Shown: piece after piece, positions 1-64,000 of the stretch
Layout of the letters: the number at the start of each line of letters is the position of its first letter
Position numbering within the stretch: the first letter of the stretch is position 1
The notes under the pieces: generated by a model
What the model was told of the DNA's origin: nothing
What the model saw: only the letters and a program-made list of their open reading frames with translations
Database searches by the model: none
Assembly: GCA_020152595.1 (NCBI GenBank)
Contig: JAIGNY010002249.1
Span: 542,001 to 606,000, forward strand
Origin: Chiridota heheva
Lineage: Eukaryota; Echinodermata; Holothuroidea; Apodida; Chiridotidae
DNA length: 64,000 nt
Direction of reading: 5' to 3'
Position numbers and translations under genes: made by a program

Positions 1-168
1 TTTGATAATGTACGTGCAGCATCCTCTATCAGAAAAGAGACAAACAAATTTGTGGAAGAATGTAGTACAGTAAACAAAAACAAACTTGTTTATGGGTGGG
101 AATTATCAGGTCAAGATGGATGGTTGGACTGTGTGATGGATCATTTTAAGATAGGTTTGACTGTGTGA
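1..168 (+). other. Open reading frame running in from the window edge
   Basis: Frame 1 is open from the first base to a TGA at 166-168, about 55 residues, the last dozen read from the first units of the adjoining 32-bp array. The part before the array has an unremarkable mixed composition (motif EETNKFVEE-like, KLVYGWELSGQDGW) and is not low complexity. A TATCAG/GTCAAG junction near 109 could be a weak splice donor. I do not recognise a family. It may be the end of an exon, part of a decayed transposon, or chance. Confidence 0.15.
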
Positions 169-1460
169 TGGATCATTTCAAGATAGGTTTGACTGTGTGA
201 AGGATCATTTCAAGATAGGTTTGACTGTGTGATGGATCATTTCAAGATAGGTTTGACTGTGTGATGGATCATTTCAAGATAGGTTTGACTGTGTGAAGGA
301 TCATTTCAAGATAGGTTTGACTGTGTGATGGATCATTTCAAGATAGGTTTGACTGTGTGATGGATCATTTCAAGATAGGTTTGACTGTGTTAAGGATCAT
401 TTCAAGATAGGTTTGACTGTGTGAAGGATCATTTCAAGATAGGTTTGACTGTGTGATGGATCATTTCAAGATAGGTTTGACTGTGTGAAGGATCATTTCA
501 AGATAGGTTTGACTGTGTGATGGATCATTTCAAGATAGGTTTGACTGTGTGATGGATCATTTCAAGATAGGTGTGACTGTGTTAAGGATCATTTCAAGAT
601 AGGTTTGACTGTGTGAAGGATCATTTCAAGATAGGTTTGAATGTGTGATGGATCATTTCAAGATAGGTTTGACTGTGTGATGGATCATTTCAAGATAGGT
701 GTGACTGTGTTAAGGATCATTTCAAGATAGGTGTGACTGTGTTAAGGATCATTTCAAGATAGGTTTGACTGTGTGATGGATCATTTCAAGATAGGTTTGA
801 CTGTGTTATGGATCATTTCAAGATAGGTGTGACTGTGTTAAGGATCATTTCAAGATAGGTTTGACTGTGTGATGGATCATTTCAAGATAGGTGTGACTGT
901 GTTAAGGATCATTTCAAGATAGGTTTGACTGTGTGATGGATCATTTCAAGATAGGTGTGACTGTGTTAAGGATCATTTCAAGATAGGTTTGACTGTGTGA
1001 AGGATCATTTCAAGATAGGTTTGACTGTGTGATGGATCATTTCAAGATAGGTTTGACTGTGTGATGGATCATTTCAAGATAGGTGTGACTGTGTTAAGGA
1101 TCATTTCAAGATAGGTGTGACTGTGTTAAGGATCATTTCAAGATAGGTTTGACTGTGTGATGGATCATTTCAAGATAGGTTTGACTGTGTTATGGATCAT
1201 TTCAAGATAGGTGTGACTGTGTTAAGGATCATTTCAAGATAGGTTTGACTGTGTGATGGATCATTTCAAGATAGGTGTGACTGTGTTAAGGATCATTTCA
1301 AGATAGGTTTGACTGTGTGAAGGATCATTTCAAGATAGGTTTGACTGTGTTAAGGATCATTTCAAGATAGGTTTGACTGTGTGAAGGATCATTTCAAGAT
1401 AGGTTTGACTGTGTGAAGGATCATTTCAAGATAGGTTTGACTGTGTGATGGATCATTTCA
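124..1460. repeat. 32-bp tandem array, about 42 units, with higher-order structure
   Basis: GACTGTGTGATGGATCATTT is the core of a 32-bp unit. GACT starts recur every 32 bases from 127 to 1439 with no indel across 41 intervals. Units vary at two places: TTTGACT or TGTGACT, and GTGTGATGG, GTGTGAAGG, GTGTTAAGG or GTGTTATGG. The order of variants repeats in blocks (see findings). The period is not a multiple of three, so no frame stays open. Confidence 0.98.
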
Positions 1461-2312
1461 CAAATCACGTGCATTGTTTTATAATCATATGGACAAGATT
1501 TAAGCATGACATAAGGAAGTACATTATTTTTCTCTGATTTTATGACAGAATATAAAATTTTTAAAATACTAGTTAGAGTTACTGTATATATTGATGGGAG
1601 CGGGGTGGGGAGGGGGAGGGATGGGGGTAAATATGATAATGATGACAAATTCTTTGTTGTAACCCCCTGCCATACAGAAGTTTAGAACAGAAACAAAAGA
1701 ACCATGAATTTTTACACACAATTTACATGTATGGGCTGTAATGCCACAGGGGCATTAAGAATCCCCCCCCCCCCCTCCCTTCCACACACACCAACTCACA
1801 TAAGTGCTCAAGTCACATAAGTGCTCAACTCACTTAAGTGTTCCACAACTGATTAGTTAAACAACCATTCCTTATTTGGAATAGATCATTACAAAACAAA
1901 AATTCAAACTTTGCATTTGAATAAATATATGCCCAGGCTGCAAACTATTTATATTGTTTATCTAAGCACCAAAACTGCAGTCCTCATGTTTCACATATAT
2001 GTTGTGCACTTCCCCCCACACCCTATCCTAATATCCCAGATCCATGATAGTAGATGACGACTTGTTAAATTCATCATATTCTGTTCATGTAATACAGATC
2101 TATCAAAAGCTTTGCTGGTCAAATACCAAACCATAAAGAAGGTGGAGAGGAAAGGGTGGATGTGACGTATTATTGACATTGAAGTATCGCTTTTATTACA
2201 TCCGATTAGGATTTCACATCAATTGGGTGTTAGTCATTGCCTTTAGTACAGTTTTGTTGGATGAGTTCATGCAACCTACTGTGCTGCCATGGTAACAACC
2301 TTTTGGGCTTAT
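1461..2312. other. No gene seen; AT-rich unique sequence
   Basis: Contains a purine-rich stretch at 1593-1625 and a C run near 1765. The bases just before the MITE (2284-2297) nearly match an RFX X-box, with one mismatch. No coding or RNA gene is apparent. Confidence 0.6.
1791..1841. repeat. 17-bp tandem repeat, three copies
   Basis: Unit CAACTCACATAAGTGCT, followed by two copies with one to three substitutions. Confidence 0.85.
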
Positions 2313-2681
2313 CAGACCCCTAGCTTGATTTAAAAAGGGGCAGGGTGCTAGACTTGTGTAGGGGCACATTAGTGCGTGCGCGAAGGCTGCGTCTTTTCAG
2401 CATGGAGTCCAGGGGCTCAATCTCATGGTGAAGCTCTGGGATTTTAACTATAATCATACCTCAGAATGAAACTATTCTGATTGATAAGGACCATTCATGA
2501 GCCGAACAGGACAATTACTTACTATGCTATCATTCTGTGTTCTGTAGGTATTTCATTTACGAGGTTAATAAAGATTATTAAGTTGTTTTTTAAGTCTTAA
2601 AAAAATATTATTTTTGTATTATTATTTTCTCATTAGGGGCAGGGTGGGCTACTTCTATAAAACATCAAAGCTAGGGGTCTG
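2313..2681. mobile_element. Non-autonomous DNA element (MITE), family 1, copy 1
   Basis: Ends are inverted: left CAGACCCCTAGCTTGAT, right arm complementary as CAGACCCCTAGCTTTGAT. A second copy lies at 9664-10077 with extensive similarity throughout, which defines the boundaries. The interior encodes nothing and has GGGGCAGGGTG motifs near both ends. Flanks GGGCTTAT and CTCATGAC show no clear target-site duplication. The terminal CAG...CTG is compatible with hAT-like elements, but the superfamily is not settled. Confidence 0.8.
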
Positions 2682-2794
2682 CTCATGACTGATGTTGAGG
2701 TAGTGGAAAAGTGTGAAAGGCTTTCTTGTCGAATGCACATAGAGTGTTTTGAAAAACCTTGCCTTTCGAATAAAAACTGTGTACTTATAATGAC

Positions 2795-3140
2795 AGAAGA
2801 AAAACAGCTCGACTTCTTTAATTCCAGTTGCCTCCACAGAATTCTCAACATAAGATGGTTCCATCACATCAGGAACTGCGAACTCAGGGGGAGAAGTAAT
2901 CAACCGCCTGTTTCTTTTTTAAGAATGCACGTCTCAGGTGGTACGGACATGTCATTCGAATGAGCCCAACCAGACTCGCCACTGCCTTACTAGACTGGAA
3001 ACCTGAGATGGGAAGCGGGGAGATGCAGAATCCATTGGTCAGGTGCTGTCACATGGTATGCAGCGTTGGTAGGAGTAGAGAGAATGGACTTCCAGAGGAT
3101 TGCGAGAGATTGGAATAAACGGAGATGCGTGCTCGCCTAA
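2795..3140 (+). pseudogene. Decayed non-LTR retrotransposon: C-terminal part of reverse transcriptase ORF
   Basis: Three frames together carry the typical tail of LINE polymerase ORFs in metazoan genomes. The first has KQLDFFNSSCLHRILNIRW followed by IRN-EL (about 2798-2880). The second has RLRWYGHVIRM with RLA-ALLDW just after it (about 2929-3000). The third has MDFQRIARDWNKRRCVLA and a TAA at 3138-3140. At least two frameshifts separate these blocks, so it is a fossil. In the family this region follows the catalytic palm and thumb and ends ORF2. It begins about 115 bases after MITE copy 1. The upstream catalytic FADD-type domain is not in the window. Confidence 0.8.
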
Positions 3141-3609
3141 TTGATGTCTTAGATGCCACGTTACAGGAGTGGGTGATTTTTAATGAGGATTTAGAGACTA
3201 CACCACAAACAGACAGATACAACTAGAGATCGCAAAGAAATTAAAACATAAGCAATTTGGTAGCAAGATATATAGACCTAGCAAAACACTGTTGTATGTC
3301 TGTTTTGCTAGTACACCATACAGAATGGTGTGTGAAGTGTATCATGGACAGCCAAGTTCCTCTGTATCTAAATTTACATATCAGAATTGGTCAAGTTGAG
3401 GGGCGCACACGGACAGCAAGTGTGTGGAGGGGGGGGGGGGATCTGGGACTGAATATACTGATATCAGATAAACATAATTATATTGAAATCATCAATGCTA
3501 GTTGTTATGAGGTACATTACCCCCAGGACCTTCCCCCTAGTTCCCCTGCAATTTTTGGTATTTTGTAAGTATAAAATCTTCTTTTTTGATGTTTTAATTA
3601 TTTGTTTCT
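3141..3609. other. Likely LINE 3' flank, then unrecognised sequence
   Basis: The first ~100 bases may be the 3' untranslated region of the LINE fossil. A G run lies at 3430-3440. An open frame at 3257-3568 spans this run and has no recognisable domain. Confidence 0.4.
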
Positions 3610-3960
3610 AATGCTTGTAGCACTAGCATAAGGAATCTATGCAGTCATGCTGGTGTGTGTATGTATTGGTGTGTGTGTAACAGCAAGCTTGTTAACACAA
3701 TATCTCAAAAACAATACACTGGATTCATGTCATATGTGGAACGCAGATTGCCCATGATCTGTAGATGTGCCCTTTTGTTTTTGGTGGTGATATCATGCAT
3801 ATTATTGAGTAGGCTGGGCCTAATGTAAAAATCTTGAAATGCTCATATTTTAGCAACCGCATGTCTGTTTTGTTTCATATTTAGTATAATTATGATGTTA
3901 GTTAGTTTGTACGTGTTAATTAAACATTGAATTTATAATCAATATGCATAGTGGGCGGGG
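3610..3960 (+). repeat. Dispersed repeat family R-A, single unit
   Basis: Matches other R-A copies in the window. The order of landmarks is a GT-rich start, CTTGTTAACACAATATCTCA, GGATTCATGTCATATGTGG, TGCATATTATTGAGTAGGC, TGTTTTGTTTCATATTTAG and ATGCATAGTGGGCGGGG. Non-coding. Confidence 0.85.
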
Positions 3961-4170
3961 TTTAACCCTCTCAGTACCAGCATTTAAATGCTGCCCTCAT
4001 TTCCAGGACCAGCCTTTTTTAAAGGATTAGTTCAGTGGTCAAGCATGTTAATTTTATATGAAAGAGGACTTCAAAAGAAACAAAATAGTAAAAAAACATT
4101 CAAAAATCTTATTCCATTAAGGAGATATTTAAGTTTAAAATTGGTATTATTGTATAGAAATGACTGAAAT
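3961..4170 (+). repeat. Dispersed repeat R-H, shared with 63340-63540
   Basis: AAAGGATTAGTTCA, TATATGAAAGAGGACTT, AATCTTATTCC and ATAGAAATGACTG occur in the same order near 63.4 kb. A 16-bp perfect palindrome, CAGCATTTAAATGCTG, sits at 3978-3993. Confidence 0.7.
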
Positions 4171-4285
4171 CGACAGGTTGAGCTCATAATGGCGAGCTCG
4201 TCAAATTGGCAAGCTTGTCAGAGTTTACGGGGAAAATGAGCTTGTCAGGGGAACGAGGTCGCTGCTAGCTCGTCAGGAAAATGAG
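4160..4285. repeat. Short outlier of the GAGCTC/AAGCTTG repeat
   Basis: Several GAGCTC, GAGCTTGTCA and GCTCGTCA motifs at short, irregular spacing, resembling the larger array at 5930-6960. Confidence 0.6.
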
Positions 4286-5929
4286 CTCGCAAATTCGAAA
4301 GTATGAATATGGTATATTCTATTTCCAACATAAAAAAGTTAAGTTTCTTTCAAATGGCAGAATGAATTGTATCCTTCCTTATTGGTAGAATGAGTTTGCA
4401 CTGTCATGCTGAAAAGGAAAAGGAAAAATCATCATTATTCAAGTTGATCACCAGCGCTTTGTTAAAGTATTGCAATCAGTAAATGCATAAACTACTGAAT
4501 TTTTAAATCCATCAAACTCTATGCCCTCATCATATTCCATCTTTGAAGCACATACAGAGTTCTAGTGTTAATAGATATAAATAATTTCTCACAAAACAGA
4601 CAATCTTCCCTCAAATTATTTGGATAAGATTGGCAATCATTAAAACATGATTAAGAAAATTCTTGAATATAATTGGGAATAAAAACAATGAAATCTCACT
4701 TACATGTAGGCCTACTTAAAATACTCCATCTTGCTTGAAGAGCTAAACTAAACTGCACTTTTCAAATAACAAACTCAATTCCAATGGAAGCTTGCAATTG
4801 GTTGTAAAATTATATTTCATCACTCAGAGACTGGTCAGGGATATAATACATGCAAGGTCAACTATGACATGAATGACCAAACAAAGGGTATTTTCAAAAT
4901 TATACAAAGATTGAATGGAGGAAATGTTTACAATTATTAGGTACAAGCATGGAGCTATCAAGTTAATAGCTCCATGGTACAAAGTAAAAGACTGAACTGT
5001 ACAGGAATTCAAGAGGCCATGGTCCACTGCACAGTACATATAGGCATGAAAATAGATTAAGTTTCTGAAACTTTAGGTCTGTTTTTAGGGCAATAAATGA
5101 ATAAAGGACACTGTGCAGTGCAAGTAAAATATTTTGATAGTGATGCAAATTAAGTGTAAGTAATAAACAAACAGATAGGAGAGACAAACAGTGGAAATAA
5201 TAGTAAAAATATTGAAATTTCAATAATCGTGATCTATACTTCTCTCATATATTATATCATATTTAGGCCGATATGGTCAGTATAAAATTATGGAAATAAC
5301 TGGAAATAACAGAGGTACACATACCTAACAATGTAGTGAGTAATTGCTTTGTTCCTGTATTTGCTTTGTTCCTGTATTTGCTTCTCTTGTCATATGGGTC
5401 AATAGGATTAATGGTCAGGGGGTAAATTTGATCATGCACATGTAATGTGTAAGACTTAAGAGTACAAGCTGATGCGCTTGTCAATTGTACGACACACCCC
5501 TAGTACCCCGGCAATGTCAGTCAAGAGTGAGTTATTGACATGAAATAGTGACTCACATGTGTGTCATTGTACCAAATTGTCAGTCACCAGAGTGACTATG
5601 GGGTGGGTCAATTTACTTCAGACTCATTGACTTTGTACAGAGATAAATGATTTGAGGTAAGTCATTACAAAAAAAAAATGTCAGTCACCTAAGCAACTGA
5701 GGGGGTGTCAATCAATGTACATGTTTTGTCCACCCACTTTCGCTTTCACTTTGAGTCACACAATTGCAAGTGCTTAATACCAGGGAGCTATCATTTTCAG
5801 ATAATGACAGTAACCTCCTAAAATCCTATTGATTTCTTGTTCACATTTGTTTGTATCTAGTAATTGAATGTAATTGTTAAGTTTCCATTAGAATTTACAA
5901 TGAACAAATCATAGGCCTACATGTAAGCT
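4286..5929. other. No gene seen
   Basis: AT-rich sequence. It has a 17-bp direct duplication near 5345-5380 and several TGACT/AGTCA-type short motifs at 5515-5710. Open frames are short and unrecognised. The hairpin insertion at 4948 is listed separately. Confidence 0.6.
4948..4976. mobile_element. Ultra-short hairpin insertion with near-perfect 7-bp duplication
   Basis: CATGGAGCTAT, seven-base loop, ATAGCTCCATG. The flanks are GTACAAG (4941-4947) and GTACAAA (4977-4983), six of seven identical. One of five such insertions with matching flanks in this window. Non-coding. Confidence 0.6.
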
Positions 5930-6960
5930 TTGCTTCCAGCAGTCTAACAGACTAGTAGCTTGGGCAAGCTTGCAAAATCCATGTTGGCTTACATAATTAA
6001 CCTAACAAAAAAGTAACGTTAGCTTGTGCAAGCTTAGTTTTGACATACTTGTCAATATAAGCTCGTTGTTTCTATATGACGAAGATTTATCTCTTCTATT
6101 TAACAATATTTTGACAAGCTCTTTGACATTTAGATGCTAGCGATAAGCTCGTTAATACTTACACGAGGTTGTCTAAATATTGACAAGCTCGTGACGAGTT
6201 CGTCTAAATTTTGACGAGCTTGCGTGAGCTTGTCTAAGTTTTGACGAGCTCGCAACAAGCTTGTCTTAGTATTGACGAACTCATCTAAGTTTTGATGAGC
6301 CATCGACATTTAGACGAGCTTGCAACAATCTTGTGTATGTATTGATGAGGTCTCGACGAGCTTGTAGAAGTAGTGACAAGCTCGCGACAAGCTCGTCTAA
6401 GTATTGACAAGCTCACGACGAGCTCATTGTAAGTATTGATGAGCTCGCCAAGAGCTTGTTTAAGTTTTGATGAGTTTGTAATGAGCTCGTCTAAGTAATG
6501 ACAAGCTCATTTAAGCTTTGACAAGCTTGTCTAAGTTTTGACGAGCTCACTATGATCTCGTCTAAGTATTGATGAGCTCGCATTGAGTATATGTAAGTAT
6601 TGACAAGCTCACAGCGAGATCGTCTAAGTAATGACAAGCTCATCTAAGCTTTGACAAGCTCGTCTCAGATTTGACGAGCTCACTATGATCTCGTCTTAGT
6701 ATTGGCGAGCTCGCAATGAGCTCATGTAAGTATTGACAAGCTCGCAATGAGCTCAACTAAGTATTGATGAGCTCGCCAAGAGCTTGTTTAAGTTTTGACA
6801 AGCTTAAGTAATGACAAGCTCGTCTAAGTATTGATGAGCGTTTAAATATTGACGAGCATATCTAAGTTTTTACGAGCTCGCCGCAAGCTTGTCTAAATTC
6901 TGAAGAGCTAGTCGCGAGCTCATTTCTTAATGACTAGCTCATCGCGAGCTCATTTTTTTC
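5930..6960. repeat. 1-kb degenerate tandem array rich in GAGCTC and AAGCTTG
   Basis: Units of about 31 bp, mixed with shorter ~21-bp ones, share TTGACGAGCTCG and TCGTCTAAGTA. GAGCTC, AAGCTC and AAGCTTG occur dozens of times. Because AGCTC/GAGCT are self-complementary, both strands carry similar motifs. Periodicity sharpens from about 6100 onward. No coding potential. Confidence 0.85.
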
Positions 6961-7084
6961 TGTAAGGGATAATGTGATGTTGGTCTTTACGGAAGTGTGA
7001 CATCAGTCGCAATAATGCGAAGATGGTAATGAAATGATATTGCTGAAATGATCATGTAAACACTGTGTCTCAAGAACGCTAAAT

Positions 7085-7332
7085 TAGTCTTCACATTAGA
7101 TATGCAAATTTGGGGGGATTTTTCTCCGTGTGTAATTTTATGGCCAATTTTTTTTTGGGAAAAAAAAAAGAACCTCAAAAACGGCCAAAAATACCAAGAA
7201 ATGCCCAAAATTTGCTGGAAAAGGCCAAGTTTGGCATTTTTCTGCCAATTTTATTTTTTTTTTGGGGAGGGGAAGGGGGAGAATTACCTCTTCATGCTCT
7301 AGCCACATTCATGCACCTTAATGTGAACACTG
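7085..7332. mobile_element. hAT-type MITE, decayed copy
   Basis: The right end GTGAACACTG and left end TAGTCTTCACATTAG resemble the CAGTGTTCAC ends of the elements at 15197 and 57776. The interior shares a CTCCGTGTGTAATTTTATG-like block with them. No matching 8-bp duplication is visible (CGCTAAAT versus CCAGGTAC). Confidence 0.5.
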
Positions 7333-8269
7333 CCAGGTACACCAGATTCATATCATGTCAAGATATTTTATGATACGCAATGACAACAGTTAATACAAAA
7401 TTGATCAGCATAAACAAAAGCATCGGAACACATAACCTTTTGGTTCTGGGCCCTTATATTTTTGTCCTAGCAAAAAAGTGTGGGATGTACTTTATCCTAC
7501 CAGGGATCCCTGATCCTACAGTCCACTAGGCTCTGGTGTAGAAATATGTCCCATGCTGTATGAATGAAAAGTGTGCCAGAAGTTTGGGTGAAACTTATTG
7601 TAAGCCCAACCGACAGCTATTCTGTGCACACTAGAGATTGACAAGAAATCAAAACAAACTGTAGAGCAATGTTCTAGCAGAATAACAAGCCCCTGGTATA
7701 GTTCTGCTTTGCTCACTACTAGATATCATCTACCATATTGCATTGTGGGTGTTTTATTGATATAAGTCTATTCTCAATCAAGTAGAAAGCAGGGAAGTTC
7801 TTCATTGTCCATGGGGGGTTAACCCTTTATCTCTCAGTTTACCTGTCAGATTTTGGGGTGTGCAGAAGGATAACCCATCCATGCCATTGTCTTCTTCAAA
7901 CATTGTTCTAAATCAACAAGTGGAATACTGTACAATGGGGAAAGAAGTTAAGGTCATTTCTGTTGTTACCCCCATTGAGTGTCAAACTTAGTCTAAACCA
8001 CTCCATATAAGGGCAGTACTAAACAATGAAACCCAAAATGTACATAAATGAAAGGCAAACTGCCAAGAAGGTTAGATTATGAAGTAAGTGCTTTTCAACA
8101 CTTGCAACAGAATATGCCAGCTTGGACAAGAACACATGGTATTCAGAATATATCAGTTGCTAGATTGTTCTGGTTTCCAAATCATGTGATTGAGTTCTAT
8201 AAGGCGAAATGTTGATAGATAAATCATATCCTAAGTTGTTTTCTGTGTAATTTTGGCAATTAATTTCAA
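7333..8269. other. No gene seen; includes an R-A end fragment at 7366-7450
   Basis: 7366-7450 matches the 3' end of R-A copies, including AACCTTTTGGTTCT. The rest is unrecognised. Confidence 0.5.
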
Positions 8270-8436
8270 AAATTTTGCTATACATTACGCCCAAACCTTG
8301 CTACAAATTTTCAAGTCTTTTCATCCGCAAGAACCTCCATTTCGGCAGGTATGACTTTTAAACAGCTAGAAGCAATTAAGAAACACACCACAAATAATTC
8401 AGTGATTTTACGCATCAGTAATTACAATCATCTGAT
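8270..8436 (-). repeat. Dispersed repeat R-E, inverse of 38250-38410
   Basis: TTACGCCCAAACCTTGCTA, AAGAACCTCCATTT, TATGACTTTTA and GTGATTTTACGCATCAGTAA occur here. Their complements occur in reversed order near 38.3 kb. Confidence 0.75.
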
Positions 8437-10155
8437 GAAATATTTGTTCCATGATAATTATTCATAAGCCATACCCACTATGCAGATTATTAAAAATGTA
8501 GATAACATTAGCATACATATGCATAAATAATAAAATTATCATAACAAGTATGATTCAAAAACGATTGCTCATTTATCCTATTTCAGAATTTGTCAGTAAG
8601 CCCTGCTTGTACTCATTAATATTCATGATATCTCTTCCACAACAGCACAACATATGTACAGACCATACCCCTCTGTGTTCCTCATACTGTAAGTCTGATA
8701 TACCGTTCATGAGGTATGGGTGACTATGATGATTTTTGATCACTTTCACACATTAAGCCGCACCCACCCACCATGCATATTGATGACATCTGTTGATAAC
8801 ATAAACATGTGCACAATAACCAACGATATTAACATGCCCAGTATGATGCAAAACATACATATGGTTGTTCATGTATTAGACCCCACCCACTTATCAATAT
8901 GCATGACCATCACAAACAATTGAGCTTATCTATGGGCCATAGGCTATCCGTGCATATTATTCAAATTCAATGACATGACTCTAGCTAACATGATTTACCA
9001 TTCTTGAGATACTGTGTTTATTCAAGCTCTTTTCATGGACCAAAATCATTATTAATGAATTTACAAGCTCTTTTCAGCAAAATCTTTATGCATATAAATG
9101 AATTTAACAATTTCTGTCATGAACACTTGCACACTAGCTAACATCAGAACTATATTCCAAATATGAAAGAAAACAAACATACAATTGTTAAAATATGAAG
9201 ATTTCAATTTTTTATATTAAGCCCTGCCTACTCATTAGTATGTATGACATCACCATCAAAAACAATAGAACACATCTACAGACCATGGGCTACCTGTGTA
9301 CCACATAGGACATGAATCCAGTTCACCATTCTTGAGATACTGTGTTTACAAGCTCTTTTCAGCAAAATTATATTAAGCACCGCCCTTAACCTATAATAAT
9401 GAAACTCAACGTTTTTATACCAGGAACATGTACACACTAGCTAACATAATTACACCAAATATAAAACAAAACAAACATATGATTGTTAAAATGTGAGTAT
9501 TTTAAGAATTTTACATTACCTACTCGTATCATGAGTCTGACATCACCATAAAAACAATCTATGGACCATGGGCTATCTGTGTACCACATATGACAGGAAT
9601 CCAGTGTATTGTTCTTGAGATATCTTGTTTATGAGCTGGGCTTCACAAACATGCATACATACACAGTCCCCTAGCTTGATTTAAAAAGGGGCAGGGTGCT
9701 AGACTTGTTGAGGGGCACATTAATGCATGCGCGAAGTATTGCGTCTTTTCGGCATGGAGTCCAGGGACTCAATCCCATGGTGAAGAAGCTCTGGGATTTT
9801 AGCTATAATCATACATCTTGGAAGAAACTATTCTGATTGATAAGGACAATTCATGAGCCAAACCGGACAATTGCTTACTATGCTATCATTCTGTGTTCTG
9901 TATCCATGTAAGGTATTTCATTTATGAGGTTAATTAAAATTATTAAGTTTTAAAAAAAATAATCTTAATTTTGTTTATATAAATTTCTTATGAGGGGCAG
10001 GGCGGACCCCAGGGGGGCAGGGCGGGCCCACAGAGGGGCAGGGTGGGCCCCTGTAAAACAGCAAAGCTAGGGGTCTGCATACACACATACATACATACAC
10101 ACATGCACACCATCATGACTGCATAGCCTCCTGATGCTATCGCATTGGAATGAAA
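8437..10155 (-). repeat. Reverse-oriented multi-unit R-A repeat, interrupted by a MITE
   Basis: Reads as the complement of R-A: TATTTGTTCCATGATA at the left end, then repeated TCTTGAGATACTGTGTTTA blocks near 9003, 9333 and 9613. It finishes after the MITE with GATGCTATCGCATTGGAATG, the complement of the family's start. Units recur about every 300 bases. The MITE occupies 9664-10077. Confidence 0.85.
9664..10077. mobile_element. MITE family 1, copy 2, inserted inside R-A
   Basis: Ends CAGTCCCCTAGCTTGATTT and complementary CAGACCCCTAGCTTTG. Closely similar to copy 1, but the GGGGCAGGG motif near the right end is tripled. It splits a GT/CA-rich part of R-A. Both flanks read CATACA, compatible with a target duplication, although the local CA-rich repeat makes this ambiguous. 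Confidence 0.8.
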
Positions 10156-11390
10156 AACACACCAAGGTCAAACAGTTTGTATCACAAATGTGCATACTGA
10201 TGAAAAAGCAAAATGACAGAGGGAGCCAACCAGGAATGGCTTCAAGTATCAAGTCATTGCATCAAACCTTAGCTTCATCCAGAAAGGAGCAAGATGCACT
10301 GACCAAAATGGGCATTTCCAGGTATCAAAAGCACTTTTGATGGCAGGTTTGAAGGCATTTGAAATGTAAATATTAAAGGGATTGATTAAGACAAGAATTA
10401 GTGTGCCTGTTTCTATTAGGGAACTGTAATCAGCACGAAAACATGGAAAAATAAGTTCCTCACAGTACGTTTTTGTGAACAAAATGTGCTAGTGAAAGGA
10501 GCAGGGTGGAGCACGTACCCATCTGAAAAAGCAAAACTATGGGCCCATGATTGCATGGTATGCAGGGGAACATGGATGATATTTGGTAGATAGGGTTGGT
10601 ATCAGCTAGGTGTCTAGTGACAGGGCTGTAATTCCTGGGGACAGGGGAACATTTCATGGTATGCAGGGGAACATGGATTATATTTGGTAGATAGGGCTGG
10701 TATTAGTTTGGTGTCTAGTGACAGGGCTGTAATTCCTGGGGACAGAGGGACATTTCATGGTCCCTCCACATGGATGATATTTTTAGGGCAGTATCAGAAT
10801 GGTTTTGACACAATCCTCAGCATTTATTATGAGGAACAAAATTTTGTCCTCTATCCCCACTTTTCCAGTGACGGATAAGAGGCAGTGTCCCTCCCTTCCA
10901 CATGAAGAAAATGTTCCTTTTTTTTTTTAGCATTTGACCCCCCTTCCATCTCCCTTCTCCTTTCCAAATGCTAATTATGGCCCTGGTCAGGGAGGAAGAG
11001 CAGGGATGTGTTACCAAGGTCAGAATGAATGCCAAGAAGGAATGCTCCCAATGATGTTAGTTTTGCCAATTATGTTGACAAATTACTATTGCAGCTCTTA
11101 TAAAAACAATACAAACATAAAAAGGTTAAAATTATCTGGGGATGGCGGTCACTCTGTTTGACCACTGTCCCTGTAATAACCACTGTAATAACCACTTGTA
11201 ATTCGTATTTGTTTGAATTGGTGAGTGGTGACCAATATTTGTAACAGTTGCCAAGATAAACAATCTATACATCATCAGAAATATAGGTCAGTATTGTCAG
11301 AAGATGAAAGCATTTTCTATAACCTGCCCTCTTCTGTCAGTAGGCTATTCAGTGGAAATTATAAATTAATAGAAGGTACTCTTGAGTACT
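10156..11390. other. No gene seen apart from a 101-bp duplication
   Basis: Open frames are short and unrecognised. A T run lies near 10918-10929. The duplication at 10554-10800 is listed separately. Confidence 0.6.
10554..10800. repeat. 101-bp tandem duplication with a partial third copy
   Basis: CATGGTATGCAGGGGAACAT starts at 10554 and 10655. A decayed third start, CATGGTCCCTCCACATGGAT, lies at 10756, again 101 bases on. The copies differ by a few substitutions. Confidence 0.9.
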
Positions 11391-11745
11391 TATGGACTAG
11401 AAGTTATGGACTAGTAGTTATGGACTAGTAGTTATGGACTAGTAGTTATGGACTAGTAGTTATGGACTAGTAGTTATGGACTAGTACTTATGGACTAGTA
11501 CTTATGGACTAGTAGTTATGGACTAGTAGTTATGGACTAGTAGTTATGGACTAGTAGTTATGGACTAGTAGTTATGGACTAGTAGTTATGGACTAGTAGT
11601 TATGGACTAGTAGTTATGGACTAGTAGTTATGGACTAGTAGTTATGGACTAGTAGTTATGGACTAGAAGTTATGGACTAGTAGTTATGGACTAGTTAGTT
11701 ATGGACTAGTACTTATGGACTAGTAGTTATGGACTAGAAGTTTTT
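11391..11745. repeat. 14-bp tandem array, about 25 copies
   Basis: Unit TATGGACTAGTAGT, containing the palindrome ACTAGT. Nearly homogeneous, with a few GAAGTT and ACTTAT variants and one 1-base insertion near 11695. Confidence 0.97.
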
Positions 11746-12949
11746 GAAGAAGACTTGAAGATCTGCATAGATTGTGATTTTCAAGTGTTATATATTAGAA
11801 TTTAATTTCTTGAGGTTTAATTGATGCCCTGAACTTTTCAACCATTTTGTATTTGAGAATTTTAGCTGTTATGTGTAGGGCCATAGAGAAGGGGATTATA
11901 AAGTTGATTGCAGCAAATCTTTATCTTTTGCACATTTCAGAAGTTAACTTGATCATACTGTAGCACTGCCCATTTTTCTGATAAAAATGCAAAGTAAATT
12001 GTATACAGATGTACATGTAAATGTATGGTTGTTTCTTCTTATATCTGAGAATGTGTGACTTAAATCATGGAAGTAGAAGCCACTTCCATGCTTAAATGCA
12101 CGCCAGCCACCAAATTTTGCAACTTTCACTGAGAAATAAAACCCGTAAATTATAAACTGTCTGGCAGGTGGTGGGAGGAAGTAATAAAATGTCTTCGTCT
12201 AAACAAGTAAATAATCCATTCATGACTTCCAGTCAGAGAAGTATTTCATATTTTTGCTCTTTACTTGATGTAACACAGCTTTGATTTCATACTCTATGAT
12301 TGTAATGAATTATTTTAGTAGTTTTTTTTATATATTTTTTGTTGTATTGTTTTGGGTTTATACAGGCAGTATGATTTATTGTGATTGAAGCTGATTGAAT
12401 TCATTCATCAGGAACTGCCACTAATCTTTGATGCTCTGTGAGTTCTCTTTTGTTCACTCTGATCACTGAGCAGCGCCTCTTGATTAGGAAAGGTGTGATA
12501 TGGCTACTCTGGTCAACTGAAGAATAAGGAAAGACAAAGGGAGCCCTCTCTGATACCAACCTGTGGTTTTATTGGGATTTTTAAGTAATGAGGAAAAGAA
12601 TGTAGATGCTTTTTCATTCTTGAAAGTTTGAGAGAAAGTCAAAATCATGTTGTATATGAAAATTAGCAGTGGTGATGTATTTATTTGATTTACATGTTGT
12701 GTGTGTGTGTGGAGGTAGGGGGTGAGGGGGTGTGTGTATAGATAGGGTGAGGGGCACATCAGTTAAGATATAAACAAAATTCTAGGGCCAAGGTATGAAA
12801 AAGATATATATTTTAAATAGTCATCACCATATTTTGCAGGCAGGGTGTTCTAAAGCTCAATGAAAATGAGACAAAATTTGCAAGATTATATAGGCAATCA
12901 TATTTGACAAAACACATTGCTTCTTATAAAATGTTGGCCCGACCCAGAG
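11746..12949. other. No gene seen
   Basis: AT-rich. Has a short (TG)n and G-rich tract at 12695-12760. The hairpin insertion at 12066 is listed separately. Confidence 0.6.
12066..12090. mobile_element. Ultra-short hairpin insertion with perfect 7-bp duplication
   Basis: CATGGAAGT, loop AGAAGCC, ACTTCCATG. CTTAAAT flanks it at 12059-12065 and again at 12091-12097. The stem shares only CATGGA with the other members. Confidence 0.65.
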
Positions 12950-13140
12950 GTGGAGTGCGACGATTTTCTATACTAAAGGGGTTGGGGTATGCAGCCCATT
13001 AATCCAAAATCACACCTGCAATATGACATTTGTTTCAGTACCTGCAGTATGAAATCATACAGTTTTGATACCTGTAATATGAAAGATTGTTTTGATACCT
13101 GCAATATGCATGAAAGTAGTTAATTTAATCAATATTTTGA
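12950..13140 (+). repeat. Dispersed repeat R-D with internal ~30-bp repeats
   Basis: TATGCAGCCCATTAATC is followed by four degenerate units carrying TACCTGCAGTATGAAA and TTTTGATACCTG. The complement lies at 45640-45860. Confidence 0.8.
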
Positions 13141-13166
13141 TAATTGTTGTTAACTTGGGCGGCTTT

Positions 13167-13629
<463 letters not shown>

Positions 13630-13879
13630 CCTCATATAAAATTGCCCTCTCCCCTCCTCTTCCTCCTCCCTTCCCCTTCCCTCCCCTTTCCCCTTCCCCT
13701 CTCCTTCCCTTCCCCAACATGATGTCTGTGAATTGTATAGATCTGAGAACAAATTTACATTCTGAGAGTCAAATCACAAAATGCCACTGACTGGTTGATG
13801 AATCTTTTTCAAGGAATTGCTTAGAGTGGAGGAAGGAGGGGGAGAGGGGGGGACATAACCATTGTTGGACTGAAATGAA

Positions 13880-14015
13880 GAGAAGTGCAGATCTCAGGCC
13901 TTTGTGGTCACCACAAAGGCCTTTTCTTCATATGCATATTTTGTAAGGCGCATTAGAATAAGTTATTTTGATAATGCGCCATATAAGTGTAATAAACTTA
14001 AACTTAAACCATCCA
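13880..14015 (+). repeat. Possible retroposon 3' tail with two hairpins
   Basis: AGGCCTTTGTGGT and its exact complement pair across one base (13896-13922). GGCGCATTA pairs with TAATGCGCC. Then comes ATATAAGTGTAATAAACTTAAACTTAAA. A stem, a GCGCC-ATATAAGTG block and a short tandem A-rich tail resemble the 3' ends of some LINE/SINE elements. No coding part is attached, so the call is tentative. Confidence 0.3.
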
Positions 14016-14618
14016 AGGTTTAGAGATAATCATCCCGACCTAAAATGATTGGGGTTATGGATCCCCTGTCCCTGTAGCATTGGAACTTGTTGATAGGGAT
14101 ATCTCCCATATCCATGGTTTGAAGTGCAGTTTACATAAGGGTCAATTTTATTGTGTTTAGTACAACCCTGCTGATAGTGACTCACAGAATAATACTCCCT
14201 AGTTGCCCCATGTTTGTTTTTTAAATAGCTGATATGAAAACAAACTTATCCTTAACCACAATTACCTGTGTAATAGCCTTTCTATTTGACAGAACTTGAC
14301 CCATCCAGGGTTGCCTTGCACTGTGGATGAACTTTGATTCATTTTAACTGTCCAATCACGGCCACTTGTTTCAGGACAATGGCTCAGAACCTAAGGGTCA
14401 TCTTTGGCCTGTTGAAATTGTCAAAACTTGGCAAAATGATATAGAAAGTTAATCAAGAGTGATTCAGCTTATGGATTTGTCCATCCATTAAAATATTGAT
14501 CTCCATAGTTAAAAATCTGAATGACAGAGATATTTAAAACGAGTTCTGTTCAACATATTCAAGAAAACAATTGTTCTGATGTCATCAACCATGTAACTCT
14601 TCATTTTTCCATTGTAAA
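14016..14618. other. No gene seen
   Basis: AT-rich sequence without recognisable coding or repeat structure. Confidence 0.5.
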
Positions 14619-14971
14619 TACCGTATTTTCTCTAATAAACGCCCCCCTCTAATAAATGCCCCCCCGTCATTTTTCATACTTTCAGGGTGTAACAACGTAC
14701 GTTTAACTTACCGAATGTAACTTGAAAAGGCTGTAAGTCAAACGTAACCAAGCAGAAAATATGCAAAGAGTATATTCCTTTAATAATCCATGCACAATAA
14801 CGCTAAAAACACAAAAATCGCTAGAAGAAACTAATACCATAGGCCTAAAAGGAATTGCCGTTCTTTTGTAAGTTACATTTTTTTCTTCATACTTTACCCT
14901 CAAATAAACGCCCCCTCCCCTTGTTTTCCAAATGCAACGCCCCGGGGGCGTATATTAGAGAAAATACGTTA
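14619..14971. mobile_element. MITE family 2 with TA flanks
   Basis: The left end reads CCGTATTTTCTCTAATAAAC then GCCCCC. The complement of the right end reads ACGTATTTTCTCTAATATAC then GCCCCC, giving imperfect inverted repeats of about 26 bp. Both ends abut TA, as expected for elements that duplicate a TA target such as Tc1/mariner relatives, though the superfamily is inferred only from that dinucleotide. AATAAACGCCCCC-like motifs recur inside each end. Non-coding. Confidence 0.8.
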
Positions 14972-15196
14972 CATAATTTCCAAATCCTGTACCCCAATAT
15001 TTTGATAGCAATTCACTGACATGCTAATGCGCCACATCATATTTGGTCATAAATTAAAAATCATTTAAATTTAATCAGCTCTAATTTGGAAAATTTGTTA
15101 ACATGATATGTGGCCTTTAATTCTTGTGAAGTATTATATTCTTTTTCAATTCAAGAATCTAATAGTTTATTCAGTTAATGATACACTGTAGGCTAA

Positions 15197-15501
15197 CAGT
15201 GTTCACGCTAAGGTGTGGTATTCCCGATATGATATTCCTGCTAAGAAATAATTAGAGGGGGGGGAGGGGAATTCATTTAATTTGTATAAAACGGCAAAAA
15301 ATACCAAATTAAATTTTTAAAAAGGTAAATTTTGGCATTTCCCAACCATAGTTTGGTATTTTTGGTGGTATTCCTCAGGTCTCTTTTGATAATTCTATTA
15401 TTTCTTCAAAAAGAATTCCCCCCCTTTTTTTTTAAATCCCACCAAAAAATAACAAAAGGGGGAAAAACCCTCCCAAATTTTGAACCTTAGTGTGAACACT
15501 G
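15197..15501. mobile_element. hAT-type MITE with 8-bp target-site duplication
   Basis: Left CAGTGTTCACGCTAAGGT; the complement of the right end is CAGTGTTCACACTAAGGT, 17 of 18 identical. The flanks TAGGCTAA (15189-15196) and TGGGCTAA (15502-15509) match at seven of eight positions. An 8-bp duplication and CAG...CTG termini are hallmarks of hAT transposons. The interior is A/T- and G-run-rich and encodes nothing. Confidence 0.85.
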
Positions 15502-15582
15502 TGGGCTAAGATACTGTGGGTTTTTTCCTCAAGAAAATTCCGTCAAGAGAACAATTGCTCCCAGTAACCCTCTACAATTCCT

Positions 15583-15596
15583 GTCGCCATGGCAAC
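15583..15596. promoter_or_regulatory. RFX X-box consensus match
   Basis: GTCGCCATGGCAAC fits the X-box GTYNCC-AT-RGYAAC at every position. RFX factors use it in ciliary gene promoters. It lies inside a larger perfect inverted repeat, TCGCCATGG-CAA-CCATGGCGA. No neighbouring exon was found, so function is unproven. Confidence 0.35.
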
Positions 15597-15604
15597 CATG
15601 GCGA

Positions 15605-17134
15605 TAAAAAAAACACTTGGCGAGTTTCTTTGAGTTATGTACTGGAAATATTTCGGTAGCATGAAATACCTACCCCAAATAAATTTACTGGTAATCCTAA
15701 TCATGAATTTTTACATCGTAACTTTGTTCCCTCCCCCCCCCCCCAAGCCCCTTGACGCCGATATAACATTTACGATATCTATCACTGATCAACAGTATAC
15801 AAACGGACGTATATTCCCATTAGCCCATGAGAGGTGCCTAAAACTACCAAAAAAAATGTGCTAGTTTCATTGGACATCGTTCAGAATATCCAGTTAAAGC
15901 ATTTGGAATGTTTGGGCGATTCCATTTATTTTGCTATGGAGCTTACCGTTTTTTCTAGCGATCTCTTTTATTTTCATGCAAATTTCCTTGGCATGTAAAA
16001 TTCCCTCCTATAAGTGTTGACTGAAATACAGATGAATTATGCGATTTTCCCTGTTTGTAAGCTGATATAATGATTCATCCTCAGGTTAGGTGAAGGATTT
16101 GTAAACATTTTTGGACTCGCTTCCTTCCTTATCTGTGTTTCTCATTGGCCGTAAGAGACACACCCATGAGCTATTAACCTGTCAATACTTCTTGAAAAAG
16201 AGAGAAGGGGTTTTTTCATTTAAAATTATAGTTTAAAACAGATTTTTGTATACTGTCGAGTAACTAAACAATTTTGGTGATCAAAATTTCTGAAATGAGG
16301 GAACATGGTTGCCAGTTTTTTCTGAGCTGGCAAGCAAAAAGCAGACGCAATTGTTGGGGGTTGGCTCCCTGTCCAGTTTTGTATGTATGCTTTTCAATTT
16401 TCCTCAGCTTTTAAATTTGTTTACATGATTGTGATATAAAAATGGATCATTCTTGGCAACAACCGGTCCATTAGCATAATGCTTCTACATTCATGCTATC
16501 GTGGCTTGAAACAGGTATACCATTAGACATTTCGTCAGTCGTTGTCGTCGTCGTGTACAAGGAGACTGCCTGAGACAGATAACCCCACACATTAAATTTT
16601 AACTTCCAGCACTTTAACCAGGGTACTTCCCTGCTTTAACGACATCCTTAAAGTTTATAAAAGGACATATGGTAGCCCTTACTTTCATGCTCTTTATAAA
16701 TCAAAAGTATGATCTCCATTAATAAATGTACGCCAACTTGTAAAAAGTTTTATTAGATTTTTTTTTTTTTTTTTGCAGACTTCACATCTGACCTTCTGTG
16801 TTACAGGTCATAGCAGTAATGTTGAAAAACTAAAATTTCAAAAAAACCTAAGGGAATTAAAAGGGAAATAATTCACCACTTTGGGGGTTAAAATGATGTA
16901 TTTATGGCTTCTGTAGATCATCCGCAACTCTTTAAGGTGTGGATTAAATGTAGCGCACATGTAACCTTTTGTCTTCAAGTGCTTTTTTACCAGGGGTGGA
17001 AACTTTGTGTAAAAAAATTGTTATGCATGCATGACTAAAGTAATGTATTTATGTGAAAAAAATCCCATGTGGCAATTAATACACCATCAAACCTTGCTTG
17101 GTGCACTTTGAACTTACAGAATATTCAGGTCTAT
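15605..17134. other. No gene seen
   Basis: Mixed AT-rich sequence with a C run near 15733 and a GTCGTCGTC stretch near 16545. Open frames are short and unrecognised. Confidence 0.6.
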
Positions 17135-17290
17135 TGAGTTTTCAAAATTCTATTTAATTTTCAAAATTCTATTTAAATTTCAGTTCTATTTAATTTTCAA
17201 TATTCCATTTAATTTCAAAAATTCCATTTCAATTTTCAAAATTCTAATCAATTTTTTAAAATTCTATTTAATTTTCAAAATTGATTTCAT
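17135..17290. repeat. Degenerate ~19-20-bp tandem repeat, about 8 copies
   Basis: TTCAAAATTCTATTTAATTT recurs with substitutions and small length changes. Confidence 0.85.
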
Positions 17291-18029
17291 TAAGTTAAAC
17301 ATATGTTCTCAAAGCACTCAAGAGTCAGTATTTACAGCCTGTATATTCTCATTTGGGAGAGCAGTTTCGGTGTAACGAGAAGATCTTCCACAGACGTATT
17401 CCACAATGCATCTATCCAAATTCAAATTTGATATACAATCATATGAGAATCGGACCAATTTAGAATTAGAAAACTTACCATATTTTCCCAATTTTTTACA
17501 GGAATTAAAATTATCAAATATCTCTTCTCATGCGTATTGAATTTTATCTTGAAATCTGAGAAAATTGGTGACTTCTTAATGTGGTGGTATTGTTTAGAAA
17601 CATTTTCCCCCCAAAAAAAATTAAAAGTTAGTTTGAGAATAATGTTTGTGACATTAATTAGTGGCATTGGAGTCAAACCATGCTTTTATATCATTGTTTT
17701 TCGTTAATAAGAGGAAGAAAGTTTAGATAATAAACACATAAAAGGACTGCATAATTTAAGAGAAACCTCAGTATGGGAGAAAATAAAGTTCCCCTAATTT
17801 GGGTGGAAAATAACTAGATTGTAATGTGCAGTTTATTAGAAAACCATGAAAAAAATTGTTGAAAATTAGCCTTTTAATTTCTTCTGACATTCAATTCAAA
17901 GTCTTCTGCCTTTTTTTAGCACCCCCCTCCCTCTCCTTATTCACAATAATGTACATACTACTGTATACAAGAGAGGTGTAGGAAACTAGAGATTTCACCT
18001 TCCTGGTTGCTAAGTATTAGCATAAAATT
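17291..18029. other. No gene seen
   Basis: AT-rich sequence. A minus-strand open frame at 17422-17676 has no recognisable domain. Confidence 0.5.
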
Positions 18030-18370
18030 GAAAAATGTGGTAAATTGAAAAATGTGGTAAATATTATATATTTTGGTAAAATTTCTCGAAAGTTGGCCAA
18101 ACTGTTGCCAAAACTGGCCAAAATTCTCTTAAACTGGCTAAAGTTTTCCCTAAATTGGCCAAAATTTCTCAAAATTGAAGAAACATTCCCTAAAAAGAAG
18201 GAAATTTAAGAAACTTTTAAGAAAATTGAAGGGAATTCTATAATTTACTGATTATCTGTAACCTACAGTATCTATAATGGAAACTTAATTTACCAGAGAA
18301 ATGTTTTCCATTCGTCCATGGGAATTTTTTGGGGTTTTGGCCCCCTGAGATGTGACCCTTCCTACACACC
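18030..18370. repeat. Dispersed repeat R-C, A-rich with internal subrepeats
   Basis: Runs of GGCCAAAATT and GAAATTT-like short units lead into a conserved tail with ACTTAATTTACCAG, TTGGGGTTTTGG and TGTGACCCTTCCT. Comparable tails lie near 35.5 and 39.4 kb, and the A-rich part recurs at many places. Confidence 0.65.
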
Positions 18371-18569
18371 TGGTATACAACTGTATAGCTGTATACACAG
18401 GTGCTTACTTTTTCAAAAGCTAAAAATATGTACCTTTTTTTGGCCATGCCCTTCCCATCATTATTGAAAAAGAGTTTTTCACTAATTAAAGCTTTCGGTT
18501 TAAAAATGCAGCAAACATTAAATATTTACACACTTGACATACATGCACATTTAAAAGTTATATGGGTAC

Positions 18570-18690
18570 CTCTAATTCCCCCCCCCCCCTTCTCCTTTCC
18601 CCCAATTCAAATTTCTTCTGCTGACAAAGACAGTCCCCCCCTTCTCCTTTCCCCCAATTCAAATTTCTTCTGCTGACAAAGACAGTATCT
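18570..18690. repeat. 52-bp tandem duplication
   Basis: TTCTCCTTTCCCCCAATTCA starts at 18590 and again at 18642. Both copies end GCTGACAAAGACAGT. Confidence 0.95.
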
Positions 18691-18847
18691 CTCTGTTTTG
18701 GAAGTTGTGTGCTTTTTTTTTGAAAATAGTCCGGACCTTCCAAGATCTATATCGTCCCTTCCTTTAAAAACTATGTGGTCAGTTATGAGCTGAACCAAAC
18801 AGCTTTATCTGTTGATACTGCTGTACATGATTAAGGTTTGAAAGAGG

Positions 18848-19320
18848 ACTCCTAAACACTACAGAATATCTCCTAAATACAACAGATTATCTCCTAAACA
18901 CCACAGATTATCTCCCAAATACGACAGATTATCTCCAAAATACGACAGATTATCTCCAAAATACGACAGATTATCTCCAAAATATGACAGATTATCTCCT
19001 AAATAGATAGATTATTTCCTGAACACTACAGATTATCTCCTAAATATGACAGATTATCTCCAAAATACGACAGATTATCTCCAAAATACGACAGATTATC
19101 TCCTAAATAGATAGATTATCTCCTAAATACTACAGATTATCCCAAAGTATGACAGATTATCTCCAAAATATAACAGATTATCTCCAAAATACGACAGATT
19201 ATTTCCTAAATACTACAGATTATTTCCAAAATACAACAGATTAGTCTCCAAAATACAACAGATTATCTCCTAAATACGACAGATTATCTCCAAAATACAA
19301 CAGATTATCTCCAAAATATA
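18848..19320. repeat. 21-bp tandem array, about 22 copies
   Basis: ACAGATTATCTCCAAAATAC plus one base is the commonest unit. Early units carry CTAAACAC or CTAAATAC instead of CAAAATAC. Confidence 0.95.
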
Positions 19321-20461
19321 ATGAATACAATGGAAGAATGTTACCAGCTCAGGATGTTAATTTTACACCCAGAGGTCAAATAAATATGTACTTAAAGTAA
19401 AAAAAAAAAGCATGTGACCTCATGACACCCTCAAACAGCGCAATGTATCAGACCATATGACACCCTGAAACAGCATATCAGTTAATAGATTAATTGCAAT
19501 CTTTATCCATTACTCCTCAAAGCGCATTCATCGATTTCAAATGAAATGCCGCAGAATAAGTGATAAGAAGGGTGACAGAAACTAAGTCATGTTTTAGCTT
19601 TTGTTTACTTTCTGTATATTTTTAGTAACCTTTTCTATGTACAGTTCATATTTATCAATATGTGACTTTAATGTTTTTTTTTTTTTTCTTTCAGTTTTGA
19701 GAATTGGGGATAGAGTACTTGTCAAACTGGATTTTACCGGCTGATGTGACATCCAGCATATCGTGAACTGTTCAACTTCAAAATTAAATATCTTCTGTAT
19801 GAAATACAGGTATGACAGTATTTTCTTCACAGTTCTCAGTGTCATAGGCACCAGAAGCGGGGGGGAGGCATGACCCCGTGGCATTTGGCCCCACCGAATT
19901 TACACAGGGTATATAGTATTCATTATGCCCCCCCCCCTGTTCCAACTTTTAAATCATTCCGGCGCCCCTGCTCTTAGTCTTGTTGGCCTTTCTTATACAT
20001 GGATCTTGCACTGCCACCTTGAGCACTGAATTAACTAATAGTGTTGTTGATAATGGCCATATATCGTGACAATGACCCTAATGCCGCGACATCAAGATTG
20101 GGCTCATTGACTCACAACAATATCGGAAGTACATAGCATTATTGATGCTATAAAAAAGGCCTAGGCCTACACTATTAAGTTATTACCATGTTAAGATACA
20201 CTAGAATTGCAAGTTTAGCAAAATGTCAACTAAAATTGCTGGAGAAAAAAATCAAAAGCTGAAAAAAGCAAAGAACTACCTCAAAAAACACAGCCCACTA
20301 AAAAACAAAAACAAAACCACAGGGCTGGTAATCTCCAGGTGTTGATCATCAAACCAGTCACACACAGATTTGCTGTAAATTCCTGGAGGTCTGACCACAA
20401 CTATCAACATTGCATTAGCTACCCCATGTATGCATGTGTAATGTGTACTGCACTGGCAACT
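19321..20461. other. No gene seen; possible MITE at 19845-19973
   Basis: At 19845-19973, CATAGGCACCAGAAGCG with a G run faces a C run with CCGGCGCCCCTG, giving weak inverted termini. The minus-strand frame at 19594-19884 has no recognisable domain. Confidence 0.4.
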
Positions 20462-20600
20462 GCTTATAATTTATTACTCTGGGGAGGGGAAGGGGGTAAT
20501 TTATTGATTGTATATTTTGATATATTTTGATATTTTTAAATAGTAAGTGGGTGTCTCAAGCATTTTGTCCAATAAATAGTAAGTGAGTGTCTCAAGTATT
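20462..20600 (+). repeat. Dispersed repeat R-G, copy 1
   Basis: TTTATTGATTGTATATTTTG, TTTTTAAATAGTAA and TGTCTCAAGTATTTTGTCCA. The last part is itself duplicated here. Copy 2 is at 22185-22280. Confidence 0.75.
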
Positions 20601-21177
20601 TTGTCCAATATTGTCTAAGACTGGAATGCGGAAATAAAAGTACAAGTTGCTGGATTTTTTGAGGGGCTCTTTTGATAATTTCTTGCTCTGTTTAATCTAT
20701 AGACAAAATATAAACTGTAAATATAAAATGAAATTTTTGTTTATGACGAAATAAAATTTTGATTCAACATACAAGATGACGAAAACAATATTTTGATAAA
20801 TTCAGAAGAATTTGTAAACATCTAATAAAACACAGGTTTGAAATGCAAAATATAATCTGTTATGTCCGTAGATTCGAATCGGGGAAGAAATGATAACAGA
20901 CTTTGAATCTCCCACTAGAGCATTGACTTGTACGTATCTTCAGAAAATGTGCAGGTATTGTTAAGGTAAAAGCTTAAGAATGGGTAGAGCAATCTACCAC
21001 AAATTAATATCAATTTAAGTATTCATAAGTCATGCTAAGTTTTGTTTGGCATTGTGAATTATTCAAATTGGTCGGCTCCTTTAGATAAAACGCACGCAAG
21101 ATTTGAAATTATTAGTTGGTTATTATGCTGCTGACAATCTACTCCCTTTTCGATTAGAATTCTGTCTCCAACAATTT
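20601..21177. other. No gene seen
   Basis: AT-rich unique sequence without recognisable features. Confidence 0.5.
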
Positions 21178-21480
21178 ATCTTAGAATGACGCTTTTGAAG
21201 AAAGAGCCCCTTGAAACACCGACGGGATGAAACTGACACTGTGATTTTCATCCGTTTCAAGGAAATTCCCTCAACAAGTTGACCATGTATTATGCAATCA
21301 TTTGACCATAAATTTTGTTATAATACGAAGTGGAGTAACGTGCAAATGAAATAGGAAACTTGAAACTTTTTAGTGACCGCATGTCAGTGTCACGTAATTG
21401 TTCATGCGATTACTAGAATGCCACAGGCACAGAAAACCAGGATGGAGTAGTGTTAAAGGGGCGGATTCTCTAATGGGTAG
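21178..21480 (-). repeat. Dispersed repeat R-F, copy 1
   Basis: The complement matches 30175-30500 in order, including TGGTCAAATGATTGC, AATACATGGTCAAC and AGTTTCATCCCGTC. It lacks the ~38-base segment with the hairpin found in the 30-kb copy. Confidence 0.85.
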
Positions 21481-22184
21481 AATGTGGCGTACTTCTGAAA
21501 TACATTTAACAATGTTAATAACAACCAAATAACTATTCAAAGTTTTATCATGTTTCAGATAGCACTATATTCTGAAAAACTAACACCCGTTTTAATTTAC
21601 CTGGCCACTGATAAGCAGAATTGTACTGTATACCTTGTCTTAATTGCACTCAAATTCTCCGATTACGTTTTAATACTTTTCAAGTGCTGCTCAAATTCTT
21701 AACAATTGCGAGAAACCCCCTCCCTGAAAAGAAATATGATAATTTTAATTTACAAGTTATCAATTCCTAATTAAGTTTAACAAACTTTGAAAAAGTTCGC
21801 TCATTTTTGTCTACCACTTCCGCATTCCATTTTCAGGCAATCATGGACAAAATTCTTTGAGACACTTAGTATTCAATTGTGTTTTCTATTAAATCTGCTG
21901 TCAAAATTGCTTCTTTATTTTTCGTATAAAATATATCTATTAGGTTATTGTAGACCATGGGAAATATTTATTTATAGATGACATTAAGAGCATGATTACA
22001 TCTCTTTGCCCTCCTCCCCACCGCCAAGCATCCCCTCCCCTCCTCCACACCGCCAAGCATCCCCTCTCCCACCCCTCCCATTCAATGTTGGCATATATAT
22101 AGTTGACTTAAACTACCGTTCATTCAAAAGAAGGTAATACAGAAAAATTATTGTCCAACATTGAAAGAGGCAGGGGAGGGGGCA
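21481..22184. other. No gene seen
   Basis: Includes a C-rich ~34-bp duplication around 22003-22085 with CACCGCCAAGCATCCCCTC in both halves. Confidence 0.5.
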
Positions 22185-22280
22185 GGGTGAGCGGGTGGGG
22201 GTATTTTATTGATTGCATATTTGGATATATTTCGATTTTTTAAATAGTTAATGAGTCTCAAGTATTTTGTCCAAGTTTGT
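22185..22280 (+). repeat. Dispersed repeat R-G, copy 2
   Basis: TTTATTGATTGCATATTTGG and GAGTCTCAAGTATTTTGTCC match 20.5 kb. Confidence 0.7.
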
Positions 22281-22967
22281 AGCTTCAAGCAGGTCTAAAA
22301 GGCGCGTGTCTGCCATGATATTTAAATAATTAGGTCTCTAGGATGCAAAAGCCTGGGGTGTGGTTTGTAGATGGCAAATACTCAAAAAGGCAGAGTTACA
22401 AAATAATTGATTATTCAAGATGATTATTGTTTCCAAAGGATAATATAAGATAAAGCAACTTATATCAAATCAAATAAACAACATCTGAATGCCTCAATAA
22501 AAAAAAAAATTAATGAGGAAAAATCAAGAAAAACATATTTCCAATGTCCACAGGGTTAGTGTGTACACAATATACTTTTGCAATGTACATTATAATACCT
22601 TGTTTAAACTGGGTGTCCCGACATTATCGATTGTCGCGACAATTGCTAGGCGATATATCGTCATGACTTTTCGACATTGTCAACACAGCCCTATTAACTA
22701 GTCCTTTTACTTTCATGCAATCAATGTATATTGGTTTGTATAGAAATCCATCTGGAACATATTTGTTCTACCAACAAACTTTTAGTAGGAATTACGTACC
22801 CTCTGTGATTACCTATGTGTTGCCACCTGTGAGACTAACCTGTATGACCATTACCTGTATGCAGTATGCATATACAGTAAGTGTATGGGACAGGGGTGCG
22901 AGGAGGGCTGCGTTCCCCAAAATGGGCGGCATATAGACAATTTTTTGGGCAAATTCTTGAAATTTGT
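22281..22967. other. No gene seen; perfect 14-bp palindrome at 22630
   Basis: ATTGTCGCGACAAT at 22630-22643 is a perfect palindrome. No recognisable coding sequence. Confidence 0.5.
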
Positions 22968-24430
22968 TAGTTCCCGATGTGGTCATGATGGCGTATGTGT
23001 CTGTGTGTGTGTGTGAGACGCTGAGCTTGTAAACACCTATATCTCAAGAACAGTACAGTAGATTTATGTGATATGTAATAAACAGATAGCAGATGGTCCG
23101 TAGATGTGCCCTATTGATTTTGGTGGTGATGTCTTGCATATTAATGAGTAGGCGGGGCTTCATGTAAAAATCTTTAAATGCTCATATTTTAACAACCACG
23201 TATCTGTTTTGTTTCATGTTTAGTACAGTTATGATGTTAGCTAGTGTGCACGTGTTCATGGCATAAAAACGTTAAATTCATCAATATGCATAGTGGGCGG
23301 GGCCTAATATGATTTTGCTGAAAAGAGCTTGTAAACACGGTATCTCAAGAATGGTAAGGTGGATTCATGTCATATGCGATACACAGATAACCCATGGTCC
23401 ATAGATATGCTCTATTTTTTTGGAAATGATTATGATGTTAGGTAGTGAGTACGTGTTTATGGTATAAAAATGTTGAAATTTATCAATATGTGTAGTGGGC
23501 GGGACTGAATATGATTTTGCTGAAAAAAGTTTAACACTGTATCTCATAACCTGCATTCATGTCATATTTGGTACACAGATAGCCCATGGTCTGTTTTGTT
23601 TCATATTTGGTACAGTTTTGATGTTAGCTAGGTCCTGTGCATGTTCTTGGTATAAAAACTTTGAATTTCATTAATATGCATAGGGGGCGGGACTTTATAT
23701 AATTTTGCTGAAAAGAACTTGTAAACACGATATCTTATGAATGGTACAGTGGATTCATATCACATTTGGTTCGCAGATAGCGCATGGTACATAGATATGC
23801 CCTATTGGTTTTGGTGGTGATGTCATGAGTATGTGGGGCTTAATGTTAAAGTCTTGAAATGCTCATATTTGAACAATCACAGGTCTGTTTTGTTTCATAA
23901 TGGCTATAATTATAATGTGTTAGCTAGTGTGTATGTGTTCATGATATGAAAATGTTGAATTTCATTAATATGCATAGTGTGCAGGGCTTAAAATGATTTT
24001 GCTGAAAAGATCTTATAATCACGATATGTAAAGAATGATAAACTGGATTCAAGTCATATGTAGTACACAGAAAGCACATGGTCTGTGGATGTGCCTGATG
24101 GGTTTTGGTGGTGATAACATGCATATTAATTAGTAGGCGGGGCAGACTGTAAATTTCTTTAATTATGATACATGAGCAACCCTAGGTCTATTTTGCATCA
24201 TACTTGCTATGATAATGTTGTTAATTATTGTGCACATGCTAGTGTTGTCCTTGGGTATGTCATTTGATTGATCTCCGTGTTGGTCGTGGCTTATTAATAA
24301 ATATCATGGAACAAATATTTCATGGTATGCAATGACATGAAACTTGATACAAAACTTGCAAATCAATCAGCATATGAAAACAAAGCATCAGAACCACAAA
24401 ACCTTTTGGTTCTGGTTCTGAAAATATCCA
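22968..24430 (+). repeat. Longest R-A repeat copy, about five ~300-bp units
   Basis: It begins GTTCCCGATGTGGTCATGAT and ends with AGAACCA, a short loop and TGGTTCT followed by GG. Unit landmarks TTGTAAACAC and ATATCTCAAGAA recur near 23030, 23328, 23535, 23710 and 24012, giving spacings of about 180-300. Each full unit has two blocks reading ATTAATATGCATAGTGGGCGG or CATATTAATGAGTAGGCGG. Non-coding. Confidence 0.9.
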
Positions 24431-25927
24431 AAAGTTTTTCTGCAAAATATATATATATATTTTTCTTTCAACTGGGGTTGGGGGATTAATTTGGATTTGG
24501 ATTTTTGATGTCCCCCCCCCCTTCCCCAGGCCCCCACTGCAAAAATAGCTTGGATTTGGATTTCCGATGCCTCCCCCCCCCCTCCCCCCTCCTACTCCAG
24601 GCCCCTAATTGCAAAAATTCTAGCTACGCCACTGCAATCAAGTAACCATTTCTGGCAATTTTCGGGCAAATGTGCTCAGCCCTTACATTGAAAATATAGT
24701 CCCGACGCCTATGCTCGTATGACCATCACATGTGTCATCGTCACCCGTGTGACTGTCAGCTATGTGTCTATCACCCATGTGATTGTCACCTGATCATATA
24801 TTTTTTCATGGAGCAAACCTGGACCAACGTATCATATCTTAATGAAGGGAAGGGACAGGGACAGTCTGCAGAGGGAGGAAAATGTCCTTTATCTTGTAGA
24901 ATAGATTCAGTCTTGTTCAAACATGTGTCAGTAGTTTCACGCTGTGACATAGTGGTTATCATATTCCTTTCACTGTGCAGGCTCATGTGGTCCTGTTGGT
25001 AACACATCAGTATCAACCATAATGTATTCAAAAATCAATCATAACTTACATGTATATGGTTCTCTCTTGTCAGATAAGAGCCCTCACCTGCTTATTGTTT
25101 TCTTCCATTATCTTAAAGACAGAAGAAGAATATCATTTTTGTCTAATCCAAGGTTTAACTTTACTTGTAGCATTTTTTCCTTAACCTGATTTATGATTGT
25201 GAGATATTTACTTGCAAGAAAGTAACTTTTTAGGAATTTAAACTTCGAAAATGTTCTAGAATTATATGAATCCAGTTTTAAGGTTAAAATTGAACACCAA
25301 AGGTTGTAGCTGATGATAACACAATGACACTGGGTAATTCAAGAGAAGTAAACAAGTGAACACCCCCCTTGGCCTCCCATTGGCTGATGTCCAACCCTCT
25401 GTTACCATCACAATTTGTAACAAGCAAATTTGGATCTTCTTCTGGGAAAGTACTATTGTATAGTATACAAAATGCAAGATGAAGATTTGTGAGGAAAGCC
25501 TCAACTTGCTTTTGTATTGTTGTTATGATTAAGAATTAGTATTGATAATGAGTTCATGGATGTTTGTTTCAGTCTGTGTGAGGGCGGGCGTCTGGTCTTA
25601 GTAAGGTTTAACAAAAGTCTGTCTCCTTACTTCCCCGGACAAGTAAAAGTGTGATTTGGCATATTGCAAGCACCAAAATAGGAAAATGCTCGGTATAAAT
25701 AACTCCTCTCAAATGTCTCAACTTTTGCCAAAATTTGCAAATAGGACGCCTCTTGGATGAGTACAATTTCAAGCACACAGTGAGTAAATATTGAGACATA
25801 TTTGTAAGACAGTTCAAGGGAGGTGCATTTATTAGCAATTTGTCTATTTGTGACAATTTTGACAATAATAACCCCTTATGCATGACAAGGTACAAAAACT
25901 TTTAGTTTCCTTTTCCCTAAATCAAAT
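24431..25927. other. No gene seen
   Basis: C-run-rich at 24510-24605. A short GTGTGACTGTCA-type repeat lies at 24719-24795. A decayed tRNA-like stretch near 24940 was considered and rejected. Remaining open frames are unrecognised. Confidence 0.5.
24719..24795. repeat. Degenerate ~17-bp tandem repeat, four copies
   Basis: ATCACATGTGTCATCGTCAC and variants with CCGTGTGACTGTC and CCATGTGATTGTC. Confidence 0.7.
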
Positions 25928-26537
25928 TCCCCCACCTCCCCCTCCCACCCCTTCCTCCTCTACGACCTCCCTCTCCCTCCCACCTTTATCCCCCTCCCAC
26001 CCCTCCCACCCTCCTCCTCCCTCCCAACTCCCTCCCCATCCCACCTTCCTCCCCCTCCCACTTCCCTCCCCTTCCACCTCCATCACCCTCCCACCTCCCC
26101 CCCCCTCCCACTCCCTTCCCCTCCCACCTCCCTCCCCATCCCACCTCCCTCCCCCTCCCACCTCCCTCCCCTCCCACCTCCCTCCCCCCTCCCACCTCCC
26201 TGCCCCTCCCACTCTCTTCCCCTCCCACCTCCCTTCCCCTCCCACCTCCCTTCCCCTCTCACTCCCTTTCCCTCCCCCCCTCCCACCTCCCTCTTCTCCC
26301 ACTTCCCTCCCACCTCCCTCCCACCTACCTCCCACCTCTCCCCTCCCACTTCCCTCCCCTCCCCCCTCCCACCTCTCACCCCTACCACCTCCCTCCTACC
26401 ACCTCCCTCCTATCCCCTACCACTTCCCTCCTAGTCCCTCTCCCACCCCTTCCCTCACCTCCCACTCCCCTTTCCCACTCCCTCCCCACTCCCTGCCTAC
26501 TCCCATCCCCTACTCCCTCCCCACCTCACACCACCTT

Positions 26538-26580
<43 letters not shown>
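25928..26580. repeat. 650-bp polypyrimidine tract, CCTCCCACC-rich, ending in (CT)n
   Basis: The plus strand is almost wholly C and T, built from CCTCCCACCTCCCTCCCC-like units, with isolated A. It ends in about 23 CT dinucleotides at 26535-26580. The Pro/Ser/Leu-rich open frame across it (25878-26747) and its Gly/Arg/Glu complements are artefacts of composition. Confidence 0.97.
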
Positions 26581-26584
<4 letters not shown>

Positions 26585-28676
26585 CTACATTCTGGTATGT
26601 TGCCCGTATTTGTTTTATTTCATTTATCAGAAAACTGGTAAAGATCATGACATGTTTGCTTTCACAGACAAAAAAAATCACTACTTTTTTTGGCTCTTCC
26701 CACTCCCATATGTTCATATTTTACTGACCCGATTAGACAAAGGTTAAAGTTTGAACTCATGAGTCTGAAAATCATACCCACAACTTGAAAGCTGGTTGTT
26801 TTTTTTTTCATTTTCTCTGTATATTGTTATTGGTTAATGTAACATGGCTCATATTGTTTGATCACAGAATGGAATTATTTAAATGGTACTTTGTGTTAAT
26901 AGGGTGAACACTTTTTGAGCAGAATTTAGGTGGAGTATTGTACCTGTGAGCATAACAATTGAACTCACATTGTCTTAACAACTCCCTGGTTAACAACTCC
27001 CTGGTGTTACATATCTGCTTTCAATTCTGATTTGTGTTGAGCTGTGGGCAAAATAAAATGTTCCACTGCAATATTTGTGTACATTTTAAATTTTAAGAAG
27101 GACAAATGTTGATATTAGGCATGCTAAAGAACAGGAGCAAAACATGATTCCAAAAAAGTATGAAATATCTAGTAGCAGTTTTAATATATATCAATTTATC
27201 AAACCTTTGTTTTCTGATTAATTGTGTTCAGCATAATAAAATGTTCCACTGCAATACTTTGTTTATATTTTAAATTTCAAAAAGGACTCGAAAAATCTTG
27301 ATATTATGTGATAAAGAACATAAACAAAACTTTGTCAAAATGGTACAACATATCTTGTTACAGTATTGATTTATCAAACCTTTGGTAAGTTTTGAAAAAA
27401 GATTTGCATCTGAAACCATCAACAGGATATGACATCACATACTCACCTCCTGTGAAATTGTTAATTCTTGTACATGATGATTTTTTTTTTTTTTTTTATA
27501 GTAAACTGAGTAAAAATGACTCAATTTCTTTGAAATGTTTACAATCTAAAGCATTCATGCCCTAAATTATTAGGGAGTATTGCACAATCTTTCTTCTTTG
27601 GGGGGAATTTGGTAGGATAGCCCAGTCAGTCAAAATTAAGCTTTACTATTTTCCAGGCCAAAAGTTGTAGATATTTCTATAGAAATAAACATTCAATTAT
27701 AAGGCTCCTCTACCCCATGTTCTTTCATTCTTGTTATCAGTCGCTGACTTTTAGTGAAAGTACTCCAAATTTAATGCTATAATTTCCAAGAAATCAAAGA
27801 AATATTTTCCAAGTCTTACTGGCTTCTGATGATAGCTGGTTTATATGCAAATCACCACAGAAAAAAAGACCTTTGATGCTAAACTGAAATGATGCAGTTT
27901 GTATTTTAAAGGTACCTGCTGAGCAGGGTGTCTCTCTAAATAGCAGGTCCCTGCTCAAATGCGATTTGTTTTGATCTGTTTAGATCTTGACCAGGAAATG
28001 AGTGAACCTTTGTGGTAGGTGGCCAAGAGTTCACCTACCATCAATTGGTTGACAGCAATCAAACCTATTGAAAAGTAGTGTATCCCTGATGCTATGGAGT
28101 CACATGCATCCAGGCACATGTGATTACTTTCTTGTTCATTAACAGAGTATCCCATTAGGAGAAAGACCTTGTGGTGATTTTCAGATTCAAACTAGAGAAT
28201 ATAACTTTCTTTTTCTGAAAGTATTTCACAGATAGTTGATTTTACTGTCATGAAATAGGGTTAAGTAACAGTTTTGAAGTTTTTAGAGCTTCAAGAGAGC
28301 AGCTTGACAATGGTTTGGGGTTTGTTTCAAAAATGGTGGGAATGAGTTCCAGCTATTGTTTGTCTTGGAAAGTATTGTGAAGAAAGAGAGCTATGTAAAT
28401 CCATGTTTCTAACATATGAGATGTTGGTAGCAATATTCTTAAAGTGGGGGTAATGAAAGATATGTGATGTGTGATAGGGCTGGGCTGGCTGCTGAGGGCA
28501 TTCAATTCCTTGAGTGTTTTCCTTAATTTCCAACTTGACAGTGAAAATTAGGGGAATGTCTTTAAACATTTGCTAATTGGGAATATGATATTCAATATTG
28601 TACAATTTTATCTTGTCATTGGTGCCCAAGCAGGCCCCCTTTTTTTTTTTTTTTTTTTTTTTAAACCTTGTGAAGT
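26581..28676. other. No gene seen
   Basis: Contains a 15-bp duplication TTAACAACTCCCTGG near 26977-27004, a T run near 27481-27499 and a poly-T tract at 28640-28662. Unrecognised short frames only. Confidence 0.6.
27040..27400. repeat. 183-bp tandem duplication
   Basis: ATGTTCCACTGCAATA occurs at 27058 and 27241. TTATCAAACCTTTG closes both halves. The copies are moderately diverged. Confidence 0.85.
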
Positions 28677-29480
28677 TTGTCAAACCATTTGGGGTTTGTC
28701 AAACCATGTCAAACCATTTGGGGCTTGTCAAACCATTTGGGGTTTGTCAAACCATTTGGGGTTTGTCAAACCATTTGGGGTTTGTCAAACCATTTGGGGT
28801 TTGTCAAACCATTTGGGGTTTGTCAAACCATGTGGGGTTTGTCAAACCATTTGGGGTTTGTCAAACCATTTGGGGTTTGTCAAACCATGTGGGGTTTGTC
28901 AAACCATTTGGGGTTTGTCAAACCATTTGGGGCTTGTCAAACCATTTGGGGTTTGTCAAACCATTTGGGGTTTGTCAAACCATTTGGGGTTTGTCAAACC
29001 ATTTGGGGTTTGTCAAACCATGTGGGGTTTGTCAAACCATTTGGGGTTTGTCAAACCATTTGGGGTTTGTCAAACCATGTGGGGTTTGTCAAACCATTTG
29101 GGGTTTGTCAAACCATTTGGGGCTTGTCAAACCATTTGGGGTTTGTCAAACCATTTGGGGTTTGTCAAACCATTTGGGGTTTGTCAAACCATTTGGGGTT
29201 TGTCAAACCATTTGGGGTTTGTCAAACCATTTGGGGTTTGTCAAACCATTTGGGGTTTGTCAAACCATGTGGGGTTTGTCAAACCATTTGGGGTTTGTCA
29301 AACCATTTGGTGTTTGTCAAACCATTTGGGGTTTGTCAAACCATTTGGGGTTTGTCAAACCATGTGGGGTTTGTCAAACTATTTCGGGTTTGTCAAACCA
29401 TTTGGGATTTGTCAAACCATGTGGGGTTTGTCAAACTATTTAGGGTTTGTCAAACTATTTCGGGTTTGTAAAACCATTGC
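28677..29480. repeat. 19-bp tandem array, about 41 units
   Basis: Unit TTTGTCAAACCATTTGGGG, with CATGTGGGG and GGGGC variants in a repeating order. Each unit contains the small inverted repeat GGTTT-GTC-AAACC. Three units equal 19 codons, so all three forward frames are open across it. These frames are not genes. The last ~100 bases are more diverged. Confidence 0.97.
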
Positions 29481-30174
29481 AGCTCAATTTTATCTGTCAA
29501 AAAAGTCAAATTGAGCAGATAATGTTTTTTTTTCTAAACACATTATGGCGAAGACATATTTACAGCCTTTTAGGTTCAGATGTTCATTAAAAGGAGCTAA
29601 AGAAAAATGTCATATCCCCCTCCAATAACATAATTTGGGAGGGGGGTATCCCCAAGGTGCTATACATATAATTGTATTGCTACAAGTTTAGTGAATTTGA
29701 TTGAGATGTCAGCTTTTGTATGAATTATGGTTGAAGGTGTCTAGGGCAGCTGAAAGTAGCTCATACACTATACTGGGAGGTTAAACCATGATGTCTGGTC
29801 TCATTGTTTCATATACATAAATCATTCATGATGTATTGTTGCCTGACAAGGGGGATGTTATTTTCTCTGGAGTAGTTTGAGTGAGGTAGTACTGTGGCAG
29901 TATGTGGATTGAATGCATACAACTTGGCTTTTAAGTCCTACATTTGACAGAGAATATCTTGTCATGCATGCAAAATGAAAGAATTACTTATTGATCAGAT
30001 TCTTTAATAATTGTTGCACAATACAAAATATTATAACATAAAGTAACATTTTCTGGAGTTGGAAATTAAGCTTATTTTCAAGGTTATATAAAGACTACTT
30101 ATTTCTGGTCCTCTAACATCTTTTATCAGTAAATTCTACACCACTTTGGTGTATAGCTATAAGTTTGGGTTACT
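29481..30174. other. No gene seen
   Basis: AT-rich sequence with no recognisable coding or RNA gene. Confidence 0.5.
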
Positions 30175-30500
30175 ACTTTACAGAATCCGCCCCATAAACT
30201 CCTGGTTTTCTAGTACTACTGCATGAACGATTACATCTCATGGAGCTATTAACTGAGATACTGTAGCTCCTTGGTCGTATGGACAAGCAGTCACTGAAAA
30301 AGTTTTGAGTTTCCTATTTTATCAATTTCATATTGTTCCACCTAGTATTATTACAAAATTTGTGGTCAAATGATTGCGTAATACATGGTCAACCCGTTGA
30401 GAGAATGTCCTTGAAACGGAATGAAAATGACAGTGGCAGTTTCATCCCGTCCATGTTTCAAGGGGCGCTTTCTTCAAGTGACTCATTTTAAATATCAATT
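30175..30500 (+). repeat. Dispersed repeat R-F, copy 2, carrying a hairpin insertion
   Basis: Matches the complement of 21178-21480 from AGAATCCGCCCC through TTTCAAGGGG. The two copies differ by an extra ~38 bases here around 30235-30273. Confidence 0.85.
30239..30273. mobile_element. Hairpin insertion present here, absent in the R-F copy at 21.4 kb
   Basis: CATGGAGCTA and TAGCTCCTTG pair with one mismatch around a 15-base loop. Alignment with the 21.4-kb copy places this segment in a gap. Flanks do not show a clean 7-bp duplication, possibly through decay. Confidence 0.45.
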
Positions 30501-31439
30501 TTTTCTGTCGTGGCCCTCAGAGGCAACAGGACTCAGTATTGTAAACTCCATTATCAAAATCTGCCATCTTTTGATTGAGAACAATATCTTATTTTAATCT
30601 TTTTTAATGAAGAGAATATTGACTTCAAATTATGTGCTACTGTATGTATTGAAGGTTGTGTTTAAATGGTTATTATGCTACATTTAATTTCAGCAATGCT
30701 TATTAAGAAATTGATGACATTGTTTTTTATTTGCAAAAGTCATGTAAATTGGCAACGTTGAGGAATGTAGACCAAAATTTCCGGAGCCAATCCAATATTT
30801 TAATAGCCAGGTCTAAAAAGTGATATGAAAAATGGTATTGTATAGAGTTTTTTACTGTTTCAGAAACATAATAGAAAATATTTGTTACACCAAAATATTT
30901 TTTAAAAAGTTACAAATAGATTGTAAAGGGAAACAATATTATTTGAAATTTGAAATGAACGAGGCTAGTCTCACCGGATGTAGTGAGATAAACACGTCAC
31001 TCGGTAGCCTGAGGCACTACATGCTAGGCAATACTTGCAGCACTTGTATAGCAGCCGTGTAGTTGCTATAGCGTATAATACTGTCAGAATGTTGACTACA
31101 CCGGATGCAGTTCTGAAACCTAAAAGTTATCAGGTGAAGAAATTGTTAGTGTCCATCACATACACACTGTAATCTTGCAACCTGTCAAATTCGGCATGGG
31201 TAGAATTTATTTCAGGAGAACCAAGTTGCAGATCGTCTTTATTTATTGTATCTATTATATTCTATAATGAATAAATCAAAACCTACATAACTTTGTTCTC
31301 TTTCTTTAAGGGTCATGTCTAGCTTTTCATATTTGAAGGAGCTTAAGCACCTCCCCCTTCCCCAAAAAAAGCCAGGAGAAAATTTTTGTTGGGTATTATC
31401 CAGTTGGTTTTAGCTGGAAATTTTTACTTTGGAATTTAG
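30501..31439. other. No gene seen
   Basis: AT-rich except for 30960-31110, which has short inverted motifs TCTCAC/GTGAGA and AGGCTA/TAGCCT. No recognisable gene. Confidence 0.5.
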
Positions 31440-31765
31440 CACAATTCCCAGCAGGAAACGGATGTTTCCCAGCTTAAAACATTTTGATGAAAGTGTGAAA
31501 TTTTGAAGGAAAATGCATGAAATTGCTGGAAATTTTGTTTGATTTTGGCAACACTTTCTGAAAATTCTCCAATTGATAGTGCTTTCCTGGAAAGTGAAGA
31601 ATTTTCCTTGAAATTAAAGAATTTTCCTTGAAATTGAAGAAAGTTTCCCAGAAATAGAAGATTTCACCCAAGAGAAATTTCCCAAGAAATGAAGGAGATT
31701 TCCCGAAACTTGCAAAGATTTCCTGAAAATTCATGAAAATTTTGCACAAGTTGAAGAATATTTGG
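31440..31765. repeat. Dispersed repeat R-C, A-rich subrepeats
   Basis: AGAATTTTCCTTGAAATTGA-like units recur at about 25-30-base spacing. The open minus frame (31474-31749, Phe/Lys-rich) is a by-product. Confidence 0.6.
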
Positions 31766-32867
31766 TTTTTGGGATAGAAGGGGGCTATGATATTTTTAGG
31801 GGGTGAATTCCTGCCCGCTTAAGACACACCACTGCTTTCTTTATTACTATCCATACAAAAAATTGAATGCCATGACAGCCCAAGGTGTTCTTGTTAAATA
31901 TTCTTTTGTACAAACAATTTACTATGATTTATGTTATAAACTGACTTCAAGATGTGAAATAAATCAATCAATTATATATTACATTGGTGCTTTGCCAATT
32001 TTCATCTATACTCTATATACATTATATACATAATGCATTGCAAGAACCATTGATTATCCTGTGGTGAATGCATGAGCGTATCTAGCCATGTACGCACACT
32101 ACATGTTTTGGCAGTGCGTCTAAATTTTCCATTGTTCTCGTGCGATGTACATCGTGTGGCTTTTACACGACACGTAATAATACTACACGTGTTCATACTG
32201 TCATGAAGTTAAACAAATTATTCCAAAAGTGAAAGTGTGTACATTTTTCAAATGTTTATCCTGATTTTTTGCGATTTTTGATTTAAAAAAAGTTAAAGAG
32301 GGGAAATCGTCATATGTGCACAATATTTAGAATTCCTTTCAAATTTGTTGATTGGTGGAAATTTTGCTGCGCGATTTGTTGTCTCGTATTGCAAGGTGTA
32401 TAGTTATCTAAAACGCCTTGAAGGTCACTACACGAGTTAGCTAGGTTGGTTATGGCGATCAGAAGCAATTTTTTTTTCTTATCAACAGTCGTGAGTTTGA
32501 GCCCCGGTAGAATCGTTAATTGCGACTTGCTTTCATCTTCTTCTTTTTTTTTTCTTCTCAGTAATCTTCATTTGGTGACTATTATTGTAGTATTATAATA
32601 CTAATCTTTCGCTTTCTGACAAGCGCATTGAAAAAACAAACAAGTTTCTCGTCACAGTTACGTAATGCGCTGTGTATGTAACTCGGCACACACAACGTAC
32701 ATGCTAGTGTCTGGCTGTACAAACCATGAAGTTCTCTTCTAACTCCCATGTACAAACAGACAGTGGATCGGATCTTGCGTCCACAACCGGAAGTGATGTC
32801 AAAATATTGCATCCCCCAATTTTAACGTATTATGAGACGAGCTTCCCTCTTTATTTCATTTGAACAT
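31766..32867. other. No exon recognised; more CpG-containing stretch at 32040-32820
   Basis: The sequence between 32040 and 32820 has more CG dinucleotides and bZIP/ETS-like sites than its surroundings (ACACGTGT near 32182; see the regulatory entry). A minus-strand frame at 32582-32812 shows no domain. It could be a promoter region or an older repeat. Confidence 0.3.
32658..32801. promoter_or_regulatory. Clustered PAR-bZIP, ETS and CRE-like motifs
   Basis: TTACGTAA at 32658-32665 matches the PAR-bZIP palindrome. ACCGGAAGTGATGTCA at 32786-32801 joins an ETS consensus (CCGGAAGTG) to a CRE-like TGATGTCA, a combination typical of animal promoters. No initiator, exon or transcript is demonstrable from sequence alone. 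Confidence 0.3.
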
Positions 32868-33030
32868 GGGTTAATTCATAGTGTGCTGTTATTTTCAGCA
32901 GAGGATAATGCATAGAATCTGGGCATATATGCACTTGAGCTATGCCCTCATGCGTCACTTAATCTCTGCACAGCTTTATGCATTATCCAGTGGCAGTGAG
33001 CCAAAAGCATAGGGCACTATGAATGAACCC
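32868..33030. repeat. 163-bp foldback element
   Basis: Left GGGTTAATTCATAGTG pairs with right CACTATGAATGAACCC. Further in, GGATAATGCATA pairs with TATGCATTATCC. In the centre, GGGCAT and ATGCCC form another short stem. Matching spans roughly 60 bases per arm with gaps. No clear target duplication. Confidence 0.75.
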
Positions 33031-33271
33031 TTTTTGGTTTTCCAAGAGTTGTGATGGTTAATTTTGTTTAGTGAAATTGTAGAATGCCATGGAAAAGCTG
33101 AGTATACCTCATTGATCATTCTCTTATCACTATATTTAAAATTCTAGACAGAATTCATGTTTTTACCAAAGTTGCAAATATTATAGTAAACCTTAGATTC
33201 AATATAAATTCCCATATATTCAGTATTTTTTTTTTTTTGTAGTTTGAAAGATCTTTTTATTAAACCTTTTT

Positions 33272-33450
33272 TCTTGCCTTTACCTTAACTTCTTTCCCTT
33301 ATTCACCATTTTTCCCTCCTTCCCTCTATCCCACTTCTCTTTCCTCTCTGTCCTAACTCAAGCAATCTTAGTTTTTAAGACCGTCCCTCTTGCCTTTACC
33401 TTAAGTTCTTTCCCTTATTCACCGTCTCTCCCTCCTTTTCTCTATCCCAC
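33272..33450. repeat. Pyrimidine-rich direct duplication, offset 116 bp
   Basis: TTGCCTTTACCTTAACTTCT at 33274 recurs with one change at 33390. Similarity extends about 60 bases to CTCTATCCCAC. Confidence 0.85.
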
Positions 33451-34072
33451 ACCCTCTCTGACATCAAACCGCTTATCGCTTCCCTTGTTCGTAACTGCTG
33501 GCAAACCTCATGGAACTCCCAAATTGATAACAAACTCCATGTCATCCAGCCCACAATTCCAATCAAATCCACCATCAACAACCTCTCTTGCATCGACAAC
33601 GTTCATATTACCTGTCTTAGAATTGGTCTACCCACCTCACTCACTCCCACCTCCTTATTGGCTACCCCCAGCCCCTCTGCAACAATTGCCACTGCACCCT
33701 CACAATCCATCACGTTCTCCTTGCTTGCCCCTGTACAACCTTCCCAGAGCTTCCCTCGCTCCCAACAACTCAATTGCTGAGTTCTTTCAGAAAAATTCTC
33801 CTAATAAAATGATCTCCTTCATTATGCTTCCCTTTATGCTTCCCTCTACAACCATATTTAATTCTTCTCTTCCACCCCCTCTCTACTTTGTTTTTGTTTC
33901 AACCATGCACCTCCCCTTTTGATCACAGCTTTCTGACCTTTTGTTCTTAAATTTCTCTCATTCTCCCCCTGTTTCCTTTCCTTCCTACCTCTAGAATGAT
34001 CTGACCTCTCAGGCACAATTTGACCTTCGTTGTCGTGGCACCATTAAGCCCTCATCAAACAAACAAACAAAC
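33435..34072 (+). pseudogene. Decayed LINE 3' end: RNase H-region C-terminus, zinc-knuckle-like tail, (CAAA)n
   Basis: One frame gives LSDIKPLIASLVRNCWQTSW followed by NKLHVIQP and LRIG. After a one-base frame change the next gives HLTHSHLLIGYPQPLC, then NNCHC, then LTIHHVLLACP. WQ-W, NKLH-IQP, RLRIGHT-LTH-LL and C-C-LT--H-LL-CP are the conserved C-terminal landmarks of RNase H-carrying non-LTR elements of the I/Nimb type. The sequence ends in AAACAAACAAACAAAC at 34057-34072, the expected 3' tail. The catalytic RT lies outside the truncated copy. The open frame at 33485-33922 is a different, shadow frame. Confidence 0.8.
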
Positions 34073-35329
34073 CTCTTGGCATATTTGACTCAGACTGTCA
34101 CGGTGCAGTTAAACATCACCAAACCAAATCTGTAACCTTTTCATTTTTGTGTGGTTTGTTGTGTACCATTTCATGACAGGACTAGAGTCAATTCTGTCCC
34201 ACTTACTTTCCCAGTGGCATTACTAAGAGGGTTATTTTCCCCAAAAAGATCTTTTTTTCTCCAAAACTTTGTCAAAATAGCGGTCACCGTCTTCAAACTG
34301 TTTGGAGACTAAATTGTACCGAAGAGGATAAACGAAATGAACTAAAAAAGGTCATTGACTCAAACTTTCTTGGCCTTCTAGCAACATTTTGAACCTTTTA
34401 ACCATATGGGGAGTTGTTGGGGTAGGGGGAGGGGTGTTGAACTTCCCCGAAGACCCCCTCTAGCTACCTACACCCATGGTACTTTTCAAATCATGATATA
34501 ACTTTTTGGGTTGTTACTACTTAAGCACTCATACCAGAAATGTTGATACCCCATGTTCACAAAATCTAAGGGATTACTACTTGCACTCTGAAATGCTGTT
34601 TACTAACAACTTTTAATTCCTAGCATGTGTTCTTCTTTTCAGTAGGTCAATATTTCAGAGAAAGCTTGGTCCATTTATTCTTCCTATAACAGGATTTAAG
34701 CCCATTGTTAGATTTAGATTCCCTTGCAGTGAGCCCCAAACTACTAATCTTTGCTCTGAATTGGTGAGAATTGGAAAATGTGTTTATCTTGCCAGTTTGA
34801 CAACTTGGAAAACTACTTCAAAGAAACTGGAAATGTTGACATTCTGCAAGGTTACTCATGGCATCACAAGTGCATGTTTATGACAATTATATTTGCGCAG
34901 CTTATCCATTATGTTGTCTCCCATATATGTGTACAGTTTATTTTAGAAAGAAATGTGAGCTCTGACGACGACGAGTGAACACACAATCACAATGACAGGG
35001 TTGTCACTTGCGTAATCGCTTATGATAGTAATTATGCTATCACGGAACGCTTAATACGACCCGCACTAGAACACAGGTATGACATTTGAACAGACATAAC
35101 ATCGACAATCAAATCAATGTCCACGGCCTTTGATAACCAGTTGTGGTGCACTGGCGAAAATGTAAGCTGAGAATCTTTTTAATTTTATAAGAATGCTACA
35201 AAGTTGTCATTTGCATAGTGCAGGGGCAGCAGAGCCAGGGGCAGGGGGAAAGCTGCCCCATGATGGGGTTGGCTTTCCCGGTTGAGCCATCTCTTTCTCG
35301 GTCGAGCCATCTCTTTCCGGTCTGGCCAA
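34073..35329. other. No gene seen
   Basis: AT-rich sequence. The frame at 34778-34978 ends NVSSDDDE and is not a recognised domain. Confidence 0.5.
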
Positions 35330-35555
35330 ATTTTCAGAAAAATTGCCAAATATGTACCAAATACTCTCTAAAATCTGCAAGAAAAGTCCCGAAAATGAAG
35401 GAAATTTTCAGAAAATAGAAGAAATCTCTCTGAAATTGAAGGGAATTTCTAGATTAGCAACAACTTTTCATGGAAAGTTAATTTACCAGTGAAAATTTTG
35501 CACTTGTCACAGAGAGGTGAACCTTCCTATGCCCCCCGCCAGGGGCGTCACTAAG
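35330..35555. repeat. Dispersed repeat R-C with conserved tail
   Basis: GAAGGAAATTTTCAGAAAAT-type subunits are followed by AAGTTAATTTACCAGTGAAA and GGTGAACCTTCCTATGCC, as at 18.3 and 39.4 kb. Confidence 0.65.
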
Positions 35556-35717
35556 GTTCAATGACTGAGGGGGTGCTGACATTTTTTATCTCACAAAATT
35601 GTATGATTGTCCCGACAAAAAGTCTCTGCAGCGGTGCATTCCAGAGGTGTAGAAAGTGGGGTCCGGGATTTCATCCTCCTGCATGGTCATGATCATCTAT
35701 AAGTCGCATTAAAAAGT

Positions 35718-36515
35718 TGTCCAATTTGGGGGTATACCTGTCCAATTCGGGGGTATACCTGTCCAATTCGGGGGTATACCTGTCCAATTGGGGGTATACC
35801 TGTCCAATTTGGGGGTATACCTGACCAATTTGGGGGTATCCCTGTCCAATTTGGGGTATGCCTGTCCAATTTGAGGGTATACCTGTCCAATTTGAGGTAT
35901 ACCTGTCCAATTTGGGGGTATACCTGTCCAATTTGGGGGTATACCTGTCCAATTTGGGGGTATACCTGTCCAATTTTGGGGTATACCTGTCCAATTTTGG
36001 GGTATCCCTGTCCAATTTTGGGGTATTCCTGTCCAATTTGAGGAATCCCTGTCCAATTTGGAGGTATACCTGTCCAATTTGGGGGTATACCTGAACTATT
36101 TGGGGGTATACCTGAACTATTTGGGGGTATACCTGACCAATTTGGGGGTATACCTGACAAATTTGGGGGTATACCTGTCCAATTTGGGGTGTATCTGTCC
36201 AATTTGGGGGTATACCTGTCCAATTTGGGGGTATACTTGTCCAATTGGGGGGTATACCTGTCCAATTTGGGGGTATACCTGTCCAATCTGGGGGTATACC
36301 TGTCCAATTTGGGGGTATACCTGACCAATTTGGGGGTATACCTGTCCAATTTGGGGGTATACCTGTCCAATTTGGGGGTATGCCTGTTCAATTATGGGGT
36401 ATCTCTGTCCAATTTGGGGGTATACCTGTCCAATTTGGGGGTATACCTGTCCAATTTGGGGGTATACCTGTCCAATTTGGGGGTATCCCTGTCCAATTTA
36501 GGGGTATCCCTGTCT
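35718..36515. repeat. 21-bp tandem array, about 38 copies
   Basis: Unit TGTCCAATTTGGGGGTATAC plus one C. It includes the palindrome GTATAC. Variants carry CTGACCAATT, CTGAACTATT, GGGGTATCC or GGTGTATC. The period is a multiple of three, so frames on both strands stay open and give Leu-Asp-Arg-Tyr-Thr-Pro-Lys-type repeats, which are not genes. Confidence 0.98.
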
Positions 36516-36791
36516 AATGATGCATGCAACATCTCTCCTACACAAAACCCACACAAATAATATCGCCTTTCAAGCAGTAGAATTTGATCTCATTAATTAC
36601 CACAAGCTGAAATTACTTTTTATTGTATTTTCTTTGTCTAAGAAAAATTACATGCTTGATTTGGCAACAGTTGCTTCCTCACAACCACATGTGATGGAAA
36701 GGATATATAGATAACTTAACAAGGACTAGGATTATGGTACTTAGTGGGATAGCTAATGAAAGGACAAACTTGTTTGCTGGATCAATTTGAC

Positions 36792-36813
36792 CATGGAGTT
36801 TTTTAACTCCATG
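36792..36813. mobile_element. Ultra-short hairpin insertion with perfect 7-bp duplication
   Basis: CATGGAGTT-TTTT-AACTCCATG, only 22 bases. ATTTGAC lies immediately on both sides (36785-36791 and 36814-36820). The insertion is nearly all stem, so any terminal-repeat recognition would have to use the stem itself. Confidence 0.7.
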
Positions 36814-36906
36814 ATTTGACTAACATTGCAAGAATAGGTTAGGTCTACATGCAAGGTTCATTAGAGAAAATAGTTTTGATGCAAAACAAACTGTGGTCAA
36901 TCAAAG

Positions 36907-36941
36907 CATGGAGATACTATTTCCCAAATAGTATCTCCATG
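36907..36941. mobile_element. Ultra-short hairpin insertion with perfect 7-bp duplication
   Basis: CATGGAGATACTATTT, loop CCC, then its exact 16-base complement. ATCAAAG flanks both sides (36900-36906 and 36942-36948). It lies only 93 bases from the previous insertion and shares its outer CATGGAG but not the inner stem. Confidence 0.7.
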
Positions 36942-37439
36942 ATCAAAGGATGGTATTTGTTTAGCCATTTTCACAGCACAGTTTATTACTAACCAGAAAT
37001 TTTATGAGGAAGGGGAAGGGGGGGTGTGGCAGGGGGTGACCTCTGTTCAAAAAAATGAACTTTATTCAAAATGTCGATCTTTTTACCGGTTGCAAAGGGT
37101 TTGAAATAGGCCTTAGGGAAATTTAAATTTTTCGAAAAATTGGCTGAAATTTTAGATAATAGTCAATAACATCAAGATCAGAAGCCCATAGGCTTCAAAT
37201 CGCTACAGTTATTAATTCCAAAAATTGATTTTTGGGAGGATGAGGGGAGATGGGGTCACTTCAAGTGTTATGGATATTTATATTACCACTTGCTGACGCC
37301 AGCATGAGAAGCAACCTTAACAATGGTGGTTCTGGGGTTAGTCCATTGTTAAGATGCCTATCTGTTACCAGAAAAATACATTGCCCATTTGTTCATTTTT
37401 ATAGGCCTGATAAAGGCTGGTAAATGTAGAGGTGGTTCT

Positions 37440-37690
37440 TCATAGTAAGCAAAAATATTTACCCAAAATTTTTTTGGTAAACTTTCTTCATTTTGCTGAA
37501 ATTTGCTTCAATTTTTGGTAAATTTCCTTCCTTTTCGGGAATTTTACTTAATTTTTGGGAAATTTTAGGAATATTTGTGCAAATGTTCGGGGAATTTTTT
37601 TTCAATTTTGGGGATTTTTCTTCTTCAATTTTTGCAATTTTTTTTCTTTCAATTTTGGGATTTTTTTTACCAAAGTAGCACTTTCGGAGG
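37440..37690. repeat. Dispersed repeat R-C, opposite orientation
   Basis: TTTTGGGAAATTTTAGGAAT and CTTCAATTTTTGGTAAATTT-type subunits, the complement of the A-rich R-C units. Confidence 0.6.
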
Positions 37691-38249
37691 CTACACCCCC
37701 TGGACCTCTTCCATAATAGGTAAGTGCAAAATGCTTTTCTTAACTTGTTGTTTTTCGGTCCTTCTCTCAAACAATTATAATAAAAGAAATTGGCCATAGT
37801 GATGAAATTGGATATTATGTTATCCCCTTCCTCCTCAATTAGGGAGCATATTGCATACTTCATTCCCTTAGCAAAACATTTGTTAGCTATTCTGGCACTG
37901 AGTTTTTTTAAGTACTAAAAAAAGGAGTATAATGGTAATGTGAAGGCTTTATTCCAGTCCATTTTGACAATAGAAATTCATTTTGAAAATGAAACTTGTT
38001 TGAAGAAAACTTCCCAAATATTGTAGAAAATATCCCCAACAAGATGAATAACTCTGGCTTTAAATTTTCAGTACAATGCATCCAAACTCAACAGAGTGTT
38101 TATAACTCAGTGACGAAAACATCCTTCTAAAAAGTCCAAATGAATCCTCAGCCATACATTACATTACATGCATGACTTGTCCCGACAGTAACCAAATCCA
38201 CAATACCTGGCCCTTCACAATAAGTTCCATTGTGTGCATATAGATGATT
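37691..38249. other. No gene seen
   Basis: AT-rich, unrecognised. Confidence 0.5.
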
Positions 38250-38410
38250 TGGAGTGTAATTACTGATGCGTAAAATCACTGAAATATCTATCAGTGATGG
38301 CTTTTTTTAATTGCTTCCAGCAGAGTCTAAAAGTCATACCCACCAAAATGGAGGTTCTTGTGGGTGAAAAGACTGAAAATTTATAGCAAGGATTGGGCGT
38401 AATGAAAATG
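38250..38410 (+). repeat. Dispersed repeat R-E, copy 2
   Basis: TTACTGATGCGTAAAATCAC, AAATGGAGGTTCTTG and AGCAAGGATTGGGCGTAA are the complement of 8270-8436. Confidence 0.75.
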
Positions 38411-38576
38411 AGGAAATTGCACGATGAAAAGGAAGGAAATTTCCCAGAAATTGAAGGAGATTTCTCAGAAATGGAAGGAGATTTCCCGGAAATTGAGGGA
38501 GATTTCTCGGAAATTGAAGGAGATTTCCTGATAAATTCTTAAGATGTCAGAAAGCAAAAAAGAGCTTTAAAATGTG

Positions 38577-38777
38577 TCACACTATCTGTCTGTGGGGTGA
38601 AGCTGTAGGTATAGGGCAAAGCCCCAGAATCCCTGCATTTTTTGATAACAGAAAATTGCTCAATATACGGTCAAATCCAGAGTCGATGTCCTGGTAGGCG
38701 TCCTGCAGGCAGTCCTGGTGAGGTCCTATTTTAAGGAAGCTCTCAAATACCTCAGCTAATAGACGTCCAGCAGCCAT
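38577..38777 (-). CDS. Weak candidate coding segment, unknown product
   Basis: The frame opens with ATG in a favourable AAAAATGG context at 38777 and runs 66 codons. The first ~50 residues look protein-like, with MAAGRLLAEVFESFLKIG and DAYQDIDSGFDRIL, mixed polarity and no low complexity. The local GC is higher than in the flanking A-rich R-C repeats. GACC/GTATAT near 38665 could be a splice donor. No family is recognised and no second exon was found. It may be a first exon, a transposon fragment or chance. The R-C units at 38410-38540 lie just downstream on this strand. Confidence 0.2.
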   Translation of the reverse strand: MAAGRLLAEVFESFLKIGPHQDCLQDAYQDIDSGFDRILSNFLLSKNAGILGLCPIPTASPHRQIV

Positions 38778-38939
38778 TTTTTCCCTTCATATTTTGCGAT
38801 AAACATGTTCAGAAAAGTTAACTGAGAGACTATTTTGTCATATAGATTGTAAGATTTTGCGATGTGTAATTTTATTCCTTAGGATTTGCCATCTCAACGA
38901 CAAAATTATAGTGTTACAAATAAATGATGTTTTTTTTTT

Positions 38940-39470
38940 GACATTAAGAAAATTTCCCAAAAATGAAGGAAATTTTACGAAAATTTAGGACATTTTCTCG
39001 AAGATTGAAAAACATTTTCCTAAAATTTTCCGAAATTTCACAAAAATTTAAAAAAAAATTGAAGAAAATTTAATGATAATTTTCTGAAAATGATTGACAT
39101 TTAAGAAATTTTTCCGAAATTGAAGGAAGTTTCTGGAAAATGAAGGTAATTTTGCAAAAATGCAGGCCATTTCTGGAAGATTAAAGAACATTTCCCAAAA
39201 ATTGAAAGAAATTTGGAAAGAAAATTTCACAAAGTAAAAGAAAATTTCACAAAAATAAAGGACAACAAAGAAAACAATTTGAAATTGAAGGAAATTTGCA
39301 GAAAAATTGCTGGAAATTTCCAGAAACATTGAAGAAAACTTCACAAAAATTGAGTGAAAATTAATTTACCAGTGCAATTTATCCGTTTGTAACTGGAAAA
39401 TTTTGGGGTTTAGTGTCCCCCTGAGCTGCTGAGAGGTGACCCTTCCTCGCCACTATGCGTAACCAAGGGG
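38940..39470. repeat. Dispersed repeat R-C, long copy with conserved tail
   Basis: About twenty GAAGGAAATTT/GAAAATTT-type subunits lead to AAATTAATTTACCAGTGCAA, AATTTTGGGGTTTAGTG and GAGAGGTGACCCTTCCTCGC, matching the tails at 18.3 and 35.5 kb. Confidence 0.7.
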
Positions 39471-41279
39471 AAACTGGGCTGATGTCCAACAAAAATTCCA
39501 TCACATCTGCGCACGCTGTGACTATAATGCTACAATGGACGCTTGTTTCATTTTTTAATACACGCTTCATTTTTATTTATTTTTCAAATCTAAATATTAC
39601 TTTTTGGGTGACATGTAATAAATTATCCTCTAAAACACCTTAGCAAATTGTTTATACTTTGTCAGTTTGAAAATTTTGCCCAAACCAACAGTTCGGGGAA
39701 ATTCCTCGAAATCGACAAACTTTTATATTCTTCGAAATCGACGAATATCTATGCTAATCATATTCGTTTGTACAACTTGGCTGTAACATCACACTATCAT
39801 ATTAGATGTTACACAGACGTTTTCGTAATGTGTGATCGTTCTCGGAAAATGCACTTTCACCCTCTGTACATTGTGATATGATAGCATAACATGAACGTTG
39901 CTGTTGTGCAGTATGCCTACAGCTAGATTTACCATCGTTTGGCCATAATTTCTTTCACTTTAACCCGTTCTGTATGCTGCAGCTGATGTTGTGTGATTGC
40001 TGCATGTCGTTAATATTGTGGGTATATATGCAGGGAGCTAGACTAATAACTACCGACTGGCAGCCCGGTGTTCCGGTAGTTTATTGAACACATCCTACGG
40101 CCCGGGCTCCACTTTTATCTCTGGGAGTTTTGACGTTCGCCAAGTAGGTTGTTGACTTTGTGTACACTAACCCTGAAAAAAAAATAAAGTACATTTTGAC
40201 AGAAACTTTACTCATTTGTAAAGGAAGATGTCACTAGAAAATTTGATGACTTCAATTAAAGACATAGGCCTAGAAAGTTTTAGAAACATAACACAGGGCT
40301 CATATTTGTTTGAGCAGAATTTGAGGTGTAAAAATACTATCAAAAAAGTTACCAAAACAGTGCACAAAATTTGTTGCAGCTAACGTTAAATCAATGGCAA
40401 GCTAAATTTCCATAGTTTATGTATGGGTCGTAGTTGACTGTGTGAGGCCGGTAAGAGAAACGTGAAGCTTGAGACACAGTACACCGAAGTTGACTAGTGT
40501 TCCGGCTGTATCGACAGAACTATTTTGCCATGTGCACAAAGGATTAGAACAATATCTTCAACACATCCCGTATATACATTGCACAATACGTACGTACACA
40601 GTGATATAATAGAATAAACGTTGCTGCTGGCGCAGTATGCCTATAGCCTAACAGTCGTGATATTTCGACATAATTATTCTGCCATGTACACTAAGAATTC
40701 AAAAAATATATCTTCATCACATCTTCACCAACAGAATAAGGCTACTGTTAATAATGTAAGAAACAAAAACATTGAAATCGAGCATTAATTCACCGGTATA
40801 TTGCGTGAAAAAGTTGATTTACGCATTTCTAGTTCATATAGAATGGTTCGTGGCGACTGCCATGTGAAGCGACCGTTTCACGTCTAGCACTAAAGGTCAC
40901 TGCGCAGGTCAAATCTTTTTTTCTTTCTCAGTTTATGAAAAATCGTTACGTGAATCAGTTTGGAGTTTGGTAAATATTTTAGATTTACATAAACTGAATC
41001 TGAATATTCATTACTTATGTCTCCGAAGGCGGTAGATTAATTTCTACAGGTTCGACAATCTTAAGATAATGTAACGTGTGTGGCGCAGAAGATAAGTATT
41101 GTAGGTAATATGCAAGATAGCCACTCATGATTAATAATATATCCTCAATTTCGAACGCAATTTTTGTCTTTGAATTAAGGAATGGCCCGTAATGACCAAG
41201 GATTATAGTTTTAATATCATACTACTGCAATAGCTTTCAGCTTGTTTGTGGGTAGGGGAGGGAGGATTGAACCCCCTTA
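39471..41279. other. No gene recognised; local duplications, relatively CpG-containing
   Basis: TTTGCCATGTGCACAAAGGA near 40525 and a diverged copy near 40680 indicate a ~154-base duplication. AACGTTGCTG...GCAGTATGCCTA occurs near 39892 and 40615. A kappaB-like GGGGAAATTCC is at 39695-39705. No exon was identified. Confidence 0.4.
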
Positions 41280-41565
41280 ACTTGGTCCAGAATTGAAGGT
41301 TTTTGATTCTAAGTTGTCAATTTTGGTTCGTACTTCAAAAATTTGGCCCTCAATTGCAAATTTTGTCCAAAAATTGTAGATTTTTGGTTTGAAATTGAGT
41401 ATTTTGGGGTTGAAAATTAAAGATTTTTGGTCCAGAAATGAAGATTGTTGGTTCAGAAATCAAGATATCTGGTCCAAAATTGAATATTGTTGGTCCAAAA
41501 TTAAAGATTGTCAGCCAAATATTGAAGGTGTTTGGTCCAGAATTGAAGCTTCAATTCAACACAAC
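41280..41565. repeat. Degenerate ~30-bp tandem repeat
   Basis: TTGGTCCAAAATTGAAGATT-type units repeat about eight times and resemble R-C subunits in composition. Confidence 0.7.
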
Positions 41566-41570
41566 CAGTG

Positions 41571-41936
41571 CAGACCTGCCAACTAGTACGATTTTGCCGT
41601 ATTTAATACAGGAAAATGTTGAGAATACGATTGTACGTTTTTTGGCACCAGAATACGTTTAATTTATTTATTTATTTTTATATTTATTTTTTTTACTCAT
41701 ACTTTATACGCTCGGTTGGCGTTCATGTCCTCTTGAAGGATTGATTTTGCCGACTTAACCGATTGAGATTCAGATTCGTACAATAAGAGAAACTGAAAGT
41801 ACAGTGGTAATTTTTTTTCAGCCACAGTAAACCTTTGTTTTGTACATTTTGTTTGAAGAGTACAGTTTTTTTTTATCAAAAATACAACTTTTGTTGTTCC
41901 AGAATACAGTTTGGTGATAAAAGGTTGGCAGGTCTG
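41571..41936. mobile_element. MITE family 4
   Basis: Left CAGACCTGCCAAC, right GTTGGCAGGTCTG: 13-base perfect terminal inverted repeats 366 bases apart. The interior is AT-rich with TACGATTTT/AATACG motifs near both ends and encodes nothing. CAG...CTG ends suggest hAT, but the 8-base flanks AACCAGTG and CTGGTGTG do not match. Confidence 0.75.
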
Positions 41937-42004
41937 CTGGTGTGGTCAAACATTAGAGCATGTCGGAGCTGAGCAAAACAGAAGAAGTTAAATATATAGT
42001 GGTA

Positions 42005-42395
42005 CTGAGCCAGTTTTTGTACTGATTCTGAATAAACTAGCCCATGATTTGTGGATGTGCCTTATTGGTTTTGGTGGTGATACCATGCATATTAATGAGT
42101 AGGCGGGGCTTAATGTAAAATTCTTCAAATATGATACATGAGCAACCCTATCTGTTTTGCATCATACTTGCTATGATAATGTTGTTAATTATTGTGCACA
42201 TGGTAGTGTTGTTAATAGTTATATCTATTTTATTGATCTGCATCATGCATGGTGGTCGTGGCTTATGAATTAATATCCTGGAACAAATATTTCATAATAT
42301 GCAATGACATGACAATTTATACGAAACTTGCAAACCAATCAGCATATGAAGAAAAAAAATCGGAACCACAAAACCCTTTGGCTCTTGTTTTATAT
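42005..42395 (+). repeat. R-A repeat, truncated copy with 3' end
   Basis: TTTTGGTGGTGATACCATGC, TTAATGAGTAGGCGGGGCTT, ATATTTCATAATATGCAATG and GGAACCACAAAACCCTTTGG match the 3' part of the copy at 22968-24430. Confidence 0.85.
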
Positions 42396-44407
42396 ATGAT
42401 AGAGAAAATTTATAGAAACAAAGTGGTGAAAAAGTATGTTAATATCTTATTCCGTTTAGAAGTTATAACAATTAGATTAGACTTGAAAAAGGTTCTTAAA
42501 AATACCTTGTACAGTATATGTCCTTCAGCTTGGTGATGTCATCAAGGCAATTCCAGCACAGTTCCTATGTATTTCTTATGAATTTAATCACCCTTTTTTT
42601 GCATTATCAAACAGCATTTTTGGTTCATTATAGAGGTAGGGTAGAATATATAATTTACAAGAACATATTTTGTTCTTTTTTCCTTGGTGTACATCACATT
42701 TTCAATAAGAAAAAAATCCAAATCATTTTTAAAGAAATACAAAAGACATTTTTTTGAAATTTTCTCTATGACATCACAGATGTTGCCAATCAGTTACTTT
42801 TGTCCAAATGTGATACCCTTTGGTTATACCCCAATTGTTTCCCCCTGATGGTAATTTATATCTTTCACAAGTGAAATAGCCAGATGGCCAACTAGGAAGG
42901 GGAGAAGGAGGAGGGGGGGGAGGTTGATCGTCCCCAATACTTTAACTGATTGGTTGAGATTTGCACACGTCAACACATTTTGTCATTTCCCTTCCATTTG
43001 CCTGCCCTCACCTGCCAGTAATATGGAAATCTATAGATGGAAATCAGCTACACCACTTGCTTGCATGCTAAGAATGCATTATTTCAATGCTGCATGACCG
43101 TGAATAATTTGGTCAATGCAGTAAGTTCTCTATTCTATATTCTATCACCACTAGTGTCCGATTATTCATTTCAAGCTACCTGATTGGCTGACCAGCCTCA
43201 TTTGCATAATCCTACTGTCCGGTTCATTACTCAACGAATGGACAGTAGCTGAAAAAATGACCAATGACAGCACTCCCTGTCAATAACCGGGCAGTTGCAT
43301 ATTCATTAGATTGACAGTTTCTAATGTGGGGTACGGGTATTAAACTCCTACATTAATCATGGTAACCACGGATTAACCTTCAATAATAATACTATGCACA
43401 AAACTAAATTATGCCGAAAATACTCAATTTCACTTTCAGCAGGAACAAACTTCTTGCTGACAAACTGATTATGTCAGATTTAAATTAAGCAACAACATAG
43501 TCCAATGTGCACAGCTTAAAATAGAATGCAATAAATAAAAAGCAAAAGTTAGGTTCCTACAACTTGTTCATACTAATACTGTACCTAAGTTCAACAGAGC
43601 TATGATATGTTCAGTACTTGCACCAAACAAGTTATTACTAGGAATAAAATGTGCCACTGCTTGCTTTTTTTTTTTTTTTTCTTATTTGTAACATTAGGGC
43701 CTAAGCTTTTAAACAGTGTTTACAACACAATTGAATTGCACGTGTCTACAGGCTACACTACTGTCGTTGTAGCTAGCATAGCAGAGACCAAACACTATGT
43801 TCAACAACTTCAAAACTGTTCAAACCTTTCTATTCTGACAAATTTGAGACTATTAAGTAGCAGTAGTTTCTGTTCCAATAACAACTAGGCCTGAAAGAGT
43901 CACCATTTTCCAGTATTCTTTACACTTTGATGGGACTCGGCCATGTGCTTCAAGCTTTCAGCCAAAGTGTACTGCAATGTTGTTTTACTAGTGCAGTACA
44001 TGTTTAGCGCTGGCCTTCAGTACAAGTGTGTAGTGACATGACACTGACATAATTTTGACCTTTGTGTTTTGTTTCTTGGTAAGATAACCAAAGATATTTT
44101 TTCTTTAGGGATAAACCAGAATATTTTTCTTCTGGAATATTACTTTTATTTTGCAAAATACTTACATTACATTTCTAAATTGATGAATTCGAGAGTCATT
44201 TACGAGATCAAGTTTTTGTTTGTTGGACAAAAGTACAAATTGGTGGATTAGAAACGGTCAACATTCTCTCTGTGTTGTCATATGCAAATAAGCTGGATTG
44301 ATGCACGTGCTGTACTGTGTATTAATTTCGCACGTTTCTTCATCTTAATTTTATCAGATTTTCTTTATTTTTCAAAAGTTTTTAGCATATTTGGTGATAG
44401 AATAGAT
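42396..44407. other. No gene seen; histone-promoter-like motif cluster near 43.2 kb
   Basis: At 43178-43330 there are GATTGGCTGA and GACCAATGAC CCAAT boxes, the octamer ATTTGCAT (43199-43206), and CTACTGTCC/GGACAGTAG arms at 43212 and 43240. No ORF or snRNA-like gene follows. A second octamer, ATGCAAAT, is at 44282-44289. Short open frames are unrecognised. Confidence 0.4.
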
Positions 44408-44558
44408 ATAAACTGCTCTTGCTTGCCCATTGTTGGTAATAACTGGCTCGCCCAAATAATTTGAACTATTAATGGGCTCCGCTTCGCCTCTCCCATTATT
44501 CTTCAAATTATTTGGGCTTGCCGCTTGTTACTCAAAAATGGGCCCAATTGCAGTTTAT
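44408..44558. repeat. 150-bp foldback element
   Basis: Arms of about 65 bases. ATAAACTGC pairs with GCAGTTTAT at the ends. GCCCAAATAATTTGAA pairs with TTCAAATTATTTGGGC. AATGGG and CCCATT close a ~15-base loop rich in GCTTCGCCTC. The middle of the arms has several mismatches. No flanking duplication is evident. Confidence 0.85.
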
Positions 44559-45639
44559 TTCTTAATAAGATAGTAGGCTTAATCTTAATTAATAGAAGGC
44601 TTGGGAAAATTTGTGAATAATTGGACAAGAAACCCATCCTTTTCTGGATGAGAATTGCAGTCCTGACTATATGACATTACAAGGGCCCCTCTTCCCTAGC
44701 TGAACGTACAGATCAATCTCCAAACCACAATGCAGACGAATAACTAGGGACCGCGGGCAAGTTTTGAGGTTGAGGGGAGGCCTGAAGAAGTAAATGGTGA
44801 AAATTGAAGGCGACTTCACAAGTTAATATTAAATCATGTATGCTTAACTCTTTAATTTTGTGCAATTATTTCAGATTTTCGAAAATTTGTTTATTTTTTC
44901 TTTTTCAGGTTTTCAGAAAAGTTTGTCATTTTTGGGAACTCTCTTTAAAATTATGGTAAAATTTTGGACAATTAGGAAAATTTTGTTCATTTTTGAGCAA
45001 TTTTGAGGAAACTTTTGTCAATTTGAGGAAATTTTGCACACTTTCCCTAAATTTCCATGGCCCCCCAATAATCTTCAAAGCAATGGTTTTATTTGTGTTA
45101 ATTATATTTTTAAATATTACATTGGTCTAGCCCCCCCTACCCTCCATATAAAACCTGTGTCAGGGGCTTGTCATTACATCAATTGTCTGGGGGATTTTGA
45201 TTGACATGTAGCAATGTGTGTAATTACTGCCACATTTTTCTGAGAATACAAGGGTGTTCATTTTTCAGTGTTTTATTCCTCAAGAGCTTTTGTCATTTTT
45301 TTGTCACATTCAGGTGATCTATGGTTGATGCTTCTGTGAACAACAGGGCCTGCAGGATAGATCCCACAGATGGAGCGACATAAGGGCGCTCATGGATTAA
45401 AACTGGTATGTGAGTTTAGTTTGAGGTAAAACTGAATTGTTGGGGTGCTTAGAATAAATCCCAGGGGAGGGGGGGCACTTCCATATATGTCAGGTATATG
45501 TATTTGTGCCCCCCGAGCAGGTGCATTTTTTGCACCATTTTTGTAGTGCAGGTGTCTTTAAAAAAAAATCTTTTTTTTTTTTTAAGTAAAAAAAGAAGGT
45601 TTTTTTTTTTCTCATCATTTTCATAGCGCAAGTCCCCAA
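44559..45639. other. R-C-like A/T subrepeats at 44740-45060, otherwise no gene seen
   Basis: GAGGAAACTTTTGTCAATTT-type units at 44880-45060 resemble the complement of R-C. A/T homopolymers at 45558-45612 create a Lys/Phe-rich minus frame. Confidence 0.5.
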
Positions 45640-45860
45640 AAGTGAGGTTTTACTGTGTGAATTTTGTACTGCTGCTCCATTTTTACAATATTTTTGTTGA
45701 ATACTCATACTGCAGGTATCAAAATTAACTTCTTTCATACTGCGGGTATCAATATTGTATAATTTCATACTGCAGTTACCAAAAAATATGTTGTACTGCG
45801 GGTGTGTTTTTCAATTGGTGGGCTGCACACCCCTACCACTTTTAGTATGAAGTGCCCCCA
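45640..45860 (-). repeat. Dispersed repeat R-D, copy 2
   Basis: CATACTGCAGGTATCAAAAT, CATACTGCGGGTATCA and GGGCTGCACACCCCTACC are the complement of 12950-13140 in reverse order. Confidence 0.8.
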
Positions 45861-47149
<1,289 letters not shown>

Positions 47150-47269
47150 GTAGTAATAAAGTAGGGATACAGCATGAAAATAGATATGAATATATGGAGA
47201 AGATAAAACAATGGCAAGGCTGTAAATAGCCTACTCAAAGAGCAAGCAGCACTTTGTAAAAGCATTTTT

Positions 47270-47740
47270 CAAACAATCATAAGTAATAATTTTTCTCGAA
47301 CTTGATGAGTAATTAATATTCCTCTCCGAGTCAACTTTAAGTAAAAATTTCAACTTATATAAAAATTCATTACAAAATTCATTACAGATCGGTAAGTTAT
47401 CATCACTTTGTTTGTGGAAAATATAATACTTTAATTGAAAGAAGAGGAAATTACAAGAAAGGTGGCATTTGTTTTAAGTTAAAACCAAATAATAAATCCC
47501 TACGTGAAAATATAAATTGCCTGTTTAAAACAGCCTGCTCTATGTCCAGTAAAGGCTTAGAAATAGAAGAACAGTCCAAGATGGCTTATTGTTTTTTCCT
47601 GAGATTTACAGAAAGAACAAAAAGAGTTGTCCCTAAGGTTTAAATGATGCAAGTGAAGGATTAGGGTATAAAGAATAGAGGGATTGTGATTTAACTCATC
47701 TGGAAGACATTTTGCCCGGCAAGTGTCATTGCATTTCACG
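47270..47740 (-). pseudogene. Decayed LINE ORF2 C-terminus with zf-RVT-like motif
   Basis: On the minus strand, LNLRDNSFCSFCKSQEKTIS then HL (about 47575-47650) fits the zinc-binding C-x2-C...H tail of LINE reverse transcriptases. One frame change later comes LDIEQAVLNRQFIFSRRDLL, then FGFNLKQ, as seen after that motif in the family. Further residues down to about 47280 are broken by several stops. It lies in what would be the first intron of the THAP-exon gene, on the same strand. The polymerase domain is absent. Confidence 0.65.
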
Positions 47741-47963
47741 TGTCTTCACACAGCTCATTCACATCACATGTACAACAAACATACTGCCTGCTAAGTTGCT
47801 AACCTACCTGTACCAGTTCAGCGAATTGTATTGTTTTTTTTGTTCAAGGCGGCGATTTTACTTCATATTTTCCTAACGTTTATATATTCACCTGGTATAC
47901 GAAGAGTAAATTTTACGTGAACGTCATCTGATTGTTCCTTATATGCAGACAAAGCCTACATAC

Positions 47964-48142
47964 CTGGCATTAAAGTACTCACTGCAAATCTTAGTGTGAA
48001 GCGAAGGTTGAAAGACGTTGCTACGTACAACAGAAACCCACTTCGAACGTTGATCAGGATCAAATTGAAATGGAGAACACGTCTTTTTATTCCCCGGCAC
48101 ACGCCTGTTAGTGCAATCAATGGCACAGCAAGATTGTAGCAT
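47964..48142 (-). CDS. First coding exon of a THAP-domain protein (partial)
   Basis: The product begins MLQSCCAIDC; ATG is at 48140-48142. Residues 5-60 fit the N-terminal THAP zinc finger, a C2CH DNA-binding module found in animal transcription regulators and P-element-type transposases. Visible landmarks are the Cys pair C5/C6-C10, F25-x-F27 with DP after it, the invariant Trp35, and C53. The motif ICSEYF has Tyr56 where the family has the zinc-ligand His (CSEHF); one base change, TAC for CAC, would explain it. The frame then meets CCAG/GTATGT at 47964/47963, an excellent splice donor, leaving two bases of a split codon. Later exons are not recognisable in the window. A YY1-like site and a TGAGTCA array lie upstream. 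It may be a living gene with an altered finger, a pseudogene or a domesticated or decaying transposase exon. Confidence 0.6.
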
Positions 48143-48230
48143 AATTATCTTACAAAAATTATGTTATATAACAACATGCAAGCTTTTGTAAGTCTAAATA
48201 AGTGTACAGCAGACAATCGTTCTCGCCCAA

Positions 48231-48258
48231 CAAAATGGCGATGTAAAGTCATGTGACC
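48231..48258 (-). promoter_or_regulatory. Probable promoter motifs upstream of the THAP exon
   Basis: CAAAATGGCG (48231-48240) is a YY1-type motif, about 90 bases upstream of the minus-strand ATG. GTCATGTGAC (48249-48258) contains an E-box of the USF/TFE type. TTACGT follows near 48263. YY1 sites near start sites are common in animal promoters. The transcription start is not determined. Confidence 0.35.
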
Positions 48259-48321
48259 TTATTACGTTATCTGAAACACCCTTATAGGAATACTTGAATA
48301 TTTCAGGACAGAAAATATAAC

Positions 48322-48886
48322 TAACTTGTTGCTACAAGAGTTAGTGTCAGGTTGATATACATTACAACATGAGTCACAATTTAACTTGCTGCTACAAGAC
48401 TTAGTGTTAGGTTGATATACTGTACAACATGAGTCACAACCCAACTAACTTGTTGCTACAAGAGTTAGTGTCAGGTTGATATACTGTACAACATGAGTCA
48501 CAACCTAACTAGCTTGTTGCTACAAGAGTTAGTGTTGGGTTGATATACTGTACAACATGAGTCACAAACTAACTTAACTTGTTGCTACAAGAGTTAGTAT
48601 CAGGTTGATATACTGTACAACATGAGTCACAACCTAACTTAACTTGTTGCTACAAGAGTTAGTGTTGGGTTGATATACTGTACAACATGAGTCACAACCT
48701 AACTAATTCGTTGCTACAAGAGTTATTGTTAGGTTGATATACTGTACAACATGAGTCACAACCTAACTTGTTGCTACAAGAGTTATTGTTAGGTTGATAT
48801 ACTGTACAACATGAGTCACAACCTAACTAACTTGTTGCTACAAGAGTTAGTGTTAGGTTGATATACTGTACAACATGAGTCACAAC
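48322..48886. repeat. 60-65-bp tandem array, nine units, each with TGAGTCA
   Basis: Units contain CTTGTTGCTACAAG, GTTAGGTTGATATACTGTAC and AACATGAGTCACAACC. TGAGTCA starts at 48370, 48430, 48494, 48558, 48623, 48688, 48752, 48812 and 48876. Two inverted repeats recur: CTTGT-TGCT-ACAAG in most units, and GTTAGGTTG...CAACCTAAC in the better-preserved ones. The array starts about 180 bases upstream of the THAP-exon ATG. Confidence 0.95.
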
Positions 48887-48924
48887 CATTAAATTTGTGG
48901 AAAGAAATGCAATCTACTTCTCAG

Positions 48925-48952
48925 CAGGGATACTGCTATAACAGTATCCCTG
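48925..48952. mobile_element. Ultra-short hairpin insertion, CAGGGA variant
   Basis: CAGGGATACTG, loop CTATAA, CAGTATCCCTG. The flanks are TTCTCAG (48918-48924) and TTCTCAA (48953-48959), six of seven identical. Same architecture as the CATGGA members, with a different third base. Confidence 0.55.
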
Positions 48953-48959
48953 TTCTCAA

Positions 48960-51879
48960 TTAAACACAATGTTATGTCAACTTCAAAACTGAACCCTTGC
49001 CGGACCACAGCCGGAAATTTAGGGGCATTTTCAGTCCGACAGGGTTAATATTTCCAGAACAGAAAAAACATATTTTATAGTCCTTTATCATAATACTATG
49101 ACAAAACGGCCATTTCTCAGCACCTAATGGTTGAATGCACCAAGTTCTTTTCAGGTTGACAAGACTGTTTTTACGTAACTCCCCCCACCCTCCTTCCCCC
49201 CTCTCCTTCTCCCACACAAAAGCTTACCTTGTGCACTTCTGTTGCAAAACATCACCCATATCCCCTTGACAACTTGAAGTCAACTATCTTGATTTGATAG
49301 CACTTACATCTTTCATGCAAACACATAACTGATAACGAATACCATTCCATGCAAATCAGTCATCGTTATATCAGGGGGCTTATTGTACTGTTAGGATAAC
49401 GAAGGATTAAGCATTTTCCTTAGTCAGCCTTTTTGTTATAAGCAAATACAGATTAAGGGGTCTAACAATTTTTTAGGGCATGATTTTGTAACCCATAAAC
49501 TATGCCTTAGTGCATAGGGCAGAGCAGCTAGTGAAAATTGGAAAAACTATGGGGGTCCACAAATATTTAGAGAAAAAAGTGTGCCATAGGGTGTGAGGTC
49601 TGCTGGAGCCCTGAAGAATCCTTGCATTATATCCCCTCTCCCTGCCCCCCCCCCCCATCATTCCCCCTCCCTCTCCATCTTATCTGGAATGGCATGTAAT
49701 TAAAAGCTTTTTGGCAAAAGGTACTCAATGAGAGCACAGTTTCAATAGAACAATTTTTAAATATGAAAATAAATCCAGGTAAGCTTTTGGATTTCCAGTG
49801 CAAGAGAAATGCATGTGGCAATTTTCTTTCAACACTGTACATATGAAGAACTTCAAATCTCAGCAAATCAGTGGATATTTGTGGGCAAAGAAATAGTGAA
49901 AAGGTTCCCAAAAGCATGAAAGAAAGTCACCTGCATATGCTCATTATTTTACAAGAATTTTTGGCAATTATTGGTAACAGAATTTAATTCAGATTAATGC
50001 TCTTGCCATCCTAGAAAGCTCTGGGTCTTATAATTTCTATGCATGTGTCTGAGAAGAAATTTAAATTCCTGGGGACACAACTACAATATCATAGTCCCAT
50101 ATGCAAGTTCCTTAGTATTTATGCAAAGAAATGACACGATGTTGAATTTCCAATGAAAGTTTCCAAGAAATATTCCCATCAATTTTTATTTTTGTATGTA
50201 TGATGGAGGATTACGAAATCAATTTCTTGTAAAATCATGTTGATATCTTTTCCGTTTTTGTATTATTGCAGTGTAAAATGTGATGTCATAATGAAAATCA
50301 AAGACAATTATCATATATAAAAACAATATTTTTCTTTTATTTTTGTTTATCATAGGGCATAGCATGTTCTTAATTACAGTGCATGTAATACCAAGGGCAT
50401 AGGAAGCGAGGGGAGAGGGCTTTATCCCCCAGTCAAAAAAGTAAGGGGGCAGAAATATGCTTCTGTCCCCCACTTCTCAGGAAGAAAACCCCTTATTGGA
50501 CTTATTTGTACCCTCTGTGTAATACATAAACCTTTTGGCATGTGTTTTTCTAAATTATTCAATTATAATTTATAATACCTCTGTCAGATCCCGGGTCCCA
50601 TTTTAGTTTCCCCAATTATAATCATTTTAATTGACCCACACTTGGCCATAAAATGTAGTATAACATCGTATACACCGACGTAGTGCCTGCGTATGTGTAA
50701 CATACAGCATGCAGTTAGTACGTGTACATGCTGGTGACAGGTCACTGTACTGCGAGCGTATATGTACTGCCGAGTCGTGTCTTATAAATACATTTTTGAA
50801 TTGCTATATTTATTATATGCCCCCCCCCCTCCCTTCAAGAGTAAGGGGGCAGAAGGTGCTCTTTTGAAATTGTGCAGACCGAAGCAGGAGGTGCCCTTTT
50901 GAAAGTTGTAGGTGGACCAGTCTGGATCCTGGATGCGCCCTTTTGAAACTTTTTGAAGTTATTCTAGGTCATTCTTGTAGCTTAAAAACAGATAGATATC
51001 CACTTACTCACAAACACTACATAATACATAGAGGTTTTCACATGGTGACATTTAGTATTCATTTCACATAATTGAAGCATGTCACCAAGGGGCATTTACA
51101 CCCAAGGGTTGTAGTGGGAGGACGTATAACCCCTAATAATTTTCTAAGCAGCAATTTTCAAAAGAAGCCTTTTACTTGTTAGTCCGATGGGTAATTGTCA
51201 ACATTGGTTCTGGCTCCCAATCTTTCAATCCACAGGTGAGGTGAAATTTGTCTACCGAAAGTGTGGGAAAGTCAAAAGTGACAAGCAAAAACTGTCAACT
51301 GACAAGAGTGTCCCTTTTTTAAATGAAAAGTACCCCTCAATTACTGTCAAAAAATTGCACATGAACTTGATTTTCTTGGCACTCTGCTTCCCCGAGTTCC
51401 TTCTGACACCCAGGTGCTGTAACAAAGATATTGCAGTGTCATTCTTCAGGGCTAGAGCCAAATAGATTTTGCCCAAGGCCTGTAAGGTTTACCTACCCTT
51501 TTGGGCATTCACAACCTTTTGTCGCGCCACTGTGAATCAAATTTGTATTCCTTTCTAACAACCTAACCCTACCCAATGTAACTCTCCTCCATCAAAAAGA
51601 GTCTTATACCCACCCCCAAAACATATACTGAGCTACTACATCATTTATGTTCTAGCAACACAACAATATTAAAGCTCCCTCTTGCATTTCCCCCCAAAAT
51701 AAACATCAGACATGTATTTCTTTCCTAACAACCCCAGCCTACTCAAATTAACAACTCCCAACCAAAAACAGGCTTGTATTACCACCCCAAAAAATATGTT
51801 GAGCCATTACATCATTGATGTTCTAGTTTTTTTTTGAAATCCTTTTTGATATACGATGGACATGCTTTTCCCTGATTCC
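48960..51879. other. No gene recognised
   Basis: AT-rich with C/G runs near 49190, 49645, 50425 and 50820. AAGTAAGGGGGCAGAA near 50441 recurs near 50841. 50640-50770 is relatively CpG-rich. The frame at 51187-51465 (start MGNCQHWFWLP) is unrecognised. Confidence 0.5.
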
Positions 51880-52200
51880 AATCCTTTACGCCAAAATTTG
51901 TTTCAATTTTGGTAGAATTTGGTACCAATTTCTAAAATTCTGAAAAATGAAGGAAATTTTCCGGGGTAACTGCCACCTGAGAATATTTTTCTCTGGTAGG
52001 TATCTTTCTTCCCAGTGAGAAGGTCAAATCAATTGGGAAATTTTTGAAATACAATTAGTAACATTATATAGAAATTTGTGTAAAATTATTGAAACTTTTG
52101 GTAAAATGTGGCATTATTGCAAGAGATTTCCCAGTTAGTAGCAACGTTTAATCAAAACTTAATTTAGCAGTGCCATTTTTGGGGGCGGTGCCACAACCCT
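51880..52200. repeat. Dispersed repeat R-C, decayed copy
   Basis: TTTCAATTTTGGTAGAATTT and GAAGGAAATTTTCC subunits, then TCAAAACTTAATTTAGCAGT. Confidence 0.55.
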
Positions 52201-53494
52201 GGTATTTATGCCCTTTATGAGTTATGATCACTTCAGTTTTGAAATTTGATGTTAATGAAAATAAAATCTACAAAACTGTGCAAAATAGTCATTGTTTCTT
52301 CTGATCTACGGTTCATATTTTGCTAAGAGCATAACTCTTCTTACACAGGATTACATTTTCAGACAAAATTCTTTGACTTTGGGGCCATGGTCCCATAGGC
52401 TCCTACGGCCCTACTTTAGCTTTATAACCTACCCATTCTGTACATAATGAAACATTGATATTTTTCTTTCGATATATGCAGTTTACTGATTGTATGATAT
52501 CATCATACATACATGCTTCCAAATACCTTAAAGAAAGCACTGTTTTTTTTTTTGTCTTTCCACTGACATGTCTTTGTGTGATATTTACGGGAATATGGAA
52601 TATATACTGGCCTGGTGATTGCAGAGAGACTGATTTCAATTGAAGTCTCCAAAAAGTATACGTTTAAAGTGAATAAGATAATTTATTTTAAGAGAGGTGT
52701 AAAACTTAGATCCAATAACCAAAAGAGAAACTTTATAACTCTCAGAAATGAAGTGCAAAGTTTTTATGTGAGATTCCAGATTCACATCTTTCCTTTTAAT
52801 CTGTTATTTATTGCATTTCAAACAGAAAACCCCTTCTGTAGAAAAATTGAATACATATTACGATATTCAATAGGAATTTTAATTACAAGATGATCATTTT
52901 GTTTTTTTCTCATTATGAAAAAAGTACCAAACAACTGATTAATCAAATCTACAAACAATGACTTTGTAATTACTATGCAAACCAAGGCACAATGATCACT
53001 GACAAGGATAAGTCGAAAGGTTAAACTCAAATGTAAAACAAGATTTTGATAAGTGGCTTGCTAGATAGTTCTAGAAGTTACGCCATAGTAGTGCAATATG
53101 TCAAAGTGATCCATAGTGTTAAGTCATTGATCAAAAAACAGTTAAGCCAGGGAAATTGCAGGGGAGGGGGAGGGGGTGTAAATAAATCAGGTGTGTAGGG
53201 GGAAGCATATATGGCAATGTTTTTATGTGATGTGTTATGGGAAACTATAAATAAACTTGGTAGGATTTGGATTGTACCATTAATATGCGAGTTGGTTTTA
53301 AGAACAAAGTCATTGAAACAATAGGTGAATACTTTTAGTTGCATGCAGTGGAGGCCAAGTTCGTTAAGATTTTCTTTGAGGGCGAAAAAATTATGGATTT
53401 ATCAGCACGTGAAAGGCCATTGATGTGTATATTTATCATACAAAAGTATTATGTGGTTTCACAGATTTGAGAGTGTTTACGCGTAGCGTGGTCA
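52201..53494. other. No gene recognised
   Basis: AT-rich. The frame at 52615-52893 is Lys/Ile/Phe-rich without a recognised domain. A GA/GGGGGA stretch lies near 53160. Confidence 0.5.
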
Positions 53495-53541
53495 TAGCCA
53501 GGATGGTCACTCTTTATAATACCAGTGACCATCAGAGGCTA
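53495..53541. repeat. 47-bp hairpin
   Basis: TAGCC and GGCTA at the ends enclose GATGGTCACT (53502-53511) and AGTGACCATC (53524-53533), a perfect 10-base stem with a 12-base loop. No flanking duplication. Confidence 0.7.
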
Positions 53542-53543
53542 AG

Positions 53544-53695
53544 ATGGCATATGGGAGAGGGGTGGGACTGCATGTGGGAGAGGGTGGGATGGCATGGGGA
53601 GAGGGTTGGACGACATGTTGGAGAGGTGAGAGGCATGTGGGAGAGGGTGGGACAGCATGTGGGAGAGGATGGGACGGCTTGCCATGTGTGACAGC
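53544..53695. repeat. Degenerate ~20-bp minisatellite
   Basis: GCATGTGGGAGAGGGTGGGA repeats about seven times with substitutions and small deletions. Confidence 0.85.
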
Positions 53696-56276
53696 ATAGC
53701 ATGCTGCATGTGGGATGTAAGCCAAGTGGAATGGAACTTTAGACAACATTTTATTTAACAACTAGCCAGTTCTAATGAAATATCTTTGAAACAAAACAAA
53801 TTAAATGAAATTTAATGCACACATAAGTTCAGTTCAAAAAGGCTGATAAGAAACTTTTTAACTCATTTTTCTTTAAACAAATGTATGACAAACTGTACTT
53901 GTGCTGAATAGAAAACAATTTTTAAGAATGCAGTGATAAGAAAAGATATAAAGAAGTTTACTCAAGGATATAATAAACAGATATTAATTCATACAAAAAG
54001 TTTAATAAATAGCATAGTTCTTAATTTTTGGTATCATAATCATGCCACCTAACGTTGTTGTTATGCCTCGCTCTTGCACTTCTTCATTCATAATTGTTGT
54101 CAATAATATTTCAGCCAAATTATATTTTAATATCTGATGAATACAGTCAGTCATATAATAAGAAATATGTCTCATTGTAACAAATTTTACAAGAAAACTC
54201 TTAAAAATGAAAGAAATTCAGCCAAAATTTGACATTCAAAACCGCTCAATCGCCTCTTGATTTTATTTTATTTTATTAATTTATTTTCACACTAATCATG
54301 AGAATTTAACAACAAAAGCTTTAAATTCTGATAAAAAGATGATTGGTGGAGGAGGTCTGAACGAGCTGTTGTTCTTACAAAGCAGAGACCCCCTGTACAA
54401 ACAAACAAATAAAGGAACATGAGATAATGAAAACTTATATATACAGGAAAAATACATATGGAACAGACTAGTACCCCCTCTCCCCACCCCCATCATGGTA
54501 TGTGCAAATAATACAAGATGATAGGCATATCATACTACCATGCTCTTCACAGCATGTTACAACACACAAACAACTGAAAACCCTCAGCACCCAATAAAGC
54601 AGTCCATGCAGCTCTGGTGTGCTAAGATTACATCAGAATTCAAATAAAGGGATACATAAGCGGATTTGTTGCAAAGTATGGGCCTTTTTGCACCAAATCA
54701 CATTGGATATTTTATATATGGTAAATAGATATATGTTAATTGTCAGGCCGTGTGAAATGGACTCCCAAATACTTTCATTCATAAGTTACAAAGGTCAAAG
54801 CGGCATTAACCTTGTGATTTTGCTTGCATTCTCATAAAAAGACAAGCAAAAACACATTTTATAATTTACAAAGTACGGTACCTTTGGTTGGAATAAATAA
54901 ATGAAAATAATCTCAAACGATAGATAATGAATCCAAGTTCTATAAACCATTTGAAATAGAACAAAATATTTAGAGACTCTGTAGTTATAACGTTTGAAGT
55001 GCAAAATATGTGTGATTTTTCAGAGCGTTTTGCACAGTTAAGGAGATTATCGCAAGCGTATGAATTAAACATTCCCATATGAGGCGGTGGAAGATGTTTG
55101 AAAGTGGGGGGAGGGCACGGAATCTGAGGGGCACTTTCCATCGTATTTTCAAAGCATGTCAGTAGCACAGCAATAAAGCTTTATATGGTCAACACCAAAA
55201 AAATTGTCCCTTTTTTAATTTACAGCTATGAAAATTAATGATATTGTGGTACAAAATTCGGTAAAATATAACGATTTGATTAAAATCTACAACAATTGCT
55301 GAATTGGAAAATGTATAGATAATAAGTCTTGAAATTGGAAGGGTTTAGACTTATAGATCATGATTAGCCATTGTATGGTTCATGAAGCAAAATAATAAGG
55401 TCTAAAATAATGTGGAAAGCAAAAGGGTCAATATGGAGGCCATTATTTTTTGCAGCTAAGAATAAGATATGTAACTTATTTTAAAATAAAGTAGACCAGA
55501 TGGCACAAATTCACACCCAGTCTTCAATGGAAAGTGTCCCATTGTATGTTTTTTTCTGGAACCTGAATTAAAGGCGCTCCACAAGCGGAATTTGGGGTAT
55601 TTTGATTGATGTTTGTGTTACTTTCTTTAATCCAATCAATAAAAAGAGCAATTATAATGGGGGGACTAGTATTTTGATATTTTAGATAACACTTTTGTTT
55701 CTTTTCTTGTTATCCCTGTCAGTCTGTAAATTAAGAGGCACCTTTTAAACTTTACAAAGAAGATGGGGCGAGGGCCGAGAGGGCATATCAGTTTATGTCA
55801 TTACAATGGCCCGTGTGCAAATAAAAGGTTTTGCCCTGCATGGCCCATTTCAAAGATGCCCCACTAATGAATTTTGGGGTTGCTTGTATTCTCTAAAAAG
55901 GCCCTATTTGAAAGAGTTTGTACAAATTATAAGGTGGGAAAACAAAGGTAGGAACTTGAAAGTGAAGGCTTTTTAAGTATGAAAAGTCCAATATTGTCCA
56001 ATATGTATAGGGCTGTTGGGCCCCAACTTTGTTCTAGGGTAAAATTCAGATTAGTGCATGTATGCGCACAAAGCACATGGAATTTCACATTTTTAGTCTT
56101 TCAGGGCAATATTTGTGTTACTTTCTTTAATCAAAAATCAGATATATATGAAGGAAAATGTTCCTTCACTAAAACAGCACTTGTCCTCTGAATAAGTATT
56201 TTTCTTTCTGAAAAAGGGCATCCTTTTGAAAAAGACACCCCCCCCCCTCCCCCCTGCTACCCCTCTCCCCTCCCTT
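53696..56276. other. No gene recognised
   Basis: AT-rich. Short frames at 54866-55168 (minus) and 55979-56191 (plus) have no recognised domain. C runs lie near 56239. Confidence 0.5.
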
Positions 56277-56372
56277 TATGGTTCCAGTTCCACAACCTAT
56301 GGTCTCCCTTCATGGTTCCAGTTCCACCACCTATGGTCTCCCTTTATGGTTCCAGTTCCACCACCTATGGTA
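56277..56372. repeat. 34-bp tandem repeat, three copies
   Basis: ATGGTTCCAGTTCCACCACC starts at 56278, 56312 and 56346. Units join through TATGGTCTCCCTT. Confidence 0.95.
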
Positions 56373-56702
56373 GGGGTATTAAACAGTCCAGTGATGGAAC
56401 TTGTTGGTAATTTTAGATCGCAACTTTTGGGCCAGCCATTCACATTTTCTTACCTTGGTGAATAGATCAAAAACAAAAGGTAGCACACATTGTTCTTTGT
56501 GCTTGATTTTGAAGGCTAGCTTTTCTCCTTATTTTTAGCCACTTTGCATGACTTTTCCCCATAAAAGTTTAGCCTGAATTTCCAATTATTTTCAGCATTA
56601 GAGGGATTCCACTGCCCTACCCTTCTGTTTGCTTTCTAATCAGTGAAATGTACTTTTATATTTATGGATTCAAGTGGATGTATAAGATTGTATTTGAATA
56701 TT

Positions 56703-56755
56703 TATACAATATATATACAATATATATACAATATATATACAATATATATAAGGGG
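56703..56755. repeat. 11-bp tandem repeat, four to five copies
   Basis: ACAATATATAT with C at 56707, 56718, 56729 and 56740. Confidence 0.9.
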
Positions 56756-57386
56756 TTAGAATATATATAGGCACATCGGCAAAGCTTGTGAATATATGAT
56801 TAAATATAATTTTTTGGGGAATATACATAGGCAAAGCTTGTGTATATAGAATTTTTTATATACTTCCCACATTTCACTGCAATTAAAGAGGGAATCTTAT
56901 ATCAGTAAAATAATAGAATTGGGATGTTCATGTCTTTCACATCACATCTGGTTGTGAATTGTTTCTAATTAAGTACACTGTATGCATTGTGTGTGCATTA
57001 CAGTGTGCTAGTCACTTCCACTGGGGATTATTGATTGCTTGTTGGTATTTGTGTATGACCAATCAGAAACGTTGACTTTTATTGCATATTACTGTCCATG
57101 TTAAAATGATACCCGCCGTTTACATGATGTAAAAAAGAGTATTGTTCTTTTGTTTCGAAGACTTGGCAAATAAATGTTGCATGAAAAGATATTGCACTAG
57201 TGTGTATGTGTAACCTCTTTGAGAATTACTCAATTTTTTCAACTTAAAAAATAATTTCTAGAATGTTTGTAAAATTCAAAAATTCTTAAAAAGTATAATT
57301 TAAAAAATGGAAATTTAAGTTTTTCCATGGTGATCATAATACTGAATACTACATCTTTACTTACTATTTTATTTTTTTATTTACAG
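56756..57386. other. No gene seen
   Basis: AT-rich; GGCAAAGCTTGTG occurs twice near 56780 and 56830. It ends in TTTTTTTATTTACAG, a good splice-acceptor match at 57385-57386. Confidence 0.4.
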
Positions 57387-57442
57387 ATGGATCATTGGCA
57401 GATCCAGGTTTTTGGAAGAAGAGGCCATCAAGGGTTTTCTGA

Positions 57443-57580
57443 AAGGGAGGACCCGCTGAGCAAAGAAGACCATGCTATGTTGTAGGGGAGTCTACATGGC
57501 CCCCAGATGCTGAAGATGTGTTTAATGCGGCCCTCAGAGGCATTAGGAACCATTTCTTGTCAGTATTCAATGAGAAATGA
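57443..57580 (+). CDS. Weak candidate terminal exon, unknown product
   Basis: A 45-codon frame to TGA at 57578-57580 carries GESTWPPDAEDVFNAALRGI and RNHFLSVFNEK, non-repetitive and protein-like. A strong acceptor lies at 57386, but the exon-start frame from there is different: MDHWQIQVFGRRGHQGFSE, open to a stop near 57480. A frameshift or a different acceptor is therefore needed. It could be a decayed transposon segment or the last exon of an unseen gene. No family is recognised. Confidence 0.2.
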   Translation, partial: KGGPAEQRRPCYVVGESTWPPDAEDVFNAALRGIRNHFLSVFNEK

Positions 57581-57775
57581 AACACTTGAATAATAATGAA
57601 CACAAGGAGGGTTCCACCAATGTGGATTATGGTCATGTGACAGGATGGTGAGAGAGAGATGACTCATGTGAGCTCACGGACGGAAGCATTGTGGATCACC
57701 CGCAGCAGAAAGTGAATCGATTCAAGTTTCTATCGACATTGCTCGAAGGTCTGAAGTAACAATTTGCCTCCAGAG

Positions 57776-57912
57776 CAGTGTTCACACTAATGCTCCAAAT
57801 TTCCTCCCTTGTGTAATTTTGTATTATCATTTTTAATTTTAATTTTTTTTTTTTTTTTTTTTTTTGAATGATTAAAGGAGGAGGAAGGAGGGGGAGCATT
57901 TTTCAAACACTG
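57776..57912. mobile_element. Small hAT-type MITE with perfect 8-bp duplication
   Basis: CAGTGTTCACACTAATGCTC at the left faces GAGCATTTTTCAAACACTG at the right. CTCCAGAG flanks both ends exactly (57768-57775 and 57913-57920). The 137-base interior is T-rich with a GGAGGAGGAAGGAGGGGGAG tract. Related to the elements at 15197 and 7085. Confidence 0.9.
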
Positions 57913-58734
57913 CTCCAGAGTTTGTGACAGAGGTGGACATAGCATTAACTGTAATAATTAGTCCAATCGTTATGTATTTTTTATATGAATTTACCAAATT
58001 ATACCATGGCCTATTTCCACATTTTCTGGGTAATCAAAAGGTCAAAGGTCATCAGCAAAGGTCTAGGTTTGTAATCATTTAAAAAAAAATAATAATAATA
58101 GTTTTGAGAGTGAAATTGCATTTACTTACTTATAGCTACTCTTCCAACTGAAGCCTGTCTAGGATTTCAGACACAATCAAATAACAATGATTATGGGAGA
58201 ATTTTATGGATTTCAAGTTCATGTAGAGAAAATGTAGGTTGGCTGCCAATAAATTTAGGGATTGACTCTTTTTCGTAAAGTTAAAAAGTATTTCATCTTT
58301 GAATATTTATTCATTTCCCAGTGCTTGTGCAACCACACCAGAAAATCCCCCCCCCCTTCTCCTCGTTCTTTAAAAAATAGATGTTTGTCAAGACAAAACA
58401 TAAGCAACATGCCCATTAAGGAGCCCTGAACAATTGTATAAGCATACAATTGTTAGTTAGTTAACTGTACCCTTTGGTTCTGGTAATCTTTTATAAGCAT
58501 ACAATTGTTAGTTAACTGTACCCTTTGGTCCTGGTAATCTTTTATAATATCTGTCCCGAGAAGATACCTTTCTACAACACTGCTTTATTTGATAAGAGGA
58601 TGTTACTCAAAATCCTAAACCACCTCCCCCCCCATCCAAAAAGAAAAATAATAATTACCAGCTGTGATTCTGATCATAAAGCTGTCAACATTATGTGAAA
58701 TTAGCTGTTCAATTTTTTCAAATTTATCTGACCA
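57913..58734. other. No gene seen; 55-bp duplication at 58437-58545
   Basis: TATAAGCATACAATTGTTAG starts at 58437 and 58492. AACAATTGTAT and ATACAATTGTT form an 11-base stem at 58429-58454. Parts resemble diverged R-B. Confidence 0.5.
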
Positions 58735-59304
58735 AATCTTTCTGAAAGACACGTCTTTTAAAACATGAACAGTATTTTGTAAGGATTTCTAGAGCTCTGT
58801 AATGATGCAAGGTTCAAATGGTCCCGTCCTTGCTGACCCTGTCATGGTTGGTATTGACTCATTGTTTTATTTATAACATTTGCAATCTATCGGTGTTTAT
58901 TCATGTTCATAACACTGAACTTTACCCAAAGCATGCTGCTTAAATCCCCAAATCTTTCCTATCTTTCCTATTACCAAGCAGGAACATGAGCAAACAAAAT
59001 GGCTATATAAGTTGCCCCGAACCATTGTACTGGTATAGTTAGAGGTGAAATTACTGCAGCCTTTGGTCCCTGTAATCAGTTGAAATCCTTGTTTCTGAAA
59101 AGGAGCCCTTCCGACAGCACTGTTTTACAGTTAATTCAATCAAACGGAGCAATAATGTGCCCCTGTCACTATTTTTTTTCACCATATGTGATTTTGGTCA
59201 TAAAAGTCATTATTCTGTGAAAATAACTATTTAATTTTACAAATTTATCTGACCAAATGAATCTTGAAAGACACCCGTTTTCAAAAACAAACATTTTTGG
59301 TTCC
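58735..59304 (+). repeat. Dispersed repeat R-B, copy 1
   Basis: Nearly identical to 62188-62700, including TTCCTATTACCAAGCAGGAA, TGGTATAGTTAGAGGTGAAA and GGAGCCCTTCCGACAGCA. In copy 2 the frame at 62164-62442 is open. Here it is not a convincing gene. Confidence 0.9.
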
Positions 59305-59540
59305 GATGCGATAGCGTCAGGAACCTATGATGGCGTATGTGTACGTGTGACACTGAGCTGGTAAACACGATATCTCAAGAACGGTACGGTACGATGGATT
59401 GATGTCATACGTGGTACACAGATAGCAGCTTAGGTGTGCCCCATTGTCTTTGGTGCTGATGACATGCATATCAATAAGTAGATGGGGGGGGGGGGCTTAA
59501 TGTAAAAATCTTGAAATGCTCATATTTTGACAACCACAAA
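59305..59540 (+). repeat. R-A repeat start
   Basis: GGTTCCGATGCGATAGCGTC then AGGAACC form a hairpin at the family's 5' boundary, followed by ACACGATATCTCAAGAACGG. A G run interrupts TAGTAGGCGGGG near 59485. Directly adjoins R-B, as at 62.7 kb. Confidence 0.85.
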
Positions 59541-59619
59541 ATTGTTGGTTCGCTTGCGGAGCATATTGCAAACCTATGTAATGCCGATTACGTCCGTCCA
59601 GCTGTCCACAGTTTTTTCC

Positions 59620-59960
59620 TAAAATTTCCTCAAAAATGTTAAAGTTTTTTGAGAATTCCTCAGAAAATGTTAAAGTTTCTTCAGAGTTTCTCAGAAAAAG
59701 TTAAAGTTTCTTCAGACATCCTTATGGAAGGTTAGAATTTTTTTACAAAATGTTACAGTTTTTCAGAGACACTTAGGACAGGATTGAAGACTAGTTTCCT
59801 TAAAAAGTCTACAAAACATTTTATATTTTCTTAGAAGATAAGTGTAAAATGATATAATTTTTCAATATTCTTCAGAGATCCTCAAGCATCTCTTTTGTAG
59901 CACTTAAGATTTAAAATCCTTAAAATTCTTCAAAATAAAACAAGTCATTTGCATATAAGT
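59620..59960. repeat. Degenerate ~33-bp tandem repeat
   Basis: CCTCAGAAAATGTTAAAGTT-type units occur four to five times, then decay. Confidence 0.7.
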
Positions 59961-60335
59961 TATTATATAAACTGACACTTTCATACATAGTATGCTCAAT
60001 CAGGGTCTGTGAAAGCTAGGATGAGACTTCTTATGAAGCCTATGGGATGTCATGTGGGACATGGGGTGGGATGCCATGTGGAACAGGGTTGAATGCCATG
60101 TAGGATATATGGTGGAATGCCATGCAGGACATACAATGGAATGCCATGGGATGGAATGTCATGTGGACATGGGATGTCATGTGTGACATGGGGTCCCACC
60201 CCATTTCAACAAGTCATTTGCATATAAGTTATTATATGAACTGACACTTTCATACATAGTATGCTCAATCAGGGACTGTGATAGCTAGGATGAGACTTCT
60301 TATGGAGCCTAGCCTATGGGATGTTATGTGGGACA
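59941..60335. repeat. 120-bp direct duplication, offset 269
   Basis: CAAGTCATTTGCATATAAGT begins at 59941 and 60210. Both run through CATACATAGTATGCTCAATC to CATGTGGGACATGG-type minisatellite. Confidence 0.9.
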
Positions 60336-61110
60336 TGGGATGGGATGCCATGTGGGACATGAGGTGGGATGCCATGTATGACATAGGGTAGGAGGCTATG
60401 TAGGACATAGGGTAGGAGGCTATGTAGGACATAGGGTAGGAGGCTATGTAGGACATAGGGTAGGAGGCCATGGGGGCTTGGGATGTGATGCCATGTGGGA
60501 CATAAAAGTAGGATGTCATTGGGACATTGGGTGGGATTCCATGTGGAACATATGGTGGGATGCCATGTGGGACATCAGGTGGGAAGCCACTGATGCTGGA
60601 CACAGGGAGGGATGCCATGTGGGACATAAGGAGCGATGTCATGTGGTACATATGGTTAGATTAATGTGGAACATACATGTAGGATGGGATCCATGTGGGT
60701 CATAGGGTGGGATGACATGTGGGACATATAAAGGAATGCCATGTGGGACATATTGTGGAATGCCATGTGGGACATATGGTGGAATGCCATGTGAGACACG
60801 GTATGATGGAATGCCATGTGGGAGATATGGTGGAATGCCATGTGAGACAAGGCATGGGATGTCATGTGGGACATGAGGTGGGATGTCATTTGGGATGTGG
60901 GACATCAGGTGGGATGTGGGACATAGGATGGGATGTCCTAGAGGAAAAGATGGAATGCCACGTGGGGTGTGGGATGGGATGTCATGTGGGACATGGGGTG
61001 GGATGCCATGTGGGAGATATGGTGGAATGCCATGTGGGACATGAGATGGGATGTCATGTGGGACATGAGGTGGGATGCCATGTGGGACTTAGTGTGAGAT
61101 GCCATTTTTG
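60040..61110. repeat. ~24-bp minisatellite, about 40 units
   Basis: ATGCCATGTGGGACATGAGG plus TGGG is the typical unit. A homogeneous block with GGCTATGTAGGACATAGGG occurs at 60390-60460 at exact 24-base spacing. Reading frames give His/Met/Gly/Cys repeats on both strands, not genes. Confidence 0.95.
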
Positions 61111-61184
61111 TAATTGGCCTGGGTTATATGATATGGGTGTCAATTTGCATGGGCATGCGAACCATGATGGTATTTACCGTTCTA

Positions 61185-62065
61185 GTTTCATATTTGGTAC
61201 TGTTATGATGTTAGATAGTTTGTACATCTTCATGGTAAAAAAACTTTGAATTTTATTGCATAGTGGGCGTGGCTTAACATAATTTTGTTGAAAAGAGCTT
61301 GTAAACACAAAATCTCAAGAATGTTACATGGGATGGTACACAGATAGCCCATGGTCCATAGATGTGCCATAATGTTTTTGGTGATGATGTCATGCATAGT
61401 AATGAGTAGGCAGGACTTTATGTAAAAATCTTGAAATGCTCATATTTTAACAACCTGTTTTGTTTCATATGTGGTGTAATTTATGTTGTTGGTTACTATG
61501 TACATGTTCATGGTACCAAAATGTTGAATATCATTAATATGCATAGTGTGCAGGGCTTAATATGATTTTGTTAAAAAGAGCTTGTAAACAGTATCTCAAG
61601 AACAATGCATGGGATTCAGGTCATATGTGGTACACAGATAGCCGATGGCCTGCAGATGTTCCCTAATATTTTTGGTGTTAATGTCATGCATGTTAATGAG
61701 TAGGTTGAGCCTAATGTTAAAATCTTAAAATGCTGATATTTTTACAACCACATGACTGATTTATTTGAAATTTGTTATAATTATGTGGTTAACTAGTGTG
61801 CACATGTTCATGGTACATGTGCCAAATTTCATTAATATGTATAGTGGGTGGGGCCTAACATGATTATGTTAAAGAGAGCTTGTAAACACAGTATCTCAAG
61901 AACAATATATATATATGCATATTAATAAGTAGACATGGCATAAATTCAAATCTTGAATTGCTCAACTGCATGTCTGTTTTGTTTCATATTTGAAATAATT
62001 ATGTTTTTAGCAAGTGTATACAAGTCAACCTGATAAAAATAGTTGAATTTATTTAATATTGAAAT
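61185..62065 (+). repeat. R-A repeat, about three units
   Basis: GAGCTTGTAAACA occurs near 61288, 61578 and 61877, spaced about 290-300, between the usual TGCATAGTGGGCG and AGTAGGC blocks. Confidence 0.85.
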
Positions 62066-62187
62066 TCTATTCTTGTGAGTACTATGAGTTGGTTGTCATT
62101 TTCATTTTGAGCCCATTTGTGCAATAACAAGTTATACAATAGTTCAAACTTATAATCCATATTGTGGCTGCAACCTTTGGTTTTCTG

Positions 62188-62800
62188 ATTTTGCAAGGAT
62201 TCCTAGAGCTCTGTTATGACGGAAGCTTAAAATGGTCCGTCCTTGCTGACCCGTCATGGTTGGTATTGAATCATTGTCTTATTTATAACATTTGCAATCT
62301 ATCGGTGTTTATTCATGTTCATAACACTGAACTTTACCCAAGAGCATGCTGCTTAAATCCCCAAATCTTTCCTATTACCAAGCAGGAACATGAGCAAACA
62401 AAATGGCTATATAAGTTGCCCCGAACCATTGTACTGGTATAGTTAGAGGTGAAATTACTGCCGCCTTTGGTCCCTGTAATCAGTTGAAATCCTTGTCTCT
62501 GAAAAGGGGCCCTTCCGACAGCATTGTTTTACAGTTGATTCAATCAAAAGGAGCGATAATGTGCCCCTGTCACTATTTTTTTACCATTTGTGATTCTGGT
62601 CATAAAAGTGTCAATATTCTGTAAAAATAACTATTTAATTTTACAAATTTATCTGACCAAATGAATCTGAAAGACACACGTTTTTAAAAACAAACATTTT
62701 TGGTTCCGATGGGATAGCGTCAGGAACCTATGATGGTGTATGTGTGTATGTTTATGTGTGACGCTGAGCTGGTAAACACGATATCTCAAGAACGGTACAT
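62188..62800 (+). repeat. R-B copy 2 followed by R-A start
   Basis: Same order as 58780-59400 with a few indels. The last part contains GGTTCCGATGGGATAGCGTC then AGGAACC, and ends near CTCAAGAACGGTACA. Confidence 0.9.
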
Positions 62801-62804
62801 CTTT

Positions 62805-62960
62805 CAAAACATGAAGTGTTTTGCAAGTATTCCTAGAGCTCTGTTATGGCGCAAGGTTGAAACGGTCCCCTCCTTGCTGACCCTGTCATGGTATTGACTC
62901 ATTGTGTTATCTAAAACATTTGCAATCTACCAATGTTTATTCATGTTCTGAGGATTGCAC
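62805..62960 (+). repeat. R-B copy 3, 5' fragment
   Basis: AAAACATGAAGTGTTTTGCA, TCCTAGAGCTCTGTTATGGC and TTTGCAATCTACCAATGTTT repeat the beginning of R-B immediately after copy 2. Confidence 0.8.
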
Positions 62961-63339
62961 AAGAATCCGCTTAAAACTGCAGATCACGTTCATCTTAGGA
63001 AGCAAGGCTGAACATTGAACACTTATATAAATAGAGTTGGAGGTGAAGTTAGCAGATAAAAGTACCCTTCGATCACATAAAGATCATCATCTCTGGAAAA
63101 ACAATTGTGATACAGAATAATCATTGCTTGGTAAATGCCAGTCTTAAAGTTGAAGAACAAGTCTTGATGGTCCTTTGTGTCAAAGCTCCTTGTCTTCTCA
63201 AGGCGTAAACAATTTTCTTTGTCATAGACTGTTAATTATGACTTAAATGGTTAATAAAAGGATTCTGGGGAAGATTAGGTTCAGATACCTTTATATCCTT
63301 ATAGTCAAGGCTGTCTATCCTTTTGTGTGGCATAGGATA
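62961..63339. other. No gene seen
   Basis: Partly a diverged R-B continuation near 63000-63060; the rest is unrecognised. Confidence 0.4.
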
Positions 63340-63540
63340 ATTTAAGGATTAGTTCATTTATGCTAGTCTTACCTGACACAGGAAAACACTAGGAACAAAG
63401 GAGGTTGGTTAGCTCATCAGTCTAGCAGGTTTATCTTATATGAAAGAAGACTTTGGTGAAGAAAGTTCTCCAAAATCTTATTCCTTTAAAGGAAGTATTC
63501 AAGTTTAAGGCTTTGTTTTATCTGTGCATAGAAATGACTG
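63340..63540 (+). repeat. Dispersed repeat R-H, copy 2
   Basis: AAGGATTAGTTCA, TTATATGAAAGAAGACTT, AAATCTTATTCC and ATAGAAATGACTG match 4020-4170. Confidence 0.7.
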
Positions 63541-63639
63541 GTGTGGTAAGTCTACTGTGGAAAGTTGGCGCCCTCATCCTCACATTCTTAACAATTGGTA
63601 ATGTATTTTAAGAAATTTATTTAACTTTTTCGTTGCGAT

Positions 63640-64000
63640 GACTAATAGCATAAGGAATCTATGCTGGCATGTGTATGTATGTGTGGGTGTGTATATGTGT
63701 CTGTGACATCAAGCTTGTTAACACAATATCTCAAGAATGATACGCTGGATTCAATGTCAAATGTAGTTCCATACTCACTGAAGGTTGCCTTCATTTCAAG
63801 GTTATTTCAATTTTATGTGAGAAATAATTAGCAATCCTTCACTTTGATTTTGGCATATAGATTAATCATTTAAGAAGTAATATTTGATAAAAGGTAACCA
63901 ACAATATTAAGTCAACATTTATGTATAATTTGGATATTCTCATAAACACTTGAAAAGTTGCCTTTGGACTTAACTTTTACACCCATTTAGTTGTTCATTG
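63640..64000 (+). repeat. R-A start fragment, then unrecognised AT-rich sequence
   Basis: TAGCATAAGGAATCTATGCT and CAAGCTTGTTAACACAATAT match 3620-3715. Similarity fades after about 63770. Confidence 0.7.

What the first reader, a model, noticed from the sequence alone, without database searches (positions are those of the whole stretch)
4941..48959. A class of 22-35-bp hairpin insertions flanked by 6-7-bp direct repeats
Five short hairpins (4948, 12066, 36792, 36907, 48925) start CA(T/G)GGA, end in the complement, and are bounded exactly by direct repeats. These are GTACAAG/A, CTTAAAT twice, ATTTGAC twice, ATCAAAG twice and TTCTCAG/A. A chance 7-base match at a fixed place is about 1 in 16,000, so five together point to insertion with target-site duplication. 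The inner stems differ (GCTAT, AAGT, GTT, GATACTATTT, GATACTG), so this is not simple copying of one element. They are too small to carry anything except ends. Hypotheses: end-to-end joined transposon termini, extreme internal deletions, or a templated hairpin insertion process. P-type and Dada-type transposons make duplications near this size, but the link is speculative.
Basis: partly seen in the sequence, partly recalled or inferred. Interest (0 to 1): 0.92.

Follow-up and report, generated by a model that had tools for sequence, protein, structure and literature searches.

The report
Scars left by departed P-type transposons
The short hairpins look like repair scars: each marks a place where a jumping gene of the P-element superfamily once sat and was cut out, leaving about 18 bases of each end joined together between the duplicated target letters, and this genome holds thousands of such scars but very few recognisable elements.

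Summary
All five hairpins sit between flush 7-bp direct repeats, three exact and two with one mismatch. Genome-wide, CATGGA and CAGGGA hairpins are 7-fold and 17-fold over a reversed-pattern control (9,485 v 1,388; 5,683 v 324). Of 60 palindromic loci with distinct surroundings, 42 carry a flush 7-bp repeat with at most one mismatch (permuted mean 1.4, maximum 6; 0-2 of 60 at 5, 6, 8 or 9 bp). They are best explained as excision footprints of P-superfamily transposons, not as tiny inserted elements. Parents with such ends exist: a 29-kb element with ends identical for 28 nt, exact 7-bp repeat GTTGAAC and a P-type transposase, and a 9.4-kb one cut by its contig end. Scars keep about 18 nt (about 20 in one family) of an end and, in the 28-nt family, stop inside the inverted repeat. 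Their junctions (filler repeating nearby sequence, one end lost) resemble Drosophila P-excision products tabulated in PMC2895639. The process is known; the abundance, the 7-bp/18-nt version and the scarcity of intact parents (0 of 52 unselected ends) I did not find in print in four searches (listings).

The parts
4941..4947 (+). left target-site duplication GTACAAG
4948..4976 (+). scar 1, CATGGAGCTAT...ATAGCTCCATG (29 bp); ends like the CATGGAGCTATTAACTGA family
4977..4983 (+). right duplication GTACAAA (1 mismatch)
12059..12065 (+). left duplication CTTAAAT
12066..12090 (+). scar 2, CATGGAAGTAG...CTTCCATG (25 bp)
12091..12097 (+). right duplication CTTAAAT (exact)
36785..36791 (+). left duplication ATTTGAC
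36792..36813 (+). scar 3, CATGGAGTT...AACTCCATG (22 bp)
36814..36820 (+). right duplication ATTTGAC (exact)
36900..36906 (+). left duplication ATCAAAG
36907..36941 (+). scar 4, 35 bp; ends of the CATGGAGATACTATTTGG family (232+202 exact ends in the genome); the same 35-mer lies in L015 between another duplication
36942..36948 (+). right duplication ATCAAAG (exact)
48918..48924 (+). left duplication TTCTCAG
48925..48952 (+). scar 5, CAGGGATACTG...CAGTATCCCTG (28 bp), CAGGGA class
48953..48959 (+). right duplication TTCTCAA (1 mismatch)
30239..30273 (+). further likely scar: exact 18-nt end CATGGAGCTATTAACTGA, then an imperfect other end TAGCTCCTTG; no duplication seen
27935..27953 (-). further likely scar: CAGGGACCTGCTATTTAGA end, as in hairpins listed; no duplication seen
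26975..27003 (-). further likely scar: end CAGGGAGTTGTTAA twice in tandem, as templated filler could give; no duplication seen

Best explanation
Each hairpin is the repair product of the excision of a P-superfamily DNA transposon. Insertion duplicated 7 bp of target (symmetric preference about GTYNRAC). Later the transposase cut at the element's 3' ends and about 18 nt inside on the other strand, so about 18 nt of each terminal inverted repeat stayed on the chromosome as 3' tails. As the two tails are the same sequence on opposite strands, end-joining gives a palindrome: joined directly, at a self-complementary word such as TTAA, with filler copied from nearby, or with one tail lost. Shown: duplications, the retention limit, the junction types, and parent elements with ends of this kind, a 7-bp duplication (in one) and P-type transposases. 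Inferred: the staggered cut itself, the repair enzyme (polymerase theta-like), and that the parents' size (9-29 kb) disfavours templated gap repair, so that scars outnumber elements.
For: (1) Flush 7-bp repeats: 42 of 60 palindromic loci of distinct surroundings with at most 1 mismatch, 26 exact; permuted mean 1.37, maximum 6 in 1,000; 2, 1, 0, 0 of 60 at 5, 6, 8, 9 bp (before merging like surroundings 48 of 66). (2) Ends sampled without regard to hairpins: in 20 of 20 copies of CATGGAGCTATTAACTGA the loci part company within 2 or 3 nt after nt 18; a copy of the left 7-mer with at most one mismatch lies downstream in 11 of 20, 14 of 16 and 7 of 18 loci of three families (7 of 14 distinct surroundings in the third) v 5-8% permuted. 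(3) The parent's two ends are identical for 28 nt, yet none of 18 sampled CAGGGAGTTGGCATTA loci follows it beyond nt 19: the limit lies inside the inverted repeat. (4) One-ended products with the duplication flush (L115, L090, L064, L103, L118 exact; L097 one mismatch) and filler that repeats or inverts nearby letters (L045, L112, L102, L153). (5) Parents: C187:61520-90575, exact GTTGAAC duplication, P-type transposase inside; C418; C1505. RNase H N, GTP-binding insertion and RNase H C domains, and the P-element HTH over its cut-off in 2 of 5 loci and just under it in 2. (6) Drosophila P excision products have the same build: 8-bp duplication, 17-nt ends, microhomology or insert (PMC2895639, passages).
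Against: No parent was found for the two best-counted CATGGAG families of the window (CTATTAACTGA, ATACTATTTGG); the link for these is by kindred ends, duplication and junction style. Only one of three parents shows the duplication: C418's flanks do not match (gtatgac/ctcaaac) and C1505's contig stops 3 nt before the end. In 18 of 60 palindromes the 7-mers differ at two or more places, and 8 of 23 non-palindromic matches also have the duplication. In one family the limit is nearer 20 than 18 nt, and in the first family nt 19 is A or G in 18 of 20 and nt 20 is A in 14 of 20, so it may be 20 there too. C389 and C2066 keep about 45 and 39 nt, and L145 runs past the limit. One hairpin that I first took for a recurring independent product (CATGGAGTTACAATTTACTCCATG) lies in like surroundings in 6 of 6 fetched loci and is a copied repeat. 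No excision was observed; no other individual or species was available.
Confidence: 0.93

Rival explanations
1. The hairpins are themselves micro-transposons of 22-36 bp, moved in trans by a transposase that reads only the ends.
For: Flush duplications; identical hairpins in different surroundings (35-mer in window and L015; CATGGAGCTATTAATAGCTCCATG in L005 and L014).
Against: One-ended products with an exact duplication (L115, L090, L064) have no second end to move; filler differs from locus to locus; the 24-mer is what joining at TTAA predicts; Drosophila P ends need 138 and 216 bp to move (PMC1562414 passage).
Confidence: 0.04
2. Somatic or programmed excision: the germ line still holds the elements and the assembly shows a somatic product.
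For: Scars far outnumber intact ends (0 of 52 unselected ends recognisably intact).
Against: Duplication copies have diverged (16 of 42 with one mismatch); scars lie inside repeats copied with their flanks (L108/L123/L124; the six loci) and their end words in satellite arrays (C102, C413); one scar was later hit by another element (L028). So many are old and inherited.
Confidence: 0.03
3. Templated hairpin insertion at breaks, or an integrase that inserts short hairpin DNA (Cas1-like), unrelated to transposons.
For: Short palindromic DNA between duplications.
Against: Ends of this kind bound P-type elements, one with the same duplication length; the retained part stops at a near-fixed place in those ends.
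Confidence: 0.01
4. Chance palindromes or low-complexity sequence.
For: Some matches to the bare pattern are chance or copied repeats (15 of 23 non-palindromic loci with two or more mismatches; 33-bp class).
Against: 7- to 17-fold excess over the reversed control; 7-bp duplication signal.
Confidence: 0.005

Closest known systems
Drosophila P-element excision footprints (e.g. P{wa}, PMC2895639, passages)
   Same: duplication + up to n nt of one end + microhomology or insert, some templated + up to n nt of the other end + duplication; ends begin CATG and end CATG
   Different: 8-bp duplication and 17-nt tails there; 7 bp and about 18 (18-20) nt here; laboratory events there, many old inherited natural copies here
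Galileo (P superfamily, Drosophila; PMC4168063, passages)
   Same: mostly 7-bp palindromic target duplication (consensus GTATTAC / GTANTAC; here about GTYNRAC), P-type transposase
   Different: Galileo has long, variable inverted repeats; the word footprint does not occur in that paper's main text
Zebrafish Pdre2 / THAP9 (PMC7776569, PMC10983969, passages)
   Same: P-type transposase, inverted repeats, host outside the insects
   Different: 8-bp duplication, 13-bp inverted repeat; THAP domain (not detected in the proteins scanned here)
MITEs
   Same: short, inverted repeats, target duplications, high copy number
   Different: no shared interior in the sampled ends; one-ended forms; interiors look like repair junctions

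Membership tests
P superfamily (parent elements C187, C418, C1505) | RNase H-fold transposase split by a GTP-binding insertion | tested here: met
   PF21787 in all four 7-kb loci and in part in C187 (L150); PF21788 in L025, L026, L027 and PF21789 in L025, L067, all over cut-off. Of the parents, C418 shows all three (L027/L067); C1505 and C187 only PF21787, their other exons were not scanned
P superfamily (parent elements C187, C418, C1505) | P-element HTH domain | tested here: met
   PF12017 over cut-off (23) in L025 (23.5) and L150 (23.8); just under it in L027 (21.9) and L028 (22.1); absent in L026
P superfamily (parent elements C187, C418, C1505) | N-terminal THAP domain | tested here: not met
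   no THAP match in the four long ORFs; instead RAG1_imp_bd over cut-off in L025 and L027 and zf-AD under cut-off in three of four. First exons upstream were not searched
P superfamily (parent elements C187, C418, C1505) | ends CA...TG with inverted repeats of about 31 bp | tested here: met
   28 identical, then 3 of the next 4, in C187; 20 bp in C1505
P superfamily (parent elements C187, C418, C1505) | 7- or 8-bp target duplication | tested here: met
   GTTGAAC exact at C187; not met at C418; not testable at C1505 (contig end)
P-element excision footprint (the hairpins) | duplication flush with retained ends | tested here: met
   42 of 60
P-element excision footprint (the hairpins) | retained part limited by the staggered cut (17 nt in Drosophila) | tested here: met
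   none of 18 beyond nt 19; 18-22, an upper bound, in the second family; exceptions C389, C2066, L145
P-element excision footprint (the hairpins) | cut made by the transposase | not testable with these tools
   needs biochemistry
MITE | copies share an interior and two intact ends | tested here: not met
   one hairpin class (CATGGAGTTACAATTTACTCCATG, six loci with like surroundings) remains open as part of a larger repeat
Dada | Dada transposase, 6-7 bp duplication | not tested
   Dada transposase was not searched

The most novel reading that the evidence does not exclude
In this lineage P-type elements of 9-29 kb leave far more often by mutagenic end-joining than they are restored from the sister copy, so that the genome has become an archive of perhaps ten thousand repaired breaks with known starting ends, some of which then seeded satellite arrays; excision may even be favoured or developmentally regulated by the host or by the RAG1-like N-terminal domain of the transposase.
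Probability: 0.15. Interest if true: 0.85.

Novelty: new variant of a known kind. Interest (0 to 1): 0.66.

Why it matters
Excision footprints of P elements are known to me mostly from laboratory crosses. Here one genome offers thousands of natural repair junctions, with divergence of the duplications as a rough clock, of breaks whose two starting ends are known, in a non-model host: a direct way to read which end-joining pathway acts in its germ line, how far it trims, and how filler arises. It also shows that short unexplained 'hairpin repeats' can be the tombstones of a nearly vanished transposon family, so element counts alone may badly underrate past activity; and it gives a 7-bp/18-nt relative of the P mechanism to test.

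Tried and rejected
The first window scan was swamped by TA repeats; a second used too strict a filter and lost the hairpins; one search is the one used. The 33-bp class CATGGAGTTTGTTATCAATTTGGGAGTTCCATG looked like a scar but has the same flanks in every copy seen (window 33509; L010, L018, L020, L021, L023, L024, L081); it was dropped (7 of 48 loci) and counted once. The blind inverted-repeat searches of four 7-kb transposase loci showed no ends, as exons run beyond them; over wider stretches one search showed those of C1505. Two 'intact 5-prime ends' (C389, C2066) turned out to be long scars. The C449 and C24 end pairs were not elements. Literature: (listings only; 19 of 19, 20 of 21, 20 of 49 and 3 of 3 papers shown) name no paper on genome-wide P-type excision scars; one search was not run (term too short).
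Full report
What was checked. A scan of the window for any perfect 6-nt outer arms, 14-60 bp long, with a flush 7-mer (at most one mismatch), found 11 loci v a mean of 3.15 in 20 Markov controls; the five are among them and are the only ones that begin CA and end TG.

Genome scale. The window lies in a genome of 1.1 Gb in 3,744 contigs, unnamed. CATGGA-N(4-25)-TCCATG occurs 9,485 times v 1,388 for the reversed pattern; with N(26-55), 4,861 v 1,715; CAGGGA-N(4-25)-TCCCTG 5,683 v 324. The excess of the two short patterns is 13,456 places, but not all are independent scars: of the 50 places listed, 8 belong to a 33-bp class and 6 to a 24-bp class inside repeats with like surroundings, and tandem copies are included. 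Scaling by 36 of 50 leaves roughly 5,400 CATGGA places over control, and with 5,359 CAGGGA places roughly ten thousand; this is an extrapolation from the head of a list. On the other side these patterns miss scars: of ends sampled by an end word alone they catch 7 of 20, 9 of 16 and 2 of 18.

Target duplications. I fetched 48 of the 50 places listed and 20 of the first 23 listed. With loci of like surroundings counted once and the window left out, palindromic CATGGA loci (n=21) have 7 exact, 7 one-mismatch, 1 two-mismatch and 6 worse pairs; matches without a palindromic interior (n=14) 2, 2, 1 and 9; palindromic CAGGGA loci (n=14) 7, 3, 3 and 1; the other 5 have 1, 1, 1 and 2 (before merging). 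Over all 83 distinct surroundings held (window included; other samples below included), 60 are palindromic: 26 exact, 16 with one mismatch, 8 with two, 10 worse; permuting right flanks gives 1.37 with at most one mismatch on average and 6 at most; repeat lengths of 5, 6, 8 and 9 give 2, 1, 0 and 0. Of the 23 non-palindromic, 5 are exact and 3 have one mismatch: some of these may be scars with a lost arm, others chance. Symmetrised over the 42, the duplicated heptamer favours G at 1 (0.48), T at 2 (0.81), T or C at 3, A or G at 5, A at 6 (0.81), C at 7 (0.48): a palindromic target like that of Galileo (GTANTAC; PMC4168063, passages).

Sampling ends, not hairpins. To avoid choosing hairpins I took exact copies of single ends. 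CATGGAGCTATTAACTGA: 512+507 in the genome. From the first 27 dispersed places listed I left out 7 already seen and fetched 20: they part company right after nt 18, or after nt 20 if the A/G at 19 and the A at 20 (14 of 20) are still element. CATGGAGGTACCACTTTA: 252+223; of the first 18 dispersed places listed, 2 were already seen and 16 fetched. CAGGGAGTTGGCATTA: 193+163; the first 16 distinct places and 4 chosen ones fetched. A copy of the left 7-mer with at most one mismatch lies within 55 nt downstream in 11 of 20, 14 of 16 and 7 of 18 (two parent ends left out; 7 of 14 distinct surroundings), v 5-8% after permutation. None of the 52 unselected ends goes on like a parent or shares its interior with another locus of different flanks, hairpin arms apart; I saw about 70 nt downstream of each.

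Junctions. Of 32 loci with a found duplication the script two-ended and 13 one-ended; by eye four of the 13 (L048, L058, L111, L116) are two-ended with a mutated right end. One-ended: L115 (no filler), L064 (A), L097 (C), L090 (GAG), L103 and L118 (GATG, of which TG may be the other end). Filler that repeats the left end: L045, L112; inverted filler: L102, L153. The 24-mer CATGGAGCTATTAATAGCTCCATG, which joining at TTAA predicts, lies in two different surroundings (L005, L014), the 35-mer of the window in two. These are marks of end-joining rather than of copying one element; that the filler was templated is inference.

Parents. The genome has 46 matches to the P-type RNase H domain PF21787 (some genes match in more than one piece). 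In four fetched loci the genes carry RNase H N; the GTP-binding insertion was found in three and RNase H C in two, in separate exons; the P-element HTH is over its cut-off in one of the four and in C187, and just under it in two. C1505: AATGTAC|CATGGAGGTACCACTTTAGA at 15276 and the same end, inverted, at the end of the contig, which stops 3 nt short: 9.39 kb, transposase inside. C187:61520-90575, 29,056 bp: ends identical for 28 nt (CAGGGAGTTGGCATTAGAAGGAGTCACA), duplication GTTGAAC exact, transposase inside. C418:94013-114742: the same two ends and a transposase, but flanks that do not match, so perhaps a recombinant or a wrong pairing. The interior of the 20-29 kb was not read and may hold other insertions. 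Other ends with the same inner motif AGGAGTCNCA exist, e.g. CATGGAGTTAGAAGAGA (L145, itself perhaps a long scar) and CATGGAGGTAGAAAGAGA (L146); most of the 36 places belong to the 33-bp class or its variants and say nothing. The CAGGGA version of that search did not complete.

Why excision. In the third family the parental inverted repeat runs on for 28 nt at both ends, yet none of 18 sampled loci follows it beyond nt 19 (16: 6, 17: 1, 18: 8, 19: 3); three of these share one repeated context and three another. In the second family the limit is 18-22, an upper bound, since the other arm can mimic the next bases. In both families it falls about at ...TAGA|AGGAGTC. Drosophila P is cut 17 nt inside; the 17-nt end is in PMC2895639 and PMC4004357 (passages); that AGGTGG follows is recalled (one search lists one paper that holds those letters; its main text as held did not show them). 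P excision in Drosophila leaves 17-nt 3' overhangs at the donor site, and the repaired sites tabulated there have the same build as here, with long-microhomology joining dependent on polymerase theta (PMC2895639, passages).

Age and heritability. Among 42 duplications, 16 have one mismatch, about 5% per base with the cut-off at one. End words lie in satellite arrays (C102, period 35 and 40; C413, period 19; C699, period 58), scars lie in repeats copied with their flanks, and one (L028:5465-6564) was later split by another element of about 1 kb with its own 6-bp duplication TGGAGG. So many scars are old and inherited.

What remains open. No parent is known for the CTATTAACTGA and ATACTATTTGG families of the window. 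Why scars outnumber elements so greatly is inferred: long gaps may defeat templated repair; the C187, C418 and C1505 sizes fit, but small non-autonomous parents now lost are equally possible. The host was not identified; that it is an animal is assumed from the gene families.

Noticed in passing
L025, L027 (G000 C3339, C418): The P-type transposases carry an N-terminal domain matching RAG1_imp_bd over cut-off (3.8e-7, 7.2e-6) and zf-AD under cut-off, with no THAP match: a P-superfamily transposase with a RAG1-like N-terminus, of interest for the N-RAG-TP story (Aplysia; PMC8355894 passages).
   Followed up: partly
G000 C102:2040872-2041448 and 2249691-2250976; C413:239342-239682; C699:1829234-1829889: Transposon-end words in tandem arrays with periods of 40, 35, 19 and 58 bp: scars, or their filler, may have seeded satellites.
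   Followed up: no
L028:5465-6564: A scar split by an element of about 1 kb with ends TTAGAGCTGTGA... and a 6-bp duplication TGGAGG.
   Followed up: no
window 33509-33541: 33-bp near-palindrome CATGGAACTCCCAAATTGATAACAAACTCCATG is an internal part of a larger dispersed repeat with constant flanks, not a scar.
   Followed up: partly
L016, L041, L042, L073, L080, L082: Hairpin CATGGAGTTACAATTTACTCCATG or a near copy with duplication ATATGAT in like surroundings at six places: a scar or small element carried by a dispersed repeat.
   Followed up: partly
window 122-1460, 18849-19318, 28675-29478, 35718-36518, 48318-48887, 60317-61105: Many tandem arrays with units of 19-64 bp; a link to the scars was not looked for.
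   Followed up: no
C187:61520-90575, C418:94013-114742: Unusually large P-type elements (29 and 21 kb by their ends) against 2.9 kb for Drosophila P; interior not read.
   Followed up: no
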